From: Orbaceae bacterium ESL0727
Lineage (GTDB): Bacteria; Pseudomonadota; Gammaproteobacteria; Enterobacterales; Orbaceae
DNA: 64,000 bases
Direction: 5' to 3'
Assembly (NCBI GenBank): GCA_029433345.1
Contig: JAQTHY010000001.1
Coordinates: forward strand, 1,674,001-1,738,000
Shown here one piece after another: positions 1-64,000 of the stretch (position 1 is its first letter; each line of letters begins with the position of its first letter). Below the pieces are notes generated by a model. The model saw only the letters and a program-made list of their open reading frames with translations, was not told where the DNA came from and made no database searches. The position numbers were made by a program, and so were the translations under genes.

Positions 1-224
1 CCACCCCAGAAAGTATGGAGATGCGTATCGATAATACCGGGTAACATCACCTTGCCTTGAAGATCATGAATAACAGTTTGCGGAGCAATATAATGTGTGA
101 TCGCTTGGTTGCTACCAGTGGCAATGATATAGCCATCTTTAATGGCGATAGCTTCACAAATACTGTTTTTTTGATCGGCGGTATAGATATAACCATTTGT
201 ATAGATAATGTCAGCGCTGAGCAC
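1..224 (-). CDS. Amidohydrolase family protein, N-terminal part (runs off the window)
   Basis: The first 74 codons are present; the rest lies beyond the left edge. The translation begins with a GTG codon preceded by an AGGA-type ribosome site 11 bases upstream. It shows the short beta-rich N-terminal segment of metal-dependent amidohydrolases (IIYTNGYIYTAD, then IAIKDGYIIATG) and ends in the metal-site strand VMLPGIIDTHLHTFWG, whose HxH pair would bind the catalytic metal. The layout fits the YtcJ-like imidase/amidohydrolase group, but the substrate cannot be told from this fragment. It is divergent from matP with a 148-bp spacer. The family call is firm; the exact member is open. Confidence 0.75.
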   Translation of the reverse strand, partial: MLSADIIYTNGYIYTADQKNSICEAIAIKDGYIIATGSNQAITHYIAPQTVIHDLQGKVMLPGIIDTHLHTFWG

Positions 225-348
225 TTCCGTTTAATTCCTTATTTTCAATTAAATATGTTGTCAAACGATAACAGATTTATAAAAAATTTGTCAAATGCTA
301 TTATTTTCTTTATTGTGTGCGTTGATTATGCTAAAACTACCCAGATGA

Positions 349-361
349 GTGACAGCGTCAC
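349..361. promoter_or_regulatory. matS site in the matP leader
   Basis: A perfect match to the 13-bp MatP-binding consensus GTGACRNYGTCAC, with centre AGC. It ends 11 bases before the matP start codon and abuts the matP ribosome-binding site (AAGGTGG). Bound MatP here could repress its own gene; that is inference from position. Confidence 0.9.
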
Positions 362-372
362 AAGGTGGCAAG

Positions 373-828
373 ATGAAATATCAACAATTAGAAAACCTTG
401 AATGTGGCTGGAAATGGCATTATCTTGTAAAAAGATATCAAGAGGGTGAAGCGATAACACGTTATCTTGAAAAAAGTGCCGCACAGCAGGCAGTAAATGA
501 ACTGTTATTGCTTGAAAATAATCCAACGCAAGTAATTGGATGGATTGCCGAACATCTTAATCCCGAACTTGATAGACGCATGAAGCAGACTATTCGGGCA
601 AAACGGAAACGACATTTTAATGCTGAACAGCAACATACACGTAAAAAATCGATTGATTTGGAATTTTTAGTTTGGCAACGACTGGCTAATCTAGCACAAA
701 GGCGCAAAGCAACCTTGTCGGATACGATTATTCAGTTGATCGATGATGCGGAACAAAAAGAGCAATATGTAACAAAAGTATCAACTATTAAAGATGATTT
801 ACTCTCTTTACTTGATGCTAAACATTAA
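373..828 (+). CDS. matP: Macrodomain Ter protein MatP
   Basis: MatP binds matS sites and organises the terminus region of the chromosome, delaying its segregation at the divisome. The 151-residue product starts [18 protein letters not shown] and carries the family core [20 protein letters not shown], matching E. coli MatP along its length: an N-terminal four-helix part, a ribbon-helix-helix DNA-binding part and a C-terminal coiled coil. An upstream in-frame ATG at 349 exists but lies inside the matS site. The ATG at 373 follows AAGGTGG and gives the conserved N-terminus, so I chose it. topA follows 18 bp later on the same strand. Its presence agrees with three matS sites and dif in this window. 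Confidence 0.97.
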
Positions 829-846
829 AAATAGATAGGTTGAATT

Positions 847-3477
847 ATGGGAAAGTCTCTCGTTATTGTGGAATCACCAGCTAAGGCAAAAACCATCAAT
901 AAATATCTTGGTAAAGATTTTATTGTTAAATCGAGCGTTGGCCATATTCGTGATCTTCCAGTAAGCGGTAGCAGTCGTAATAGTGTGGCAGATAAGACAA
1001 GTAAAGACAAAGCGGATAAAAAGACAGAAAAAAAAGCCGAGAAAAAAGTCAAACGTTCAGCAAGACAAATATTAGTCGATCGTATGGGAATAGATCCTTA
1101 TGATGGTTGGCACGCACATTATGAGATCCTTCCCGGTAAAGAGCGCGTAGTTGCAGAATTAAAGAAATATGCAAAAAGTGCGGATATGATCTATCTAGCA
1201 ACCGATTTGGATAGAGAAGGGGAAGCCATTGCTTGGCATTTAAAAGATGTCATTGGCGGTGATGATGAGAAATATCGACGCGTTGTCTTTAATGAGATCA
1301 CGAAAACTGCCATTAAAAATGCCTTTAATCATCCTTCTATGCTCGATATGGATCGCGTCAATGCACAGCAGGCACGCCGATTTATGGATCGGGTAGTTGG
1401 TTTTATGCTCTCGCCTTTGTTGTGGAAAAAAGTGGCGCGGGGATTATCTGCGGGTCGTGTGCAATCGGTCGCCGTTCGTTTAGTGGTAGAGCGTGAACGC
1501 GAAATCTACGCCTTTGTACCTGAAGAGTATTGGGATCTTTATGCAGATTTAAAAACCGATCTAAACGATGCATTAACCATGCAAGTGACGCATTATAAGA
1601 AGGATGCGTTTGAACCGAAAGATAAAGTTGCAATTGATATTGCGTTAGCTGAACTCAAACAGAGTCAGTATCGTGTCGAAAATATTGAAGAACGACCAAC
1701 AAAAAGTAATCCGACCGCACCTTTTATTACGTCAACCTTGCAACAAGCTGCCAGTACACGGTTAGGTTATGGCGTTAAAAAAACCATGATGTTGGCACAA
1801 CGTTTATATGAAGCTGGCTACATTACCTATATGCGTACTGACTCGACCAATCTAAGCCAAGATGCGCTTAGCATGGTGCGTGATTATATTGGTAAACATT
1901 TTGGTGATAAATATTTACCAAGCAAACCAAATTTTTATAGCAGTAAAAAGAATTCGCAAGAGGCACATGAAGCGATTCGTCCTTCTGATGTCAAATTATT
2001 AGCCGAGAATATGCAAGATGTTGAAGCAGATGCTCGAAAACTGTATCAGCTGATTTGGCGCCAATTTATGGCCTGCCAGATGACACCTGCCGAATATAAT
2101 TCCACGACGATCACCGTCAAAGCCGGGGATTTTACATTAAAAGCGAAAGGACGCACGTTGCGTTTTGATGGTTGGACACGCGTACAGCCACAATTAATCA
2201 AAAATAATGAAGATAAAATCTTACCGGTTGTGGCCATGAATGAGACATTAAATCTCATCGAATTATCACCAAATCAACACTTTACTAAACCACCCGCACG
2301 TTATAACGAAGCTTCGTTAGTGAAAGAACTCGAAAAACGGGAAATTGGTCGGCCATCAACGTATGCAACGATTATTTCAACTATTCAAGATCGTGGTTAT
2401 GTGCGATTAGATAATCGACGTTTTTATGCTGAAAAAATTGGTGAAATTGTCACTGATCGTTTAACTGAAAACTTTAATGATTTAATGAGTTATGATTTTA
2501 CAGCGCATATGGAAGATGCATTAGACGAAATCGCCAATAAAAAACAGGAATGGCGAGAAGTGCTCGATCAATTCTTTGCCGATTTTAGTCAACATTTGGA
2601 TGTGGCAGAACAAGATCCTGATAAAGGTGGTATGCAGCTAAATCCATTGGTTCTGACCCCCGAAATTAGCTGCCCTAATTGTGGACGTGAGATGGGTATT
2701 AAAACCGCGGGAACTGGCGTGTTTCTTGCTTGTTCAGGGTATGCCTTACCGCCTAAATTGCGTTGTAAACAGACAATTAATTTAATTCCAGAACATGAAA
2801 TTCTAAATATTTTAGAAGATACCGAAACCGCTGAAACTGATGCTTTATTAGCACGTAAACGTTGTCCAAAATGCCATACTGCGATGGACAGTTATCTATT
2901 AGATAGTGAACGGAAATTACATATTTGTGGTAATAATCCTATCTGTGATGGTTATATTGTTGAGAAAGGGCATTTTAAAGTCAAAAGCTATGAAGGACCG
3001 ATTATTGAATGTGAAAAATGTGGTTCAGAAATGCATTTGAAATCGGGTCGTTTTGGTCTGTATATGAGCTGTACTAATGAGGCATGTAAAAATACCCGTA
3101 AAGTGTTGAAAAATGGCGATGTTGCGCCACCGAAAGAAGATCCGGTTGATCTGCCAGAACTGACTTGCAGTAAATCCGATGCCCATTTCGTGTTGCGTGA
3201 TGGCGCCGCCGGCATTTTTTTAGCGGCACACACATTCCCTAAATCACGGGAAACACGCGCACCATTGGTCGAAGAGTTACAACGCTTTAAAGATCGTTTG
3301 CCTGAAAAATTTTATTATTTGACCGAAGCGCCAAGTGAAGATCCCGATGGCAATAAAGCAATTGTCCGTTTTAGTCGTAAAAATAAAAAGCAATATGTGA
3401 CATCGGAAGTCAATGGCAAAGCAACATCTTGGGTAATGCAGTATGTCGATGGCAAATGGGTCAAGGGTAAAAAATAG
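847..3477 (+). CDS. topA: DNA topoisomerase I (type IA)
   Basis: Relaxes negative supercoils by a 5'-phosphotyrosine intermediate. The 876-residue protein has the TOPRIM domain at the N-terminus ([11 protein letters not shown] near residue 10, [11 protein letters not shown] near 120) and the active-site motif YMRTDSTN, with the catalytic tyrosine at about residue 328. C-terminal zinc ribbons begin near residue 600 with Cys pairs such as [16 protein letters not shown] and CEKCGSEM. A lysine-rich stretch at residues 50-70 sits where E. coli TopA also has a basic linker. Length is close to the E. coli enzyme (865). It lies directly before cysB, as in E. coli, 12 bp apart. Confidence 0.98.
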
Positions 3478-3489
3478 CAAGGAAATGAG

Positions 3490-4461
3490 ATGAAGTTACA
3501 ACAGTTACGTTACATTGTCGAAGTTGTGAATCACGATCTCAACGTTTCGTTAACATCTGAAAAACTGTATACTTCTCAGCCTGGTATTAGTAAACAGATC
3601 AAACTGTTAGAAGAAGAGTTAGGTGTGCAAATTTTTACTCGCACGGGTAAACATCTTTCCGAACTAACGCCGGTAGGTGCCAAAATTGTGGTATCTGCCC
3701 GCGAAATTTTAGCAAAAGCGCAAGATATTAAAATTATAGCCAAAGAATTTTGCCAGCCTAATCAAGGTGCGTTAACCATTAGCACGACCTATACTCAGGC
3801 ACGTTATGCCTTACCGTCGGTGATTCAGCAATTCATGCAGCAATATCCCACCATTACCTTACATATGGAGCAAGCATCGTCAGATCAAAGCATCCTTAAT
3901 GTCAAAAATGGGCAAGCTGATATTGCCATTATTACCGACTTATCGGTCTTAAGTGATGACATGATTGCGCTACCTTGTTATCACTGGAACCAAGCGGTGA
4001 TAGTGACCAAAGATCATCCCCTGGCGAAGAAAAATTTATTAACCATTGATGAACTCGCACATTATCCACTAGTGAGTTATGATTTTTCTAATGATGGTTC
4101 CGATTTACAACAAGCGTTTAATAAAGCGGGTAAATCGCCGAATATCGTTTTTAGTACGACTGATGCGGATTTGATTAAAACCTATGTTAGATTAGGCGTC
4201 GGCGTCGGTATTGTTGCAAAAATGGCAATAAATGAAGTGACGGATCACGATTTTACTATACTCAATGCAGGTCATATCTTTTCGTATAGTACGACTTATA
4301 TTGTTTTTTTACGCTCATTATTTATTAGAAATTACCTGTATGATTTTATTGAATTATTTACGCCTCATCTGAATAAACAGGCGGTCGATAATCTATTATT
4401 GTATGAAAATAATAGTGAAGTATTAGCCTCGTTTAATGGTGTGAAATTACCGGTTAGATAA
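3490..4461 (+). CDS. cysB: LysR-type regulator of cysteine biosynthesis CysB
   Basis: Activates sulfur-assimilation genes in response to N-acetylserine. The 323-residue protein matches E. coli CysB (324) from end to end. It has an N-terminal winged helix-turn-helix (MKLQQLRYIVEVVNHDLNVS, with TSQPGISKQIKLLE as recognition region), then the periplasmic-binding-like effector domain with TQARYALPSVI and the conserved TDADLIKTYVRLGVGVGIVA. A GGAAATGAG ribosome site precedes the ATG. It follows topA closely and may be partly read from the topA promoter. A perfect 11-bp hairpin lies just past its stop codon. Confidence 0.96.
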   Translation: MKLQQLRYIVEVVNHDLNVSLTSEKLYTSQPGISKQIKLLEEELGVQIFTRTGKHLSELTPVGAKIVVSAREILAKAQDIKIIAKEFCQPNQGALTISTTYTQARYALPSVIQQFMQQYPTITLHMEQASSDQSILNVKNGQADIAIITDLSVLSDDMIALPCYHWNQAVIVTKDHPLAKKNLLTIDELAHYPLVSYDFSNDGSDLQQAFNKAGKSPNIVFSTTDADLIKTYVRLGVGVGIVAKMAINEVTDHDFTILNAGHIFSYSTTYIVFLRSLFIRNYLYDFIELFTPHLNKQAVDNLLLYENNSEVLASFNGVKLPVR

Positions 4462-4465
4462 GCTG

Positions 4466-4494
4466 ACTTTACAGAGCGCAACACTCTGTAAAGT
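4466..4494. terminator. Hairpin between convergent cysB and hisI
   Basis: A perfect 11-bp inverted repeat (ACTTTACAGAG and its complement) with a 7-base loop lies between two converging genes. No T-run follows on either strand, so it is a weak candidate for intrinsic termination and may instead protect transcript ends. Confidence 0.45.
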
Positions 4495-4529
4495 ATTGTG
4501 TTATCAGCAAACTATTTAAGCTATGCAAG

Positions 4530-5134
4530 CTATTTATGGCGTCCTTTCAAAATACCAATCACATCTTTGAGTGATAAATCCTGATCTTGTAATAAAACTA
4601 ATAGGTGATAAATCAGATCAGCCGCTTCATTTTTGAGCTCTTCTTTGTCACGTACGGTTGCAGCTAATGCGGTTTCTACACCTTCTTCCCCCACTTTTTG
4701 TGCGATACGTTTTGTACCGTCATGATATAATTTAGCGGTGTAAGATGTGTTAGGATCAGCACTTTTGCGGCTACCCAGTAGATTTTCGAGTTCGAATAAG
4801 AATCCCCATTCAGTTTGTGCATTAAAACAGCTGTAACTTCCTGTATGGCAGGTCGGGCCGGTAGGATTAACTAAAATCAGTAAAGTATCATTATCACAAT
4901 CAGCTGTTATGCTAACAACGTTAAGAAAGTTATTCGATGTCTCACCTTTGGTCCATAATCGCTGTTTTGTGCGAGAATAAAAGGTTACTTTACCACTGCT
5001 TTGTGTTTGTGCAAGCGCTTCGGGATTCATATAACCTAGCATTAATATGTCACCTGAAACATAATGTTGAATGATAACTGGCATTAAATTATTCACTTTT
5101 TGCCAATCTAGTTGTTGGGGATTTACTATGGTTT

Positions 5135-5141
<7 letters not shown>
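4530..5141 (-). CDS. hisI: Phosphoribosyl-AMP cyclohydrolase / phosphoribosyl-ATP pyrophosphatase
   Basis: Bifunctional HisIE catalyses steps 2 and 3 of histidine synthesis. The 203-residue length equals the E. coli enzyme. The N-terminal cyclohydrolase domain shows [19 protein letters not shown] and the metal-binding D-C-D segment TADCDNDT with CHTGSYSC. The C-terminal pyrophosphatase domain shows [18 protein letters not shown] and [11 protein letters not shown]. It is the last gene of the his operon and overlaps the end of hisF by 7 bp, which suggests translational coupling. Confidence 0.98.
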
Positions 5142-7247
<2,106 letters not shown>

Positions 7248-8345
7248 TTACAACACTCCTTTTGAGCTAGGTAATCTGTCGCTTTCAATTTTTATTGCTT
7301 GCTTTAACGTGCGTGCAAATGCTTTGAACAGACTTTCCACTTTGTGATGATCATTACCGGGATGCGCATCATTACCGCCAGCTGTTTCAATATGCAGCGT
7401 GATGGCCATTGCGTAGCTTAATGAATAGAAGAAATGTTCTACCATTTGTGTGCTCATATCGCCCACTTTGGCATGGGTAAAATGGGCGGAGAATTGTAAA
7501 TAAGGACGACCAGAAATATCCATTGCACATTTAGCTTGGCATTCATCCATTGGAATAACTGAGGCGTAACGCGTTATGCCCCGTTTATCACCTAATGCCA
7601 ATTTCAGTGCTTCACCGAGTGCAAGTCCGGTATCTTCAATGGTATGATGATCATCAACATAAAGATCGCCATTAACTTGGATATTCAGTCTGATCCCGCC
7701 GTGTGTTGCAATTTGATCAAGCATATGATCAAAAAAACCGATACCGGTATGGATTTGGCTACCACCTTGCCTATCTAACCAAACTTCCACAACTATTTTG
7801 GTTTCTTTGGTATTGCGTTCGACTTTCGCATAGCGGTCAGGTGTGGTGAGTTTTTGTGCGATTTCATTCCAATTGAGCGTTACAGGATGATAACGCAAAC
7901 CTTTAATACCCATATTGTCGGCCAGCTGTATATCCGTGACCCTGTCACCAATAACATAACTGTGATCTTTGTCTACTGTACCACTGGTTAAATAAGGAAG
8001 AACTAGGCCTAAGTTTGGCTTGCGACAGCTACAGTTATCGTCAGGGAAATGTGGGCAGATAAGAACGTTATCGAATTGGACACCTTGTGAATTAAAAATT
8101 TGCATCATCAGGTTATGTGGACCATCAAAATCAGCTTGCGGATAACTCTCTGTACCAAGACCATCTTGATTTGTTACCATAACCAATTTATATCCCGCCG
8201 TTTGTAGCTTGAGTAGGGCAGGGATGACGTTGGGTTCAAATGCCAATTTTTCAAAGCGATCAACTTGAAAATCTACCGGGGGCTCGGTAATCAATGTTCC
8301 ATCGCGATCAATAAATAAATATTTTTGTGACTTAATTGATGACAT
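7248..8345 (-). CDS. hisB: Histidinol-phosphatase / imidazoleglycerol-phosphate dehydratase HisB
   Basis: Bifunctional enzyme for histidine steps 6 and 8. The N-terminal HAD phosphatase domain has FIDRDGTLI (nucleophile Asp near residue 13), a zinc loop [14 protein letters not shown] and [10 protein letters not shown]. The C-terminal dehydratase domain has the diiron/manganese His motifs [19 protein letters not shown] and [14 protein letters not shown]. It is 365 residues against 355 in E. coli. A 190-bp gap separates it from hisC, unlike the other tight junctions of the operon. A matS-like palindrome with one mismatch lies inside it (7936-7948). Confidence 0.97.
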
Positions 8346-8535
8346 AGTTCTTCCTAAGATTTTATTCCTTAATGTTCATATTTATTACCGATGAGAGTAA
8401 GAGAAGAGTGAGTCGTAAGGCAAGTACTTATCATCTATCCCTTTTACCCCTTATTGTGACAGTCGATGGAACGAAACAACTATCTCTAAGCGTAATCTTT
8501 CCAAAGGTAATGGTTATTATGTTAATCGTGCATTT

Positions 8536-10939
<2,404 letters not shown>

Positions 10940-10943
10940 TTTA

Positions 10944-11846
10944 TTACTCCATCATTTTTTCAATCGGTAAGACTAGAATTGAGCTAGCGCCCAGTTCTTT
11001 CAATTTTTCCATTGTTTCCCAAAATAATGATTCACTACTGACCATATGTAAAGCAACGCGATTTTTATCGCCCGCTAACGGTAAAATAGTAGGATGCTCA
11101 GCACCCGGTAGTAGCGTAACGACTTGTTCCAGCACGGCTGTTGGTGCATGTAACATAATATATTTAGATCCGCGAGCTTGAATCACACCCTGTATACGGG
11201 TCATGATTTTATCAATTAAGGCTTGTTTTTCAGCAGGCATATCACCTTCACGTTGAATAATACAAGCTTTAGAACGATAAATGATATCGACTTCTTTTAG
11301 TCCATTAGCTTCGAGTGTTGCCCCGCTCGAGACTAAATCACATATTACATCAGCCAATCCAGCACGTGGTGCTACCTCAACCGATCCATTTAATAAGCAG
11401 GTTTTAAATGTAACATTATATTGGGCTAGGTGGCGACGTAATAAATGTGGATAGGTGGTGGCGATGCGCAGATCTTGTAAACATTCTGGACCGGTATAGT
11501 CAAAACCACGTTGTGCCGCAATGGACAATCGACAACCACCAAAGTCTAAACGCCGTAATTTTTTATATTGTGGATGACCACCTTCGGCTTCACGATCAAG
11601 CACTTCTTCTTCTAATACATTTTCGCCAACAATACCAAGATCAACAACACCATCCATTACCAGTCCAGGAATATCATCATCGCGGACACGTAAAATATCA
11701 ATTGGCATATTTTCAGCAAAGGCAATCAATCGCTGTTCTTGTAAATTAATTTTAATGCCACATTGCGCAAATAATTTTTTTGATTCGTCACTTAAGCGCC
11801 CTGACTTTTGCATGGCGATACGTAAACGAGAATTGTCTTCTAACAT
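10944..11846 (-). CDS. hisG: ATP phosphoribosyltransferase HisG (long form)
   Basis: First and feedback-controlled step of histidine synthesis. The protein matches the long, hexameric HisG type with a C-terminal regulatory ACT-like domain, so no hisZ is expected. Motifs include [44 protein letters not shown] and the C-terminal [15 protein letters not shown]. The frame also opens at an ATG at 11858, but that codon directly abuts its only upstream AGGA. The ATG at 11846 has GGAG six bases upstream and gives 300 residues (E. coli 299), so I chose it. The attenuator ends about 85 bp upstream. Confidence 0.96.
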
Positions 11847-11924
11847 GGTCTTCTCCATTCCTAATAAGATATATCCTCATTCATAGTAATAATGACAAAA
11901 TATCACTATAAATAAAAGCCAATA

Positions 11925-11962
11925 AAACAAAAAACCCTCGGAAGTTTAATCTTCCGAGGGTT
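11925..11962 (-). terminator. his operon attenuator terminator
   Basis: On the minus strand a perfect 12-bp stem (AACCCTCGGAAG and its complement) with a 6-base loop is followed by a T-rich run. Between it and hisL are further complementary segments: GGAAGA and TCTTCC around 11985-12004, and GTCTTC/GAAGAC near 12019. These can form alternative hairpins, as expected for ribosome-controlled attenuation. Confidence 0.93.
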
Positions 11963-12023
11963 CTCTATCTGTTTTTGAGTATCACCGGAAGATAAATGTC
12001 TTCCAGCACCAACTGCCCGAAGA

Positions 12024-12095
12024 CTATTCAGGATGATGGTGATGATGTTTGACAACAACATCTGTGCTCATAAAACAAATTGCAACAAAACGCAT
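12024..12095 (-). CDS. hisL: his operon leader peptide HisL
   Basis: A 23-codon reading frame that starts ATG-CGT-TTT-GTT, has AGGA seven bases before the start, and contains five consecutive histidine codons (CAT CAT CAC CAT CAT) just before Pro-Glu-stop. Histidine shortage should stall the ribosome here and shift the downstream RNA into the antiterminator. The peptide is longer at its N-terminus than E. coli HisL (16 residues, seven histidines), but the HHHHHP end is alike. It lies 62 bp before the terminator stem and 178 bp before hisG. Confidence 0.95.
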   Translation of the reverse strand: MRFVAICFMSTDVVVKHHHHHPE

Positions 12096-12137
12096 GAATA
12101 AATCCTAATAATAAAAATAGTATAAAAACTGGTAGAT

Positions 12138-12166
12138 AACATATAACATAACCAAACTTTCGGCAA
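12138..12166 (-). promoter_or_regulatory. Candidate his operon promoter
   Basis: On the minus strand a -35-like TTGCCG and a -10-like TATGTT are separated by 17 bases, placing the transcript start about 30-40 bases before hisL. Each hexamer matches four of six consensus bases, so this is the best candidate but not certain. Confidence 0.5.
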
Positions 12167-12219
12167 CTCTTTTTTAGTTTTTTTATCTGATAAGCTGAAA
12201 TTGATTAACTGTTTTATGA

Positions 12220-12247
12220 ATGTTTCAGAACTACCCTACGTTTATGT
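12220..12247 (+). repeat. Dispersed 11-6-11 repeat, copy 1
   Basis: Left arm ATGTTTCAGAA, centre CTACCC, right arm TACGTTTATGT. Both arms are identical in all five copies in this window. It lies between the his promoter and doxX, flanked by TGA and CAAA. Confidence 0.85.
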
Positions 12248-12377
12248 CAAATTTTTGTGGATGAATAAAATAGCTATCATTATGAATTAAATTAGAAATA
12301 ATGTGAATGTCATCGATACTATCAAATAAGGCGCATCCACATTATTTATGAGAAGGAAAAGAGGAAGAGATCATCTG

Positions 12378-12782
12378 TTAATATTGACGATATTTCGCTG
12401 GTAATAAACTAAATTTCCCACCACCTAGTATCAGTAAACTGAGCGCTGTTACAGCCATAAATGCTGGATATTCCCAGCCACCGCCTGCATTACTGAATGA
12501 CCAACCATTACCTGAGTGAATAAAGCTAATGACAATCATCTGAATTGTTGCAAGAAGCGCAATCAAACGTGTCAAAATACCTAATAATAAGAATATCCCG
12601 CCACCGATTTCAAATAATATGGTCAGATAACCGACGAACCCTGGGAATCCCAATGATTCAAAAAACTGTGCTGTACCTGCCGGGGTAAAGACGAATAATT
12701 TAGTCAAGCCATGTGCTAAAAACATGACACCTAATGCAATACGTAAAAAAAGTGCCGAAAAATCTGCTTGATACTGTTTCAT
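12378..12782 (-). CDS. DoxX family membrane protein
   Basis: A 134-residue protein with four hydrophobic segments and the DoxX-type motif LRIALGVMFLAHGLTKL at the N-terminus, then LTILFEIGGGIFLLLGILTR. It resembles the YphA/YqjF group of inner-membrane proteins often linked to redox or electrophile stress, but no specific reaction is established. AAAGGA precedes the start codon. A tandem 14-bp repeat overlaps the leader, and a LysR regulator is divergent across 166 bp, so regulation by that protein is likely but inferred. Confidence 0.85.
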   Translation of the reverse strand: MKQYQADFSALFLRIALGVMFLAHGLTKLFVFTPAGTAQFFESLGFPGFVGYLTILFEIGGGIFLLLGILTRLIALLATIQMIVISFIHSGNGWSFSNAGGGWEYPAFMAVTALSLLILGGGKFSLLPAKYRQY

Positions 12783-12792
12783 TTTGTTTTCC

Positions 12793-12820
12793 TTTGATTT
12801 AAATAATTTGATTTAAATAA
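12793..12820. repeat. Perfect tandem 14-bp repeat before the doxX-like gene
   Basis: TTTGATTTAAATAA occurs twice without a spacer, starting 11 bases upstream of the doxX-like start codon and overlapping its ribosome site. Each unit resembles half of an FNR-type site (TTGAT) but lacks the ATCAA half. Confidence 0.8.
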
Positions 12821-12948
12821 ATAGTCTAGCTTGCTTGATAATTACTGTTCTTATCATAATCATTATTATTTTAGAGATAAAGAGAGTAAAATTTGATTAA
12901 TTGTCCCATTATTTGGAATAATAACAGATTTAATAGATGGATTTAATG

Positions 12949-13851
12949 ATGGCTAAATCGAATAAATTATTGGAAATGACAATATTTGCTGAAGTGGTGG
13001 AAAGCAATAGTTTTGTTGCCGCGGCGAATAAACTAAATATGTCTAAACAGGCGATTTCGCGCTATATAGCTGAATTGGAAGGGCGATTACAAGTCCGCCT
13101 TTTGCAACGAACCACACGGACAATGTCATTGACTTATGCTGGGCAAACATTTTATTTACAAGCAAAATCCATTATTAATGCATTAAATGAAGCCGAAAAT
13201 ATGGTAAGTTTAGAGCAAGCTCATCCTACCGGCCTATTACGCGTGAATGTGCCTGTCAGTTTTGGCATTTTACATTTGGCTAAAATATGGCAAAAATTTA
13301 TGGATAAATACCCTAATATTCAATTAGATATCACCTTATCTGATCATCTGGTCAATCTGTTAGAAGAAGGGTACGATTTTGTGGTTCGCATTGGTAATTT
13401 AGAAGATTCATCATTGGTCAGTCGTAAATTAACCTCGACACGCATTATTGCCGCAGCGTCACCTGACTATATTGCCCAATATGGTATGCCCAATCATCCC
13501 GACGAATTGCAAGCGCATAAAATTATTATGTATAGCCATTGGACAAAAAAAGATCAATGGGAATTTTGGAAAGATAAAATTTTTTACCCCACACATGTTA
13601 CCGCCAATGTGTATTGTAATAATGGTGATACCTGTCGGATGATGATGTTACAAGGCGGCGGAATATCATTACAACCTGATTTTATCATTGGTGATGATTT
13701 GCAATCTGGCCGTTTAGTTGAAGTTTTAACCAATTATCAAATTGATAATTTTAATATTTATGCCATCTATCCAAGTCGAAAATTATTACCATTACGAACC
13801 CGATTATTAATTGATTACTTAGCTGAACAATTACAAAATGGTTTTTGTTGA
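12949..13851 (+). CDS. LysR family transcriptional regulator
   Basis: A 300-residue LysR protein. The N-terminal helix-turn-helix reads FVAAANKLNMSKQAISRYIAELE, followed by LLQRTTRTMSLTYAGQTFY. The C-terminal effector domain includes GLLRVNVPVSFGILHLAKIW and RLVEVLTNY. It belongs to the large subgroup related to DmlR/YafC-type regulators; the effector is unknown. Three in-frame ATG codons lie at 12937, 12946 and 12949; only the last has GGA at seven-base spacing. It is divergent from the doxX-like gene, its probable target. Confidence 0.88.
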   Translation: MAKSNKLLEMTIFAEVVESNSFVAAANKLNMSKQAISRYIAELEGRLQVRLLQRTTRTMSLTYAGQTFYLQAKSIINALNEAENMVSLEQAHPTGLLRVNVPVSFGILHLAKIWQKFMDKYPNIQLDITLSDHLVNLLEEGYDFVVRIGNLEDSSLVSRKLTSTRIIAAASPDYIAQYGMPNHPDELQAHKIIMYSHWTKKDQWEFWKDKIFYPTHVTANVYCNNGDTCRMMMLQGGGISLQPDFIIGDDLQSGRLVEVLTNYQIDNFNIYAIYPSRKLLPLRTRLLIDYLAEQLQNGFC

Positions 13852-13982
13852 GGTAATAAAAGCATCCGTGTATTGTGTTATTTTTGTTGTAATATTCTGT
13901 TTTGTTTATAATTCTTAATGTTCATACAGAATCTTGCTAATTAGGTATGACATAATGCCTAATCCGATGATTATTTTGATAG

Positions 13983-14384
13983 TTATGCTTCATCAACGAG
14001 AAATAGCGGTGTACCGCTCGTCAACACTGCCTGCTGTAAACATTCTTTTTCTTGTTTATTAAGATGATGAATGCAGGCAACCACATAGCTACAGTTTTTA
14101 CTTAACAACGCTTTTTCGATAGTGGTCACCATATTTTCATCTTTCAAATTAGCAAGATGTACCACTTTTTGGCGATCGAGTCCGGCGATATCTAACCAGG
14201 CACGTTTTAGCATCGGGCGTTCGGAAAGCCAAAATTGCCATTTATTCTTTTTATTACAGGTTTGCAATAGACGTCGCTGTTGCTGTAGAACTTGTTGGAA
14301 AGGGGATTCGAAACCGACAGTGGTAAACTGTTCAGGTAAATGGTCAAATTGTGAATTTGCAAAAATTGGATGAAAGAGTGACAT
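13983..14384 (-). CDS. sulA: SOS cell-division inhibitor SulA
   Basis: SulA binds FtsZ and blocks septation during DNA damage. The 133-residue protein shares the SulA core: NKWQFWLSERPMLKRAWL, SGL/AGL-type turn, VVHLANL, then SYVVACIHHLNKQEKECLQ and a final strand TPLFLV. It is shorter than E. coli SulA (169). Both the N-terminal region and the C-terminal tail, which in E. coli carries the Lon recognition signal, are reduced or absent here. Two overlapping LexA-box matches lie 14-44 bases upstream, supporting both identity and SOS control. Confidence 0.88.
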   Translation of the reverse strand: MSLFHPIFANSQFDHLPEQFTTVGFESPFQQVLQQQRRLLQTCNKKNKWQFWLSERPMLKRAWLDIAGLDRQKVVHLANLKDENMVTTIEKALLSKNCSYVVACIHHLNKQEKECLQQAVLTSGTPLFLVDEA

Positions 14385-14395
14385 AATAACCTCTT

Positions 14396-14430
14396 AGCTG
14401 TATTGATATACAGTGTATATTAATACAGTA
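14396..14430 (-). promoter_or_regulatory. Overlapping LexA boxes of sulA
   Basis: A perfect CTG-N10-CAG core lies at 14398-14413. A second core at 14413-14428 reads GTG-N10-CAG on the plus strand, one mismatch from consensus. Centres are 15 bp apart, so two LexA dimers could occupy the promoter. Confidence 0.88.
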
Positions 14431-14576
14431 ATTTACTCTTGTAAACTCTTACCGCTTATTTATTTTAGATAGGATGATTTTATCTATAATGATTGGATCG
14501 CGCTGATTTTGTTAAAAATATAGGTTAGAAGAAAGTTAGGAAAAAAGGTTAGGGTAAAAAAGAATTAGGAAAAAAA

Positions 14577-14960
14577 TTAGAAAAGGGAACGTAGCCAGTG
14601 ATATGTTGCTATCCCGAGGAACGTCATCAATACCGATCCTATGACATGAATCAAAATCGTCGCGAATCCCCATGCCAGGCGACCTTCTTGTAAAAAATTA
14701 ACAATTTCTGCCGAAAAAGTGGAAAAAGTGGATAGTCCGCCACAAAATCCGGTAATAATCAGTAAACGCCATTCTGGTGAGAAGGACGTGTTATTAAAAA
14801 ACGCAATGGCAAAACCGATAATATAACCGGCAATTAAATTAGAGATCAGTGTTCCGAGTGGAATGGTAAAGGTAATGACATTTAATTTGAGTGATAAAAA
14901 CCAACGAAATAATCCCCCAAAAATAGAACCGATTGAAATGGCAAGAATAAGTTTTAACAT
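14577..14960 (-). CDS. crcB: Fluoride exporter CrcB/FluC
   Basis: Small dual-topology fluoride channel with four membrane helices. The 127-residue protein shows the family motifs [28 protein letters not shown] and [16 protein letters not shown], the last holding the ion-lining Phe/Thr/Ser residues. A GTG three codons earlier is possible, but the ATG at 14960 has AAGAG eight bases upstream. I find no fluoride riboswitch in the 200 bp upstream. A degenerate TTAG/A-rich repeat lies at its 3' end. Confidence 0.93.
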
Positions 14961-15097
14961 GACGATCACTCTTAATTTACAATAACGCTATAATTTATAA
15001 AATATTTATTGGTAACAATGCTTTTTTATCAATACAATTTAATGATGTTGAAGCGTGTTTACAGAAACAGGTTATTTTTAGTAACCTACATGAATTA

Positions 15098-15128
15098 TTG
15101 ACAAATCGCAACTCGATTGCGTTAGAAT
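15098..15128 (+). promoter_or_regulatory. Candidate ribE promoter
   Basis: A consensus -35 TTGACA (15098-15103) precedes TAGAAT (15123-15128), with a long 19-base spacer, 38 bp before the ribE start. No FMN riboswitch is visible in the short leader. Confidence 0.55.
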
Positions 15129-15165
15129 ATCAACCATTAAGCAAATCGAAATGAAGGTGGAAAGT

Positions 15166-15801
15166 ATGTTTACTGGGATTGTTCAAGGTGTTGGTCATAT
15201 TATTGAGATTACCGATCAAGATAAATTACGAAGCTATAAAGTACAATTACCCCCTAAATTAACTAACAAAATCGAAGTTGGGGCATCAATTGCTAATGAT
15301 GGTTGCTGTCTAACCGTTACCAAACATGAAGGCGATTGGGTGGCGTTTGATATTATGCAAGAAACACTCGCCTTGACCACCTTAGGGACAAAAAAACTTG
15401 GCGATAAGGTCAATATTGAACGTAGTGCTAAATATGGTGATGAAATTGGTGGTCATGTGATGTCAGGACATATCTCGTGTGTCGCCACAATTACCGCCAT
15501 CCAAAAAACCGCCACCAATTGTCAAATGCAATTAACCTTACCCGCGCAATTTATGAAATATGTGCTATATAAAGGTTTTATTGGTGTTGATGGTGCTAGC
15601 CTAACGGTTGGTCAAATCAAGGATAATCATTTTGATATTCATCTAATTCCTGAAACATTAGCGCTGACCACGTTAGATGAAAAAAAGGTAGGGGATCAGG
15701 TCAATATCGAAATAGATTCACAAACAAGAGCCATTGTAGATACGGTTGAACGTGTACTAGCATCACGCGACAATAACGTTACAACAACATCACAACAATA
15801 A
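15166..15801 (+). CDS. ribE: Riboflavin synthase alpha subunit
   Basis: Converts two 6,7-dimethyl-8-ribityllumazines to riboflavin (gene called ribC in E. coli). The 211-residue protein has the expected duplicated beta-barrel: MFTGIVQGVG with ANDGCCLTVT and GDKVNIERSAKYGDEIGGHVMSGH in the first half, then GVDGASLTVG and GDQVNIEIDSQTRAIVDTVER in the second. The frame opens at 15151, but the ATG at 15166 has GGTGG five bases before it and gives the conserved N-terminus. Confidence 0.97.
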   Translation: MFTGIVQGVGHIIEITDQDKLRSYKVQLPPKLTNKIEVGASIANDGCCLTVTKHEGDWVAFDIMQETLALTTLGTKKLGDKVNIERSAKYGDEIGGHVMSGHISCVATITAIQKTATNCQMQLTLPAQFMKYVLYKGFIGVDGASLTVGQIKDNHFDIHLIPETLALTTLDEKKVGDQVNIEIDSQTRAIVDTVERVLASRDNNVTTTSQQ

Positions 15802-15838
15802 ATAGCGAAGAATGATTCTTTTTGCTTAGCATAACGCA

Positions 15839-15864
15839 ATGCCGCAAGTTGTAGCCTGCGGCAT
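15839..15864. terminator. Hairpin between convergent ribE and ydgA
   Basis: ATGCCGCA and its complement form an 8-bp stem with a 10-base loop between converging genes. No clear T-run follows, so termination is only plausible. Confidence 0.4.
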
Positions 15865-15881
15865 GAAAGGAATAAAATCCA

Positions 15882-17519
15882 TTAAAAGTTTTTAAAAAAA
15901 TCTTCTTTTTTGATTTTTGTATCATTCACTTTTACATCACTATCACCTTTTATATAATCTACATCTAAATAAAATCCAGCAACATTATTTTTCTGGAACT
16001 GGATGATAGGTGAATTATTGAAAAATAGTCTTCCCATCATCTGTACATTTTTATCCATTTTATCTAACTGTTCAGGAGTGACGTCTGTTGACGACGGATC
16101 GGTTGCTTGTGCGAGTGTTTGGGCAACCACTAAAGATGGCATATCCAATTTAACTTTGAGTGCATCTAGATTATCAATATTCAGATCTTCTCTGCTTTTT
16201 ACATTTGATAATCCTAATAAAACATTGGCCTCGATATCACCCGCTGTATTATGCCACGTCGTTTTATTCGAAATACTACTAATTCGAATAGGCAAATTAT
16301 GATTATCTATACGATTGTTTATATTGTTGAGATCTAATCCGCGATAATCAATATCAAGCGATCCATTACCTAAGTTTTGTTTACCAAGGAATAACGATCC
16401 AATAGTACTTTTAAATGAACCATTTAAGAGATTCGTTGCTTGCGTCATATTTTTTTGGTCAATAACCACCTGATTAATAATCGCATTATAATTACCATCT
16501 TGCTTTTCAAGACTATCTTTCAGGGTGATTTTATCGATAGTGGTATGTAAGTCGATATTGCCATTTTGGTAAGCAATCGTACCTTGCGATTTAATATTGT
16601 TTAGCGCAATATCGAGTTGATCAATAGCACTACTTAATGAGGTATTAAAATCATCAATACTGAATTGGTAATCAAAACCAGTGACATCATTATTTTTTTG
16701 TGAGGATATACGCAAATTGTTGATATCGAGAGAAGGCATTGTGGATTCAGGTGCAGTATAAGAGAGTTTATCCAATTTCATATTTAACAAAGGAACGTCA
16801 AAATCCTTATCTGCCTTAAACAAAAATTCGCCTGCCGAAACAAGCAAATTATTACCATGTTCGTCATGACTATTAATTGCCTGATTGATCATTTTAAGTG
16901 TTAAATATTGGCGATAACTCATTCCAGCATACGCAGTAATAAATGATTTATTACCTGCTAACTGCCAAAGTTGTGGTGATGCTTTTTCAGTCATGGCATA
17001 TTCAACCCAAGCCATTTGTGGCGCAAATTCGCCTTTTGCCAGTGCCGCTAAAGGGAAAGGACCGTGATGAATGGTGATATCATCATCAAAGAGAGTAATA
17101 GGGCGCGCCGTGAGATCTTTTTCGGGTTCCTGGTTCGTTGCGTTGTTATCATCTGTGGTGATAAGTGCTGAGTTATCTTCACCAAAAGAGTTTTGTGATG
17201 AATTGGCAATTTCTTCATGGGAAGGCACTTTTTCGTCATCAAACTTTTTAGCACTATTTTGATTATCGACATAATTGGCTTTTTTAGAAGATAACGTAAT
17301 GGTGAGATGTAATTTAGTCGAAAAAATATTTTTTTGATAATCATGATAATTGATTGCCACATCCAGATCTTGTTCACCATTATTTATCATGTCAGTAATG
17401 TGGGCAAATTCATTATCAATATTGTTTTCAATCATATTACCTGTATACCACGCTGTACCAATATAACCGGCCGCTAATATTGCGATTATAACACCTGAGG
17501 CAATAATACTTTTTTTCAT
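15882..17519 (-). CDS. ydgA: YdgA family protein (DUF945)
   Basis: A 545-residue envelope protein with one N-terminal membrane anchor or signal (MKKSIIASGVIIAILAAGYIGTAWYTG). It aligns with E. coli YdgA by this N-terminus, HGPFPLAAL near residue 155 and the all-beta body rich in paired strands; the C-terminus (VKVNDTKIKKEDFFKNF) also fits. It carries an Asn/Asp/Ser-rich insertion around residues 85-135 absent from the 502-residue E. coli protein. The molecular function of the family is not established. Confidence 0.85.
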   Translation of the reverse strand: MKKSIIASGVIIAILAAGYIGTAWYTGNMIENNIDNEFAHITDMINNGEQDLDVAINYHDYQKNIFSTKLHLTITLSSKKANYVDNQNSAKKFDDEKVPSHEEIANSSQNSFGEDNSALITTDDNNATNQEPEKDLTARPITLFDDDITIHHGPFPLAALAKGEFAPQMAWVEYAMTEKASPQLWQLAGNKSFITAYAGMSYRQYLTLKMINQAINSHDEHGNNLLVSAGEFLFKADKDFDVPLLNMKLDKLSYTAPESTMPSLDINNLRISSQKNNDVTGFDYQFSIDDFNTSLSSAIDQLDIALNNIKSQGTIAYQNGNIDLHTTIDKITLKDSLEKQDGNYNAIINQVVIDQKNMTQATNLLNGSFKSTIGSLFLGKQNLGNGSLDIDYRGLDLNNINNRIDNHNLPIRISSISNKTTWHNTAGDIEANVLLGLSNVKSREDLNIDNLDALKVKLDMPSLVVAQTLAQATDPSSTDVTPEQLDKMDKNVQMMGRLFFNNSPIIQFQKNNVAGFYLDVDYIKGDSDVKVNDTKIKKEDFFKNF

Positions 17520-17557
17520 TATGATTCCTTTATATAATTTATATAGTTAGTTTTATT

Positions 17558-20500
17558 TTACTGTTCTTGATGTTCGGCAAAAGTGATTAACAGTTGCTTG
17601 ATATAATTGATTCGTTCATTGCGAGGTAAATCCGTAGTCAGCAATTTTAATCTATTTTGCCCCTCTAAACGATATTTTTTAGGTTCCTTTTGGATGATTT
17701 GTATTAAATAATCAACCGAGATACGATTTTTAGTCCCAAACTCAATAAAACCACCTTTTTCGCCAAATTCAATCTTAGTCATACCTAATTGACTTGCATG
17801 ATAGCGGATTTCGGTTGTCTCTAATAAAAAAATGGTGGCGTCTGGCAGAGGCCCAAAACGATCGCGCATTTCCACTTTTATATCAGTCAGTTCTTCGATA
17901 TGTTGGATACTGGCGATACGTTTATAGAGTGATAATCGGACATTGACATCAGGAATAAAATCATCTGGAATCAATGTCGGTAAACGGAGTTCGATATCGG
18001 TTTGCTGACTGGTTAATAATGATTCTAAGGTCGGTTCTTTCCCTTCTTGTAACGATTTAACTGCATCTTCTAACAGTTCGATATAAAGATTAAAACCGAT
18101 AGATTCAATCTGACCGCTTTGATCACTACCCAGCAATTCACCGGCACCACGGATTTCGAGATCATGGGTTGCTAACGCAAATCCTGCACCAAGATCTTCC
18201 AATGAAGCAATCGCTTCTAACCGTTTTTGCGCATCTTTACTCAATAATTTCGGGTGCGGTGTTAATAAATAGGCATAAGCTTGGTGATACGAACGGCCAA
18301 TTCGCCCACGTAATTGATGTAATTGTGCTAAACCAAATTTATCTGCCCGTTCAATAATAATGGTATTGGCATTAGGAATATCGATCCCCGTTTCGATAAT
18401 GGTGGTACAGACTAATAAATTACAACGTTGGTGATGGAAATCATTCATGATTCTTTCTAGATCACGTTCATGCATCTGTCCATGGGCAACGGCAAGACGT
18501 GCTTCGGGCACCAATTCGGCAAGATGATCGCGAACTTTTTCGATTGTTGCTACATCATTATGTAGATAATAGACTTGTCCACCACGCAAGATCTCACGCA
18601 AAATCGCTTCACGGATCACTAAATCATCATATTCACGCACAAAGGTTTTGACCGCTAAACGGCGAGCCGGTGGCGTTGCAATAATCGAAAAATCACGCAT
18701 ACCGCTCATCGCCATGTTTAAAGTACGTGGAATTGGCGTTGCGGTCAGTGTCAAAATATCAATATTAGCCCGTAATGCTTTAATACGCTCTTTTTGGCGA
18801 ACGCCAAAACGGTGCTCTTCATCGACAATTAATAGCCCCAGATCACGCCATTTGACCTCTTCTTGCAGTAATTTATGCGTACCGATAACAATATCAACTT
18901 TGCCTTCTTTGAGATCATCAATAATCGCTTGTTGCTGTTTAGCGGTCTTAAAACGCGACAGGCTTTCAATGCGAATAGGCCAATTTGCAAATCGATCGCA
19001 GAAGTTTTCGTAATGTTGTTCAGCTAGAAGTGTAGTTGGGACCAAAACAGCAGCCTGTTTGTGGTTGATAACCGATAAAAATGCAGCACGAATAGCCACT
19101 TCTGTTTTACCAAAACCGACATCACCACACACTAAACGATCCATCGCTTGTGGTGAACACATATCACTAATCACAGCGCCAATTGCTTTTTGCTGATCAT
19201 CGGTCTCTTCGTAAGGGAATCCTTGACAAAATAGTTCATATTGTTCACGATCTTGCTTGAACGCAAATCCCGGTTTACTCTCGCGTTCAGCATAAATATC
19301 TAATAATTCGGCAGCCACATCACGCACTTTTTCGGCCGCTTTTTGGCGTGCTTTACTCCAACTATCGGTACCTAATTTATTAAGTGTTACATTTTCTGCA
19401 TCACCACCCGAATAACGACTAATTAGATTTAGTGATGAAACGGGAACATAGAGCTTGGTATCATTAGCATAGAGGAGCACAAGATATTCTGCCTCAATTC
19501 CACCGGTTTCGAGAGTCGTTAAACCGGCATATTTACCGACACCATGTTCTAAATGTACCACGGGCTTCCCAGGCGTCAGCTCTGCTAAACTGCGAATCAA
19601 GAGATCGGTATTAATTGCTTGTTTATTTTCTTTCCGACGGCGAATAATACGACGACCAAAGAGCTCATTTTCAGTAATAAATGCAAAGGGATCTTGCTGT
19701 TCGTTACCGGCTAAATCGATTCCCCCTTGACTGACGAAACCTTGCTCGCTGGCACCAATCATCAAAAAGTAGCGTTCATCTTTATTGGTTAGTGCATTGA
19801 GATCCGCCAATTGCGGTAAAAATTTAGGACGAATCGATATCCGTGCTAAGACATCTTGTAATGCTTCTCGACGGCCTTCTGATTCGACTGAAAAGATGAT
19901 CTTTCCTGATTCATCATCGGCCAAAAAATGATCAGTAAATTGTTGGAATTGCCCAAATGGATCTTTTTGCTGAATCTGAATGGCAAGATCTGGCAATGGC
20001 GAAAAAGGTAAATTAATTTGCGTTGCCGATTCTTTTTGTGTTGTCGTTGACAAAACGACACGGGGATAATGTTTGAAATGAGCAAATAATTCGTCGATAC
20101 GTAACCAGATATGGTTTGGTGCTAACAGCGGTCGTAAAGGATCGACTTTTCGACTGGCGAAACGTTGTTCAATGTCGTGCCAATATTTCATCGCAAATTG
20201 CTCAATATTTTGGGTATTGAGAATTAATGTATTGTCAGGAAAATAGGTAAACAACGGGGTAAGTGGCTCGGTAAAAAAGAGTGCTTGCCAATATTCAATC
20301 CCCGTCGGCAAAATGCTTTTACTCACTTGTTGATAAAGGCTTTCAGCTTCTAAACGAACAGGAAAGCTTTCACGCCAATTTTTGCGAAATAATTCAATCG
20401 CATTTTTATCAAATGGAAATTCATGCGCGGGGAGTAGTTCGATCTCTTTAATATCGGCTAAGGTTCGTTGCGTTTCAACATCAAAGGTGCGAATCGTGTC

Positions 20501-21091
20501 AATTTCGTTATCAAAAAAGTCAATCCGGTAAGGCACATCGCTACCCATTGGGTAGATATCAAAAAGTGAGCCGCGTGTCGCATATTCGCCATGCTCCATC
20601 ACTTGACTGACAGCACGATAACCCGCATTTTCAAGCTGTGTTCGTAATGCGTCACGGCTCATTGATTGCCCGGTTTTCATGATAAACACATGTTCGCTAA
20701 AATAGCTACGTGGACACACCTTTTGCAGTAAGGTGTTAATCGGTAAAACAAGCGCGCCTTTTTCAATATGCGTTAATTGAAACAGACACGCTAGCCGTTG
20801 TGAAATAATATCTTGATGAGGCGAAAAGCTATCATAAGGTAAGGTTTCCCAATCAGGAAAAGATAAAGAAGAATAGTTGGAAAATTGTTTTAACTCCTCA
20901 TGAATACGAATAGTTTGTTGCATATCATCCGTCACAATAACGACTAAACCGTCATGTTTTGCAATAATTTGTGCACAAATCAATGATAATGCGGAACCAA
21001 CGAGCTGGCCTAATTGTTTAATTTCGCCTGGTTGTGATGGAATGGTCAATTTTTTTGCTATACAAGTTTGAGACATAGAAGTTTTAGGCAT
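17558..21091 (-). CDS. mfd: Transcription-repair coupling factor Mfd
   Basis: ATP-dependent translocase that removes stalled RNA polymerase and recruits UvrA. The 1177-residue protein has the UvrB-homology N-terminal module (DWETLPYDSFSPHQDIISQRL), the RNA-polymerase interaction domain (VVHLEHGVGKYAGL) and the RecG-like helicase motor with GDVGFGKTEVA, DEEHRFGV, TATPIPRTL and QLRGRIGRS. A C-terminal autoinhibitory domain starts near LIPDDFIPDVN. Neither of two possible ATG starts (21091, 21076) has a clear ribosome site. Confidence 0.97.
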   Translation of the reverse strand: MPKTSMSQTCIAKKLTIPSQPGEIKQLGQLVGSALSLICAQIIAKHDGLVVIVTDDMQQTIRIHEELKQFSNYSSLSFPDWETLPYDSFSPHQDIISQRLACLFQLTHIEKGALVLPINTLLQKVCPRSYFSEHVFIMKTGQSMSRDALRTQLENAGYRAVSQVMEHGEYATRGSLFDIYPMGSDVPYRIDFFDNEIDTIRTFDVETQRTLADIKEIELLPAHEFPFDKNAIELFRKNWRESFPVRLEAESLYQQVSKSILPTGIEYWQALFFTEPLTPLFTYFPDNTLILNTQNIEQFAMKYWHDIEQRFASRKVDPLRPLLAPNHIWLRIDELFAHFKHYPRVVLSTTTQKESATQINLPFSPLPDLAIQIQQKDPFGQFQQFTDHFLADDESGKIIFSVESEGRREALQDVLARISIRPKFLPQLADLNALTNKDERYFLMIGASEQGFVSQGGIDLAGNEQQDPFAFITENELFGRRIIRRRKENKQAINTDLLIRSLAELTPGKPVVHLEHGVGKYAGLTTLETGGIEAEYLVLLYANDTKLYVPVSSLNLISRYSGGDAENVTLNKLGTDSWSKARQKAAEKVRDVAAELLDIYAERESKPGFAFKQDREQYELFCQGFPYEETDDQQKAIGAVISDMCSPQAMDRLVCGDVGFGKTEVAIRAAFLSVINHKQAAVLVPTTLLAEQHYENFCDRFANWPIRIESLSRFKTAKQQQAIIDDLKEGKVDIVIGTHKLLQEEVKWRDLGLLIVDEEHRFGVRQKERIKALRANIDILTLTATPIPRTLNMAMSGMRDFSIIATPPARRLAVKTFVREYDDLVIREAILREILRGGQVYYLHNDVATIEKVRDHLAELVPEARLAVAHGQMHERDLERIMNDFHHQRCNLLVCTTIIETGIDIPNANTIIIERADKFGLAQLHQLRGRIGRSYHQAYAYLLTPHPKLLSKDAQKRLEAIASLEDLGAGFALATHDLEIRGAGELLGSDQSGQIESIGFNLYIELLEDAVKSLQEGKEPTLESLLTSQQTDIELRLPTLIPDDFIPDVNVRLSLYKRIASIQHIEELTDIKVEMRDRFGPLPDATIFLLETTEIRYHASQLGMTKIEFGEKGGFIEFGTKNRISVDYLIQIIQKEPKKYRLEGQNRLKLLTTDLPRNERINYIKQLLITFAEHQEQ

Positions 21092-21332
21092 ATAAAGTTA
21101 TGGACATGCAAAGATTCGTTAATTTAATAAAAAATTAGTGCTGATTATAACGTAAAAGCAAGGGTGTTTGCTACCGCTGTTTAATCCTGTATGATATGGC
21201 GTCTATAATTTATCAGCCATCACAATTGATCGCCAATGTGTGATTCATGGAAATGCGAAAGTTATTATGTGATAAAAGCCAGCTTATGATTTATTCATAA
21301 TAACTGTATAATTATTCATCAAATTTATTTGA

Positions 21333-21360
21333 ATGTTTCAGAATAGGTATACGTTTATGT
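21333..21360 (+). repeat. Dispersed 11-6-11 repeat, copy 2, overlapping the lolC start
   Basis: Arms ATGTTTCAGAA and TACGTTTATGT flank TAGGTA. The ATG inside the right arm (21357-21359) is the chosen lolC start codon. Read on the minus strand the copy lies upstream of mfd. Confidence 0.85.
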
Positions 21361-22568
21361 CAAAAATGTTTCGTCCGTTAGTGTTCTTTATTAGTTTTCG
21401 CTACATTTACGGACAAAAAAATGACGGTTTTGGCCATTTTGTTTCGTGGCTTTCTATGCTGGGCATTATGCTAGGATCGTTGGGTTTGATTGTGGTTTTA
21501 TCTGTGATGAATGGTTTAGAAAACCAGATGCAGGGAAATATTCTACGCTTTTTACCACAAGCACAAATCACGTCACCACAAAATCGTATTAATCGTGATG
21601 CTATACCTAATCAGCAATTTGCCAATATACCTAATGTGGCCCGTATCACTCCGCTTGTGACAAGTGATGTCGTTTTACAAAGTGGGCAAAGTATTACTGT
21701 TAGCACCTTAATGGGAATCAATCCTCAAGATTATGAACCAATTAGCGACTATATTTATTGGGGAAGTTTAGATGATTTACAAGCTGGACAATATAATATT
21801 ATTCTCGGGCGCACCTTGGCGGAACAACTCAAAGTGACAGTAGGTGATCAAATTCGCCTTATGGTGACCGAAGCAAGTCAGATCACACCTGTTGGCCGTA
21901 TTCCATCGCAACGATTATTTACCGTGGTTGGCCTGTTTGCGGTTAACCGTGATATCAATCAAACATTGATCTATGTTAATCAAACCGATGCGCAAAATTT
22001 ACTTCGCTATCCTGCCAATACGATTACCAGTTGGCGGCTGTTTTTAGATAATCCTTTAGATATTGCGACTGTTGTTTCCCAGCCATTACCGAATCATTTG
22101 ATCTTTAAAGATTGGCGCTCTAAACGGGGAGAACTGTTTCAGGCTGTTAAGATGGAAAAAAATGTGATGGGGCTTTTGATCAGTTTGATTGTGATTGTGG
22201 CTGCGTTTAATATTATTACTTCCCTCAGTTTGTTGGTAATTGAAAAGCAAGGTGAGGTGGCTATTTTACAAACGCAGGGCTTATCGCGATTTAAAATTAT
22301 GCTAATCTTTATTATTCAAGGTGCAAGTTCAGGGATTATGGGCACTTTACTGGGCAGCATTTTGGGCATTATATTGGCGCTCAATATTAATCAAATTATG
22401 CAACTGTTGGGCTTATCATTTGCGGGTATTGATCTGCCATCTTTAATTGATCCTTCACAAATTGTACTCATTATTGGCGGATTGTTAATGTTATCCTTAA
22501 TTTCAACGCTTTATCCTGCCTATCGTGCAGCCAATATTCAACCGGCCGAGGCCTTACGTTATGAATAA
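21357..22568 (+). CDS. lolC: Lipoprotein-releasing ABC permease LolC
   Basis: With LolD and LolE it extracts lipoproteins from the inner membrane and passes them to LolA. The protein has four membrane helices with a large periplasmic domain between helix 1 ([24 protein letters not shown]) and helices 2-4. [13 protein letters not shown] marks the coupling region, and ALRYE is the usual C-terminus. A longer frame begins at 21333, but family N-termini favour 21357 (MSKMFRP) or 21366 (MFRP). No strong ribosome site is seen. The start lies within copy 2 of the dispersed repeat. Confidence 0.94.
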
Positions 22569-23334
22569 TTTGTCATCTACTACTGATTTAATCCCAACCG
22601 TTGCCATGGAGACGGCGAAGGGAGCTCCCAATATTGAAAAACTACTGTCTGCTCAGCATCTCTGTAAAACATATAAAGAAGGTAAGATGGTGACCGAAGT
22701 ATTGAAAGATGTATCGTTTGATATTTATCCCCAATCACTTCTTGCCATTATAGGCAGTTCGGGATCAGGAAAGAGTACGCTACTGCACCTTTTAGGGGGA
22801 TTAGATAAACCAAGTTCAGGAGAGATTATTTTTCAATCCCAACAGATGAGCAAATTATCCGAATCAGAAAAAGCACATTTGCGTAATCAAAAGATTGGTT
22901 TCGTCTATCAATTTCACCATTTATTACCTGATTTTACGGCGTTAGAAAATATTGCCATGCCTTTATTAATTGGTGGTATGGCGCTAAAGGAAGCGAAAGA
23001 GCGCGCAATGGAAATGTTAGAATCGGTCAATTTAGTTAAGCGTGCTGATCACCGTTCTTCTGAACTTTCTGGAGGGGAACGTCAACGCGTTGCGATTGGT
23101 CGAGCCTTAATTAATCATCCGGCTTTAGTCATGGCCGATGAACCGACGGGAAATTTGGATCGATCGACTGCGGATGCGATTTTTGATTTATTAATCAAAC
23201 TGAATTCGGAACAAGGAACCGCTTTTTTGGTTGTGACTCATGATTTAGCTTTGGCGAATAAACTCGATAAACAGTTAACAATGCGTGATGGTCAATTGTT
23301 TGAATGTTCGTCTGAAATGATGAGCAAAGAATAA
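22561..23334 (+). CDS. lolD: Lipoprotein-releasing ABC ATPase LolD
   Basis: ATPase of the LolCDE exporter. Walker [10 protein letters not shown], the LolD signature [12 protein letters not shown], the ABC signature [15 protein letters not shown] and Walker [14 protein letters not shown] are all present, with a switch histidine in VVTHD. The ATG at 22561 overlaps the end of lolC by 8 bp and gives 257 residues. That is about 30 more at the N-terminus than E. coli LolD (233), and the extra part shows no motif. An inner start at 22606 would give a more usual length but lacks a ribosome site. Confidence 0.96.
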
Positions 23335-23400
23335 TCATGAATATTCATGTGTGATTCATTATACAAATAGTCATGCAACTAAAAGAATAGGAAAAAATAA

Positions 23401-24654
23401 ATGAACTTAGCCTTAATGACAGCGATAAAATTCCGTAAAGGTTTGCGGAAGAGTGGTATGGTATCGCTGATTTCGGTGATTTCAACACTGAGTATCGCAA
23501 TTGGTTTAGCGGCACTGATTATTGGCTTGAGTGCAATGAATGGTTTTGAACGTGAGTTAAAACAGCGGGTTTTATCGGTCATGCCACATGGGCAGATTGT
23601 ATCACAAATGGGCTATATGGCTAATTGGCAAGCGATAGAACACGTATTAGAGCAAGATCAGCATATTACGTCAATTACGCCCTTTGTCAGTTTTACAGGG
23701 CTACTCGAAAACGGCAGTAAATTAAGTGCCATCGAAGTGCAAGGGATTGATCCAAACAAAGAAGCCACTAGCAGTATGCTCCCAAACTATGTTCTTAACC
23801 AGCGCTGGCAACACTTTAATGCAAATGAACAACAAATTATCATTGGCGCAGGATTAGCCCAAGCATTAGGTGTCAAAGAAGATAGTTGGGTAACATTGTT
23901 AATTCCGGTGGCAAATAGTGATAATCAACTGAAACCACCTAAACGCGTTCGTTTACAAGTTATTGGCATATTAGATCTGCAAGGCAGTTTGAGTAATAAT
24001 GTGGCGCTAATTCCATTAAGTGATGCACAACAATTGCTAGCAATGGGTGACAGTGTCACGGGATTAATGGTTAATGTCGATAATGTTTTTCAAGCCAATA
24101 AACTTCTAAACCAAGCTGCATTTCAACTCTATCAAAATCATCTTCAGGAGAATTTATTGTATTCTAGCTGGGAACAAAATTATGGCTATATGTATAATGA
24201 TATCCAGATGATTCGGCAAATTATGTATTTAGCGATGATTGTGGTGATTGGTGTGGCCTGTTTTAACATTGTTTCCACGCTGATGATTGCTGTAAAAGAT
24301 AAACAACGTGATATCGCGATTTTAAAAACCTTAGGCGCAACTAACCGTTTTATTCGGCATATTTTTATCTGGTATGGCGTGGTTTCCGGGCTGATAGGGA
24401 GTCTGATTGGTGTTATTTTAGGCGTATTAATTGCATGGCAATTATCAACGATAATGCACTTTATTGAATCGCTTATTGGTTATAAATTACTCAATAGCCA
24501 TATCTATTTTGTTGATTTTTTACCATCAGAAGTGCATTTAATCGATGTGGTACTGGTGTTTATTACCGCTATGTTACTGAGTCTTATTGCTAGCTATTAT
24601 CCGGCTAGACGTGCGTGTAAACTCGATCCGGCCAGGATCTTAAGTAGTTTTTAA
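23401..24654 (+). CDS. lolE: Lipoprotein-releasing ABC permease LolE
   Basis: Second permease of LolCDE, recognising outer-membrane lipoproteins. It is 417 residues, with helix 1 containing GMVSLISVISTLSIAIGLAALIIG split by SAMNGFEREL, and later helices in VVIGVACFNIVSTLMIAVKDKQRDIAILKTLGA. The C-terminus YYPARRACKLDPARIL matches E. coli LolE. A 66-bp gap separates it from lolD. A perfect matS motif lies inside it at 24047-24059. Confidence 0.96.
   Translation: MNLALMTAIKFRKGLRKSGMVSLISVISTLSIAIGLAALIIGLSAMNGFERELKQRVLSVMPHGQIVSQMGYMANWQAIEHVLEQDQHITSITPFVSFTGLLENGSKLSAIEVQGIDPNKEATSSMLPNYVLNQRWQHFNANEQQIIIGAGLAQALGVKEDSWVTLLIPVANSDNQLKPPKRVRLQVIGILDLQGSLSNNVALIPLSDAQQLLAMGDSVTGLMVNVDNVFQANKLLNQAAFQLYQNHLQENLLYSSWEQNYGYMYNDIQMIRQIMYLAMIVVIGVACFNIVSTLMIAVKDKQRDIAILKTLGATNRFIRHIFIWYGVVSGLIGSLIGVILGVLIAWQLSTIMHFIESLIGYKLLNSHIYFVDFLPSEVHLIDVVLVFITAMLLSLIASYYPARRACKLDPARILSSF
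24047..24059. promoter_or_regulatory. matS site inside lolE
   Basis: Perfect match to GTGACRNYGTCAC with centre AGT. It encodes part of a Gly-Asp-Ser-Val-Thr stretch of LolE without disturbing the frame. Confidence 0.88.
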
Positions 24655-24809
24655 CATATTATCGCTAAATTAGCGTGCTAAGATATCATTCTAAAACATC
24701 GCGCTCTTGAATATTCTTCCGCCGATCATAGTCGACGGAATATTGTCATCAAAATGCGATAGTAAAGAGGACACTCTTCTTTTGCAAGGTAGTTGTGATC
24801 ATAGCATAA

Positions 24810-25319
24810 TCAAATTGATTCATGCTGCAAGAGCTGTTTTCCTAAAATCAATAAATCACGTTTAACGCCATCAAGTTCAGCAATTTGCGGTAAAAATCCC
24901 CATTGTTGATAACCCATTTTTGTAAAAAGCTGCATACTGGGCACATTATGTCCAAAAATAAAACTGAGAATTGTCTCCAGCCCTGCAGTTTGGGCAAATT
25001 TTTCGATTTCATTTAGCATAAATTGGCCAATTTTTTTGCCACGAAAGTCGTGATGCAGATAAAGGCTGATTTCCACCGTTTTATCGTAAGCTGGGCGCCC
25101 ATAAAATGAAGATAAACTGATCCAACCACAAGGCTGCTGATCAGATTTTATCAACCATAATGGGCGCGTTTGTGGATTATGTTGATTAAACCAACCGAGT
25201 CTGCTATCGACAGAGATGGGATCGATATCGGCAGTAACCATTCGGCTGGCAATCGTAGAGTTGTAGACATCAACAATAAAAGGCAGATCCTGCAATGAGG
25301 CATAATGATAAGTGATCAT
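24810..25319 (-). CDS. GNAT family N-acetyltransferase (PAT/MnaT-like)
   Basis: A 169-residue acetyltransferase. The order of motifs fits the phosphinothricin/methionine-sulfoximine acetyltransferase branch: YNSTIASRMVTADIDPIS early, GWISLSSFYGRPAYDKTVEISLYLHHDFRGKKIGQ (split here only by position) with the acetyl-CoA loop RGKKIG, then FGHNVPSMQLFTKMGYQQWG. E. coli MnaT (YncA) is the nearest named relative I recognise, but the true substrate is not shown. No clear ribosome site precedes the ATG. Confidence 0.85.
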   Translation of the reverse strand: MITYHYASLQDLPFIVDVYNSTIASRMVTADIDPISVDSRLGWFNQHNPQTRPLWLIKSDQQPCGWISLSSFYGRPAYDKTVEISLYLHHDFRGKKIGQFMLNEIEKFAQTAGLETILSFIFGHNVPSMQLFTKMGYQQWGFLPQIAELDGVKRDLLILGKQLLQHESI

Positions 25320-25458
25320 GGTGGCAATTTTACCGATTATAACTGTTATTTGTATCGTATTTTATCCGATTTATTTCTCTTTTAATATATTATCAGGGCA
25401 CGCCTTTATTATCTAATTTTAGACTATCACTAACAATCGCTTTTCTATTTTTATAAAA

Positions 25459-25560
25459 TCAACTATTTTGGCGATCATCTCCTGCAAAAATTTGTGCATA
25501 ATCCCATGCAAAATGAGTAAATTTTTTTAAAGGAATTGCTGTATCAGCGATCAGTTCTAA
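25459..25560 (-). pseudogene. Possible relic coding fragment downstream of yigZ
   Basis: Just after the yigZ stop, a 33-codon stretch in another frame reads like real protein ([12 protein letters not shown], then FTHFAWDYAQIFAGDD) and ends in TGA. It has no ATG and an in-frame stop right before it. I do not recognise the family. It may be a leftover 3' end of a lost gene, or chance. Confidence 0.25.
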
Positions 25561-26138
25561 CTATTGATTATCACTCGTCCACGGGTAATATCGCTAATCA
25601 GGGTTTGCAATAAATGCATGTTGTTTTTATTAATCGCGATAATCAGATTCGTCCCTTTTTCATCAAAATTTTGTTGCTCAATAATGGCATCTAGCTCTTT
25701 TAGACGATTTTCAATAATTGGCCATTCTGCATAATAGCAATGGAAGGTCACTGTTATTCTTGGAATGAGTTCGATTAGCTCCGCCTGTTGTAGACAATGA
25801 TTTGCCGATCCGCCATAAGCACGGATTAAGCCTCCTGTTCCCAGCTTAATACCGCCAAAATAGCGAGTAACAACAATGACGATTTGATCGCAATCTTGTC
25901 CTTCAATGGCAGAGAGGATAGGGCGACCTGCTGTACTGGTGGGTTCACCATCGTCATGAAAACGGTATTGTTGACCTATCTTCCATGCAAAGCAGTTATG
26001 TGTTGCCATGGGATCGCTGATCTGCTCAATAAATTGTGTTGCTTGATCAGTCGTTAAAACCGGTGCAGCGTGGACAATAAAACGACTTTTTTTGATCTCT
26101 TCGGTTAATTGTGTAGGGGCAACTAGTGTATATGGCAT
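25557..26138 (-). CDS. yigZ: YigZ/IMPACT family protein
   Basis: A 193-residue protein of the YigZ/IMPACT family. The signature is clear: [12 protein letters not shown] at the start, [25 protein letters not shown], and [22 protein letters not shown], followed by a smaller C-terminal domain. Eukaryotic IMPACT binds the Gcn2 activator; the bacterial role is not settled. It is divergent from nfi across 66 bp. Confidence 0.93.
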
Positions 26139-26204
26139 CGCTATTCTGTTACAATTCAGTTAAGGTCATTCATTATATTGATTATCATACTAAACAGCAT
26201 AAAA

Positions 26205-26969
26205 ATGTCTATTAATTTAGCCGAACTCAAACAACAACAACTGACGCTTGCAAGGCAAGTACTGCTTCAGGATGATTTCCACTATCCATTAAATTTGGTG
26301 GGGGGAACAGATGTGGGATTTGAAGAGCAGGGACATGTCACACGCGCCGCAATTGTCGTATTGAGTTATCCTGATTTACAGTTAGTCGATTACACAATAG
26401 CACGGATAGAAACAGCCTTTCCTTATATTCCGGGTTATTTATCTTTTCGCGAATCTCCCGCCTTGGTTGCGGCATGGCAAAAAATAAAAATAAAACCTGA
26501 TCTGCTGTTTTGTGATGGTCATGGTGTGGCACATCCTAGGCGATTAGGTATCGCCAGCCATTTAGGGTTATTGTTAGATAGGCCTAGCATTGGTATTGCG
26601 AAAAAGAAATTATGTGGTCATTATCAACCCTTACCTAAATTAGCGGGTAACGTGACACCGCTATTTGCACATGAAAGTATTTCGCCAGGTGAGTTAACCA
26701 ATATCACATTAGGCGATGCCGATATTAGCTATCCAGCGTTTGATAAACAAGAACAATTAGGGTGGGTTTTACAAAGTAAAAATAACTGTAATCCGCTTTT
26801 TATTTCTGCTGGGCATAAAGTGAGCCAGCAAACGGCCTTACAGTTAGTCGCTAATTGTATTCGAGGATATCGTTTACCCGAACCAACCCGATGGGCTGAT
26901 GCCGTCGCGTCTAATAAACCGTTATTTCGAAAATTTGTGGCAACTTATCCAACCGTAGATATAAATTGA
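26205..26969 (+). CDS. nfi: Endonuclease V (deoxyinosine 3' endonuclease)
   Basis: Cuts DNA near deaminated adenine. The 255-residue protein matches E. coli Nfi: [27 protein letters not shown] with catalytic Asp in [15 protein letters not shown] (the wedge region), [21 protein letters not shown] and [16 protein letters not shown]. It has an insertion of roughly 20-25 residues near residue 165 ([20 protein letters not shown]). An upstream in-frame TTG (26178) is possible, but the ATG at 26205 gives the conserved start. trmN follows six bases later. Confidence 0.95.
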
Positions 26970-26975
26970 TCAATC

Positions 26976-27773
26976 ATGCAAAATCAGCCTCATTCAAACT
27001 CATTAATAGGGAAAAAGATAGCTACTGAATCGCTAAAACCGGGCGGTTTTACCTTTAAACGTTTTTTTGTTGCGCATGACAATAGCCCCATGAAAGTGAC
27101 GACCGATAGCGTGTTATTAGGTGCATGGGCACCCTTAGAACCGATTCCGTTACAGGTATTAGATATAGGCACAGGATGTGGTGTGATTGGTTTGATGCTA
27201 GCCCAGCGTTTGGAACAATTTACGGCTAGCTATATCGATGTGATTGATATTGATGTTAATGCGATTAAGGATTGTGAAGCCAATATTTGTTGTTCGCCTT
27301 TCCATAATATTCGAGCTATTCATCAAGATATTAGGCAGTGGGCTGATAATCATCAACATGAGTATGATTTGATTGTTTGTAATCCACCTTATTTTCAATC
27401 GGCTACAGCTTGTCGAAATCAACAGCGACAAACCGCTCGTTATACTGAACAGCTAAACCATACACAGTTATTTACGGTAGTAGAGCAACTTTTAACCGCA
27501 AAAGGGCGGTTTTGTGTTGTATTGCCGTTTCGGCTAGCGGATGATTTTATTCAATTAGGATGCCAAACAGCATTTAGTTTAGTACAAAGATTGGATGTGA
27601 GTTATAGTGAAGATAAAGGTTATTCATTGGTGTTGCTCTGTTTTATGCATGAAAAAAATATGGCTACAGAAAGTCATACATATAAACACGCTCACCTCTG
27701 TATGCGTCATGCTGACCATTCCTATACAGAGGCTTTTACGCGATTACTTAAAGATTTTTATTTGCGTTTTTAA
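26976..27773 (+). CDS. trmN: tRNA1(Val) adenine(37)-N6-methyltransferase
   Basis: SAM-dependent enzyme (YfiC) that makes m6A37 in tRNA-Val. The 265-residue protein has GGFTFKRFFVAHDNSPMKVTTDS, the SAM-binding loop DIGTGCGVIGLMLAQR and the base-flipping motif CNPPYFQ, followed by ARYTEQLNH. The C-terminal YTEAFTRLLKDFYLRF matches the family. It forms a likely two-gene unit with nfi. The first 20 residues are variable and the start is only moderately certain. Confidence 0.92.
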   Translation: MQNQPHSNSLIGKKIATESLKPGGFTFKRFFVAHDNSPMKVTTDSVLLGAWAPLEPIPLQVLDIGTGCGVIGLMLAQRLEQFTASYIDVIDIDVNAIKDCEANICCSPFHNIRAIHQDIRQWADNHQHEYDLIVCNPPYFQSATACRNQQRQTARYTEQLNHTQLFTVVEQLLTAKGRFCVVLPFRLADDFIQLGCQTAFSLVQRLDVSYSEDKGYSLVLLCFMHEKNMATESHTYKHAHLCMRHADHSYTEAFTRLLKDFYLRF

Positions 27774-27813
27774 CGCTATGCCTATTTGAGATATTTTGGA
27801 TATTTTTTGCATA

Positions 27814-28365
27814 TTATTCGCCAGAAAAATCAACCAACGTGAAACAGTCTATGCCAATATTGGTTAATTTAGTTTTCCCACCTAAATCAGGCAAATTAAT
27901 CACAAATGCAGCATTTTCAACAATACCACCCGCTTTACGGATCAGCTTAGCGGTTGCGGCAACAGTGCCACCCGTTGCTAAAAGGTCATCAATAATTAAG
28001 ACGCGTTCACCTTTATTGATCGCATCGGTATGAATCTCTAAGGTATCTGTCCCATATTCGAGTTGATACTCTTCTTTAAATACGTGACGCGGTAACTTAT
28101 TAGGTTTGCGGACAGGAATAAAACCAGCATTTAACGCTAATGCGACGGGCGCAGCAAAAATAAAACCACGTGCTTCCGTACCTACCACTTTATCTATTTT
28201 TTTATTACGATAGTGTTCGATTAATAGGTCAACTGATGTTTTAAACGCGATCGGATCTTCGAGTAAACTGGTAATATCTCGGAAAAGTACCCCTTCTTTA
28301 GGGTAATTAGGAATCGTAAGGATACTGTTTTTAATAAGAGTAAGTTTGTCGTGAAGTTGATTCAT
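27814..28365 (-). CDS. apt: Adenine phosphoribosyltransferase
   Basis: Salvages adenine to AMP. The 183-residue length equals the E. coli enzyme. It has [35 protein letters not shown] and the PRPP-binding motif [16 protein letters not shown]. The frame opens nine codons earlier (28392), but the ATG at 28365 has a GAGA ribosome site at nine-base spacing and gives the normal length. Confidence 0.97.
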
Positions 28366-28569
28366 TAATAAATTCTCTAATGCGATTTGCAAATGTTTAT
28401 TATATCGCTGTTAATAGGTCACTGTTAATAGCTAAAAAGAAATAACTAGACAAAAAATCTGAAAAGATTTAATAATATTAGTGTTTATATTCATAAAATT
28501 ATTCATTTTGAATAGTCATGAATCTATAAATCCTTATAACTTGATAATAACAGTAAATAAAGGATAAAA

Positions 28570-29394
28570 ATGAAAAGATTAATTACTCTTACCACATTAC
28601 TTTTATGTTCACAATTCTATTCACAGGTCGTACAGGCTAGACCTTATGATGAAATTATTCAATCCGGCATACTAAAAATTGGCGTGCCAGCTGATTATGC
28701 GCCATTAGCCTTCTTTGATAAAACAAGCAGTGATCCACAAGCTTCTTCTCAATCGACTTTTGCACAATCAGGGAAATTAGTCGGTTTTGATATTGATATG
28801 GCTAAAGAGTTAGCTAAACAGCTGAACGTTACGCCTGTATTTTACATTACGAGTTGGCCAACATTAGCTAAAGATCTTGCAAATGATAACTATGATATTG
28901 CTATGGGCGGCGTCACTTATACACCCGATCGCGCAGCAAAATTTCTCCTTTCTGACGAAATCGTACCCAATGGCAAAATTGCATTGGCGGCATGTCAATC
29001 TGCTGCCAAATTACCTGATTTAGCACATATTGATAGACCAGAGGTTAAAGTTGTCGTCAATCCTGGTGGTACTAATGAAAGTTTTGTTAATAAAAATATT
29101 CATAATGCGCAGATTATTCGTGTGAAAGATAATATTGAAAATATTCAAGCATTACGTGATAAAAGTGCCGATATGATGGTGACTGATTTAATTGAAGGCC
29201 ATTATTATGCTTATAAAGAACCGAATGTACTGTGTTTAGCAACCCAAACACCCTTTACAGGTACCGAAAGTTATAAAGCTTATATGGTGCAGGCTGGAAA
29301 CAATAAATTGTTAACCGCGATTAATCAATGGTTGCCAAAATCGAATAAAGAGTCGTTAGCCGTTAAGTGGGGAGTACAAACGCATTTGAATTAA
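28570..29394 (+). CDS. Periplasmic solute-binding / cyclohexadienyl dehydratase-like protein
   Basis: A 274-residue secreted protein with an N-terminal signal peptide (KRLITLTTLLLCSQF, cleavage after QA-type residues near 23). It has the amino-acid-binding fold: LKIGVPADYAPLAFFD, GFDIDMAKELAKQL and YTPDRAAKFLLSD. The segment VNPGGTNESFV is typical of PheC-type cyclohexadienyl (prephenate/arogenate) dehydratases, as is the lack of a neighbouring ABC permease. It may thus be a periplasmic PheC, or a stand-alone binding protein. An AAAGGA ribosome site lies upstream. Confidence 0.75.
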   Translation: MKRLITLTTLLLCSQFYSQVVQARPYDEIIQSGILKIGVPADYAPLAFFDKTSSDPQASSQSTFAQSGKLVGFDIDMAKELAKQLNVTPVFYITSWPTLAKDLANDNYDIAMGGVTYTPDRAAKFLLSDEIVPNGKIALAACQSAAKLPDLAHIDRPEVKVVVNPGGTNESFVNKNIHNAQIIRVKDNIENIQALRDKSADMMVTDLIEGHYYAYKEPNVLCLATQTPFTGTESYKAYMVQAGNNKLLTAINQWLPKSNKESLAVKWGVQTHLN

Positions 29395-29458
29395 AATAAA
29401 AATAAAAGTTTGAGCTATCGATATAAGGTTTGTTAATCAAAAACAATGGAGTAGAAAA

Positions 29459-30151
29459 ATGAATTGGTATGATTTTATGATAATAGCCTTAAAATTAGTT
29501 GTTGTTTTTATCTGTATTATTTTATTTTTAAAAACAACGGGCAAAACGTCGATGGCTCAAATGACCAGTATCGATTTTATCGGTAATATGATTCTGGGTG
29601 GTATAGCGGGGGGGATTATCTATAATCCTAATCTCTCTATCTTTGATTTCTTGATTGTATTGTTGATGTGGACAGCAATTATGTCCGTCTTTAACTATCT
29701 AAAAACAAAGAGCCAGCATGCAAAAGCATTTATCGTGGGTAATCCTATTGTATTAATGGAAAAAGGTAAAATCGATTTAGATGCTTTTAATGCAGCAAAA
29801 TTGGATATGTCTGGGTTTTCAACGCTATTAAGAATGCAAAACATCAAAAGTATTCGTGATGTGAAGAAAGCATTATTAGAACCTAATGGACAATTAACCG
29901 TCGTTAAAAAAGGCGATGATGATATTGCCACAATTGTTGTTGAAAATGAACAAGTAAAAACAAATGCCTTACAAGAAATAGAAAAAGATGAAACATGGCT
30001 AAAAGAGGAATTGAAAAAAGAAGGTTATGTGAGTGACGACGAGAATAATCCTTATAAAGGATTATTTTGTGTTGAGTATTCTCATGGTTCGTTGTTTGTG
30101 ATTCCTTGTGAATCCGTCAAGCAAGATGTAGCCGTTAAGCAGAAAAAGTGA
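29459..30151 (+). CDS. DUF421 (YetF/YcaP-like) membrane protein
   Basis: A 230-residue protein with two or three N-terminal membrane helices (residues 5-80), followed by a soluble beta-rich domain with VGNPIVLMEKGKID and LRMQNIKSIRDVKKALLEPNGQLTVVKK. This order is that of DUF421/YetF proteins, whose role is unknown. It stands alone on its strand after the PheC-like gene (64-bp gap) and is followed by a short GC-rich hairpin. Confidence 0.85.
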   Translation: MNWYDFMIIALKLVVVFICIILFLKTTGKTSMAQMTSIDFIGNMILGGIAGGIIYNPNLSIFDFLIVLLMWTAIMSVFNYLKTKSQHAKAFIVGNPIVLMEKGKIDLDAFNAAKLDMSGFSTLLRMQNIKSIRDVKKALLEPNGQLTVVKKGDDDIATIVVENEQVKTNALQEIEKDETWLKEELKKEGYVSDDENNPYKGLFCVEYSHGSLFVIPCESVKQDVAVKQKK

Positions 30152-30162
30152 CCGTGTAACCT

Positions 30163-30178
30163 GCCGACAAAAGTCGGC
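30163..30178 (+). terminator. Candidate terminator after the DUF421 gene
   Basis: A six-bp stem GCCGAC/GTCGGC with an AAAA loop lies 12 bases after the stop codon, and a TTTTT run follows about seven bases later. Confidence 0.55.
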
Positions 30179-30316
30179 GGACTATTTTTCGTCCGATCAC
30201 ATTATTACATTTATTATTTACCTGCTAAGCTAATTTAGCTTTCCAACGTAATGTATTTTTCAAGATGATTTATTGCCAAGATAATTTATTTCCAAAAATA
30301 ATTAATCTGTCAATCG

Positions 30317-31183
30317 TTAGGCAAATAAAGGCGAGCGATTGACGCCTTTGGCAATAAACGTTTTTGCGATGGAATGATAAATTGGTGATGTTTGTAATGC
30401 TGACTGTATGGCCAATGCCTCTTGCCGATTGTTACATTGCGTAAAAACGGATGAGCCGGTACCTGTTAGCCTGGTTGGCCCATATGCCGAAAGCTGCTCA
30501 ATCAAGCTATCAATTATAGGATAACGTTTTCGCACCACCTTTTCACAATCATTGCTAAAATCAACATAGGGTAGGGCAAGCAGATCGTCAAGTGACCGTC
30601 GAGGCGTATTGCGTGTTAATTCAGGATCATTAAAGACCTTAACCGTAGAGATAGCAATATTAGGGCAAGTGACCAAGTAATAATATTCCGGCAATGAAAC
30701 AGCTTGCAGTTTGTCACCAATTCCTTCAGCAAATGCAGCTTGACCATAGATAAAAATAGGCACATCAGCACCAATTGTACGGCCTAGATCAATTAATGTT
30801 TCTGTCGGTAAATTGAGATGCCATAACTGATTCAGCGCAACCAATACAGTTGCAGCATTAGATGAAGCGCCACCTAATCCTCCCCCCATAGGAATTTTTT
30901 TATCAATTTTAATATCTACACCTAATGAATTAGCGGTAAGATCGAATTGTGAGGCATAAGTTTGTAACAATTTGGCCGCTATGATGATCAAATTCTTATC
31001 ATTAGGCACATTCTGAAAGGGCGTCAGTAAATTGAGCTGATTATCTTGACGAAGCGTAAAATTTAATGTGTCACAATAATCAATAAATTGAAATAATGTT
31101 TGTAGATCATGATAATGATCGGGTCTTCGGCCCGTAATATATAAAAATAAATTTAATTTAGCGGGAGATAACCAAGATTTCAT
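30317..31183 (-). CDS. ispE: 4-diphosphocytidyl-2-C-methyl-D-erythritol kinase IspE
   Basis: GHMP kinase of the MEP isoprenoid pathway. The 288-residue protein has SPAKLNLFLYITGRRPDHYHDL at its start, the GHMP ATP loop PMGGGLGGASSNAATVL and the C-terminal RLTGTGSSVF motif. It lies 94 bp downstream of lolB on the same strand, as in E. coli, but the prs gene that follows in E. coli is not present here. Confidence 0.97.
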   Translation of the reverse strand: MKSWLSPAKLNLFLYITGRRPDHYHDLQTLFQFIDYCDTLNFTLRQDNQLNLLTPFQNVPNDKNLIIIAAKLLQTYASQFDLTANSLGVDIKIDKKIPMGGGLGGASSNAATVLVALNQLWHLNLPTETLIDLGRTIGADVPIFIYGQAAFAEGIGDKLQAVSLPEYYYLVTCPNIAISTVKVFNDPELTRNTPRRSLDDLLALPYVDFSNDCEKVVRKRYPIIDSLIEQLSAYGPTRLTGTGSSVFTQCNNRQEALAIQSALQTSPIYHSIAKTFIAKGVNRSPLFA

Positions 31184-31277
31184 TAGTATTTCAACTCCAT
31201 TAATAATAGCTCTTAAGCACTCAATATCGGTTATAGATGAATAGGTGTTATAGATGAATCGACGTTAACGTGATAAA

Positions 31278-32018
31278 TTAACGTAAAATCCAATTATCAA
31301 TTTTTACTCTTACACGTTCATCTTTATGCGTTAATTCAAGCGTGGCCGGTAAATCAATAGGGCTATTTTTATAATTACGTGTCATATAGTGAGTAATTTT
31401 TAGATTCCATCTATTATTTTGCTGCAATCCTTTATCTTGCAGAAATTCAGTTGAGGCTAATCGACCCGATTTATCCAATTTATCAGCAGTAGGATTGTCG
31501 GATAATCCCTTTAACCAATTATGTAAGGATTTGAGAGGAATATTGATATTTGTCAGCCTAAACATTAAATTCTCAACATCTTGATCAGCATAACGTTTGC
31601 CATTTTTATCGATTAACTCGGAATAACCGGGTTGCGTAATCAATGTGACTAAACTACTCCCTACGGGGGTCGTGATTTTAATTTCATAATTGTTAGGCGC
31701 TGATTGGATAATCAAAAATCGGCCATAACTTTTTGTCGTGTCACTAATATAAGCCAGGCTACCATTAGCTTGGAAAGCGGAAATTTTAGTAAGTTCTTGT
31801 TGATGCTGTTGCCATTGCTGTTGTATGGATGCTTGTTCTTGCGGGGACGATGTTTGGCAACCACTCAAAAATAGCATAAAGAGCAATAAATAGCGGTGCT
31901 TTATTTTGCATAATTGATTTGTTACTGATCTGTTTTTTAACAAACCACTTAGCAATCTGCTTGTTTGCAATAGACTAATTTTAGATACAATGGGAGTTGG
32001 CATAATTATTTTAAACAT
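31278..32018 (-). CDS. lolB: Outer-membrane lipoprotein receptor LolB
   Basis: Receives lipoproteins from LolA and inserts them in the outer membrane. The lipobox LSGC (Cys at residue 54 of the longest frame) is followed by the LolB body: FQANGSLAYISD, GRFLIIQSAPNNYEI, TPVGSSLVTL and IDNWILR. The region before the lipobox is unusually long, 53 residues rather than about 20. No ATG lies closer than residue 6; TTG codons at residues 17, 22 and 26 are alternatives. The start is therefore uncertain. It is divergent from hemA, as in E. coli. Confidence 0.9.
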   Translation of the reverse strand: MFKIIMPTPIVSKISLLQTSRLLSGLLKNRSVTNQLCKIKHRYLLLFMLFLSGCQTSSPQEQASIQQQWQQHQQELTKISAFQANGSLAYISDTTKSYGRFLIIQSAPNNYEIKITTPVGSSLVTLITQPGYSELIDKNGKRYADQDVENLMFRLTNINIPLKSLHNWLKGLSDNPTADKLDKSGRLASTEFLQDKGLQQNNRWNLKITHYMTRNYKNSPIDLPATLELTHKDERVRVKIDNWILR

Positions 32019-32221
32019 AAATAAATTCTTCTAACTGTCTACCAGTTCTATTGTTTGGTGATGTATTATAGCGATAACTGATTACGATTGTCATGAACAA
32101 TGATCAAAATAGAAAAAATGACTATAACTTAACGTTTGGCTGTTTTTTATGTATAATTTCTGTCATTAGCAGTAAGAATCAAGTTATCCATAAAAATCAC
32201 TATAAAAAAAGAATAAATGCA

Positions 32222-33493
32222 ATGTCAATTACAGTATTAGGTGTGAATCATAAAACAGCGCCTGTTTCGTTACGAGAAAAAATTGCTTTTTCTCCAAACA
32301 TTATCGATAAAGCGCTGTACAGTTTATATCAACATCCTTTAGTGGATGGTTCTGTTATTTTGTCTACGTGTAATCGTACCGAAATTTATTTGAGTTACGA
32401 TTCGGTAGCTGAATTGCCTAAACTAAAACAAGCTATTTTACAGTGGCTTGGCCAGTTTCATCATGTCGATATGAACCAATATAGTCAATCACTTTATTGG
32501 TATGAAGGGCGAGAAGCGGTTGAACATTTAATGAATGTTGCCTGTGGTATCGACTCGATGATTATTGGTGAACCGCAAATTTTAGGTCAAGTAAAACAAG
32601 CCTATGAATATGCACATAACCAGCACTGTTTATCGGTTGAGTTAGACAAATTATTCCAACATATCTTTCATGTTGCTAAAATAGTGAGAACCGAAACAGG
32701 CATTGGTGCCAATACTGCGTCTGTTGCTTATGCAGCTTGTTTAGTCGCGCGTGATTTATTTGTAGACACTAAACAACTTAATATTTTATTAGTTGGTGCT
32801 GGCGAAACTATCGAGTTAATTACACGTTACCTTGAACCGCATAACTTCAATCATATTATTGTTGCCAATCGGACGCGTGAAAAAGCGCTAAAATTGGCTT
32901 CCGCTATTGATGCAGAAATTATTTCACTTCCTGATATTGCTAATCGTTTACCTGAAATTGATATTATCATTAGCTCGACAGCGAGTCCCTTACCCATTAT
33001 TGGTAAGGGAATGGTCGAACGTTCTATGCTAGTTCGCAATAATAAACAGATGCTATTTATTGATTTGGCTGTCCCGCGTGATGTTGAAGAGGAGATCAAG
33101 CAGCTAGATAATATCTATCTTTATACGATTGATGATTTACAAAATACCGTTAAAGCTAATTTAGAACAGCGAACTATTGCAGCTAAACAAGCCGAATGTA
33201 TTATTCAAGATGAAGCTGAACACTTTTTAGATTGGCTAAAAACTCGTCATGCAATTGATTTTATTAAACAATATCGTAATCAAGCGGAAGAGATTAAACG
33301 TGCCTTAGAAACCAAAGCGCATAATGCGATCAGACAAGGCGCTGATGTTGATGAAGTGTTGGCTGAATTTTCATATAAATTAACGAATAAACTGATTCAT
33401 GCTCCAACACAAACCTTATTACAAGCCGCAACCCACGATTGTGATAACTGTTTTAAAGTATTAAGTGATGGATTAGGTCTAAAAGATCGCTAA
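32222..33493 (+). CDS. hemA: Glutamyl-tRNA reductase HemA
   Basis: First committed step of C5 haem synthesis. The 423-residue protein has LGVNHKTAPVSLREKIAF, the catalytic Cys motif STCNRTEIY, CGIDSMIIGEPQILGQVK, the NADPH-binding loop VGAGETIEL and the dimerisation tail ANRLIHAPTQTLLQAA-like segment. The frame is open from 32093, but family N-termini fix the ATG at 32222. Unlike E. coli, prfA does not follow; the next gene is a small zinc-ribbon protein after a 204-bp gap. Confidence 0.96.
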   Translation: MSITVLGVNHKTAPVSLREKIAFSPNIIDKALYSLYQHPLVDGSVILSTCNRTEIYLSYDSVAELPKLKQAILQWLGQFHHVDMNQYSQSLYWYEGREAVEHLMNVACGIDSMIIGEPQILGQVKQAYEYAHNQHCLSVELDKLFQHIFHVAKIVRTETGIGANTASVAYAACLVARDLFVDTKQLNILLVGAGETIELITRYLEPHNFNHIIVANRTREKALKLASAIDAEIISLPDIANRLPEIDIIISSTASPLPIIGKGMVERSMLVRNNKQMLFIDLAVPRDVEEEIKQLDNIYLYTIDDLQNTVKANLEQRTIAAKQAECIIQDEAEHFLDWLKTRHAIDFIKQYRNQAEEIKRALETKAHNAIRQGADVDEVLAEFSYKLTNKLIHAPTQTLLQAATHDCDNCFKVLSDGLGLKDR

Positions 33494-33697
33494 AATAGAA
33501 TCAGCATTAATCATAATGTTACGCGTTACTATCAACTAAACGAGTAGCGTTTACTTTAAATAAATCATTTAATTAATCTCAATAGATATCTTGCAATCCA
33601 CGTATAGTCGGAGTAATATTTTTAATATAAAGAGGTTATTAATTACTTTTCATGAAGTAAGTATGAATAATTAATTTAATTAGAAAGGGATTCGCCC

Positions 33698-33937
33698 ATG
33701 AAAATGTGTATTGCATGTGGTTTACCAATGACATCAATTAGTGATTATCCGCAACATGATATGTCAAAAAATTATTGTAAACACTGCGCTCACTTTGATG
33801 GAAGTATGAAAACGTTTGATGAGAAGTGGCAAAATCTCACATTACACTATGCGAATCACCATAATATTGATTATGTCATCGCCAAAGATATTGCTTACCG
33901 CGTCCTTAGAAAACTACCGGCATGGAAACGCCGATAA
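33698..33937 (+). CDS. Small zinc-ribbon protein
   Basis: A 79-residue protein preceded by GAAAGGGA. Four cysteines in two pairs, CIACG and YCKHC, bracket a short loop with PMTSISDYPQHDMSKN, the pattern of the putative zinc-ribbon family PF12674. The C-terminal half is helical and basic (YRVLRKLPAWKRR). Function is unknown; no partner is suggested by neighbours. Confidence 0.75.
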   Translation: MKMCIACGLPMTSISDYPQHDMSKNYCKHCAHFDGSMKTFDEKWQNLTLHYANHHNIDYVIAKDIAYRVLRKLPAWKRR

Positions 33938-34001
33938 TCAAGCATAATGATAAACAAATGATGGTTTTTTAGGCAAGCAAAGAAGTTAATGACAATATCT
34001 A

Positions 34002-34029
34002 TTGCGGATAATTATTAGCTTAGTATAAT
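34002..34029 (+). promoter_or_regulatory. tRNA-Leu promoter
   Basis: TTGCGG at 34002-34007 and a perfect TATAAT at 34024-34029, separated by 16 bases, lie 29 bp before the tRNA gene. A GC-containing segment TCTGCG follows the -10 box. Confidence 0.75.
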
Positions 34030-34058
34030 GTCTGCGTTTTCCAGCTCACACATCACAT

Positions 34059-34145
34059 GCCTGAGTGGCGAAATCGGTAGACGCAGCGGATTCAAAATCC
34101 GCCGCCCTTAAAAGCGTGTCGGTTCGAGTCCGACCTCAGGCACCA
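34059..34145 (+). tRNA. tRNA-Leu (anticodon CAA)
   Basis: An 87-nt gene with acceptor GCCTGAG pairing with CTCAGGC and an encoded CCA end. The anticodon stem GCGGA/TCCGC encloses TTCAAAA, giving anticodon CAA. A long variable arm (CGCCCTTAAAAGCGTG region) and the GGTTCGAGTCC T-arm confirm a class II leucine tRNA, close to E. coli leuX. No integrase or attachment duplication follows. Confidence 0.97.
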
Positions 34146-34284
34146 ATTCACTATTTAGCAACATTCATTTACATCCATTAAAGCACACCAAACCAAGCAA
34201 TTATAGGCCTTTAAAGTCAATTTGGTGCTCTGTAAGCAGCAGTAAGATATATTTACAACTATATTTTCTGCTAATGAGTTATTA

Positions 34285-34292
34285 GGGGAGGG
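34285..34292 (+). promoter_or_regulatory. KOPS octamer
   Basis: GGGGAGGG on the plus strand, a match to GGGNAGGG, pointing toward dif at 55145. Confidence 0.6.
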
Positions 34293-34314
34293 GTAAGATC
34301 AGTTGGATCAGGTT

Positions 34315-34346
34315 ATAACGCGATAGTATGACTATCACGTTATTTT
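34315..34346 (+). terminator. Hairpin with T-run downstream of the 81-residue protein gene
   Basis: A 12-bp stem with one mismatch (ATAACG-GATAG on the left arm) and loop TATGA is followed by TTTT on the plus strand. It could end the tRNA transcript, and its other strand lies just past the 3' end of the minus-strand gene at 34374. Confidence 0.5.
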
Positions 34347-34373
34347 ATATCACAGCTTATCTGAAAATAAAAA

Positions 34374-34619
34374 TTAACGCTCTTTATTGGCTTGAGCCAA
34401 CACAGATGCCGCTAATGTTTTAATTTCTTTGCTAGCGTTAGGGTCATGTAATACTTGGGAAGCCTTAGTTTCCATCGCTTTCCCTGTTTGGCTATCGCTC
34501 TTTGTTTGAGAAAGAACAGAAGCTGCTAAGCTTTTTTCGAGTTCCGACGCGTTCGGATTATGAAGGACTTTAGATGCCAGTGAGGCAACCTCAGCTGAGG
34601 TTTTTTTAGTATTGTTCAT
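34374..34619 (-). CDS. Small protein with a duplicated ASxVLxxPNAS motif
   Basis: An 81-residue protein built of two tandem copies of about 24 residues. Copy one has LASKVLHNPNASELEKSLAA and copy two has KASQVLHDPNASKEIKTLAA, each ending SVL(S/A)Q. Small soluble proteins with this repeat occur in other gammaproteobacteria, but I cannot name a function. AGAG occurs before the ATG. It is flanked by the tRNA-Leu gene and agp. Composition matches its neighbours. Confidence 0.75.
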   Translation of the reverse strand: MNNTKKTSAEVASLASKVLHNPNASELEKSLAASVLSQTKSDSQTGKAMETKASQVLHDPNASKEIKTLAASVLAQANKER

Positions 34620-34796
34620 TATTTTTTCTCTTTAATTATTTATATCCAAATTTCATGTTAATTAAGAATACAACATATAGTGTTAAATAATAATTTAATC
34701 ACTATATATTGTAGACTAAGTGTATATTTAAACAGTTACAAAAGCAAGAGAAAAGTATAAAAAATCAACTGTTATTGTCTTTTTTTGAGCAGACTA

Positions 34797-36068
34797 TTAT
34801 TTTATTATTTCATTTAACTGATTAATAAATGAATCAAAATCACAGAATCCATCAGCATTAACTGGGCAATTTTTCATTTCGAGTGTAACTATCTGTGGTG
34901 GATTTGTGTTTGTCAGTGGTTCCATATTCGTTAATTGTTTAGTTGACTGATAAAAATATTGAATTTTTAATAGATTTTTGCCAGTTGTATTATCTTTCCA
35001 TTTTTCAAATAAAATCTTGCCGCCAATAGGCGTAGTTTCGAATTGATTCGGTAATTTATGCGTTTTAATACCTAATGCCGAAAAAATCGAAGCTACATTG
35101 GAATCATGACCGATTAAAAAAGTCACTTTTGCTTTGTTATCACTCTGTGTGAACGTATCATCAATATAGCTTAATAAATTTTTAGCTACATGCTTGGCAA
35201 TGACAGGCGCGGCAAAAATCACACTATTATAGTACTCTTTTACTGATACCAATTGTTCAAATTGCTTTTGAGATTTGATCTGTCCCCACGCGATATCTTT
35301 TAGTGGTGCCCCCTCATAATATTGTAAAATAAACGCATCAGAGATAGAGGTACCGGTTTTAAGTGGCCCTGAAATACCGGGTTCTTGACCTTCTACAATT
35401 TTAATGGCGGCATCTTGTGCCATAAAATCACATTTTTTATCAACGGTACAAGTAACTGATTTAAGGTAATCAATAATTTTAGACATATTTTGGTAGATTG
35501 GCTTTAAACGTTGATTTAAACCATTAATTCCACCTTCTCCAGCTGCTTGTGTTATTGATGCAATGGCTTCTTGTTTGAATTTTTCACTACCATCCGTAAT
35601 ATTTAGACTAAATAGTGGATCCATCGTATTGAGCTTTTCTTTATGATAGACCGGCACAATACAACCTGGAAATGCACCGATAGCCAGATATTGCGCTGTA
35701 GCAATAGTTCGTTGCATACTATTGGCGTAAAAATAGACATCTTTTTCGGTTGGACATTCGTTATCTTTGAGCAATTTATTATCCACTAACCATTTATCTA
35801 AATAATGGCCGAAATAACTTTCTAAGGCACCACCGCGAGTAGTGAGATAGCTTGCGGGGGTATCCCATTGTGGCCATTGATGTGAGGTGATTTTACCTAA
35901 TGCACTACTTGGTGTAGCCAGGGGAGCACGGAGCCCATGGCGACTAAAAATAACCACTTGTTCTAGAGAATAATTATCAACATATTTTTCGCTAGCTTCG
36001 ACCATTGTCGTCGATAATAGTAATGATAACGCAATTGCAACCTGACGATATTTAGATTTTACGCCCAT
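34797..36068 (-). CDS. agp: Periplasmic glucose-1-phosphatase (histidine acid phosphatase)
   Basis: Hydrolyses glucose-1-phosphate in the periplasm. The 423-residue protein has a signal peptide (VAIALSLLLSTTMVEA), the catalytic RHGLRAPLA at about residue 43 and the late acid/base motif GHDSNVAS. HDSN, rather than the HDTN of AppA phytase, and the strong match to E. coli Agp around SGPLKTGTSISDAFILQYYEG and TTPIGGKILFEKW favour Agp. Paired cysteines fit periplasmic disulfides. It is divergent from rhlE. Confidence 0.92.
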   Translation of the reverse strand: MGVKSKYRQVAIALSLLLSTTMVEASEKYVDNYSLEQVVIFSRHGLRAPLATPSSALGKITSHQWPQWDTPASYLTTRGGALESYFGHYLDKWLVDNKLLKDNECPTEKDVYFYANSMQRTIATAQYLAIGAFPGCIVPVYHKEKLNTMDPLFSLNITDGSEKFKQEAIASITQAAGEGGINGLNQRLKPIYQNMSKIIDYLKSVTCTVDKKCDFMAQDAAIKIVEGQEPGISGPLKTGTSISDAFILQYYEGAPLKDIAWGQIKSQKQFEQLVSVKEYYNSVIFAAPVIAKHVAKNLLSYIDDTFTQSDNKAKVTFLIGHDSNVASIFSALGIKTHKLPNQFETTPIGGKILFEKWKDNTTGKNLLKIQYFYQSTKQLTNMEPLTNTNPPQIVTLEMKNCPVNADGFCDFDSFINQLNEIIK

Positions 36069-36257
36069 TTTTCCTCCAATTAGTTAGCTGTTTTATTTAT
36101 AGACTCGACGATATTGCTGAGTAATTTTCACATCGCAGATCAGTTTATACTATCATCTAGCCGGATTGCGGTTGTTATCCATAAATTGTGGGCATGATCA
36201 CATAATTACATTATAATGTAACAAAATAGTCTATTTTTTGTTATGCAAGGATTTTCC

Positions 36258-37505
36258 ATGTCATTCGATTCACTTGGCTTAAATGCCGAGATTCTAAAAG
36301 CAGTACAAGATCAACAATTTCAAACACCTACAGAAATTCAACAACAGGCCATTCCTGTGATTTTATCAGGGAAAGATTTACTAGCCAGTGCACAAACAGG
36401 GACAGGTAAAACCGCGGGATTTTCCTTACCGATATTGCAAAAGTGGGCGGATTTGCAATCCACAGCATCGGGTAAGCGTGGAAAACGGCCTATTTATGCC
36501 TTGATTTTGGCACCGACCCGAGAATTAGCCGCACAAATTGGTGAAAATATCCGCGATTATAGCCGGTATTTGCCTGTGCGTTCACTGGTGGTTTTTGGTG
36601 GCGTGAGTATCAATCCGCAAATGATGAAACTTCGTGGTGGCGTGGATATTTTAGTGGCAACACCAGGAAGATTATTAGATCTCGTGCAACAAAATGCGGT
36701 TGATTTATCGACCGTCAAAATCTTAGTACTTGATGAAGCCGATCGAATGTTAGATATGGGCTTTATTCATGATATTCGTCGTGTAATGGCTAAATTACCG
36801 CCAAAACGACAAAACTTACTCTTCTCGGCTACTTTTTCGGATGAGATCAAAACATTAGCGCAATCCATTTTATATTCACCCGAAATAATCGCCGTCGCCA
36901 GAACCAATAGTGCATCGGAACAGATCACACAATATGTCCATCGTGTCGATAAAAATCGTAAACGAGAGTTGTTATCTTACTTGATAGGACGAGATCGTTG
37001 GCGACAAGTACTTGTCTTTATGCGCACGAAATATGGCGCTAACCATTTGGCTGAACAACTTAATAAAGATGGTATCAAAGCAGCCGCTATTCACGGTAAC
37101 AAAAGTCAAGGTGCGCGCACTAAAGCTCTAGCAGACTTTAAAAGCGGGCAGATTACGGCACTTATAGCCACCGATATTGCAGCAAGAGGCCTGGATATTG
37201 AACTCTTACCTTATGTTGTTAATTATGAATTACCACAAGTTGCCGAAGATTATGTACACCGCATTGGCCGTACAGGCCGTGCACAACATCAAGGTCAGGC
37301 GATATCTTTAGTCTGTATTGATGAATTACCACAACTCAAAGCGATAGAAAAATTATTGAAAACAAAAATTCCTGAACTTTCTACCGATGGATTTGCTGTT
37401 AATCCCGATATCAAGGCAACGCCAGCTAAAAAACGTATCGCTGGAACGACTCGTCATAAAAATCACAATACAAAAGCAGCCAACCCAAAATATAAAAATA
37501 AATAA
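36258..37505 (+). CDS. rhlE: DEAD-box ATP-dependent RNA helicase RhlE
   Basis: RNA helicase linked to ribosome assembly and RNA decay. The 415-residue protein has the Q motif ([13 protein letters not shown]), Walker A AQTGTGKT at residues 45-52, [21 protein letters not shown], and [10 protein letters not shown] basic C-terminal tail ([18 protein letters not shown]) is typical of RhlE. The ATG at 36258 has AAGGA six bases upstream and is preferred over the one at 36243. Confidence 0.95.
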
Positions 37506-37523
37506 AATCAAAATAATAAAAAG

Positions 37524-37624
37524 ATGAAGGAATATAAATACAAGTACTCGGTATTGATCTCGGCACGGCCAATAGTGCCGTAACAATCTGGCGTGACGGA
37601 AAATCATGCCTTATCTGCATCAAA
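37524..37624 (+). pseudogene. Relic of an Hsp70 family gene (hscC-like), 5' end only
   Basis: After an ATG and six plausible codons the frame shifts by one base. It then reads VLGIDLGTANSAVTIWRDGK, the phosphate-1 loop of Hsp70 ATPases, close to HscC. Homology stops within about 30 codons, exactly where a dispersed repeat region (37625 onward) begins. The remaining roughly 500 codons of an Hsp70 are absent. The broken frame and short length mark it as a remnant, probably left after a deletion. Confidence 0.7.
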
Positions 37625-37682
37625 TGCGTACTTGAATCTATTAATCAATATTTGACATAAACGTATAGTAGTTCTGAAACAT
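37625..37682 (-). repeat. Dispersed 11-6-11 repeat, copy 3, with extended 3' block
   Basis: The core at 37655-37682 reads, on the minus strand, ATGTTTCAGAA, CTACTA, TACGTTTATGT. A further 11-bp block TGCGTACTTGA (plus strand, 37625-37635) lies 19 bases from the core. Copy 4 has the same block at the same distance. The rest of the rhlE-yigM gap (37683-37838) is AT-rich without recognised features. Confidence 0.85.
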
Positions 37683-37838
37683 TCAAATGAAATTTGCTCA
37701 GAAATGTAGAATAAATAATGTAAAAAAACACTATTTAGATAGATATGTAAATTAATAGATTAAATTTTAGTTTACATGTTTAATTTATCTTGATATCCTC
37801 GCCGTTACTTTATTGATTCTCTTTATGAATGGATTTTT

Positions 37839-38711
37839 ATGCTTTATCTCTCTATTGTGACAATCATCTGGTCATTTTCGTTTAGTTTTATTGCCGTCTA
37901 TTTGAGTGGTCAAGTCGATACTTGGTTTGCAGTGGTAAGCCGTATTTTGCTTGCATTTTTGACGTTTGTTCCTTTCTTACGTTTTAAAAATATTTCGTTA
38001 AAACAGATGTTGTTACTAATGGGAGTAGGGGCGTGTCAATTAGGAATCATGTACTTTTTTTATTACAATTCGTTCTTGTATATTTCAGTACCGGAAGTGC
38101 TTTTATTTACCATTTTTACGCCGATTTATGTTACGTTAATTTATGATATGTTACAGGGTCACCCATTACGAATCAGTTATCTGTTGACCGCAATCATTGC
38201 CGTAATTGGTACCGCAATTATTCGTTATGATCATATCAGTGGAGATTTTCTAATCGGTTTTTTACTTGTACAAGGTGCGAATATTGTTTTTTCATTGGGG
38301 CAAGTTGGTTATAAACGGATTATGGAACTTTACCCTATGCCACAATATCAAGCGTTTGCCTGGGTTTATCTGGGCGCAGTTATTGTTGCGTTGATAGGTT
38401 GGTTTCTGTTTGGTAATCCACAAAAATTACCGACAACAACAACACAATGGGTAGTTATTGTTTGGCTTGGTGTGATTGCATCTGGACTCTGTTATTTTTT
38501 ATGGAATTATGGTGCGACAAAAGTGGATTCAGGGACATTGGCCATTATGAATAATGTGGTGATTCCCTGTGGTATTTTGGTTAACGTGCTGATTTGGCAT
38601 CAATCCATTGCCTGGGGGCGCTTTTTGTTGGGAAGTGCAGTAATTGTATTATCGCTCGTACTGCATCATTATCTAAAAAATGTTCGCCCTCACCATAAAC
38701 TAAAAGGGTAG
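37839..38711 (+). CDS. yigM: EamA/DMT family transporter, YigM-like (biotin importer)
   Basis: A 290-residue inner-membrane protein with ten predicted helices in two EamA halves. It aligns with E. coli YigM, a biotin transporter, through IIWSFSFSF, ACQLGIMYF, LLFTIFTPIYVTLIYD, TAIIRYDHISGDF and NYGATKVDSGTLAIMNN. The identity rests on my recollection of YigM; other DMT exporters share the fold. Its last 12 bases overlap the convergent AEC permease gene. Confidence 0.78.
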   Translation: MLYLSIVTIIWSFSFSFIAVYLSGQVDTWFAVVSRILLAFLTFVPFLRFKNISLKQMLLLMGVGACQLGIMYFFYYNSFLYISVPEVLLFTIFTPIYVTLIYDMLQGHPLRISYLLTAIIAVIGTAIIRYDHISGDFLIGFLLVQGANIVFSLGQVGYKRIMELYPMPQYQAFAWVYLGAVIVALIGWFLFGNPQKLPTTTTQWVVIVWLGVIASGLCYFLWNYGATKVDSGTLAIMNNVVIPCGILVNVLIWHQSIAWGRFLLGSAVIVLSLVLHHYLKNVRPHHKLKG

Positions 38712-39656
38712 ATGGGTCATGACCGATAAAATAATCGGTGTTGTAATCGATGATAGCGCAGTAGAGATTAACAGCGTTGAGGCAATGGGTCCTTGTAATA
38801 CTTGAAATTGCCTTGCCATCATATAACAGTTAATCGCAACTGACATAGAGCTAAGTAAAACGATCACTTGCAGCTCTAGCGTGTGCAAACCTAATAATTT
38901 ACCTAAAATATAGGTCACCACAGGCAGAATAATCAACTTTATAAAACAGATAGCCGCCGTAATGCCTAATTTATCACGAATTTTATATTCAGCTAACCCC
39001 ATGCCTAACACAATTAGAGACAGTGGTGCAGTCATATCACTAATCATTTTAGTAGTTTGATTGATGAATTTAGGCAGCGGAATACCAATTAGATTAATGG
39101 CTATCCCGGCAAAAATACCGATAATCATTGGATTTTTAGCAATATTTCTAATTGCTTTCAATAGACTTGCAAAAGAGAGTTTACCTATGCGGACAAATTC
39201 AATTGAAACAGTCGCCAACGTCCACAAAATCAAGGCATTAAACACCACAATAATGGCGACAATCGGAATAGCATTATCACCTAATAGCATTCTGATAATC
39301 GGAATTCCGACAAAAACGGTATTGGTATAAATACCACCCATCGCAAAAAGTGTACTTTCACTACCATTTAATTTGAAACATTTGGCTGCAATTACACACC
39401 CAAGTGCAAAGACGATAAACGTACCACCAAAAAAGACCAATAATAGCTGGTAATTCATAGTGGAATGTTCAGAAAAGTGGCTCATAATCTGAAATAACAT
39501 GATAGGAATTGCCACAAAAAAAGTAAATTTGGTTAAGCTGTCAGTGATTGTCTTTTGCCATTTAAAAATTTTAATCAGCAAAAAACCGAGCAAAATCAGA
39601 ATAAATAATGGTAAAGTTGCTAAAAATTGCAACCAAAGTGTGGCAAAAAATTCCAT
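38700..39656 (-). CDS. AEC (auxin efflux carrier) family permease
   Basis: A 318-residue protein with about ten membrane helices. It has the AEC pattern: an N-terminal half containing FFVAIPIMLFQIMSH and GGIYTNTVFVGIPIIRMLLGD, and a C-terminal half with KNPMIIGIFAGIAINLIGI, MTAPLSLIVLGMGLA and INCYMMARQF. Members transport malate, malonate or similar organic acids; the substrate here is not evident. Confidence 0.9.
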   Translation of the reverse strand: MEFFATLWLQFLATLPLFILILLGFLLIKIFKWQKTITDSLTKFTFFVAIPIMLFQIMSHFSEHSTMNYQLLLVFFGGTFIVFALGCVIAAKCFKLNGSESTLFAMGGIYTNTVFVGIPIIRMLLGDNAIPIVAIIVVFNALILWTLATVSIEFVRIGKLSFASLLKAIRNIAKNPMIIGIFAGIAINLIGIPLPKFINQTTKMISDMTAPLSLIVLGMGLAEYKIRDKLGITAAICFIKLIILPVVTYILGKLLGLHTLELQVIVLLSSMSVAINCYMMARQFQVLQGPIASTLLISTALSSITTPIILSVMTHLPF

Positions 39657-39699
39657 TTTATTGTGTCTTATCGTTAAATTGCATTATTTAGGATCATGA

Positions 39700-40497
39700 T
39701 CATTTTATAACTTTGTGGTCACGGATAAAATACCATTCGAATTCAGTTGAGCGTTTAGGATCGTATTGATAACCTTCTAAATCAAACGCTTTAATATCAT
39801 CATAATGTGTAATTTTATTTTTTATGATAAATCGGCTCATTAAGCCACGTGCTTTTTTCGCATAAAAGCTGATGACTTTATATTCCCCTTTACTGTTATC
39901 TAAAAATTGGGGATGAATAATGGTGGCATCCAAATGTGTGGGCACAATGGCTTTGAAATATTCATTAGAAGCAAGATTAATGAGTACGTTGGCTATTTTA
40001 TGTTGAGCAGAACTGCTATTTAGCGCCTGATTTAATTCATCGGTTAAGCGATTATCCCAAAATTGATAAAGATTACTGTTATTACCATTTTTTAGACGGA
40101 TGCCCATCTCTAACCGATAAGGTTGGATCAGATCTAAAGGCCTTAATAAACCGTATAATCCGGATAGGATACGCAAATGATTTTGTGCAAATTGCAGATC
40201 ATCATCATTAAAATCATCCACATCAAGGCCTTTATACACATCACCTTTGAAGACTAAAATAGCTTGCCTTGCATTATGTAAATCAAAATTCGCATGCCAA
40301 TGTTGAAAACGGTCATAATTTTGCTCAGCCAGCTTAGGGCTGATTGACATTAGTTTTGCGATTTCGGCAATTGTTAATTTTTTACAATCCTTGATTAAAC
40401 GCGCTGCATCATTAAGGAATATCGGTAAGGTGTGAGTTTGTGTGAGTAATGGGCTTTGAAAATCTAATGTTTTGGCTGGTGAAATAAGCGTTAGCAT
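39700..40497 (-). CDS. yaaA: Peroxide stress protein YaaA (DUF328)
   Basis: Limits intracellular iron and oxidative DNA damage in E. coli during peroxide stress; it binds DNA. The 265-residue protein matches along its length: MLTLISPAKTLDFQSP at the start, LRILSGLYGLLRPLDLIQPYRLEMG, FLDNSKGEYKVISFYAKKARG and FEWYFIRD. The ATG at 40497 has AGGTGG eight bases upstream and is preferred to the earlier one at 40509. It is divergent from the RNase Z gene. Confidence 0.94.
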   Translation of the reverse strand: MLTLISPAKTLDFQSPLLTQTHTLPIFLNDAARLIKDCKKLTIAEIAKLMSISPKLAEQNYDRFQHWHANFDLHNARQAILVFKGDVYKGLDVDDFNDDDLQFAQNHLRILSGLYGLLRPLDLIQPYRLEMGIRLKNGNNSNLYQFWDNRLTDELNQALNSSSAQHKIANVLINLASNEYFKAIVPTHLDATIIHPQFLDNSKGEYKVISFYAKKARGLMSRFIIKNKITHYDDIKAFDLEGYQYDPKRSTEFEWYFIRDHKVIK

Positions 40498-40572
40498 AAA
40501 ATAGACCACCTATTGTATAGTGTGAATATCGGATCTATTTTACAGATTTTTTGTCAAAAATGGAGCATAAAA

Positions 40573-41490
40573 GTGAAAATGACTTTTCTCGGTACTAGCG
40601 CCGGAAGCCCAACAGCAGAAAGAAATGTGAGCAGTATTGCCTTAGATCTGCTTGATGAACGTCATGCAGTTTGGTTATTTGATTGCGGTGAAGCTACCCA
40701 AATGCAGATGAGGAAAGCTAAAATCAGCTTAGCCAAACTAGAGATGATCTTTTTAACACATCTACACGGTGACCATCTATTTGGTTTACCTGGCGTACTA
40801 ACCACACGTTCATTGATGAATAATCAATCACCATTGACCTTAATTGCGCCTAAAGGTATTAAACAATTTATTGAAACAGTCATCTCAATCAGTTATTCAT
40901 GGTTAACCTATCCGCTCAATATTATTGAGCTTGAACAAGATGGTGTCGTATTTGAAGATGACTCTTTTTGTGTAGAAGCGAAATTATTGGCTCACCGTGT
41001 CCCTTGTTTTGGTTATCGGATTGTTGAAAAAGATCATATCGCATCACTCGATATTGATAAATTACGTCAAGACCATATTCCTGTTGGTTCACATTATGCC
41101 GATTTAAAGAAAGGGAAAATAGTGAGATTAGACGATGGTCGATCGATTAATGGTTATGATTATTTAGGTCAGCAAAAACCAGGTAAAAAACTGGCTATTT
41201 TAGGCGATACGACGCCTTGTGAAGCCTCAGTAGTTCTAGCTAAGGACGTAGATATTCTTGTCCATGAAGCAACACAAGAAGATGCGTTAGCCGATAAAGC
41301 TTTTGTGCGAGGGCATTCAACCACGATACAAGCAGCAAATATTGCTAAACAAGCCGGGGCAAAAAAGTTAATCATTACCCATATTAGCCCACGTTATAGT
41401 CAGCGAGATAATCAGAAATTACTAAATGAGTGTAAAACCGTTTTTATGAATACTGACATTGCCGTCGATCTGGCTACTTTTGAAATATAA
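40573..41490 (+). CDS. rbn: RNase Z / RNase BN (metallo-beta-lactamase fold)
   Basis: tRNA 3'-processing nuclease of the ElaC type. The 305-residue protein has FLGTSAGSPT at the start, the zinc motif THLHGDHLFGLPG, LGDTTPCEAS and the C-terminal HEATQEDA, RGHST and ITHISPRYS motifs. The start is probably GTG at 40573 (GGAG seven bases upstream), reading Met-Lys-Met; the ATG at 40579 is the alternative. A hairpin follows between it and convergent argE. Confidence 0.94.
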   Translation: MKMTFLGTSAGSPTAERNVSSIALDLLDERHAVWLFDCGEATQMQMRKAKISLAKLEMIFLTHLHGDHLFGLPGVLTTRSLMNNQSPLTLIAPKGIKQFIETVISISYSWLTYPLNIIELEQDGVVFEDDSFCVEAKLLAHRVPCFGYRIVEKDHIASLDIDKLRQDHIPVGSHYADLKKGKIVRLDDGRSINGYDYLGQQKPGKKLAILGDTTPCEASVVLAKDVDILVHEATQEDALADKAFVRGHSTTIQAANIAKQAGAKKLIITHISPRYSQRDNQKLLNECKTVFMNTDIAVDLATFEI

Positions 41491-41518
41491 ATCTAAGGGA
41501 TAGGGCAGTGGCGTTTAC

Positions 41519-41558
41519 TTACTCTCTATCGCCAACAATCGTCGGCGTAGTAGAGTAA
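41519..41558. terminator. Bidirectional hairpin between convergent rbn and argE
   Basis: TTACTCT and AGAGTAA close an imperfect stem that continues with CGCC/GGCG around a small loop. It lies between converging genes; T-runs are short, so efficiency is uncertain. Confidence 0.5.
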
Positions 41559-41590
41559 GTTGAGCAGAAGTTTTATCGTCAGCAAAAGCT

Positions 41591-42748
41591 TTATAGACAG
41601 AACTCTTTAATTAATCTTTCGATTGTCATTTTCCCCGGTTTTAAAAAATCCATCGAAATAAATTCATCGGGTTGATGCGCTTGTGCAATTGAGCCAGGTC
41701 CTAAGACAATAGTTGGTGAAATTTTATTTAAGAATGGGGCTTCTGTCGCATAATTAACGGTTTGCGCTGTTTTCCCCAGTAATTTTTCGATATCTTGTAA
41801 TTTAGGATTATCTTTCTTGCATTCATACCCCGGAATCGGTAAGACAGCATGTTCAACTGAAATGCGATCGGGATAGTGATGCATAATCGGTTGGAGTGCT
41901 TCGCAAACAAGATTAAAAATCGAGTCAATATCATTTTCTGGCAAGATGCGGATATCAATAATTAATTCACAACAGCCACAAATACGATTAGCAGCATCAC
42001 CGCCATGAATAATACCTAAATTAAGTGTTGGATATGGCACACTAAATCCTTCATTATGGTATTGCTGTTTGAATTTGTGTTTAAGAATAAGTAGTTGTTC
42101 TACCACTAAATGCATAATTTCAATGGCATTAATACCTTTATCGGGATCACTTGAATGACCTGATTTACCGATCACTTTGATTGAATTCGAAATAAAGCCT
42201 TTATGCGCTCTGATAGGTATGAGAGAGGTCGGTTCACCAATAATCGTACAATCAGGTTGTAATTGTGTCTGTTGCGCAAAAAAAGCGGCACCGGCCATAG
42301 TTGTCTCTTCATCGGCTGTTGCCAGTACATAAATTGGTTTTGTTAATTTTTTGAGATCAATATCACGTAGCGCATCTAATATAAACGCAAAAAAACCTTT
42401 CATATCAGCCGTGCCAAGACCATATAATTTATTATCTTCTTCAGTTAATTTAAATGGATCTTTGCTCCATTGTCCTTCATCAAAAGGTACAGTATCTGTA
42501 TGACCGCTTAACAATAAGCCGCCTTGTGTTTTATTACCATCACCTGAATAGACAGCTAACATATTGAATTTATTACGTGTATTTGGAACGGGATTGATTT
42601 CAATCGAAAAACCTAAATCAGCAAACCACGTGGCTAATTTATCAATCAAGGGTTTATTTGAAAAATCTAATTTTTCATCATTCACGCTACTAATACTTGG
42701 TGTAGAAATGAGTTCGTTATAAATCGTTAAAAAGGAAGGAAGTGTCAT
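41591..42748 (-). CDS. argE: Acetylornithine deacetylase ArgE
   Basis: Zinc-dependent M20 hydrolase that releases ornithine in arginine synthesis. The 385-residue protein (E. coli 383) has [16 protein letters not shown] (first metal His and catalytic Asp), [12 protein letters not shown] (bridging Asp), [12 protein letters not shown] (catalytic Glu), the dimerisation lid domain beginning near residue 180 and [14 protein letters not shown] (last metal His). No other arg gene is nearby and no ARG-box stands out upstream. Confidence 0.95.
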
Positions 42749-42930
42749 AGAAATTACCTTTAATCCATGTCAAATTTAATTTGATACTTATTAATATAAT
42801 AAGGGTTGTTTACGGCTAATTTAAATAGTGAGTAAGCATAACACTTCCCCATAAGAAAGCCAAAAATTCGAATAATATTTAAAAGCTAAAAAATTAGTGG
42901 TAGTATACTTGCCCAGTTTTATCTTATCGT

Positions 42931-42970
42931 CATGTTTATAACAAAACATGTGCGCTGCCGTATGGCGCAC
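42931..42970 (+). promoter_or_regulatory. Candidate thrS autoregulatory leader hairpins
   Basis: Two adjacent hairpins precede thrS. The first is CATGTTT/AAACATG; the second is GTGCGC/GCGCAC with loop TGCCGTATG. The loop carries CGT followed by A, mimicking a threonine tRNA anticodon loop, about 31-33 bases before the start codon. E. coli ThrS represses its own translation through an anticodon-like hairpin at a similar place. A -10-like TATACT lies upstream at 42904. Confidence 0.6.
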
Positions 42971-42991
42971 CACTGTGATTAAGGAATTATT

Positions 42992-44923
42992 ATGCTAACT
43001 ATTGCTCTTCCGGATGGAAGCCAACGTCAATTTGATAAACCCGTTACTGTTTTAGAAGTCGCACAAAATATTGGTTCAGGTCTTGCAAAAGCGTGTATTG
43101 CAGGTCGTGTTAATGGCGAACGAAAAGATGCTTGCGATATCATCGATCACGATTCTAAATTGGAAATTATCACCGCCAAAGATGAGGATGGATTAGAAAT
43201 TATTCGCCACTCTTGTGCGCACTTATTAGGTCATGCAATCAAGCAGTTATGGCCGGATACCAAAATGGCAATTGGTCCAACAATTGATAATGGTTTTTAT
43301 TATGATATTGATTTAGGTCATTCATTGACACAGGAAGATCTTGATGCATTAGAAAAACGGATGCATGAGCTGGCCAATCAAGATTATGATGTTATAAAAG
43401 AAGTGGTGAGTTGGCAAAAAGCGAGAGATGTTTTTTGGGAACGTCATGAACCTTATAAGATTGCTATTTTAGATGAAAATATTCCTAAAGATGCAACACC
43501 AGCACTTTATCATCATCAAGAATATATTGATATGTGCCGTGGTCCTCATGTGCCAAATATGCGTTTTTGTCATCATTTTAAATTACAAAAAATTTCGGGC
43601 GCATATTGGCGTGGCGATAGTAAAAATAAGATGTTGCAACGTATTTATGGTACCGCATGGTCAGATAAAAAGCAGTTAGATGCTTATCAACGTATGTTAG
43701 AAGAAGCAGCAAAACGTGATCACCGTAAAATTGGTAAACAACTTGATCTTTATCATATGCAAGAAGAAGCACCCGGTATGGTGTTTTGGCATAATGACGG
43801 TTGGACTATTTTCCGTGAACTCGAAGTGTTTGTCCGTACTAAATTAAAAGAATATAATTATCAAGAAGTAAAAGGTCCATTTATGATGGATCGCGTTTTA
43901 TGGGAAAAGACAGGGCATTGGGATAATTATAAAGAACTGATGTTTGTGACTTCGTCTGAAAATCGAGAATATTGTATCAAACCGATGAACTGTCCTGGCC
44001 ATGTGCAAATTTTTAATCAAGGCCTGAAATCTTATCGTGATTTACCTTTACGTATGGCAGAATTTGGTAGTTGTCACCGTAATGAACCATCGGGTTCTTT
44101 GCACGGTTTAATGCGTGTACGTGGTTTTACGCAAGACGATGCGCATATTTTCTGTACTGAAAGTCAGATCCGTGGAGAAGTAAATAGCTGTATAAAAATG
44201 GTTTACGACATGTACAGCACCTTTGGTTTTAAAGATATTACCGTTAAATTATCAACTAGACCTGAAAAACGAATCGGTAAAGATGAAATTTGGGATTTAG
44301 CTGAAAAAGATTTGGCTGAATGTTTGACTGAAAACGGTATTAAATTTGAATATTTACCGGGTGAGGGGGCTTTTTATGGTCCTAAAATCGAATTTACGCT
44401 ATATGATTGCCTGGGACGTGCTTGGCAATGTGGCACAGTACAACTTGATTTCATGTTACCCGGCCGCTTAGATGCGACCTATATTGGTGAAGATAATGAA
44501 CGTCATGTACCGGTTATGATCCATCGGGCAATTTTAGGTTCTATGGAGCGTTTTATCGGTATTCTTACCGAAAATTGTGCTGGTTCTTTCCCAACGTGGA
44601 TGGCACCATTGCAAGTTGCCGTGATCAATATCACCAGTAATCAAGCTGAGTATGCTAAACAATTAACCGAACAACTACAAAAAGTGGGTATTCGAGCAAA
44701 AGCGGACTTGAGAAATGAGAAAATTGGGTTTAAAATCCGCGAACATACTTTGAAACGTGTGCCTTATATGTTTGTCTGTGGTGATAAAGAGATGGAAGCA
44801 GGTACCGTTTCAGTAAGAACACGACAAGGCAAAGATCTTGGTAGCTTTGAAGTGAAACATGTTATAGAATTGTTGCTTAAAGAAATTCAGACTCGTTCAT
44901 TAGAACAGCTGAGTGAATCATAA
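42992..44923 (+). CDS. thrS: Threonyl-tRNA synthetase
   Basis: Class II synthetase of 643 residues (E. coli 642). It has the TGS domain (residues 1-60), the editing domain with [16 protein letters not shown] (HxxxH motif near residue 73), the catalytic core with [10 protein letters not shown] (zinc Cys), motif 2 [22 protein letters not shown] and motif 3 [11 protein letters not shown], and an anticodon-binding domain at the C-terminus. AAGGAAT precedes the ATG. It opens the translation cluster, followed by infC. Confidence 0.98.
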
Positions 44924-44945
44924 AATTATCTTGGAGGAATTGGAT

Positions 44946-45485
44946 ATTAAAGTCAGTAAACGAATTCAGTCAACTCGTGCGCATAAAATCAACGATGAAA
45001 TCACTGCGAACGAAGTGAGATTAACCGGTGTCGATGGTGAACAGATAGGTATAGTTAGCTTAAATGATGCACTAAAACAAAGCGAAGAAGCTACGTTAGA
45101 TCTTGTTGAAATCAGTCCTAATGCAGAACCACCTGTTTGTCGAATTATGGATTATGGCAAATTCCTCTATGAAAAGAGTAAAGCAACAAAAGAACAGAAG
45201 AAGAAGCAAAAGGTTGTTCAGGTTAAGGAAATTAAGTTCCGACCTGGTACAGACGAAGGCGACTATCAGGTAAAGCTCCGCAGCCTGATTCGCTTTCTTG
45301 AAGATGGCGACAAAGCTAAAGTCACGTTACGATTCCGTGGACGTGAAATGGCTCACCAACAAATAGGGACAGAGATGCTTGATCGCATTAAAAATGACCT
45401 TATTGATTTAGCCGTTGTTGAATCTTATCCAACTAAGATTGAAGGACGACAGATGATCATGGTGTTGGCGCCGAAGAAGAAATAG
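44946..45485 (+). CDS. infC: Translation initiation factor IF-3 (AUU start)
   Basis: IF-3 binds the 30S subunit and proofreads initiation. The 179-residue product carries [42 protein letters not shown] and [10 protein letters not shown]. No ATG lies near the homologous start. Instead ATT at 44946 begins the reading Ile(Met)-Lys-Val-Ser-Lys-Arg, with GGAGG eight bases upstream, exactly as E. coli infC uses AUU for autoregulation. An in-frame codon at 44913 would overlap thrS and lacks a ribosome site. Confidence 0.97.
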
Positions 45486-45645
45486 TGGTTCATCAAGCAT
45501 GATTTAGGTTAGATTTTTAATTATTCTGTTTATAACGGATCATTTTAGATGATTTTGATTATATTTAGATCTGTAGTTGAAATAAATAAACTAAAAAGTG
45601 CACCCTATTTCATATTATTAACAATGCGAAGTGGAAATTTATACA

Positions 45646-45843
45646 ATGCCTAAAATTAAAACAGTAAGAGGCGCAGCAAAGCGCTTTAAAAAAACAGCTT
45701 CTGGTGGCTTTAAGCATAAGCAAGCTAACAAGAGTCATATCCTAACGCATAAATCTACTAAACGTAAACGTCATTTACGTGGTTTGACCACTGTGTCAAA
45801 AGGGGATTTAGGTTTAGTTAAAGCGTGTATTCCATACGCTTAA
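45646..45843 (+). CDS. rpmI: 50S ribosomal protein L35
   Basis: A 65-residue basic protein: [20 protein letters not shown], then [23 protein letters not shown] in the middle. The frame opens at a GTG five codons earlier (45631), but MPKIKT is the universal start. The 160-bp gap after infC is where E. coli has the L20 translational operator; I could not fold the RNA fully to confirm it here. Confidence 0.98.
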
Positions 45844-45862
45844 TTAATTGATATTTATTTAA

Positions 45863-46234
<372 letters not shown>

Positions 46235-46240
46235 ACTTTT

Positions 46241-46270
46241 ATAAAAGCCGATTTATTCGGCTTTTATTTA
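46241..46270 (+). terminator. Terminator after rplT
   Basis: A perfect 11-bp stem (ATAAAAGCCGA and its complement) with loop TTTAT, ending in TTTTATTTATT, lies six bases after the rplT stop. Confidence 0.9.
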
Positions 46271-46472
46271 TTACGTCCGTTTTATTTAATACATGTTTAT
46301 AACCATTACCCGTAAAGAGAGTCGCTGATTCTGCTAGTCATTGTCAACGGGATATAAAAAAGATTATAAAGTTTCACCTATAATCCATTTATTTCTTTCA
46401 TCTCCAATAGTAATGAGAATATATATTCAAACCGATCAATTAATAAAATATCTAACACAAGAGATATATTAT

Positions 46473-46529
46473 ATGACGATAGTTATTTTTCGTTTCTTTT
46501 TTAGTTTTTCAAAAATACTTTATTTTTGA
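46473..46529 (+). CDS. pheM: pheST leader peptide PheM
   Basis: An 18-residue peptide MTIVIFRFFFSFSKILYF with six phenylalanines, very like E. coli PheM (IFRFFFYFS). AGAG lies nine bases before the ATG. Its stop codon overlaps GAGGC (46528-46532), which can pair with GCCTC in the terminator's left arm (46562-46566) to form an antiterminator. Phe-tRNA shortage would stall the ribosome and allow pheST transcription. Confidence 0.94.
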   Translation: MTIVIFRFFFSFSKILYF

Positions 46530-46556
46530 GGCAAAATGAAAAACGAAAAATAGTTC

Positions 46557-46584
46557 AAAAGGCCTCTACTAAGAGGCCTTTTTG
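46557..46584 (+). terminator. pheST attenuator terminator
   Basis: AAAAGGCCTCT and its exact complement form an 11-bp stem with loop ACTA and a T-run (TTTTTG), 28 bp after pheM and 120 bp before pheS. Confidence 0.94.
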
Positions 46585-46649
46585 TTATTGTACTAAATGA
46601 ATCATTAACATATAAATTAAGTAACTTGTTAATTAAAAAAGCAAAATAG

Positions 46650-47687
<1,038 letters not shown>

Positions 47688-47704
47688 TATCTGGAGACCA
47701 AAAC

Positions 47705-50092
47705 ATGAAATTTAGTGAAAGCTGGCTACGTGAGTGGGTAAATCCAGAAATTAGTAGCGAAACATTAACTGATCAATTAACCATGGCGGGATTAGAAGTT
47801 GATAATGTCGAAACTGTGGCCGGTTCATTTACAGGTGTCGTAATAGGGCGAGTAGTCGAATGTATACCTCATCCAAATGCAGACAAATTACGTATCACTA
47901 AAGTTGATATTGGTAAAGATGCGTTATTGAATATTGTCTGTGGTGCTCCTAATTGTCGTTTAGGGCTGACCGTTGCTTGTGCAACTATCGGTGCAGTATT
48001 ACCTGGCGATTTCAAAATTAAAGCGGCAAAACTACGCGGTGAATTATCAGAAGGTATGTTATGTTCTTATTCTGAACTCGGCATTTCAGAAGATCAAAGT
48101 GGAATTATTGAATTACCGGATGATGCGCCATTAGGGCAGGATATTCGAGAATACCTAAAATTAGATGATCTCTCTATTGATATTAGTGTGACACCAAATC
48201 GAGCCGATTGTTTTAGTATTATGGGCGTGGCCCGTGATATTTCCGCGGTCAATAATATTCCGATGCATGAACTTGAAGTACAACCCGTTCCAGCGACCAT
48301 TACCGATACTATCTCTGTCCAAGTTGACGAACCACAAGCTGCACCACGTTATTTAGGTCGTATTATTAAGAATGTTAACGTCCAAGCACCTACTCCTATC
48401 TGGATGAAAGAAAAGCTACGTCGTGGCGGTATTCGTCCAATTGATGCTGTCGTTGATATTACTAATTATGTCTTACTCGAACTCGGCCAACCAATGCATG
48501 CATTTGATTTAGCCCAAATTGATGGGGGAATTGTTGTTCGTTATGCGCGCATGAATGAAAAATTAGTATTACTTGATGGTAACGAAATTGAATTAAACGA
48601 AAAAACATTAGTGATTGCTGATCACCAAAAAGCGTTAGCATTAGCCGGTATTTTTGGTGGTGCACAATCAGGTGTCACCGCTGCGACAAAAGATATCTTT
48701 TTAGAATCAGCCTATTTTTCACCGTTGGCTATTATTGGTAAAGCGCGAGAATATGGTCTCCATACCGAAGCATCACACCGATATGAAAGAGGCGTTGACC
48801 CTGAACTGCAATCCATTGCGATCGAACGTGCTACCACATTATTACTTGCAATTTGTGGCGGTGAAGTAGGTTCGATTATTAATATTACCAACCAAAATGA
48901 AATTCCAAAACACCCGACAATTTTATTACGTCGTGAAAAGCTCGACCGTATTATTGGTATCTCAATCGAAACACAAAAAATAACCGATATCCTAGAACGA
49001 CTTGGTTGTAGTGTTGAATATAAAGAAGATATGTGGTTATTAAAATCACCTACATGGCGCTTTGATTTAGAAATAGAAGAAGATTTTATCGAAGAAGTTG
49101 CCCGAATTTATGGTTATAACAATATTCCGAATGCTAATTTAAAAATCGAATCTGTAATGAAACCTAAACCAGAAGGTAAAATGACTTTAAAATGGGTAAA
49201 AGAGTTATTAGCAGACAAAGGTTATCAAGAAGCGGTTACCTATAGTTTCGTTGATCCTAAAATTCAGCAAATTTTACATCCAGAAGAGGCGGTTATCAGC
49301 TTACCTAATCCTATTTCTAGTGAGATGTCAGTCATGCGTTTATCTTTGTGGACAGGGTTATTAGGCGCAGTTTTATATAATCAAAATAGACAACAATCAC
49401 GCGTTAGATTATTTGAAACCGGATTACGTTTTGTTCCAGATGAAAAATCAGAATTGGGTATTCGCCAAGAATTAATGTTAGCAGGCGTCATTACTGGCAC
49501 ACTTTATGAAGAACATTGGAAATTACCAAAACAACCAGTCGATTTTTATGATATCAAAGGCGATGTAGAGTCTATTTTAACCCTTTTAGGTTATGCTGAT
49601 GCGATCCAGTTCAAAAAATCGAGTATTGCAGCTTTACATCCTGGACAAAATGCGTCTTTATATGTAGGCAACGAACTTATTGGCTATTTGGGCGTTTTGC
49701 ATCCGGAAATTGAAAAAAAATTAGGTTTAAATGCTAAAACACTTGTTTTTGAAATAAATTTAGCTAAAATTAACCAGAAAAAAATACCAGTTGCCCAGGA
49801 TTTATCAAAATACCCGTCTAATAAACGTGATATAGCGATTGTTGTCCAGAATTCCATTCCGGCAGCTGATATTCTTGCAGTGTGTAAAAGTGCGTGTGGC
49901 GAGCAACTTGTAAAAGCTAATCTTTTTGATGTTTATCAAGGTGATAATATTAAAGAAGATCAAAAAAGCTTAGGGATTAGCCTTATTTTACAAGATAAAT
50001 CCCATACATTAGAAGATGAAGAGATAACAAACATTGTAAATAAGTGTATAACTGCTTTACAAAACCGTTTTAAAGCCTTATTAAGAGAATAA
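47705..50092 (+). CDS. pheT: Phenylalanyl-tRNA synthetase beta subunit
   Basis: Editing and tRNA-binding subunit, 795 residues as in E. coli. It has the tRNA-binding EMAP-like domain (residues 40-150; [15 protein letters not shown]), the B3/B4 editing domain, the B5 domain with [11 protein letters not shown]-type segment ([13 protein letters not shown]), and a C-terminal ferredoxin-fold anticodon-binding domain ([16 protein letters not shown]). GGAG precedes its ATG. Confidence 0.98.
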
Positions 50093-50096
50093 TAAT

Positions 50097-50390
50097 ATGA
50101 CACTAACTAAAGCTGATATTGCAGATCGTCTTGCTGAAAAATTTAATCTTGATCGCCAAGAGGCCAAGGTCCTCGTGGAACTTTTTTTTGAAGAAATCCG
50201 TGTTGCCCTAGAAAAAGGGGAACCCGTTAAACTATCTGGATTTGGTAATTTTACTATTCGAGATAAAAATTCTCGTCCTGGACGTAACCCTAAAACAGGT
50301 GAAAGCGTTGATATTTCAGCTCGCCGCGTGGTTACATTCCGCCCTGGAATTAAATTCCGAGAAAGAGTTGAACAAAATTTAGCATTATAA
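50097..50390 (+). CDS. ihfA: Integration host factor alpha subunit
   Basis: DNA-bending nucleoid protein that pairs with IhfB. The 97-residue protein begins [20 protein letters not shown] and holds the minor-groove-intercalating arm motif [19 protein letters not shown]. It starts four bases after the pheT stop, suggesting coupling, as in E. coli. Confidence 0.98.
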
Positions 50391-50420
50391 TCTGCACAGC
50401 ATTGATTAATTGGAAAGCAT

Positions 50421-50447
50421 AAATAGGCGTCATAAAGGCGCTTATTT
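50421..50447 (+). terminator. Hairpin after ihfA
   Basis: An 11-bp stem with two G-U wobbles (left arm AAATAGGCGTC, right arm GGCGCTTATTT) and loop ATAAA lies 30 bases past the ihfA stop. The T content after it is low. Confidence 0.6.
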
Positions 50448-50460
50448 ATCAAATAAAAAG

Positions 50461-50489
50461 TTGTATTTTAGTTGTTATTCAAGCATAAT
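50461..50489 (+). promoter_or_regulatory. SRP RNA promoter
   Basis: TTGTAT and CATAAT separated by 17 bases, ending 14 bases before the start of the 4.5S RNA. Confidence 0.65.
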
Positions 50490-50503
50490 AGCCCCTCCTC
50501 AAT

Positions 50504-50616
50504 GGAGGCTCTATGGGTTCTCTTGCAACATTAGCTTGCTCACCCGGTCAGATCCGGAAGGAAGCAGCCAAAGTAAGTTTTATGTGTGTGGGATGTAGCT
50601 GATAGGGTCTCCGCCC
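50504..50616 (+). ncRNA. ffs: 4.5S signal recognition particle RNA
   Basis: About 113 nt, with pairing ends GGAGGCTCTATGGG and GGGTCTCCGCCC. It contains the universally conserved Ffh-binding region: GGTCAGATCCGGAAGGAAGC with the GGAA tetraloop, then AGCC and GGGATGTAGCTG. The sequence tracks E. coli 4.5S RNA closely. Exact ends are estimated from that comparison. Confidence 0.96.
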
Positions 50617-50805
50617 AAAAATCTCTATTTTTATCTAAAATTCTTTTTTATTCCATCAAGATAAAATTATCTATTTATATAGTTTATAACAATCGCTTAT
50701 AATGACAACCCTTAACTATTTTCTAGCATGATGTATGCCTTTTGGCCTTTAGCTATCAGCGTTTCGCTGTTACGCCAATAATGGCTATAGAGAAAGGAAT
50801 TTAGT

Positions 50806-50863
50806 TGCGTACTTGAGTTCATCTATAAAAATTATACATAAACGTATATATGTTCTGAAACAT
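50806..50863 (-). repeat. Dispersed 11-6-11 repeat, copy 4, with extended 3' block
   Basis: The core at 50836-50863 reads, on the minus strand, ATGTTTCAGAA, CATATA, TACGTTTATGT. The block TGCGTACTTGA (plus strand, 50806-50816) lies 19 bases away, as in copy 3. It lies in the 313-bp gap between ffs and rlhA; the rest of that gap shows no gene. Confidence 0.85.
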
Positions 50864-50929
50864 CGCATTAAATAAACGGCATTTATTTCCGTTTAAATCA
50901 TCATTAATTTGTATTTATGAGATAAAAAT

Positions 50930-52957
50930 ATGTCATCAATGACAACAATAAAACAGACTAATCAATTAGAATTACTGAGTCCAGCTAAAGATATCGATAT
51001 CGCTAAACAAGCTATTTTGCATGGTGCCGATGCGGTTTATATTGGCGGCCCACAATTTGGTGCCCGTCATAATGCCGGTAATTCGGTTGCCGATATTGCC
51101 AAATTAGTTGAATTTGCACATCGCTATTATGCAAAAGTGTTTGTCACCTTAAATACTATTTTACATGATAATGAATTAGAATCGGCCCATCAGTTAATCT
51201 GGCAATTATACGATGCAGGGATTGATGCATTAATTGTACAAGATATGGGCATTTTAGAGATGGATTTACCGCCGCTTGATCTCCATGCGAGTACACAAAC
51301 AGATATTAGAACAGTTGAAAAAGCCAAGTTTTTATCGGATGTCGGTTTTTCGCAAATCGTCTTAGCACGGGAATTAAATTTAGCGCAAATAAAGCAAATT
51401 GCTAATCAAGTCGATGCTAAGTTAGAGTTTTTTGTGCATGGTGCCCTTTGTGTGGCATTTTCGGGGCAATGCTATATCTCGCATGCGCAAACAGGACGTA
51501 GTGCGAATAGGGGGGATTGTTCTCAAGCCTGCCGTTTGCCTTATACGTTAACCGATGAGCAAGGTCACGTGATTGCTTATGAAAAGCATCTATTGTCGAT
51601 CAAAGATAATAATCAGTCAGCTAATTTAGTTGAACTTATTGATGCCGGCATTCGTTCATTTAAGATCGAAGGGCGATATAAAGATATGGCATATGTAAAG
51701 AATATTACCACTTTTTACCGTCAAAAATTAGATACGATTTTAGAACAGCATCCTGAATTTACGCCTGCATCTAGTGGTAAAACGGAGTACTTTTTTACCG
51801 CTAATCCTGATAAAACTTTTCATCGTAGCCAAACTGACTATTTCATTCATGGACGACAGATGGATATCGGTGCTTTTGATTCACCTAAATTTATTGGTTT
51901 ACAGATTGGCGAGATTACCAAAGTGACGCCGCAATACCTTGATATAAAATCAAAAGAAACCTTGACCAATGGCGATGGACTCAATGTATTAATTAAGCGG
52001 GATGTCATTGGCTTTCGTGCCGATAAAGTTGAAAAACTTACCGATCACCTTTATCGCATTTACCCTAATGAATTTGCCTCTAATGAACAGATTAAACAGA
52101 TCGCTAAATTACGATTACCCCATCCGATTAACCGTAATTTAGATCATAATTGGCAACTCGATTTACAAAAAGAGTCCAGTTCTAGGCGAATTTTAGTTGA
52201 TTTTACTGTTAAGATGACCAACGATAACATTCAATTAACCGCAAAAAGCGAAGAGGGGATTAACGTAACGATTGCATTAAATAATACCTTTGAGGTAGCA
52301 AAGCAGCCAGAGAAAGTGCAAAGTGTCATTATTGATAATATTACCAAACTTGGCCAAACTATTTATGTAGCTCGTTCAGTTAATATTGAAAAACAAGATA
52401 ATCTCTATTTCATGCCAGCGAGTCGATTAAATCAATTAAGACGCGATGTAATCGATAAACTTGATAGTGAACGTGTTGCACAATATAAGAGGGTAACGCC
52501 CAAAGGTATCAGCAATCCAGCACCGATTTATCCGCAAGAACAGCTCACTTATCTGGCTAATGTTTATAATCAAAAAGCACGTGATTTTTACCATCGTTAC
52601 GGTGTCACGTTAATTGAGCCAGCGTATGAAGCACATACCGTGAAAGATGATACGCCGCTGATGATTACCAAACACTGTTTGCGGTTTGCTTTTAATTTAT
52701 GCCCTAAACAAGCAAAAGGTATACAAGGTGTCAAAACAAAAATGGCCCCCATGCAACTCATCCACCAGAATGAAAATCATGAAAAAGAAATTCTCACCTT
52801 AAAATTTAATTGTCGAGATTGTGAAATGCAAGTCTTGGGCAAGATCAAAAATCACGTTTTGAAAATGCCTTTACCCGGTAGTGAAATTATTTTTCTCCAA
52901 AAACAAGCTGCCCCTGACGATGTTAGCAACCAGAAGAATAATAAAGAGCATGGTTAA
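50930..52957 (+). CDS. rlhA: 23S rRNA 5-hydroxycytidine C2501 synthase RlhA (U32 family)
   Basis: Peptidase-U32-family protein (YdcP) that hydroxylates C2501 in 23S rRNA. The 675-residue protein has LELLSPAKDIDIAKQAILHG, YIGGPQFGARHNAGNS, HASTQTDIRTVEKAKFL and the Cys-rich signature CVAFSGQCYISH...RGDCSQACRLPY. The C-terminal ITKHCLRFAFNLCPKQ with CRDCEM completes the set of cysteines. The assignment to RlhA, rather than the related RlhA-like UbiU/V or YegQ proteins, rests on length and C-terminal match to YdcP. Confidence 0.92.
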   Translation: MSSMTTIKQTNQLELLSPAKDIDIAKQAILHGADAVYIGGPQFGARHNAGNSVADIAKLVEFAHRYYAKVFVTLNTILHDNELESAHQLIWQLYDAGIDALIVQDMGILEMDLPPLDLHASTQTDIRTVEKAKFLSDVGFSQIVLARELNLAQIKQIANQVDAKLEFFVHGALCVAFSGQCYISHAQTGRSANRGDCSQACRLPYTLTDEQGHVIAYEKHLLSIKDNNQSANLVELIDAGIRSFKIEGRYKDMAYVKNITTFYRQKLDTILEQHPEFTPASSGKTEYFFTANPDKTFHRSQTDYFIHGRQMDIGAFDSPKFIGLQIGEITKVTPQYLDIKSKETLTNGDGLNVLIKRDVIGFRADKVEKLTDHLYRIYPNEFASNEQIKQIAKLRLPHPINRNLDHNWQLDLQKESSSRRILVDFTVKMTNDNIQLTAKSEEGINVTIALNNTFEVAKQPEKVQSVIIDNITKLGQTIYVARSVNIEKQDNLYFMPASRLNQLRRDVIDKLDSERVAQYKRVTPKGISNPAPIYPQEQLTYLANVYNQKARDFYHRYGVTLIEPAYEAHTVKDDTPLMITKHCLRFAFNLCPKQAKGIQGVKTKMAPMQLIHQNENHEKEILTLKFNCRDCEMQVLGKIKNHVLKMPLPGSEIIFLQKQAAPDDVSNQKNNKEHG

Positions 52958-52990
52958 CGACGTTTATCATCATCACATTTATCCGGTTAT

Positions 52991-53929
52991 TTAGTAAGGC
53001 AGGGCAGTGATAGTCGGCAATTTTTTGTCAATAACTGCTCCTGTTAATTCGGATAAGCGATGGATGTTATGTTTTTGACAGTAATCTTCTAAATCGTGAA
53101 TCATATTTGTCATAGTAGAAGGCTGAATAAAATTGGCCGTCCCCACTTGTACAGCTGTCGATCCTGCTAAGAAATATTCGATGACATCTTCAAAAGTAGT
53201 GATCCCGCCACAACCAATAACCGGTATAGAGAGATGCTTATAACATTGATAGACCATGCGGATCATGATCGGTTTGATTGCTGGGCCTGATAATCCACCC
53301 ATAATATTGCCTAGTTTAGGGCGACGGGTAGTAATATCAATGGCCATGCCTAATAGAGTATTGCCGACAATAATAGCATCGGCACCTTCAGCTTCGGCAG
53401 CTTGAGCAACACTTACAATATCACTGGTATTAGGTGTTAATTTTACCCATAATGGTAAATGCGTTGCCGCACGTAATGCTTTGACTACTTTGGACGTAGA
53501 ATTTGCTTGCATGGCAAAGGCTTTTCCATCCGCTTCGATATTAGGGCACGAGATATTGGCTTCAATGCAAGCAATGCCTTTGACGGTGTCGAGTTGTTTT
53601 GCTATTAGACCAAAATCAGTAGCGGTATTAGCCGAAATACTGGCAATAAGTGGCGAAGAATATTGTTGATAATAAGGTACCGTATGTGAGATATAGTAAT
53701 CAATTCCTTTACTTGGAATCCCAATAGCATTAAGCATTGCATTGGGTAATTCACAAGCGCGTGGAGTAGGGTTACCGGCACGTTTATCGAGCGTAAATGT
53801 TTTAGTCACAATCGCACCGAGCGCATTAAAATCAATAATCGCTGCTAATTCCTTATCAAAGGTGCCAGAAGCTGGCATGATTGGATTTTTGAGTGTGAAG
53901 CCATTAATATTGACTGATAAATCGATCAT
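52991..53929 (-). CDS. pyrDB: Dihydroorotate dehydrogenase, class 1B catalytic subunit
   Basis: FMN enzyme that oxidises dihydroorotate in pyrimidine synthesis. The 312-residue protein has NPIMPASGTFDKE at the start, substrate loop LPNAMLNAIGIPSKG, the class 1 catalytic cysteine in ANISCPN (residue 128; class 2 enzymes have Ser here), VKLTPNTSD and the phosphate site GCGGITT. It overlaps pyrK by 4 bp, so the two act as the NAD-linked type 1B complex. This type is typical of Firmicutes; most gammaproteobacteria use the quinone-linked class 2 PyrD. Confidence 0.93.
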   Translation of the reverse strand: MIDLSVNINGFTLKNPIMPASGTFDKELAAIIDFNALGAIVTKTFTLDKRAGNPTPRACELPNAMLNAIGIPSKGIDYYISHTVPYYQQYSSPLIASISANTATDFGLIAKQLDTVKGIACIEANISCPNIEADGKAFAMQANSTSKVVKALRAATHLPLWVKLTPNTSDIVSVAQAAEAEGADAIIVGNTLLGMAIDITTRRPKLGNIMGGLSGPAIKPIMIRMVYQCYKHLSIPVIGCGGITTFEDVIEYFLAGSTAVQVGTANFIQPSTMTNMIHDLEDYCQKHNIHRLSELTGAVIDKKLPTITALPY

Positions 53930-54732
53930 GCGATAAATTCCTTAATATCAAATACGGGTCCATCAACACACACACGTTTATTACGTAATTCGGTTTGCGT
54001 ACCTGTCGTAACGTTAAACGGTTTGACACAGCAATAACACATGCCAAGACCACACGCCATATGTTGTTCTAAGGCAACTTGACCATCAAGATTAAATTCC
54101 ATCGCAATTCTTCGCAGTAATGTTGTGATCCGCGTTGAACCACAAGTATAAACAGCATCAAACGGCATAATTTTATGTTGTTTAATAATTAATTTTTCGA
54201 CATTTTCAATCTTACTTGAGTGATTGCTGTCAATAACTTCTATCACATTTGCATGAATATTATGAAAACGATGTTGTGACATAAGGCTATTTTGGTCCCG
54301 AGCGCTTAAAATTGCCGTAACCTTAATCTTTTTCGCTACCGCAGCTTCAGCTAGCGGGGCGAGGGTAGCTAACCCCACACCACGCCCGACAACTAAAATG
54401 TGTTGATAATGATCTTTAATGGTAAATCCTTTACCTAAAGGCCCTAAAATAGGCAATGTATCACCGGTTTGCAATTTTGCTAATGTGCGTGTGCCAGAAC
54501 CGACAACTTTATATAAAAATTCGATTGTACCAGAAACAGGATCTGCAAAATACGTACTCATCGGGCGACGAAAAAAAGGTTTATCAGCTTCAGATTGTGG
54601 GCATAGTAAATTGAAAAATTGCCCAGGTTCAACAGTCAATGCTGGCGTGTTGACCTTGACAATCAAATGTTTATATTCATCATTGACCCATTCATTACTT
54701 ATAATAATGGAAAGACTATCTATTGCAGCCAT
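53926..54732 (-). CDS. pyrK: Dihydroorotate dehydrogenase electron-transfer subunit PyrK
   Basis: FAD and [2Fe-2S] protein that passes electrons from PyrDB to NAD. The 268-residue protein has an N-terminal FAD domain with FFRRPMST (flavin site, residue 53 on), an NAD-binding domain with VVGRGVGLATLAPLAE, and a C-terminal iron-sulfur site with Cys 227, 232, 235 and 255 (MACGLGMCYCCVKP, then KRVCVDGPVF). It precedes pyrDB in one operon adjacent to the dif region. Confidence 0.93.
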   Translation of the reverse strand: MAAIDSLSIIISNEWVNDEYKHLIVKVNTPALTVEPGQFFNLLCPQSEADKPFFRRPMSTYFADPVSGTIEFLYKVVGSGTRTLAKLQTGDTLPILGPLGKGFTIKDHYQHILVVGRGVGLATLAPLAEAAVAKKIKVTAILSARDQNSLMSQHRFHNIHANVIEVIDSNHSSKIENVEKLIIKQHKIMPFDAVYTCGSTRITTLLRRIAMEFNLDGQVALEQHMACGLGMCYCCVKPFNVTTGTQTELRNKRVCVDGPVFDIKEFIA

Positions 54733-55144
54733 AAATTTATATTAACTCGTATTCTTCAGTTATTGAATGATAATAATGGAGATATGCCAAACTACATGCG
54801 GCAATAGCGATTACAAAGCTCCAACATAAAATGACAGAAATAAATAATCTAGGACAAACAATAACAAAATCATCTATAGTTAATTTTTTCTTATTATTAA
54901 TAGCTAGGCTATTTCTGCAGGAAGAAGATTATAAATATAATACGACTTGATGAGTAATTATATTTTTTAATTTAATTATGAAAAAAATAACTATTTCTTT
55001 TAAAGTACTTATCAATGGGATCTATTTTAGATAACTTCATAATAAGTAGAATTAATGATAATTCAATGTGTTAAAAATAATTGTATTTTGATGATCGTGA
55101 ATTATTAACTTGGAATTTGTCTAAATTGCTTTTAATGATACTTT

Positions 55145-55172
55145 GGTTCGCATAATGTATATTATGTTAAAT
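55145..55172 (+). other. dif: dif chromosome-dimer resolution site
   Basis: A 28-bp XerCD target: XerC arm GGTTCGCATAA, centre TGTATA, XerD arm TTATGTTAAAT. It matches my recollection of E. coli dif at 27 of 28 positions (T for G at position 4). Its position in a long non-coding gap, with matS sites and polarised KOPS around it, supports function. Confidence 0.96.
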
Positions 55173-55200
55173 AATAGTTATATTGATAATAAGACCAACA

Positions 55201-55335
55201 ATGCACTATTTATGGAGACTTTTTATCATCTGCAATATCGAACAAATTATCGAGCAACTGACAGCAAATCAGCGCCCCGCTATTCTTTTATCTAAACGTC
55301 GGCTAAACTTCAATTACATTTCTCATCTTTTTTAA
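55201..55335 (+). CDS. Small open reading frame of 44 codons beside dif
   Basis: Starts ATG-CAC-TAT-TTA and encodes CNIEQIIEQLTANQRP in its middle, with a hydrophilic, basic end. No ribosome site precedes it and I do not recognise the sequence. It could be a relic, a leader frame or chance. Confidence 0.2.
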   Translation: MHYLWRLFIICNIEQIIEQLTANQRPAILLSKRRLNFNYISHLF

Positions 55336-55434
55336 TTAATAAACTAGAAAAATTGCTAAGGGTTAATTGTGTTTTTCTGGAAAGATGGTAATCTTATCCA
55401 TCACTATTAATAATTAACCATTTTCGATGTAAAC

Positions 55435-56139
55435 ATGCAAGATATCCGTAAACCTTTACGTTCTAGTAGCTATTCTATTTCCTGTGAATTATGCAGTTTG
55501 GGTCCTATTTGTACACCAATATTATTAAATGATGCATTATTAGAACGAAAAAAAGCGTTTCCTAAAGATCATGTATTTGTTACGAAAGATACCCCATGCA
55601 CCCATTTTTATATTGTGAATACTGGTGCACTCAAAACATACGTTACCGATCAAGATGGCAATGAACAAATTAATGGCTTTTATTTACCTGGTGATGTGAT
55701 TGGATTAGATTCTATCTACACTAAAAAATATAATAATAATCTAAAAGCGTTAACCGATACTTTAGTGTGTGAATTACATTATGATGAATTTATTGCTTTA
55801 ATGGATACCAATAAACAGGTCAGAGATTTAGTATTTAACTTATTAAGTCGTGATATTTGCAATTATCAAAAACTTATACTATTTTTTTCGCAAAAGAAAG
55901 CAGATTCTCGATTGGCCATTTTTATCTATTCACTTTATTCTCGTTATGAGCAACATGGCCATTCATCCCTTAATATAAAACTTTCAATGAGTCGCGCAGA
56001 TATTGCTAATTATTTAGGGTTAACAATTGAAACTGTGAGCCGAATTTTTTCTAAATTCCAAGAACTAGGCATTTTATCCGTACAAGGTAAATATATTTTT
56101 ATTAAAGACTTAGATGCATTAATCAAATTAGGTAATTAA
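55435..56139 (+). CDS. fnr: Fumarate/nitrate reduction regulator FNR
   Basis: Oxygen-sensing Crp/Fnr regulator that holds a [4Fe-4S] cluster when anaerobic. The 234-residue protein has Cys 17, 20 and 26 near the N-terminus and Cys 112, matching the four E. coli ligands (20, 23, 29, 122). Seven residues between the third and fourth ligand are missing relative to E. coli, in the stretch before ERKK. The helix-turn-helix IANYLGLTIETVSRIFSKFQ keeps the E..SR residues that read TTGAT half sites. The start lacks a strong ribosome site. Confidence 0.94.
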   Translation: MQDIRKPLRSSSYSISCELCSLGPICTPILLNDALLERKKAFPKDHVFVTKDTPCTHFYIVNTGALKTYVTDQDGNEQINGFYLPGDVIGLDSIYTKKYNNNLKALTDTLVCELHYDEFIALMDTNKQVRDLVFNLLSRDICNYQKLILFFSQKKADSRLAIFIYSLYSRYEQHGHSSLNIKLSMSRADIANYLGLTIETVSRIFSKFQELGILSVQGKYIFIKDLDALIKLGN

Positions 56140-56186
56140 TTTATCTTAATTTTAAATATGTAAAATTTAATGTAAGGTTTATATAT

Positions 56187-57263
56187 ATGACAAGTTTTAA
56201 AAAAACTTTTTTGGTCACCGCATTATCAATTTTTTCTATACCATCATTATATGCTGCACAACAGCTGACTTCAGAACAGGCTGAAAAGATTCAATCTTTT
56301 AAAGAAATATCTGTGCGTGGTGCGTTTTATACTGATAACGACTATGTAACCGCCATATCTCATGCTGCCGATAAAGAAGGTGCCGCATCATTTTATATCA
56401 CGACCACCAATATTAGCCCATCGAATGATACGTTACGTATTGTGTATGCCAATTTATATAAAGCAAATGCGCCAGAAGTAACCGAAAAAGCAGTTTCGTT
56501 ACGTAAATTTGAAGGTGTGTATGAATATCCTAGAAAGACAGCATTAAGACTCGAACCGTTTGATATTGTCCGCATTCGTGGCTATTTCCCAACCGAAACA
56601 GATGTCAATCAAGCTATTGCCAAAGAAGCCGCTGCCAAAGGTGCTTATGCCTTTTTTATTGATCATCGTGCCGATATCGGTAGTAATTTGCAATTAACAG
56701 CCTATTTATTTAAAAAAGATGCAGCAGAACGTAAATTGCAACCTGACAATGCGATCCCTTATGATTCAGAAGCTGGACAACAAGCCCTAGCTCAAGGTGG
56801 TGAAGCAGCAATGCAAGTTGAACGCCCAGGCTACTACTCCCCTTCTTCATTCAATGAACAATTTTATGCAGAAAAATTTAATAATAAAGTTATCGACAAA
56901 CCAGCCACTGCAGAAAATACGGCTAAAACTGCCGTAACTCCAACCGCTGATGCTGCACCTGTGACAGCTACTGCTGGCGCAACAACTAAAGCTGCAGCTA
57001 ATGTACCAGAACAACGCTCTACACGTTACACTGTAACTATTGCTGATGGACGCAAAATCGAAGAATTAAATGATGCTACAGCCGCTAAAATGGTTCCTTT
57101 CGATACTGTAAAATTTAGAGGTTATTACGTCACAGATCAGGAAATTTCGTATAATGCTGGTAAACGTGCCATTGAAAAAGGTGCAAAATATTATCACATT
57201 GCAAGAATTTCCCAAGATACCAGTGGCCCTAATGTGACTGTATTTGTTGATTTATATCGATAA
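56187..57263 (+). CDS. ydgH: YdgH-like periplasmic protein with three YhcN/BhsA (DUF1471) domains
   Basis: A 358-residue secreted protein with signal peptide (FLVTALSIFSIPSLYAA). Three related domains follow, near residues 35-110, 120-180 and 280-357, each with an (I/V)(S/R)RG(A/Y) strand (ISVRGAFYT, VRIRGYFPT, VKFRGYYVT) and an A-x-K-G-A helix end. An Ala/Thr-rich linker (residues 240-275) separates domains 2 and 3. E. coli YdgH has the same three-domain layout. Function is linked to stress and envelope but not defined. Confidence 0.88.
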   Translation: MTSFKKTFLVTALSIFSIPSLYAAQQLTSEQAEKIQSFKEISVRGAFYTDNDYVTAISHAADKEGAASFYITTTNISPSNDTLRIVYANLYKANAPEVTEKAVSLRKFEGVYEYPRKTALRLEPFDIVRIRGYFPTETDVNQAIAKEAAAKGAYAFFIDHRADIGSNLQLTAYLFKKDAAERKLQPDNAIPYDSEAGQQALAQGGEAAMQVERPGYYSPSSFNEQFYAEKFNNKVIDKPATAENTAKTAVTPTADAAPVTATAGATTKAAANVPEQRSTRYTVTIADGRKIEELNDATAAKMVPFDTVKFRGYYVTDQEISYNAGKRAIEKGAKYYHIARISQDTSGPNVTVFVDLYR

Positions 57264-57502
57264 AAAAAGATAACACTATCTATTGTCACGATTTATCGCT
57301 TCTTACGATAAGTAAAAAACGAAAGTCAGATGACAAAACATAGCAGACATAACATGCATAAAACAGAGAGTCATAGCGTAAAAGCGATATGACTCTTCTT
57401 CCCTACTCTGAATATCATTGAACAAAATCACCCGTGACGAAAGTAATCTTGCAAGAGAAAGAAAACACGCTATTGCCAATTTCTTTGCTGAAAATATTTT
57501 GA

Positions 57503-57530
57503 ATGTTTCAGAACTATACTACGTTTATGT
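57503..57530 (+). repeat. Dispersed 11-6-11 repeat, copy 5
   Basis: Arms ATGTTTCAGAA and TACGTTTATGT flank CTATAC, between the convergent ydgH and hrpA genes. The remaining 356-bp gap (57264-57619) has no gene; a loose GACTCT/AGAGTC palindrome lies near 57368-57396. Confidence 0.85.
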
Positions 57531-57619
57531 AAAATTCCCTTGTTAACTAAACCGATAGATGCCAGTCAATTCTATTGGTTAACATCATACGACCATACCT
57601 CACCTACTCTTTTCATGCC

Positions 57620-60600
57620 TTACAATTGGATCATCGCTATCTGTTGTTTGATTCTTTTTACCGAAATGGGATACGGCGTACCCAATTGCTGGGCAAATAA
57701 ATTCACTCTGAGTTCTTCAATTTGCCAACGAATAGCCCGAACATCCTTATTCATAATACACGGCTGTTGACGTTGACTTGGCGGCAACTTATTTAATAGC
57801 TGTTCATACTGTTGCTGTACTTCTTCTATACTTTTCATCAAGCCACGATCTTTAGTCGGCTCTTGCAATAACTTATCAATGCGTTTTTCTATAGCGGTTA
57901 AATAACGTGCAATATCCGTGAGCTTATGATATCCAGAATCCGTTACAAAACCTTTATAGACCAAATGACTTAATTGATTTTTAATATCTGACAAAGCAAA
58001 GGCCAGTGCTAAATCAACTCGGCCTTTTAACCGTTTATTAATTGCGAAATGCAATGTGAGAATCTGCTCAACTTGCATGGCAATTGTCACAACAATATCA
58101 TTAATATCGGTTTTGATATAATTCAGTAGCGATTGATAACTGGCTTGATCACGGATAGCTACATTTTTGTGTTCTTCATGGCAATACTTATCAACCAACA
58201 TATCAATACCGCACGAAATACAATCATCAATCAGCTCGAATACTGTTCCAAATAGATTAAAATAAAGCCCCAACTTTGCTTTATTGGGTAATTTTTCATG
58301 TAAATATTTAATAGGTGAAGGAATATTTAGCATTAATAATCGTCTCAGCCCACTTTGTGTCAAAAAAGCTTGTTCTTCTTCACTATCCACTAATTTTATG
58401 CTGACTGAATCTTTATTATCAATCAAAGCTGGATAAGCTTTTACCGTATAATGTTGCTGTTTTTGCTCATAAACAGTGGGTAAAATACCAAAATTCCAAT
58501 CGGTTAAATGCTCTTGCTCAATCGTGTTCTGTTTTTTTGTTGTAATAGCCACTAAGGTTTGTTGTATTCTATTTTTAAGTTGCTGTTGGAGTAGCGTCAA
58601 ATCTTTTCCGGCCGCTATTTCGTGATTATGTTCATCAACAACACTAAAGGTCATTTTTAGATAATCTGGAATCTGAGCTAATTGCCAATCATCAGCCGTA
58701 ATTTTTACGCCCGTCATTTTGCGAAACTCATCAGCAAGTGTGGTTAATAACGGTTTTTCAATATTATTTACGCGATTCAAAAATGCTTCAGCATAATTGG
58801 GGGCAGGAACAAAATTGCGACGTAATCCTTTCGGTAAAGATTTAATTAAGGTAATAATCAACTCCTGGCGTAATCCTTTTATTTGCCAGTCAAATCCCCT
58901 ATTCTCAATTTGATTTAAAATCGCAAGCGGAATAGTTATTGTGACACCGTCACGTTTATTGTTGATATCGAATTGATAGCTTAAAGGAAGCTTAAAGCCA
59001 TCTTGTCGCCAAAAATCAGGGAAATCCTGTTGATTGACCTGCTCTGCTGATTGATTAATCAACATATTTTTTTCAAAATTGAGATAATCTGGATCGGTCG
59101 ATTGTTTTTTCTTCCACCATTTATCAAAATGCCTAACGGAAATAATCTCTTTCGGAAGACGCTGATCATAAAAATCAAACAATGTATCATCACTAACGCG
59201 AATATCTTGTCTCCGCGATTTATGTTCTAGATCCTCAACTTCGGCTAATAAGTCTTGATTTTGTTGGTAAAAGAGATGCGATGTGGTGAAATCACCTTCC
59301 ACAAGTGCATGACGGATAAACAATTCACGACTTAATTTGGGATCAATGCGACTATAATTGACTATGCGATCAACAACGATAGGTAATCCAAACAGTGTGA
59401 TTTTTTCATTCGCAACCGTGGTGCCTTGCTTCTTCGACCAACGGGGTTCGCTATAGCTTGATTTAATTAGATGTTTAGCAATGGGTTCTATCCACTCTAC
59501 CTCAATTTTGGCTGCGGTCCTTCCCCATAATTTGCTTGTTTCGACCAGTTCACTCACGACACACCATTTAGGTGAATGTTTAAAAATAGCGGAATTCGGG
59601 AAAATCGAAAACTTAATATTACGCGCACCAATATATTCCTGTTTTTCGATCTCTTTCATACCAATATGCGATAATAATCCACTTAATAACGCAATATGCA
59701 ACGATTTATAATCTGCGACTTTACTATTAATGGGGATAGCCAGTTGTTTTACTGTTTGTCTAATTTGGGTGTAGACATCTTGCCATTCGCGAATACGCAA
59801 ATAGTTAAGGAATTCTTTTTGGCATAAACGTCTAAATTGATTACCAGATAATTCTGTTTGTTGCGTTTGAATATAATTCCATAAATTGATGAGTGAACTA
59901 AAATCAGACTCTTTATCGGCAAAACGACGATGTTTTTCATCCGCAGCTTGTTGCTTATCAAACGGGCGCTCTCGGGGATCTTGGATTGACAGTGCAGCAG
60001 TAACGATCATCACTTCTTTTGTGCAGCCTAATTTTTTTGCCTCGACGATCATGCGCGCTAATCGTGGATCAATGGGCAGTTGCGCTAATATCTTACCAAT
60101 TTCAGTAAGATGATATTTATGATCACGGTAATAAATGGCGTTGAGTTCTTCTAAAAGGCGAATACCATCTTTGATCTGTTTTTGATCTGGCGCTTCTACA
60201 AATGGAAACGCGGCAATATCCCCCAAACCTAATGATGTCATTTGCAAAATGACCGATGCTAAATTAGTGCGAAGAATTTCAGGCTGGGTAAATTCAGGGC
60301 GCGATAGAAAATCTTGTTCATCATAAAGACGAATACAGATACCATTCGACGTTCGTCCACAGCGCCCCATTCGCTGATTTGCGGAAGCTTGTGAAATCGG
60401 TTCGATCGGTAAACGTTGTACTTTTGTACGATAGCTATAACGACTAATTCGAGCAAGCCCAGGATCAATGACATATTTAATTCCTGGTACCGTTAACGAC
60501 GTTTCTGCCACATTGGTTGCTAACACAATGCGTCGACCAGCATGGGACTTAAAGATACGATTTTGATCGTTTGCCGATAAACGCGCATATAAAGGAAGAA

Positions 60601-61441
60601 TTTCGGTATGCTTAAGATCTAATTTGCCTAAGAGATCAGCAACATCACGAATTTCTCTTTCCCCAGTGAGAAAAATTAAAATATCGCCATTACCTTCTTG
60701 TGAAAGCTCATCAATGGCATTAACAATGGATTGAAAATCTTCTTCATCTTTATCTTCTTTACCCACTTTTTCTATTTCGTCATTCGATGTTAGATCACGA
60801 TAATAGGTAGTTGGCCGATAACGTATCTCAACCGGATAGGTACGTCCTGACACTTCAATAATTGGCGCATGATTAAAATGGGCAGAAAAACGTTCAACAT
60901 CAATGGTTGCCGATGTAATAATAACTTTCAGATCAGGACGTTTATGTAATAACTGTTTTAGGTAACCGAGAATAAAATCGATATTCAAACTACGTTCATG
61001 GGCTTCATCAATGATGATCGTATCATACTTTCTTAAAAGCCTATCTTGTTGAATTTCCGCCAATAAAATACCATCTGTCATCAGCTTAATTAATGTATTA
61101 TCACTAACTTGATCAGAAAATCTGACTTTATAGCCCACAATATTACCGATTTCTGTTTTCAGTTCATCGGCAATCCGATTAGCCACTGATCGTGCCGCCA
61201 ATCTTCTTGGTTGGGTATGACCAATATAGCCTTGGATACCGCGACCCAGTTCTAAACAAATTTTCGGAATTTGTGTCGTCTTACCCGATCCGGTTTCCCC
61301 TGCAATAATCACAACTTGATGATGTTTGATCGCCTCATAAATAGCCTGTTTTTTTTCAACAACGGGTAAATTGGCGGGGAACTCTATTTTAGATGGGACT
61401 AAAGCACGTCGATTTTGTAATAATATATTTTGCGATGACAT
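57620..61441 (-). CDS. hrpA: ATP-dependent RNA helicase HrpA (DEAH box)
   Basis: DEAH-box helicase that rescues stalled or collided ribosomes and processes mRNA in E. coli. The 1273-residue protein has Walker A GETGSGKTTQIPK (about residue 47), IIDEAHERSLNIDF, SATIDVERF, LTGEREI and QRMGRCGR. OB-fold and long C-terminal DUF3418 regions follow (ISVRHFDKWWKK, PLSYQFDINNKRDGVTI). Length and order match E. coli HrpA (1300). A perfect matS motif lies inside it at 58941. Confidence 0.97.
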   Translation of the reverse strand: MSSQNILLQNRRALVPSKIEFPANLPVVEKKQAIYEAIKHHQVVIIAGETGSGKTTQIPKICLELGRGIQGYIGHTQPRRLAARSVANRIADELKTEIGNIVGYKVRFSDQVSDNTLIKLMTDGILLAEIQQDRLLRKYDTIIIDEAHERSLNIDFILGYLKQLLHKRPDLKVIITSATIDVERFSAHFNHAPIIEVSGRTYPVEIRYRPTTYYRDLTSNDEIEKVGKEDKDEEDFQSIVNAIDELSQEGNGDILIFLTGEREIRDVADLLGKLDLKHTEILPLYARLSANDQNRIFKSHAGRRIVLATNVAETSLTVPGIKYVIDPGLARISRYSYRTKVQRLPIEPISQASANQRMGRCGRTSNGICIRLYDEQDFLSRPEFTQPEILRTNLASVILQMTSLGLGDIAAFPFVEAPDQKQIKDGIRLLEELNAIYYRDHKYHLTEIGKILAQLPIDPRLARMIVEAKKLGCTKEVMIVTAALSIQDPRERPFDKQQAADEKHRRFADKESDFSSLINLWNYIQTQQTELSGNQFRRLCQKEFLNYLRIREWQDVYTQIRQTVKQLAIPINSKVADYKSLHIALLSGLLSHIGMKEIEKQEYIGARNIKFSIFPNSAIFKHSPKWCVVSELVETSKLWGRTAAKIEVEWIEPIAKHLIKSSYSEPRWSKKQGTTVANEKITLFGLPIVVDRIVNYSRIDPKLSRELFIRHALVEGDFTTSHLFYQQNQDLLAEVEDLEHKSRRQDIRVSDDTLFDFYDQRLPKEIISVRHFDKWWKKKQSTDPDYLNFEKNMLINQSAEQVNQQDFPDFWRQDGFKLPLSYQFDINNKRDGVTITIPLAILNQIENRGFDWQIKGLRQELIITLIKSLPKGLRRNFVPAPNYAEAFLNRVNNIEKPLLTTLADEFRKMTGVKITADDWQLAQIPDYLKMTFSVVDEHNHEIAAGKDLTLLQQQLKNRIQQTLVAITTKKQNTIEQEHLTDWNFGILPTVYEQKQQHYTVKAYPALIDNKDSVSIKLVDSEEEQAFLTQSGLRRLLMLNIPSPIKYLHEKLPNKAKLGLYFNLFGTVFELIDDCISCGIDMLVDKYCHEEHKNVAIRDQASYQSLLNYIKTDINDIVVTIAMQVEQILTLHFAINKRLKGRVDLALAFALSDIKNQLSHLVYKGFVTDSGYHKLTDIARYLTAIEKRIDKLLQEPTKDRGLMKSIEEVQQQYEQLLNKLPPSQRQQPCIMNKDVRAIRWQIEELRVNLFAQQLGTPYPISVKRIKQQIAMIQL
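58941..58953. promoter_or_regulatory. matS site inside hrpA
   Basis: Perfect match to GTGACRNYGTCAC with centre ACC, 3.8 kb to the right of dif. Confidence 0.88.
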
Positions 61442-61852
61442 AGTTTTAAACTTTTTTCAGGCTACTTTTTAGAATTGATTTTATGGCAATATAGAACGTT
61501 AACAACTTTAATTGCGATATGAATCACAATACCCACAATTAAATTCATCGTTAACAACGATAATTATGAGTCTCAGTATAACAAAAAACTTTATTTAGCG
61601 TATAGTTAAGATTATAATAAATGCATTCTTCGCAAGGTTCGTATGTCAAATGACAGATCATGTTGTTGAACATAGCTTACATTCTTAATGAACATAATTT
61701 AATGAACATAAATCATTCCACCCATAAATTTATTAATTTTAGTGAATTGATTGAAACACCAACGTCTTATATCAGTGTATCAACATTGATTTCTTATGAC
61801 TCAAATTTACACTTTCACTTTAACAACTATCGATAACTAAGTAGATAATATT
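61442..61852. other. 411-bp gap between divergent hrpA and pykF
   Basis: No gene is seen. A 13-bp direct repeat TTAATGAACATAA occurs at 61685-61697 and 61699-61711, with a partial third copy (TTGAACATA) just upstream. It may be a regulator-binding array for pykF. I did not find a convincing Cra site. Confidence 0.55.
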
Positions 61853-63262
61853 ATGAAAAAAACCAAGATTGTTTGTACCATCGGACCAAAAACTGAGTCC
61901 AAAGAGATGCTCACTAAATTATTACAAGCGGGCATGAATGTTATGCGTCTAAATTTTTCACACGGTGATTATGAAGAACATGGTAACCGTATCAAAAATT
62001 TGCGCGAAGTGATGCGTGAAACTGGATTAAAAGCGGCGATAATGTTAGATACTAAAGGCCCAGAAATACGTACTATTAATTTAGAAGGTGGTAATGATGT
62101 ATCATTAGTCGCTGGGCAAACTTTTACCTTTACAACTGATAAATCTGTCGTGGGTAATTCTCAACGCGTTGCAGTGACTTATGAAGGTTTTGCACGTGAT
62201 CTAAAACCAGGTAATCGTGTATTAGTCGATGATGGTTTGATCGCGATGGACGTGAAACAAGCTAACGATAAAGAAGTTGTGTGTACTGTGCTTAACAACG
62301 GTGATTTAGGTGAAAACAAAGGTATTAATCTACCAAATGTATCGATTAATTTACCCGCATTAGCCGAAAAAGATAAAAATGATCTTATCTTTGGTTGCGA
62401 ACAAGGTGTCGATTTTATTGCTGCATCATTTATTCGTAAACGTTCTGATGTTGAAGATATTCGTGCACATTTAAAAAATCATGGTGGCGAAGATATCAAA
62501 ATCATCTCTAAAATTGAAAACCAAGAAGGTTTAGATAATTTCGATGAAATTTTAGATGCATCTGACGGTATTATGGTTGCGCGTGGTGATTTAGGGGTTG
62601 AAATTGCCGTTGAAGAAGTAATTTTTGCACAAAAAATGATGATCAGCAAATGTGTTAAAGCGTCAAAACCGGTTATTACTGCAACACAAATGCTTGATTC
62701 AATGATTAAAAATCCACGCCCTACCCGTGCCGAAGCCGGCGATGTGGCAAACGCTATTTTAGATGGTACCGATGCAGTCATGCTTTCCGGTGAAAGTGCA
62801 AAAGGTAAATATCCACTAGAAGCAGTCAAAGTGATGGCAACAATTTGTGATCGCACTGATGTGACTGTTCCTGCGTCAATCGAATTAAATCTTAACGAAA
62901 AATTACGTATTACGGCAGCGGTTTGCTGTGGTACCGTTGAAATTGCTGAACGTTTAAATGCACCATTAATTGTGGTCGCAACACGTAGTGGTAAATCAGC
63001 GCGTGAAGTACGTCATTATTTCCCGACTGCGCAGATTCTTGCACTCTCTTCTAGCCAAAAAACAGTCAATCAATTGGAATTAACACGTGGTGTAAAACCA
63101 GTCTTAATTGATGCAATCAATTCAACCGATGATTTTTATCGATTAGGTAAAGAACTTGCTGTTAGTATTGCTGGATTGAAAAAAGGCGATATCATCGTGA
63201 TGGTATCTGGTGCGTTAGTCCCAAGTGGAACAACTAATACCACATCCGTTCACCGTATCTAA
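61853..63262 (+). CDS. pykF: Pyruvate kinase I
   Basis: Last step of glycolysis, PEP + ADP to pyruvate + ATP, activated by fructose-1,6-bisphosphate in E. coli. The 469-residue protein (E. coli 470) has [35 protein letters not shown], the catalytic lysine in [18 protein letters not shown], and [18 protein letters not shown] in the C-terminal effector domain. It ends at a strong terminator. Confidence 0.98.
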
Positions 63263-63283
63263 TCAAATCACTGACCTGTAACT

Positions 63284-63311
63284 AAAGCTAGCAATATGCT
63301 AGCTTTTTTTA
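63284..63311 (+). terminator. Terminator after pykF
   Basis: A perfect 10-bp stem AAAGCTAGCA/TGCTAGCTTT with a three-base loop ATA and a TTTTTTT tail lies 21 bases after the pykF stop. Confidence 0.92.
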
Positions 63312-63377
63312 TTCCAGTTAGTTTAATTTTATAATATAGTATTCTTTAAGAATGGTGAAAGGATTGAAAGTGGCAAA

Positions 63378-64000
63378 ATGATAGAGGAAAAGGTTTATTT
63401 ACCAAAAGAATTAAGCTGGCTAGCATTTAACCAACGCGTCTTACAAGAAGCGGCAGATAAAAGTAATCCACTCATTGAACGCGTGCGGTTTTTAGGTATT
63501 TATTCAAGTAACTTAGATGAATTTTATAAAGTCCAGTTTGCTAACCTAAAAAAAGATATATTAATTGAAGAAGAACAAAAAAGCCGCTCCAATACGAAGT
63601 ATTTATTACGTCAAGTTAATCAAAAAGTGATCCAACTCGAATTACAATTCGATAAGCTTTATAACGAATTGCTACTCGAAATGGCGCGTAATCAAATATT
63701 TTTAATCAATGAACGGCAACTCACTTCTTATCAAGAACAGTGGATAAAAAATTATTATAAACAGAATTTAAGACAATACATCACCCCTATTCTGCTTGAT
63801 AGCCATACTGAACTGATCCAATTTTTAAAAGATGATCACGCTTATCTCGCGGTAGAAATTATTTGTGAAAATAGTATTAGTTATGCACTACTCGAATTAC
63901 CTACCGATAAGGTTTCTCGCTTTGTATTATTACCCTCTGAGGTGTCAACGAAAAATAAGTGCATCATCTTTTTAGATAATATTTTGCGCTATTGTCTTTT
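63378..64000 (+). CDS. ppk: Polyphosphate kinase Ppk1, N-terminal part (runs off the window)
   Basis: Makes polyphosphate from ATP at the inner membrane. The visible 207 codons match E. coli Ppk: [60 protein letters not shown], then ITPILLDS and [14 protein letters not shown]. These cover the N-terminal domain and the start of the helical head domain; the catalytic histidine lies beyond the edge. The ATG at 63378 is the first in frame; its ribosome site is weak. Confidence 0.97.

Follow-up and report, generated by a model that had tools for sequence, protein, structure and literature searches.

A dispersed two-part repeat in Orbaceae bacterium ESL0727 that looks like a recognition sequence with species-specific spellings

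What keeps two short sequence arms invariant, around a centre that varies, at scattered places on a bacterial chromosome? In the stretch of ESL0727 DNA analysed here (the window; 64,000 nucleotides), an earlier note had described five copies of a 28-bp repeat with two fixed 11-bp arms and a 6-bp centre. All five were recovered exactly, with the positions and centres given there (Table 1), and none occurred in 100 dinucleotide shuffles. The whole genome was searched with both arms exact and 79 copies were obtained, against 0 with the reversed-pattern control; the repeat is not restricted to five unconserved places. Allowing up to three arm mismatches gave 158 copies in the whole genome, and a spelling-tolerant pattern gave 141.

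Table 1. Copies of the repeat and the dif-like site in the window.
Feature	Position	Strand	Remarks
Site copy 1	12220..12247	+	Centre CTACCC; extended conserved flanks approximately 12212-12256
Site copy 2	21333..21360	+	Centre TAGGTA; includes the probable ATG (21357) of a lolC-like gene
Site copy 3	37655..37682	-	Centre CTACTA; neighbour genes divergent with respect to the site
Site copy 4	50836..50863	-	Centre CATATA; right flank ATAAT
Site copy 5	57503..57530	+	Centre CTATAC; convergent neighbour genes
Dif-like Xer site TTCGCATAATGTATATTATGTTAAAT	55147..55172	+	Differs at 1 position from the E. coli core used; 0 in 100 shuffles

The conserved stretch extended over approximately 45 bp, its left side reading roughly TTTATTTGR and its right side CAAATTTTT. 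Beyond it the flanks of most copies were unrelated, so the core is maintained while its surroundings are free. The 79 exact copies comprised 78 distinct 68-bp windows, a single pair being identical over 68 bp. Their centres were CTATAC (16), CTACTA (15), CTACCC (13), CATATA (6), TCACTA (5) and 14 rarer spellings. Of the inexact own copies, 79 in all, 68 were among the matches listed; in these the string TTTCAGA carried 2 changes in 476 cells and positions 18-28 carried 32 in 748. The earlier reading of invariant arms and a variable centre as sequence-specific recognition was judged right, and the repeat looks like a recognition sequence with species dialects.

The sites are mostly intergenic: 73 of the 79 exact copies lay outside called open reading frames (ORFs) and 6 overlapped one. 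Copy 1, for example, was located between hisG (10944-11858, minus strand) and a DoxX-like gene (12378-12782, minus strand). Flanking genes, relative to the site, were codirectional in 40 cases, convergent in 20 and divergent in 13. The single gene orientation proposed from copies 1 to 4 consequently does not hold genome-wide, and the convergent neighbours reported for copy 5 were confirmed. Copy 2 had been placed upstream of mfd (the earlier note's naming); in fact its neighbours are mfd and, on the other side, a divergent lolC-like gene whose probable start codon it contains (LolC was assigned by NCBIfam on the G012 homologue). Sites occurred in both orientations and replichore bias was absent. 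Exact and one-mismatch copies, among the matches listed, were spaced more evenly than a uniform distribution over the genome, a null not limited to intergenic DNA (CV 0.787 vs 0.989, P = 0.0026); for the exact copies alone the evenness was not significant (P = 0.35).

Three other roles were considered and rejected. For a replication-strand sign, the one-strand runs seen in the 77 exact copies on contig C1 (P = 0.003) vanished on inclusion of the 49 one-mismatch copies among the matches listed (P = 0.22), and the absence of replichore bias also opposes it. For an RNA hairpin, eight copies folded as single strands, in both strands, gave weak and inconsistent structures, and gene orientation was unbiased. 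For a coding role, spellings with the CTAGTA centre (4 copies) contained an in-frame stop when read by eye from the site's own ATG, in this frame only.

An Xer-type core had been the leading suggestion, from the 11-6-11 layout shared with dif/pdif sites and an XerD-like string on one flank. This reading was not supported: a separate dif-like site is present in the window (Table 1), the arms form no dyad, and several genomes of the genus have a 27-bp layout instead of 28. The dif-like site is distinct from the multi-copy repeat, whose spacing and sequence vary between species, and the stretch that carries it aligns in some genus genomes (G022, G027, G034). Scored as an inverted repeat, the arms matched at 4 of 11 positions and those of dif at 6 of 11. 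In an extended consensus of five species the dyad did not exceed shuffles; the dyad test is weak alone, because dif itself did not beat them either (P = 0.28). The XerD-like extension, ATTTGACATAA, was by eye out of register for an 11-6-11 layout and was absent from the consensuses of four other species.

The spelling-tolerant pattern was found in 30-141 copies in 13 of 35 genomes of the genus, and at most once per genome in nine genomes of four other genera. Genomes with the 28-bp form held 14-141 copies. Two bipartite layouts were searched, and with each of them sixteen of the 35 had four or fewer sites; apart from a 12-mer in G027, these sixteen yielded no dialect. The dialects are clade-specific at genome scale, as in DNA-uptake sequences of the USS/DUS type. 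Twelve genus genomes, selected as pattern matches, carried a site at the position of copy 2.

Two sister species, G009 and G010, have sites at shared places with different spellings. Seven of the 28 G010 sites were alignable across the G009 stretches examined, and all seven had a G009 site, spelled CCTGAG in G010 and CAGGAG in G009, with no insertion at the site (five of five in an initial subset). The remaining 21 were not alignable to G009, and 16 of these were located in two gene clusters. In the reverse direction, ten alignable G009 sites corresponded in G010 to five CTGAG sites, one that was still site-like and four that were degraded. The 16-mer core of G010 occurred in 400 kb in 32 exact copies, two with one mismatch and one with two, followed by background. 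Such a bimodal distribution is not what a neutrally decaying repeat would give.

In 400 kb each of G010 and G027, the top-ranking 12-mers, low-complexity ones aside, came from the motif. G027 had a short related motif, TGYTTTAGGGTT, in 74 copies per 400 kb (reversed control, 0). These included 3 close inverted pairs and, as close direct neighbours, 16 pairs, so the count is inflated by local repeats. Of 11 orthologous gaps, 4 contained the G027 motif, each time in matching orientation (approximately 1.1 expected in either orientation). It was found, again in the same orientation, in the gaps orthologous to copies 1 and 4 and was not found in that orthologous to copy 5. At the place of copy 2, G027 had a site spelled ATGTTTTAGGG.

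Our tentative best reading, with a probability of roughly 0.4, is a signal for the uptake of self-DNA that works like USS or DUS. The 28-mers would be chromosomal recognition sites for a fast-evolving sequence-specific protein, hence their species-own spelling, partly at common intergenic places. The reader would most likely be the DNA-uptake machinery of natural transformation, which would recognise the left arm as the core and make accessory contacts with the right arm and the AT-rich flanks. DNA with the current spelling would be preferentially imported and recombined back, maintaining the sites, and a shift in receptor specificity would lead to their re-spelling. We infer the protein, the uptake and this drive from the core kept amid free flanks, its bimodal mismatches, the constancy of TTTCAGA and the respelled orthologous sites. 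Also counted in favour were over-representation on both strands as in USS/DUS (79 copies against 0 in the control; top 12-mers in G010 and G027), the occurrence in both orientations, the lack of replichore bias, the even spacing, the G027 motif and ComEC. Top-frequency k-mers are the usual route to finding uptake sequences. ComEC was uninterrupted in 34 of the 35 genus genomes, which is compatible with uptake and not specific to it; it proves little because E. coli has ComEC too. A crude scan for prepilin motifs, covering 864 kb, showed no pilin cluster.

Against uptake, the own genome holds only about 140-160 copies, far under the thousands of DUS. The 28-bp form, unlike USS/DUS, is nearly absent from genes in the own genome and in G010 (0 of 28 sites in ORFs). 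Copies in the hundreds to thousands, many of them intragenic, were not seen: the own genome had 141-158, and 25 of the 74 G027 12-mers were in ORFs. Several copies also bracket modules, arrays and breakpoints, which uptake alone would not predict. To our knowledge, the families with uptake signals are two, Neisseriaceae and Pasteurellaceae. Were the sites uptake signals, a further lineage would join them with signals of its own, whose dialects turn over from one close species to the next, and the joint change of uptake specificity and genomic marks would become directly testable.

According to the available text of PMC3630211, the DUS of Neisseriaceae are present in thousands of copies and have species dialects, one of which (wadDUS) changes length by one base. 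The present repeat is likewise highly over-represented on both strands, with species dialects and a one-base length change (27 vs 28 bp). The DUS described there are short and many are intragenic; here the unit is two-part, approximately 28 bp long and present in 14-141 copies, and in the genomes checked nearly all copies of the 28-bp form were intergenic, the G027 12-mer being an exception. The USS of Pasteurellaceae have 9-bp cores, AAGTGCGGT or ACAAGCGGT, with two dialects in the whole family, as given in the available text of PMC1626085. They share with the repeat a core with AT-rich flanking segments and clade-specific variants, but their cores are unrelated to it in sequence and their dialects in the family are only two. 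Among the papers listed by a literature search, none reported uptake sequences or this repeat in Gilliamella or Orbaceae in its title or the start of its abstract, which does not prove absence, and the available text of PMC12616744 does not mention Gilliamella or Orb-.

Some copies flank repeated modules and gene arrays, and the main rival reading therefore has the sites targeted by a site-specific recombinase or another module-shuffling system, comparable to integron, pdif-module or dRS3/NIME boundaries. Modules between directly repeated sites would be cut out, duplicated and exchanged, and crossover would take place in the variable centre. We consider this rather unlikely, although several observations point to it. 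A 1.9-kb module lies between two CTATAC sites and has a homologue elsewhere, likewise between two CTATAC sites, and a 349-bp module is site-bracketed in two places. Sites are found inside tandem arrays in G011 (238-284 bp) and G017 (approximately 980 bp). Sixteen of the 28 G010 sites are in two clusters of paralogous units, and one gene from these clusters is a homologue, at 35% identity, of the gene in the own module. Cassettes of an integron attC system would be site-bounded and moved by an integrase; modules bounded by sites exist here. At one locus G012-G017 homology stops 15 bp or less past the site. However, the arms form no dyad, own copies are mostly solitary, the seven G010-G009 pairs align through the site with no rearrangement, and a site at each unit border is also expected from tandem duplication via ordinary recombination. 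The dRS3/NIME elements of neisseriae have invariant arms, a variable centre, intergenic positions and modules between copies, as here; dRS3 is a 20-bp inverted repeat, whereas the own arms form no dyad. If the sites are such boundaries, they point to a system shuffling a gene family of unknown kind. Improbable in our estimation is a combination in which a bipartite intergenic self-recognition mark would be rewritten in concert genome-wide at a dialect change, possibly by templated overwriting or recombination and not by site-by-site mutation, and would also delimit shuffling surface-protein-like modules. With either uptake or module boundaries, the species in which the repeat is numerous have a conserved sign, suitable for annotation, at approximately 30-160 intergenic places per genome.

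Binding of a fast-evolving chromosome-organising or regulatory protein (a domain boundary, or REP/BIME-like), with no link to uptake, would suit sites that are intergenic, fairly evenly spread, indifferent to orientation and strict in their core. Chromosome-organising sites of known kinds keep their sequence across wide clades, in contrast to a spelling that here differs between species approximately 91% identical at lolC, and we regard such a role as improbable too. Slightly more doubtful still is a dispersed non-autonomous MITE-like element without host function. The mobile-element scars proposed earlier fit the G012 copies alone: of 20 examined, 17 shared, to the left or right of the site or on both sides, more than 250 bp of IS-derived sequence. 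The consensus built from 14 copies describes an element roughly 800 bp long, whose ends look inverted by eye and which retains a transposase remnant (rve_3, E = 2.4e-4, below the curated cut-off). A defined element with terminal repeats does not surround every copy; most own and G009 copies have only about 45 bp in common, and core mismatches form no decay series. The seven sites orthologous across species, all respelled in the same way, also speak against such an element. Change in place, as in USS/DUS, would leave no inserted copies: the seven alignable G010 sites showed no insertion, 21 of the 28 were not alignable, and the G012 copies ride on an IS-derived element.

Carriage by phages was also considered and rejected, the own spelling being found in 0 stretches of viral contigs; a looser pattern gave 71, taken as chance. 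A scan of named genomes, from which own-genome records were possibly excluded, returned seven stretches in unrelated organisms, which were likewise taken as chance.

The own genome, which holds the window, comprised 2.15 Mb in two contigs, with the window corresponding to C1:1674001-1738000. The five copies listed in the earlier note were all recovered at exactly the positions it gave. A pattern search with both arms exact returned 79 copies genome-wide, and 158 when up to 3 mismatches were allowed across the 22 arm bases; the same pattern read backwards, used as a control, gave 0 matches. All 79 exact sites were stacked with 60-bp flanks. The conserved stretch ran from approximately -9 to approximately +37, and farther flanks were unrelated in most copies. 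Centres were of 19 kinds with very unequal abundances (78 distinct windows). Gene context was judged from script-called ORFs: 73/79 exact sites were intergenic and 6 overlapped an ORF, two of these ORFs being 70-77 aa long and the other four beginning no more than about 40 bp from the site. No preferred direction relative to genes was found for the 79 sites. One site lies in frame with a lolC-like ORF, so the true start codon of this ORF is uncertain.

The repeat family is genus-wide and occurs in dialects (species-specific spellings). The own spelling was matched exactly in only 1 of 35 genus genomes and, with up to 3 mismatches, in 23. A spelling-tolerant pattern was run over 44 family genomes (see table); the remaining 21 genus genomes gave ≤5 copies each, nine genomes from four other genera ≤1 each, and the reversed control ≤2 per genome on either strand. 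The 21 low genomes were then searched with a layout one base shorter. The other 16 of these contained only 0-4 copies, leaving many genus genomes for which a dialect was not found.

Copy numbers of the repeat family and other features noted
Feature	Location	Detail
Site in frame with lolC-like ORF	window 21333-21360	
dif-like Xer site	window 55147-55172	differs from the tested E. coli core at one base
Variable protein family	G010:C13:717001-737000 (L209); own L017/L018 and L052	
Spelling-tolerant pattern	44 family genomes	own 141; G010 130; G011 111; G028 103; G026 96; G009 73; G001 65; G013 64; G034 41; G033 38; G012 33; G029 31; G019 30; G023 14
One-base-shorter layout	21 low genomes	G017 32; G007 22; G024 19; G020 12; G006 11

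The left arm is the core of the site. Among the matches listed (68 of 79 inexact own copies, under-representing the most mismatched), TTTCAGA was altered in 2 of 476 cells, compared with 32 of 748 for positions 18-28. Within 400 kb of G010, a 16-mer round the left arm occurred 32 times exactly, twice with one mismatch and once with two, followed by background only. The right part was looser (10, 11, 11 and 3 copies at 0, 1, 2 and 3 mismatches). Neutral decay is disfavoured because it would give a graded series, not flanks lost beside a perfect core.

Orthologous sites were compared between G009 and G010, whose lolC genes are 91% identical. Alignments to the fetched G009 stretches spanned 7/28 G010 sites, the other 21 not being alignable. 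G009 had a site at the corresponding place in 7/7; 5 passed the pattern and 2 departed from it at a single right-arm base. The same difference, CAGGAG in G009 and CCTGAG in G010, was present in all 7 pairs (seen first in 5/5). From the G009 side, 10/16 sites had spanning alignments. Five were of AGGAG type, all CTGAG in G010; the other five were of AGGT/AGGC types, of which one was still site-like in G010 and four were degraded. Thus, one class differs as a body, whereas another decays in G010 or newly arose in G009. The lolC site was present in the window and in 12 genomes, these having been fetched for matching the pattern.

In G027, the best match to one stretch of the window, the bipartite form was absent under both the spelling-tolerant pattern and the shorter layout. 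The commonest non-low-complexity 12-mer in 400 kb of this genome was TGTTTTAGGGTT. With one base free it occurred 74 times, 25 within ORFs, forming 3 close inverted and 16 close direct-neighbour pairs. Of 11 gaps corresponding by orthology to own sites, 4 contained it, each time in the matching orientation (approximately 1.1 expected when either orientation is counted); lolC is among these, with the motif in exactly the place of the own site.

The earlier proposal of a Xer-type core fails, as the window holds a separate dif-like site and site spacing varies among genomes. A dyad test gave it no support, although this test is weak, dif itself not exceeding shuffles. GC skew of sampled loci placed the terminus near the window holding the dif-like site. 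Some copies do flank repeated modules: an own 1.9-kb module has a CTATAC site at each end and a homologue elsewhere, G017 has tandem units bounded by sites, and 16/28 G010 sites lie within two clusters of paralogous units (spacings 0.46-6.1 kb). A function as a recombination or module boundary is a less likely alternative to the reading below, and one in chromosome organisation is unlikely. A decaying mobile element fits neither the bimodal core nor the differently spelled orthologous sites; a functionless mobile repeat is likewise unlikely.

What remains is that a protein may recognise the site, with specificity shifting between close species. Among known systems, uptake sequences behave in this way; eight dialects have been described in Neisseriaceae, one with a one-base insertion (PMC3630211), and two in Pasteurellaceae (PMC1626085). 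Unlike that class, the own repeat avoids genes and differs in copy number, and it was therefore not filed as a member. The most likely reading is that the repeat works like uptake sequences (probability roughly 0.4).

An own module gene and one G010-cluster gene were homologous (35% identity, E 8e-60), and the tested module and cluster proteins matched no Pfam or NCBIfam family above cut-off. These proteins make up a variable family with homologues in two species, encoded in site-bounded modules and clusters; those tested measured 395-558 aa. G011 has tandem arrays (L182, L194, L196) whose units are 238-284 bp long and carry one site apiece. In G012 (40 copies at ≤3 mismatches), 17/20 fetched copies shared long flanks of an IS-derived element. 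Read by eye, L150 and the G012 copies L145-L164 contain an IS that has TGTAGGAAAAC.. at its ends; the 7-bp sequence TCTAAAC, adjoining a site, looks like its target duplication, and derivatives of this IS carry the site inside. At one locus, beside a gene named lpdA-like by eye, the G012 and G017 sequences share 97% identity up to the site and become unrelated approximately 15 bp past it. Downstream of an lpdA-like gene, G012 (L160) has Rhs-like repeat units (by eye), with many consecutive matches in G023 (C38, C50, C58-C61) and partial ones in G019; the corresponding place in G017 holds two copies of a 118-aa gene that belongs to no known family.
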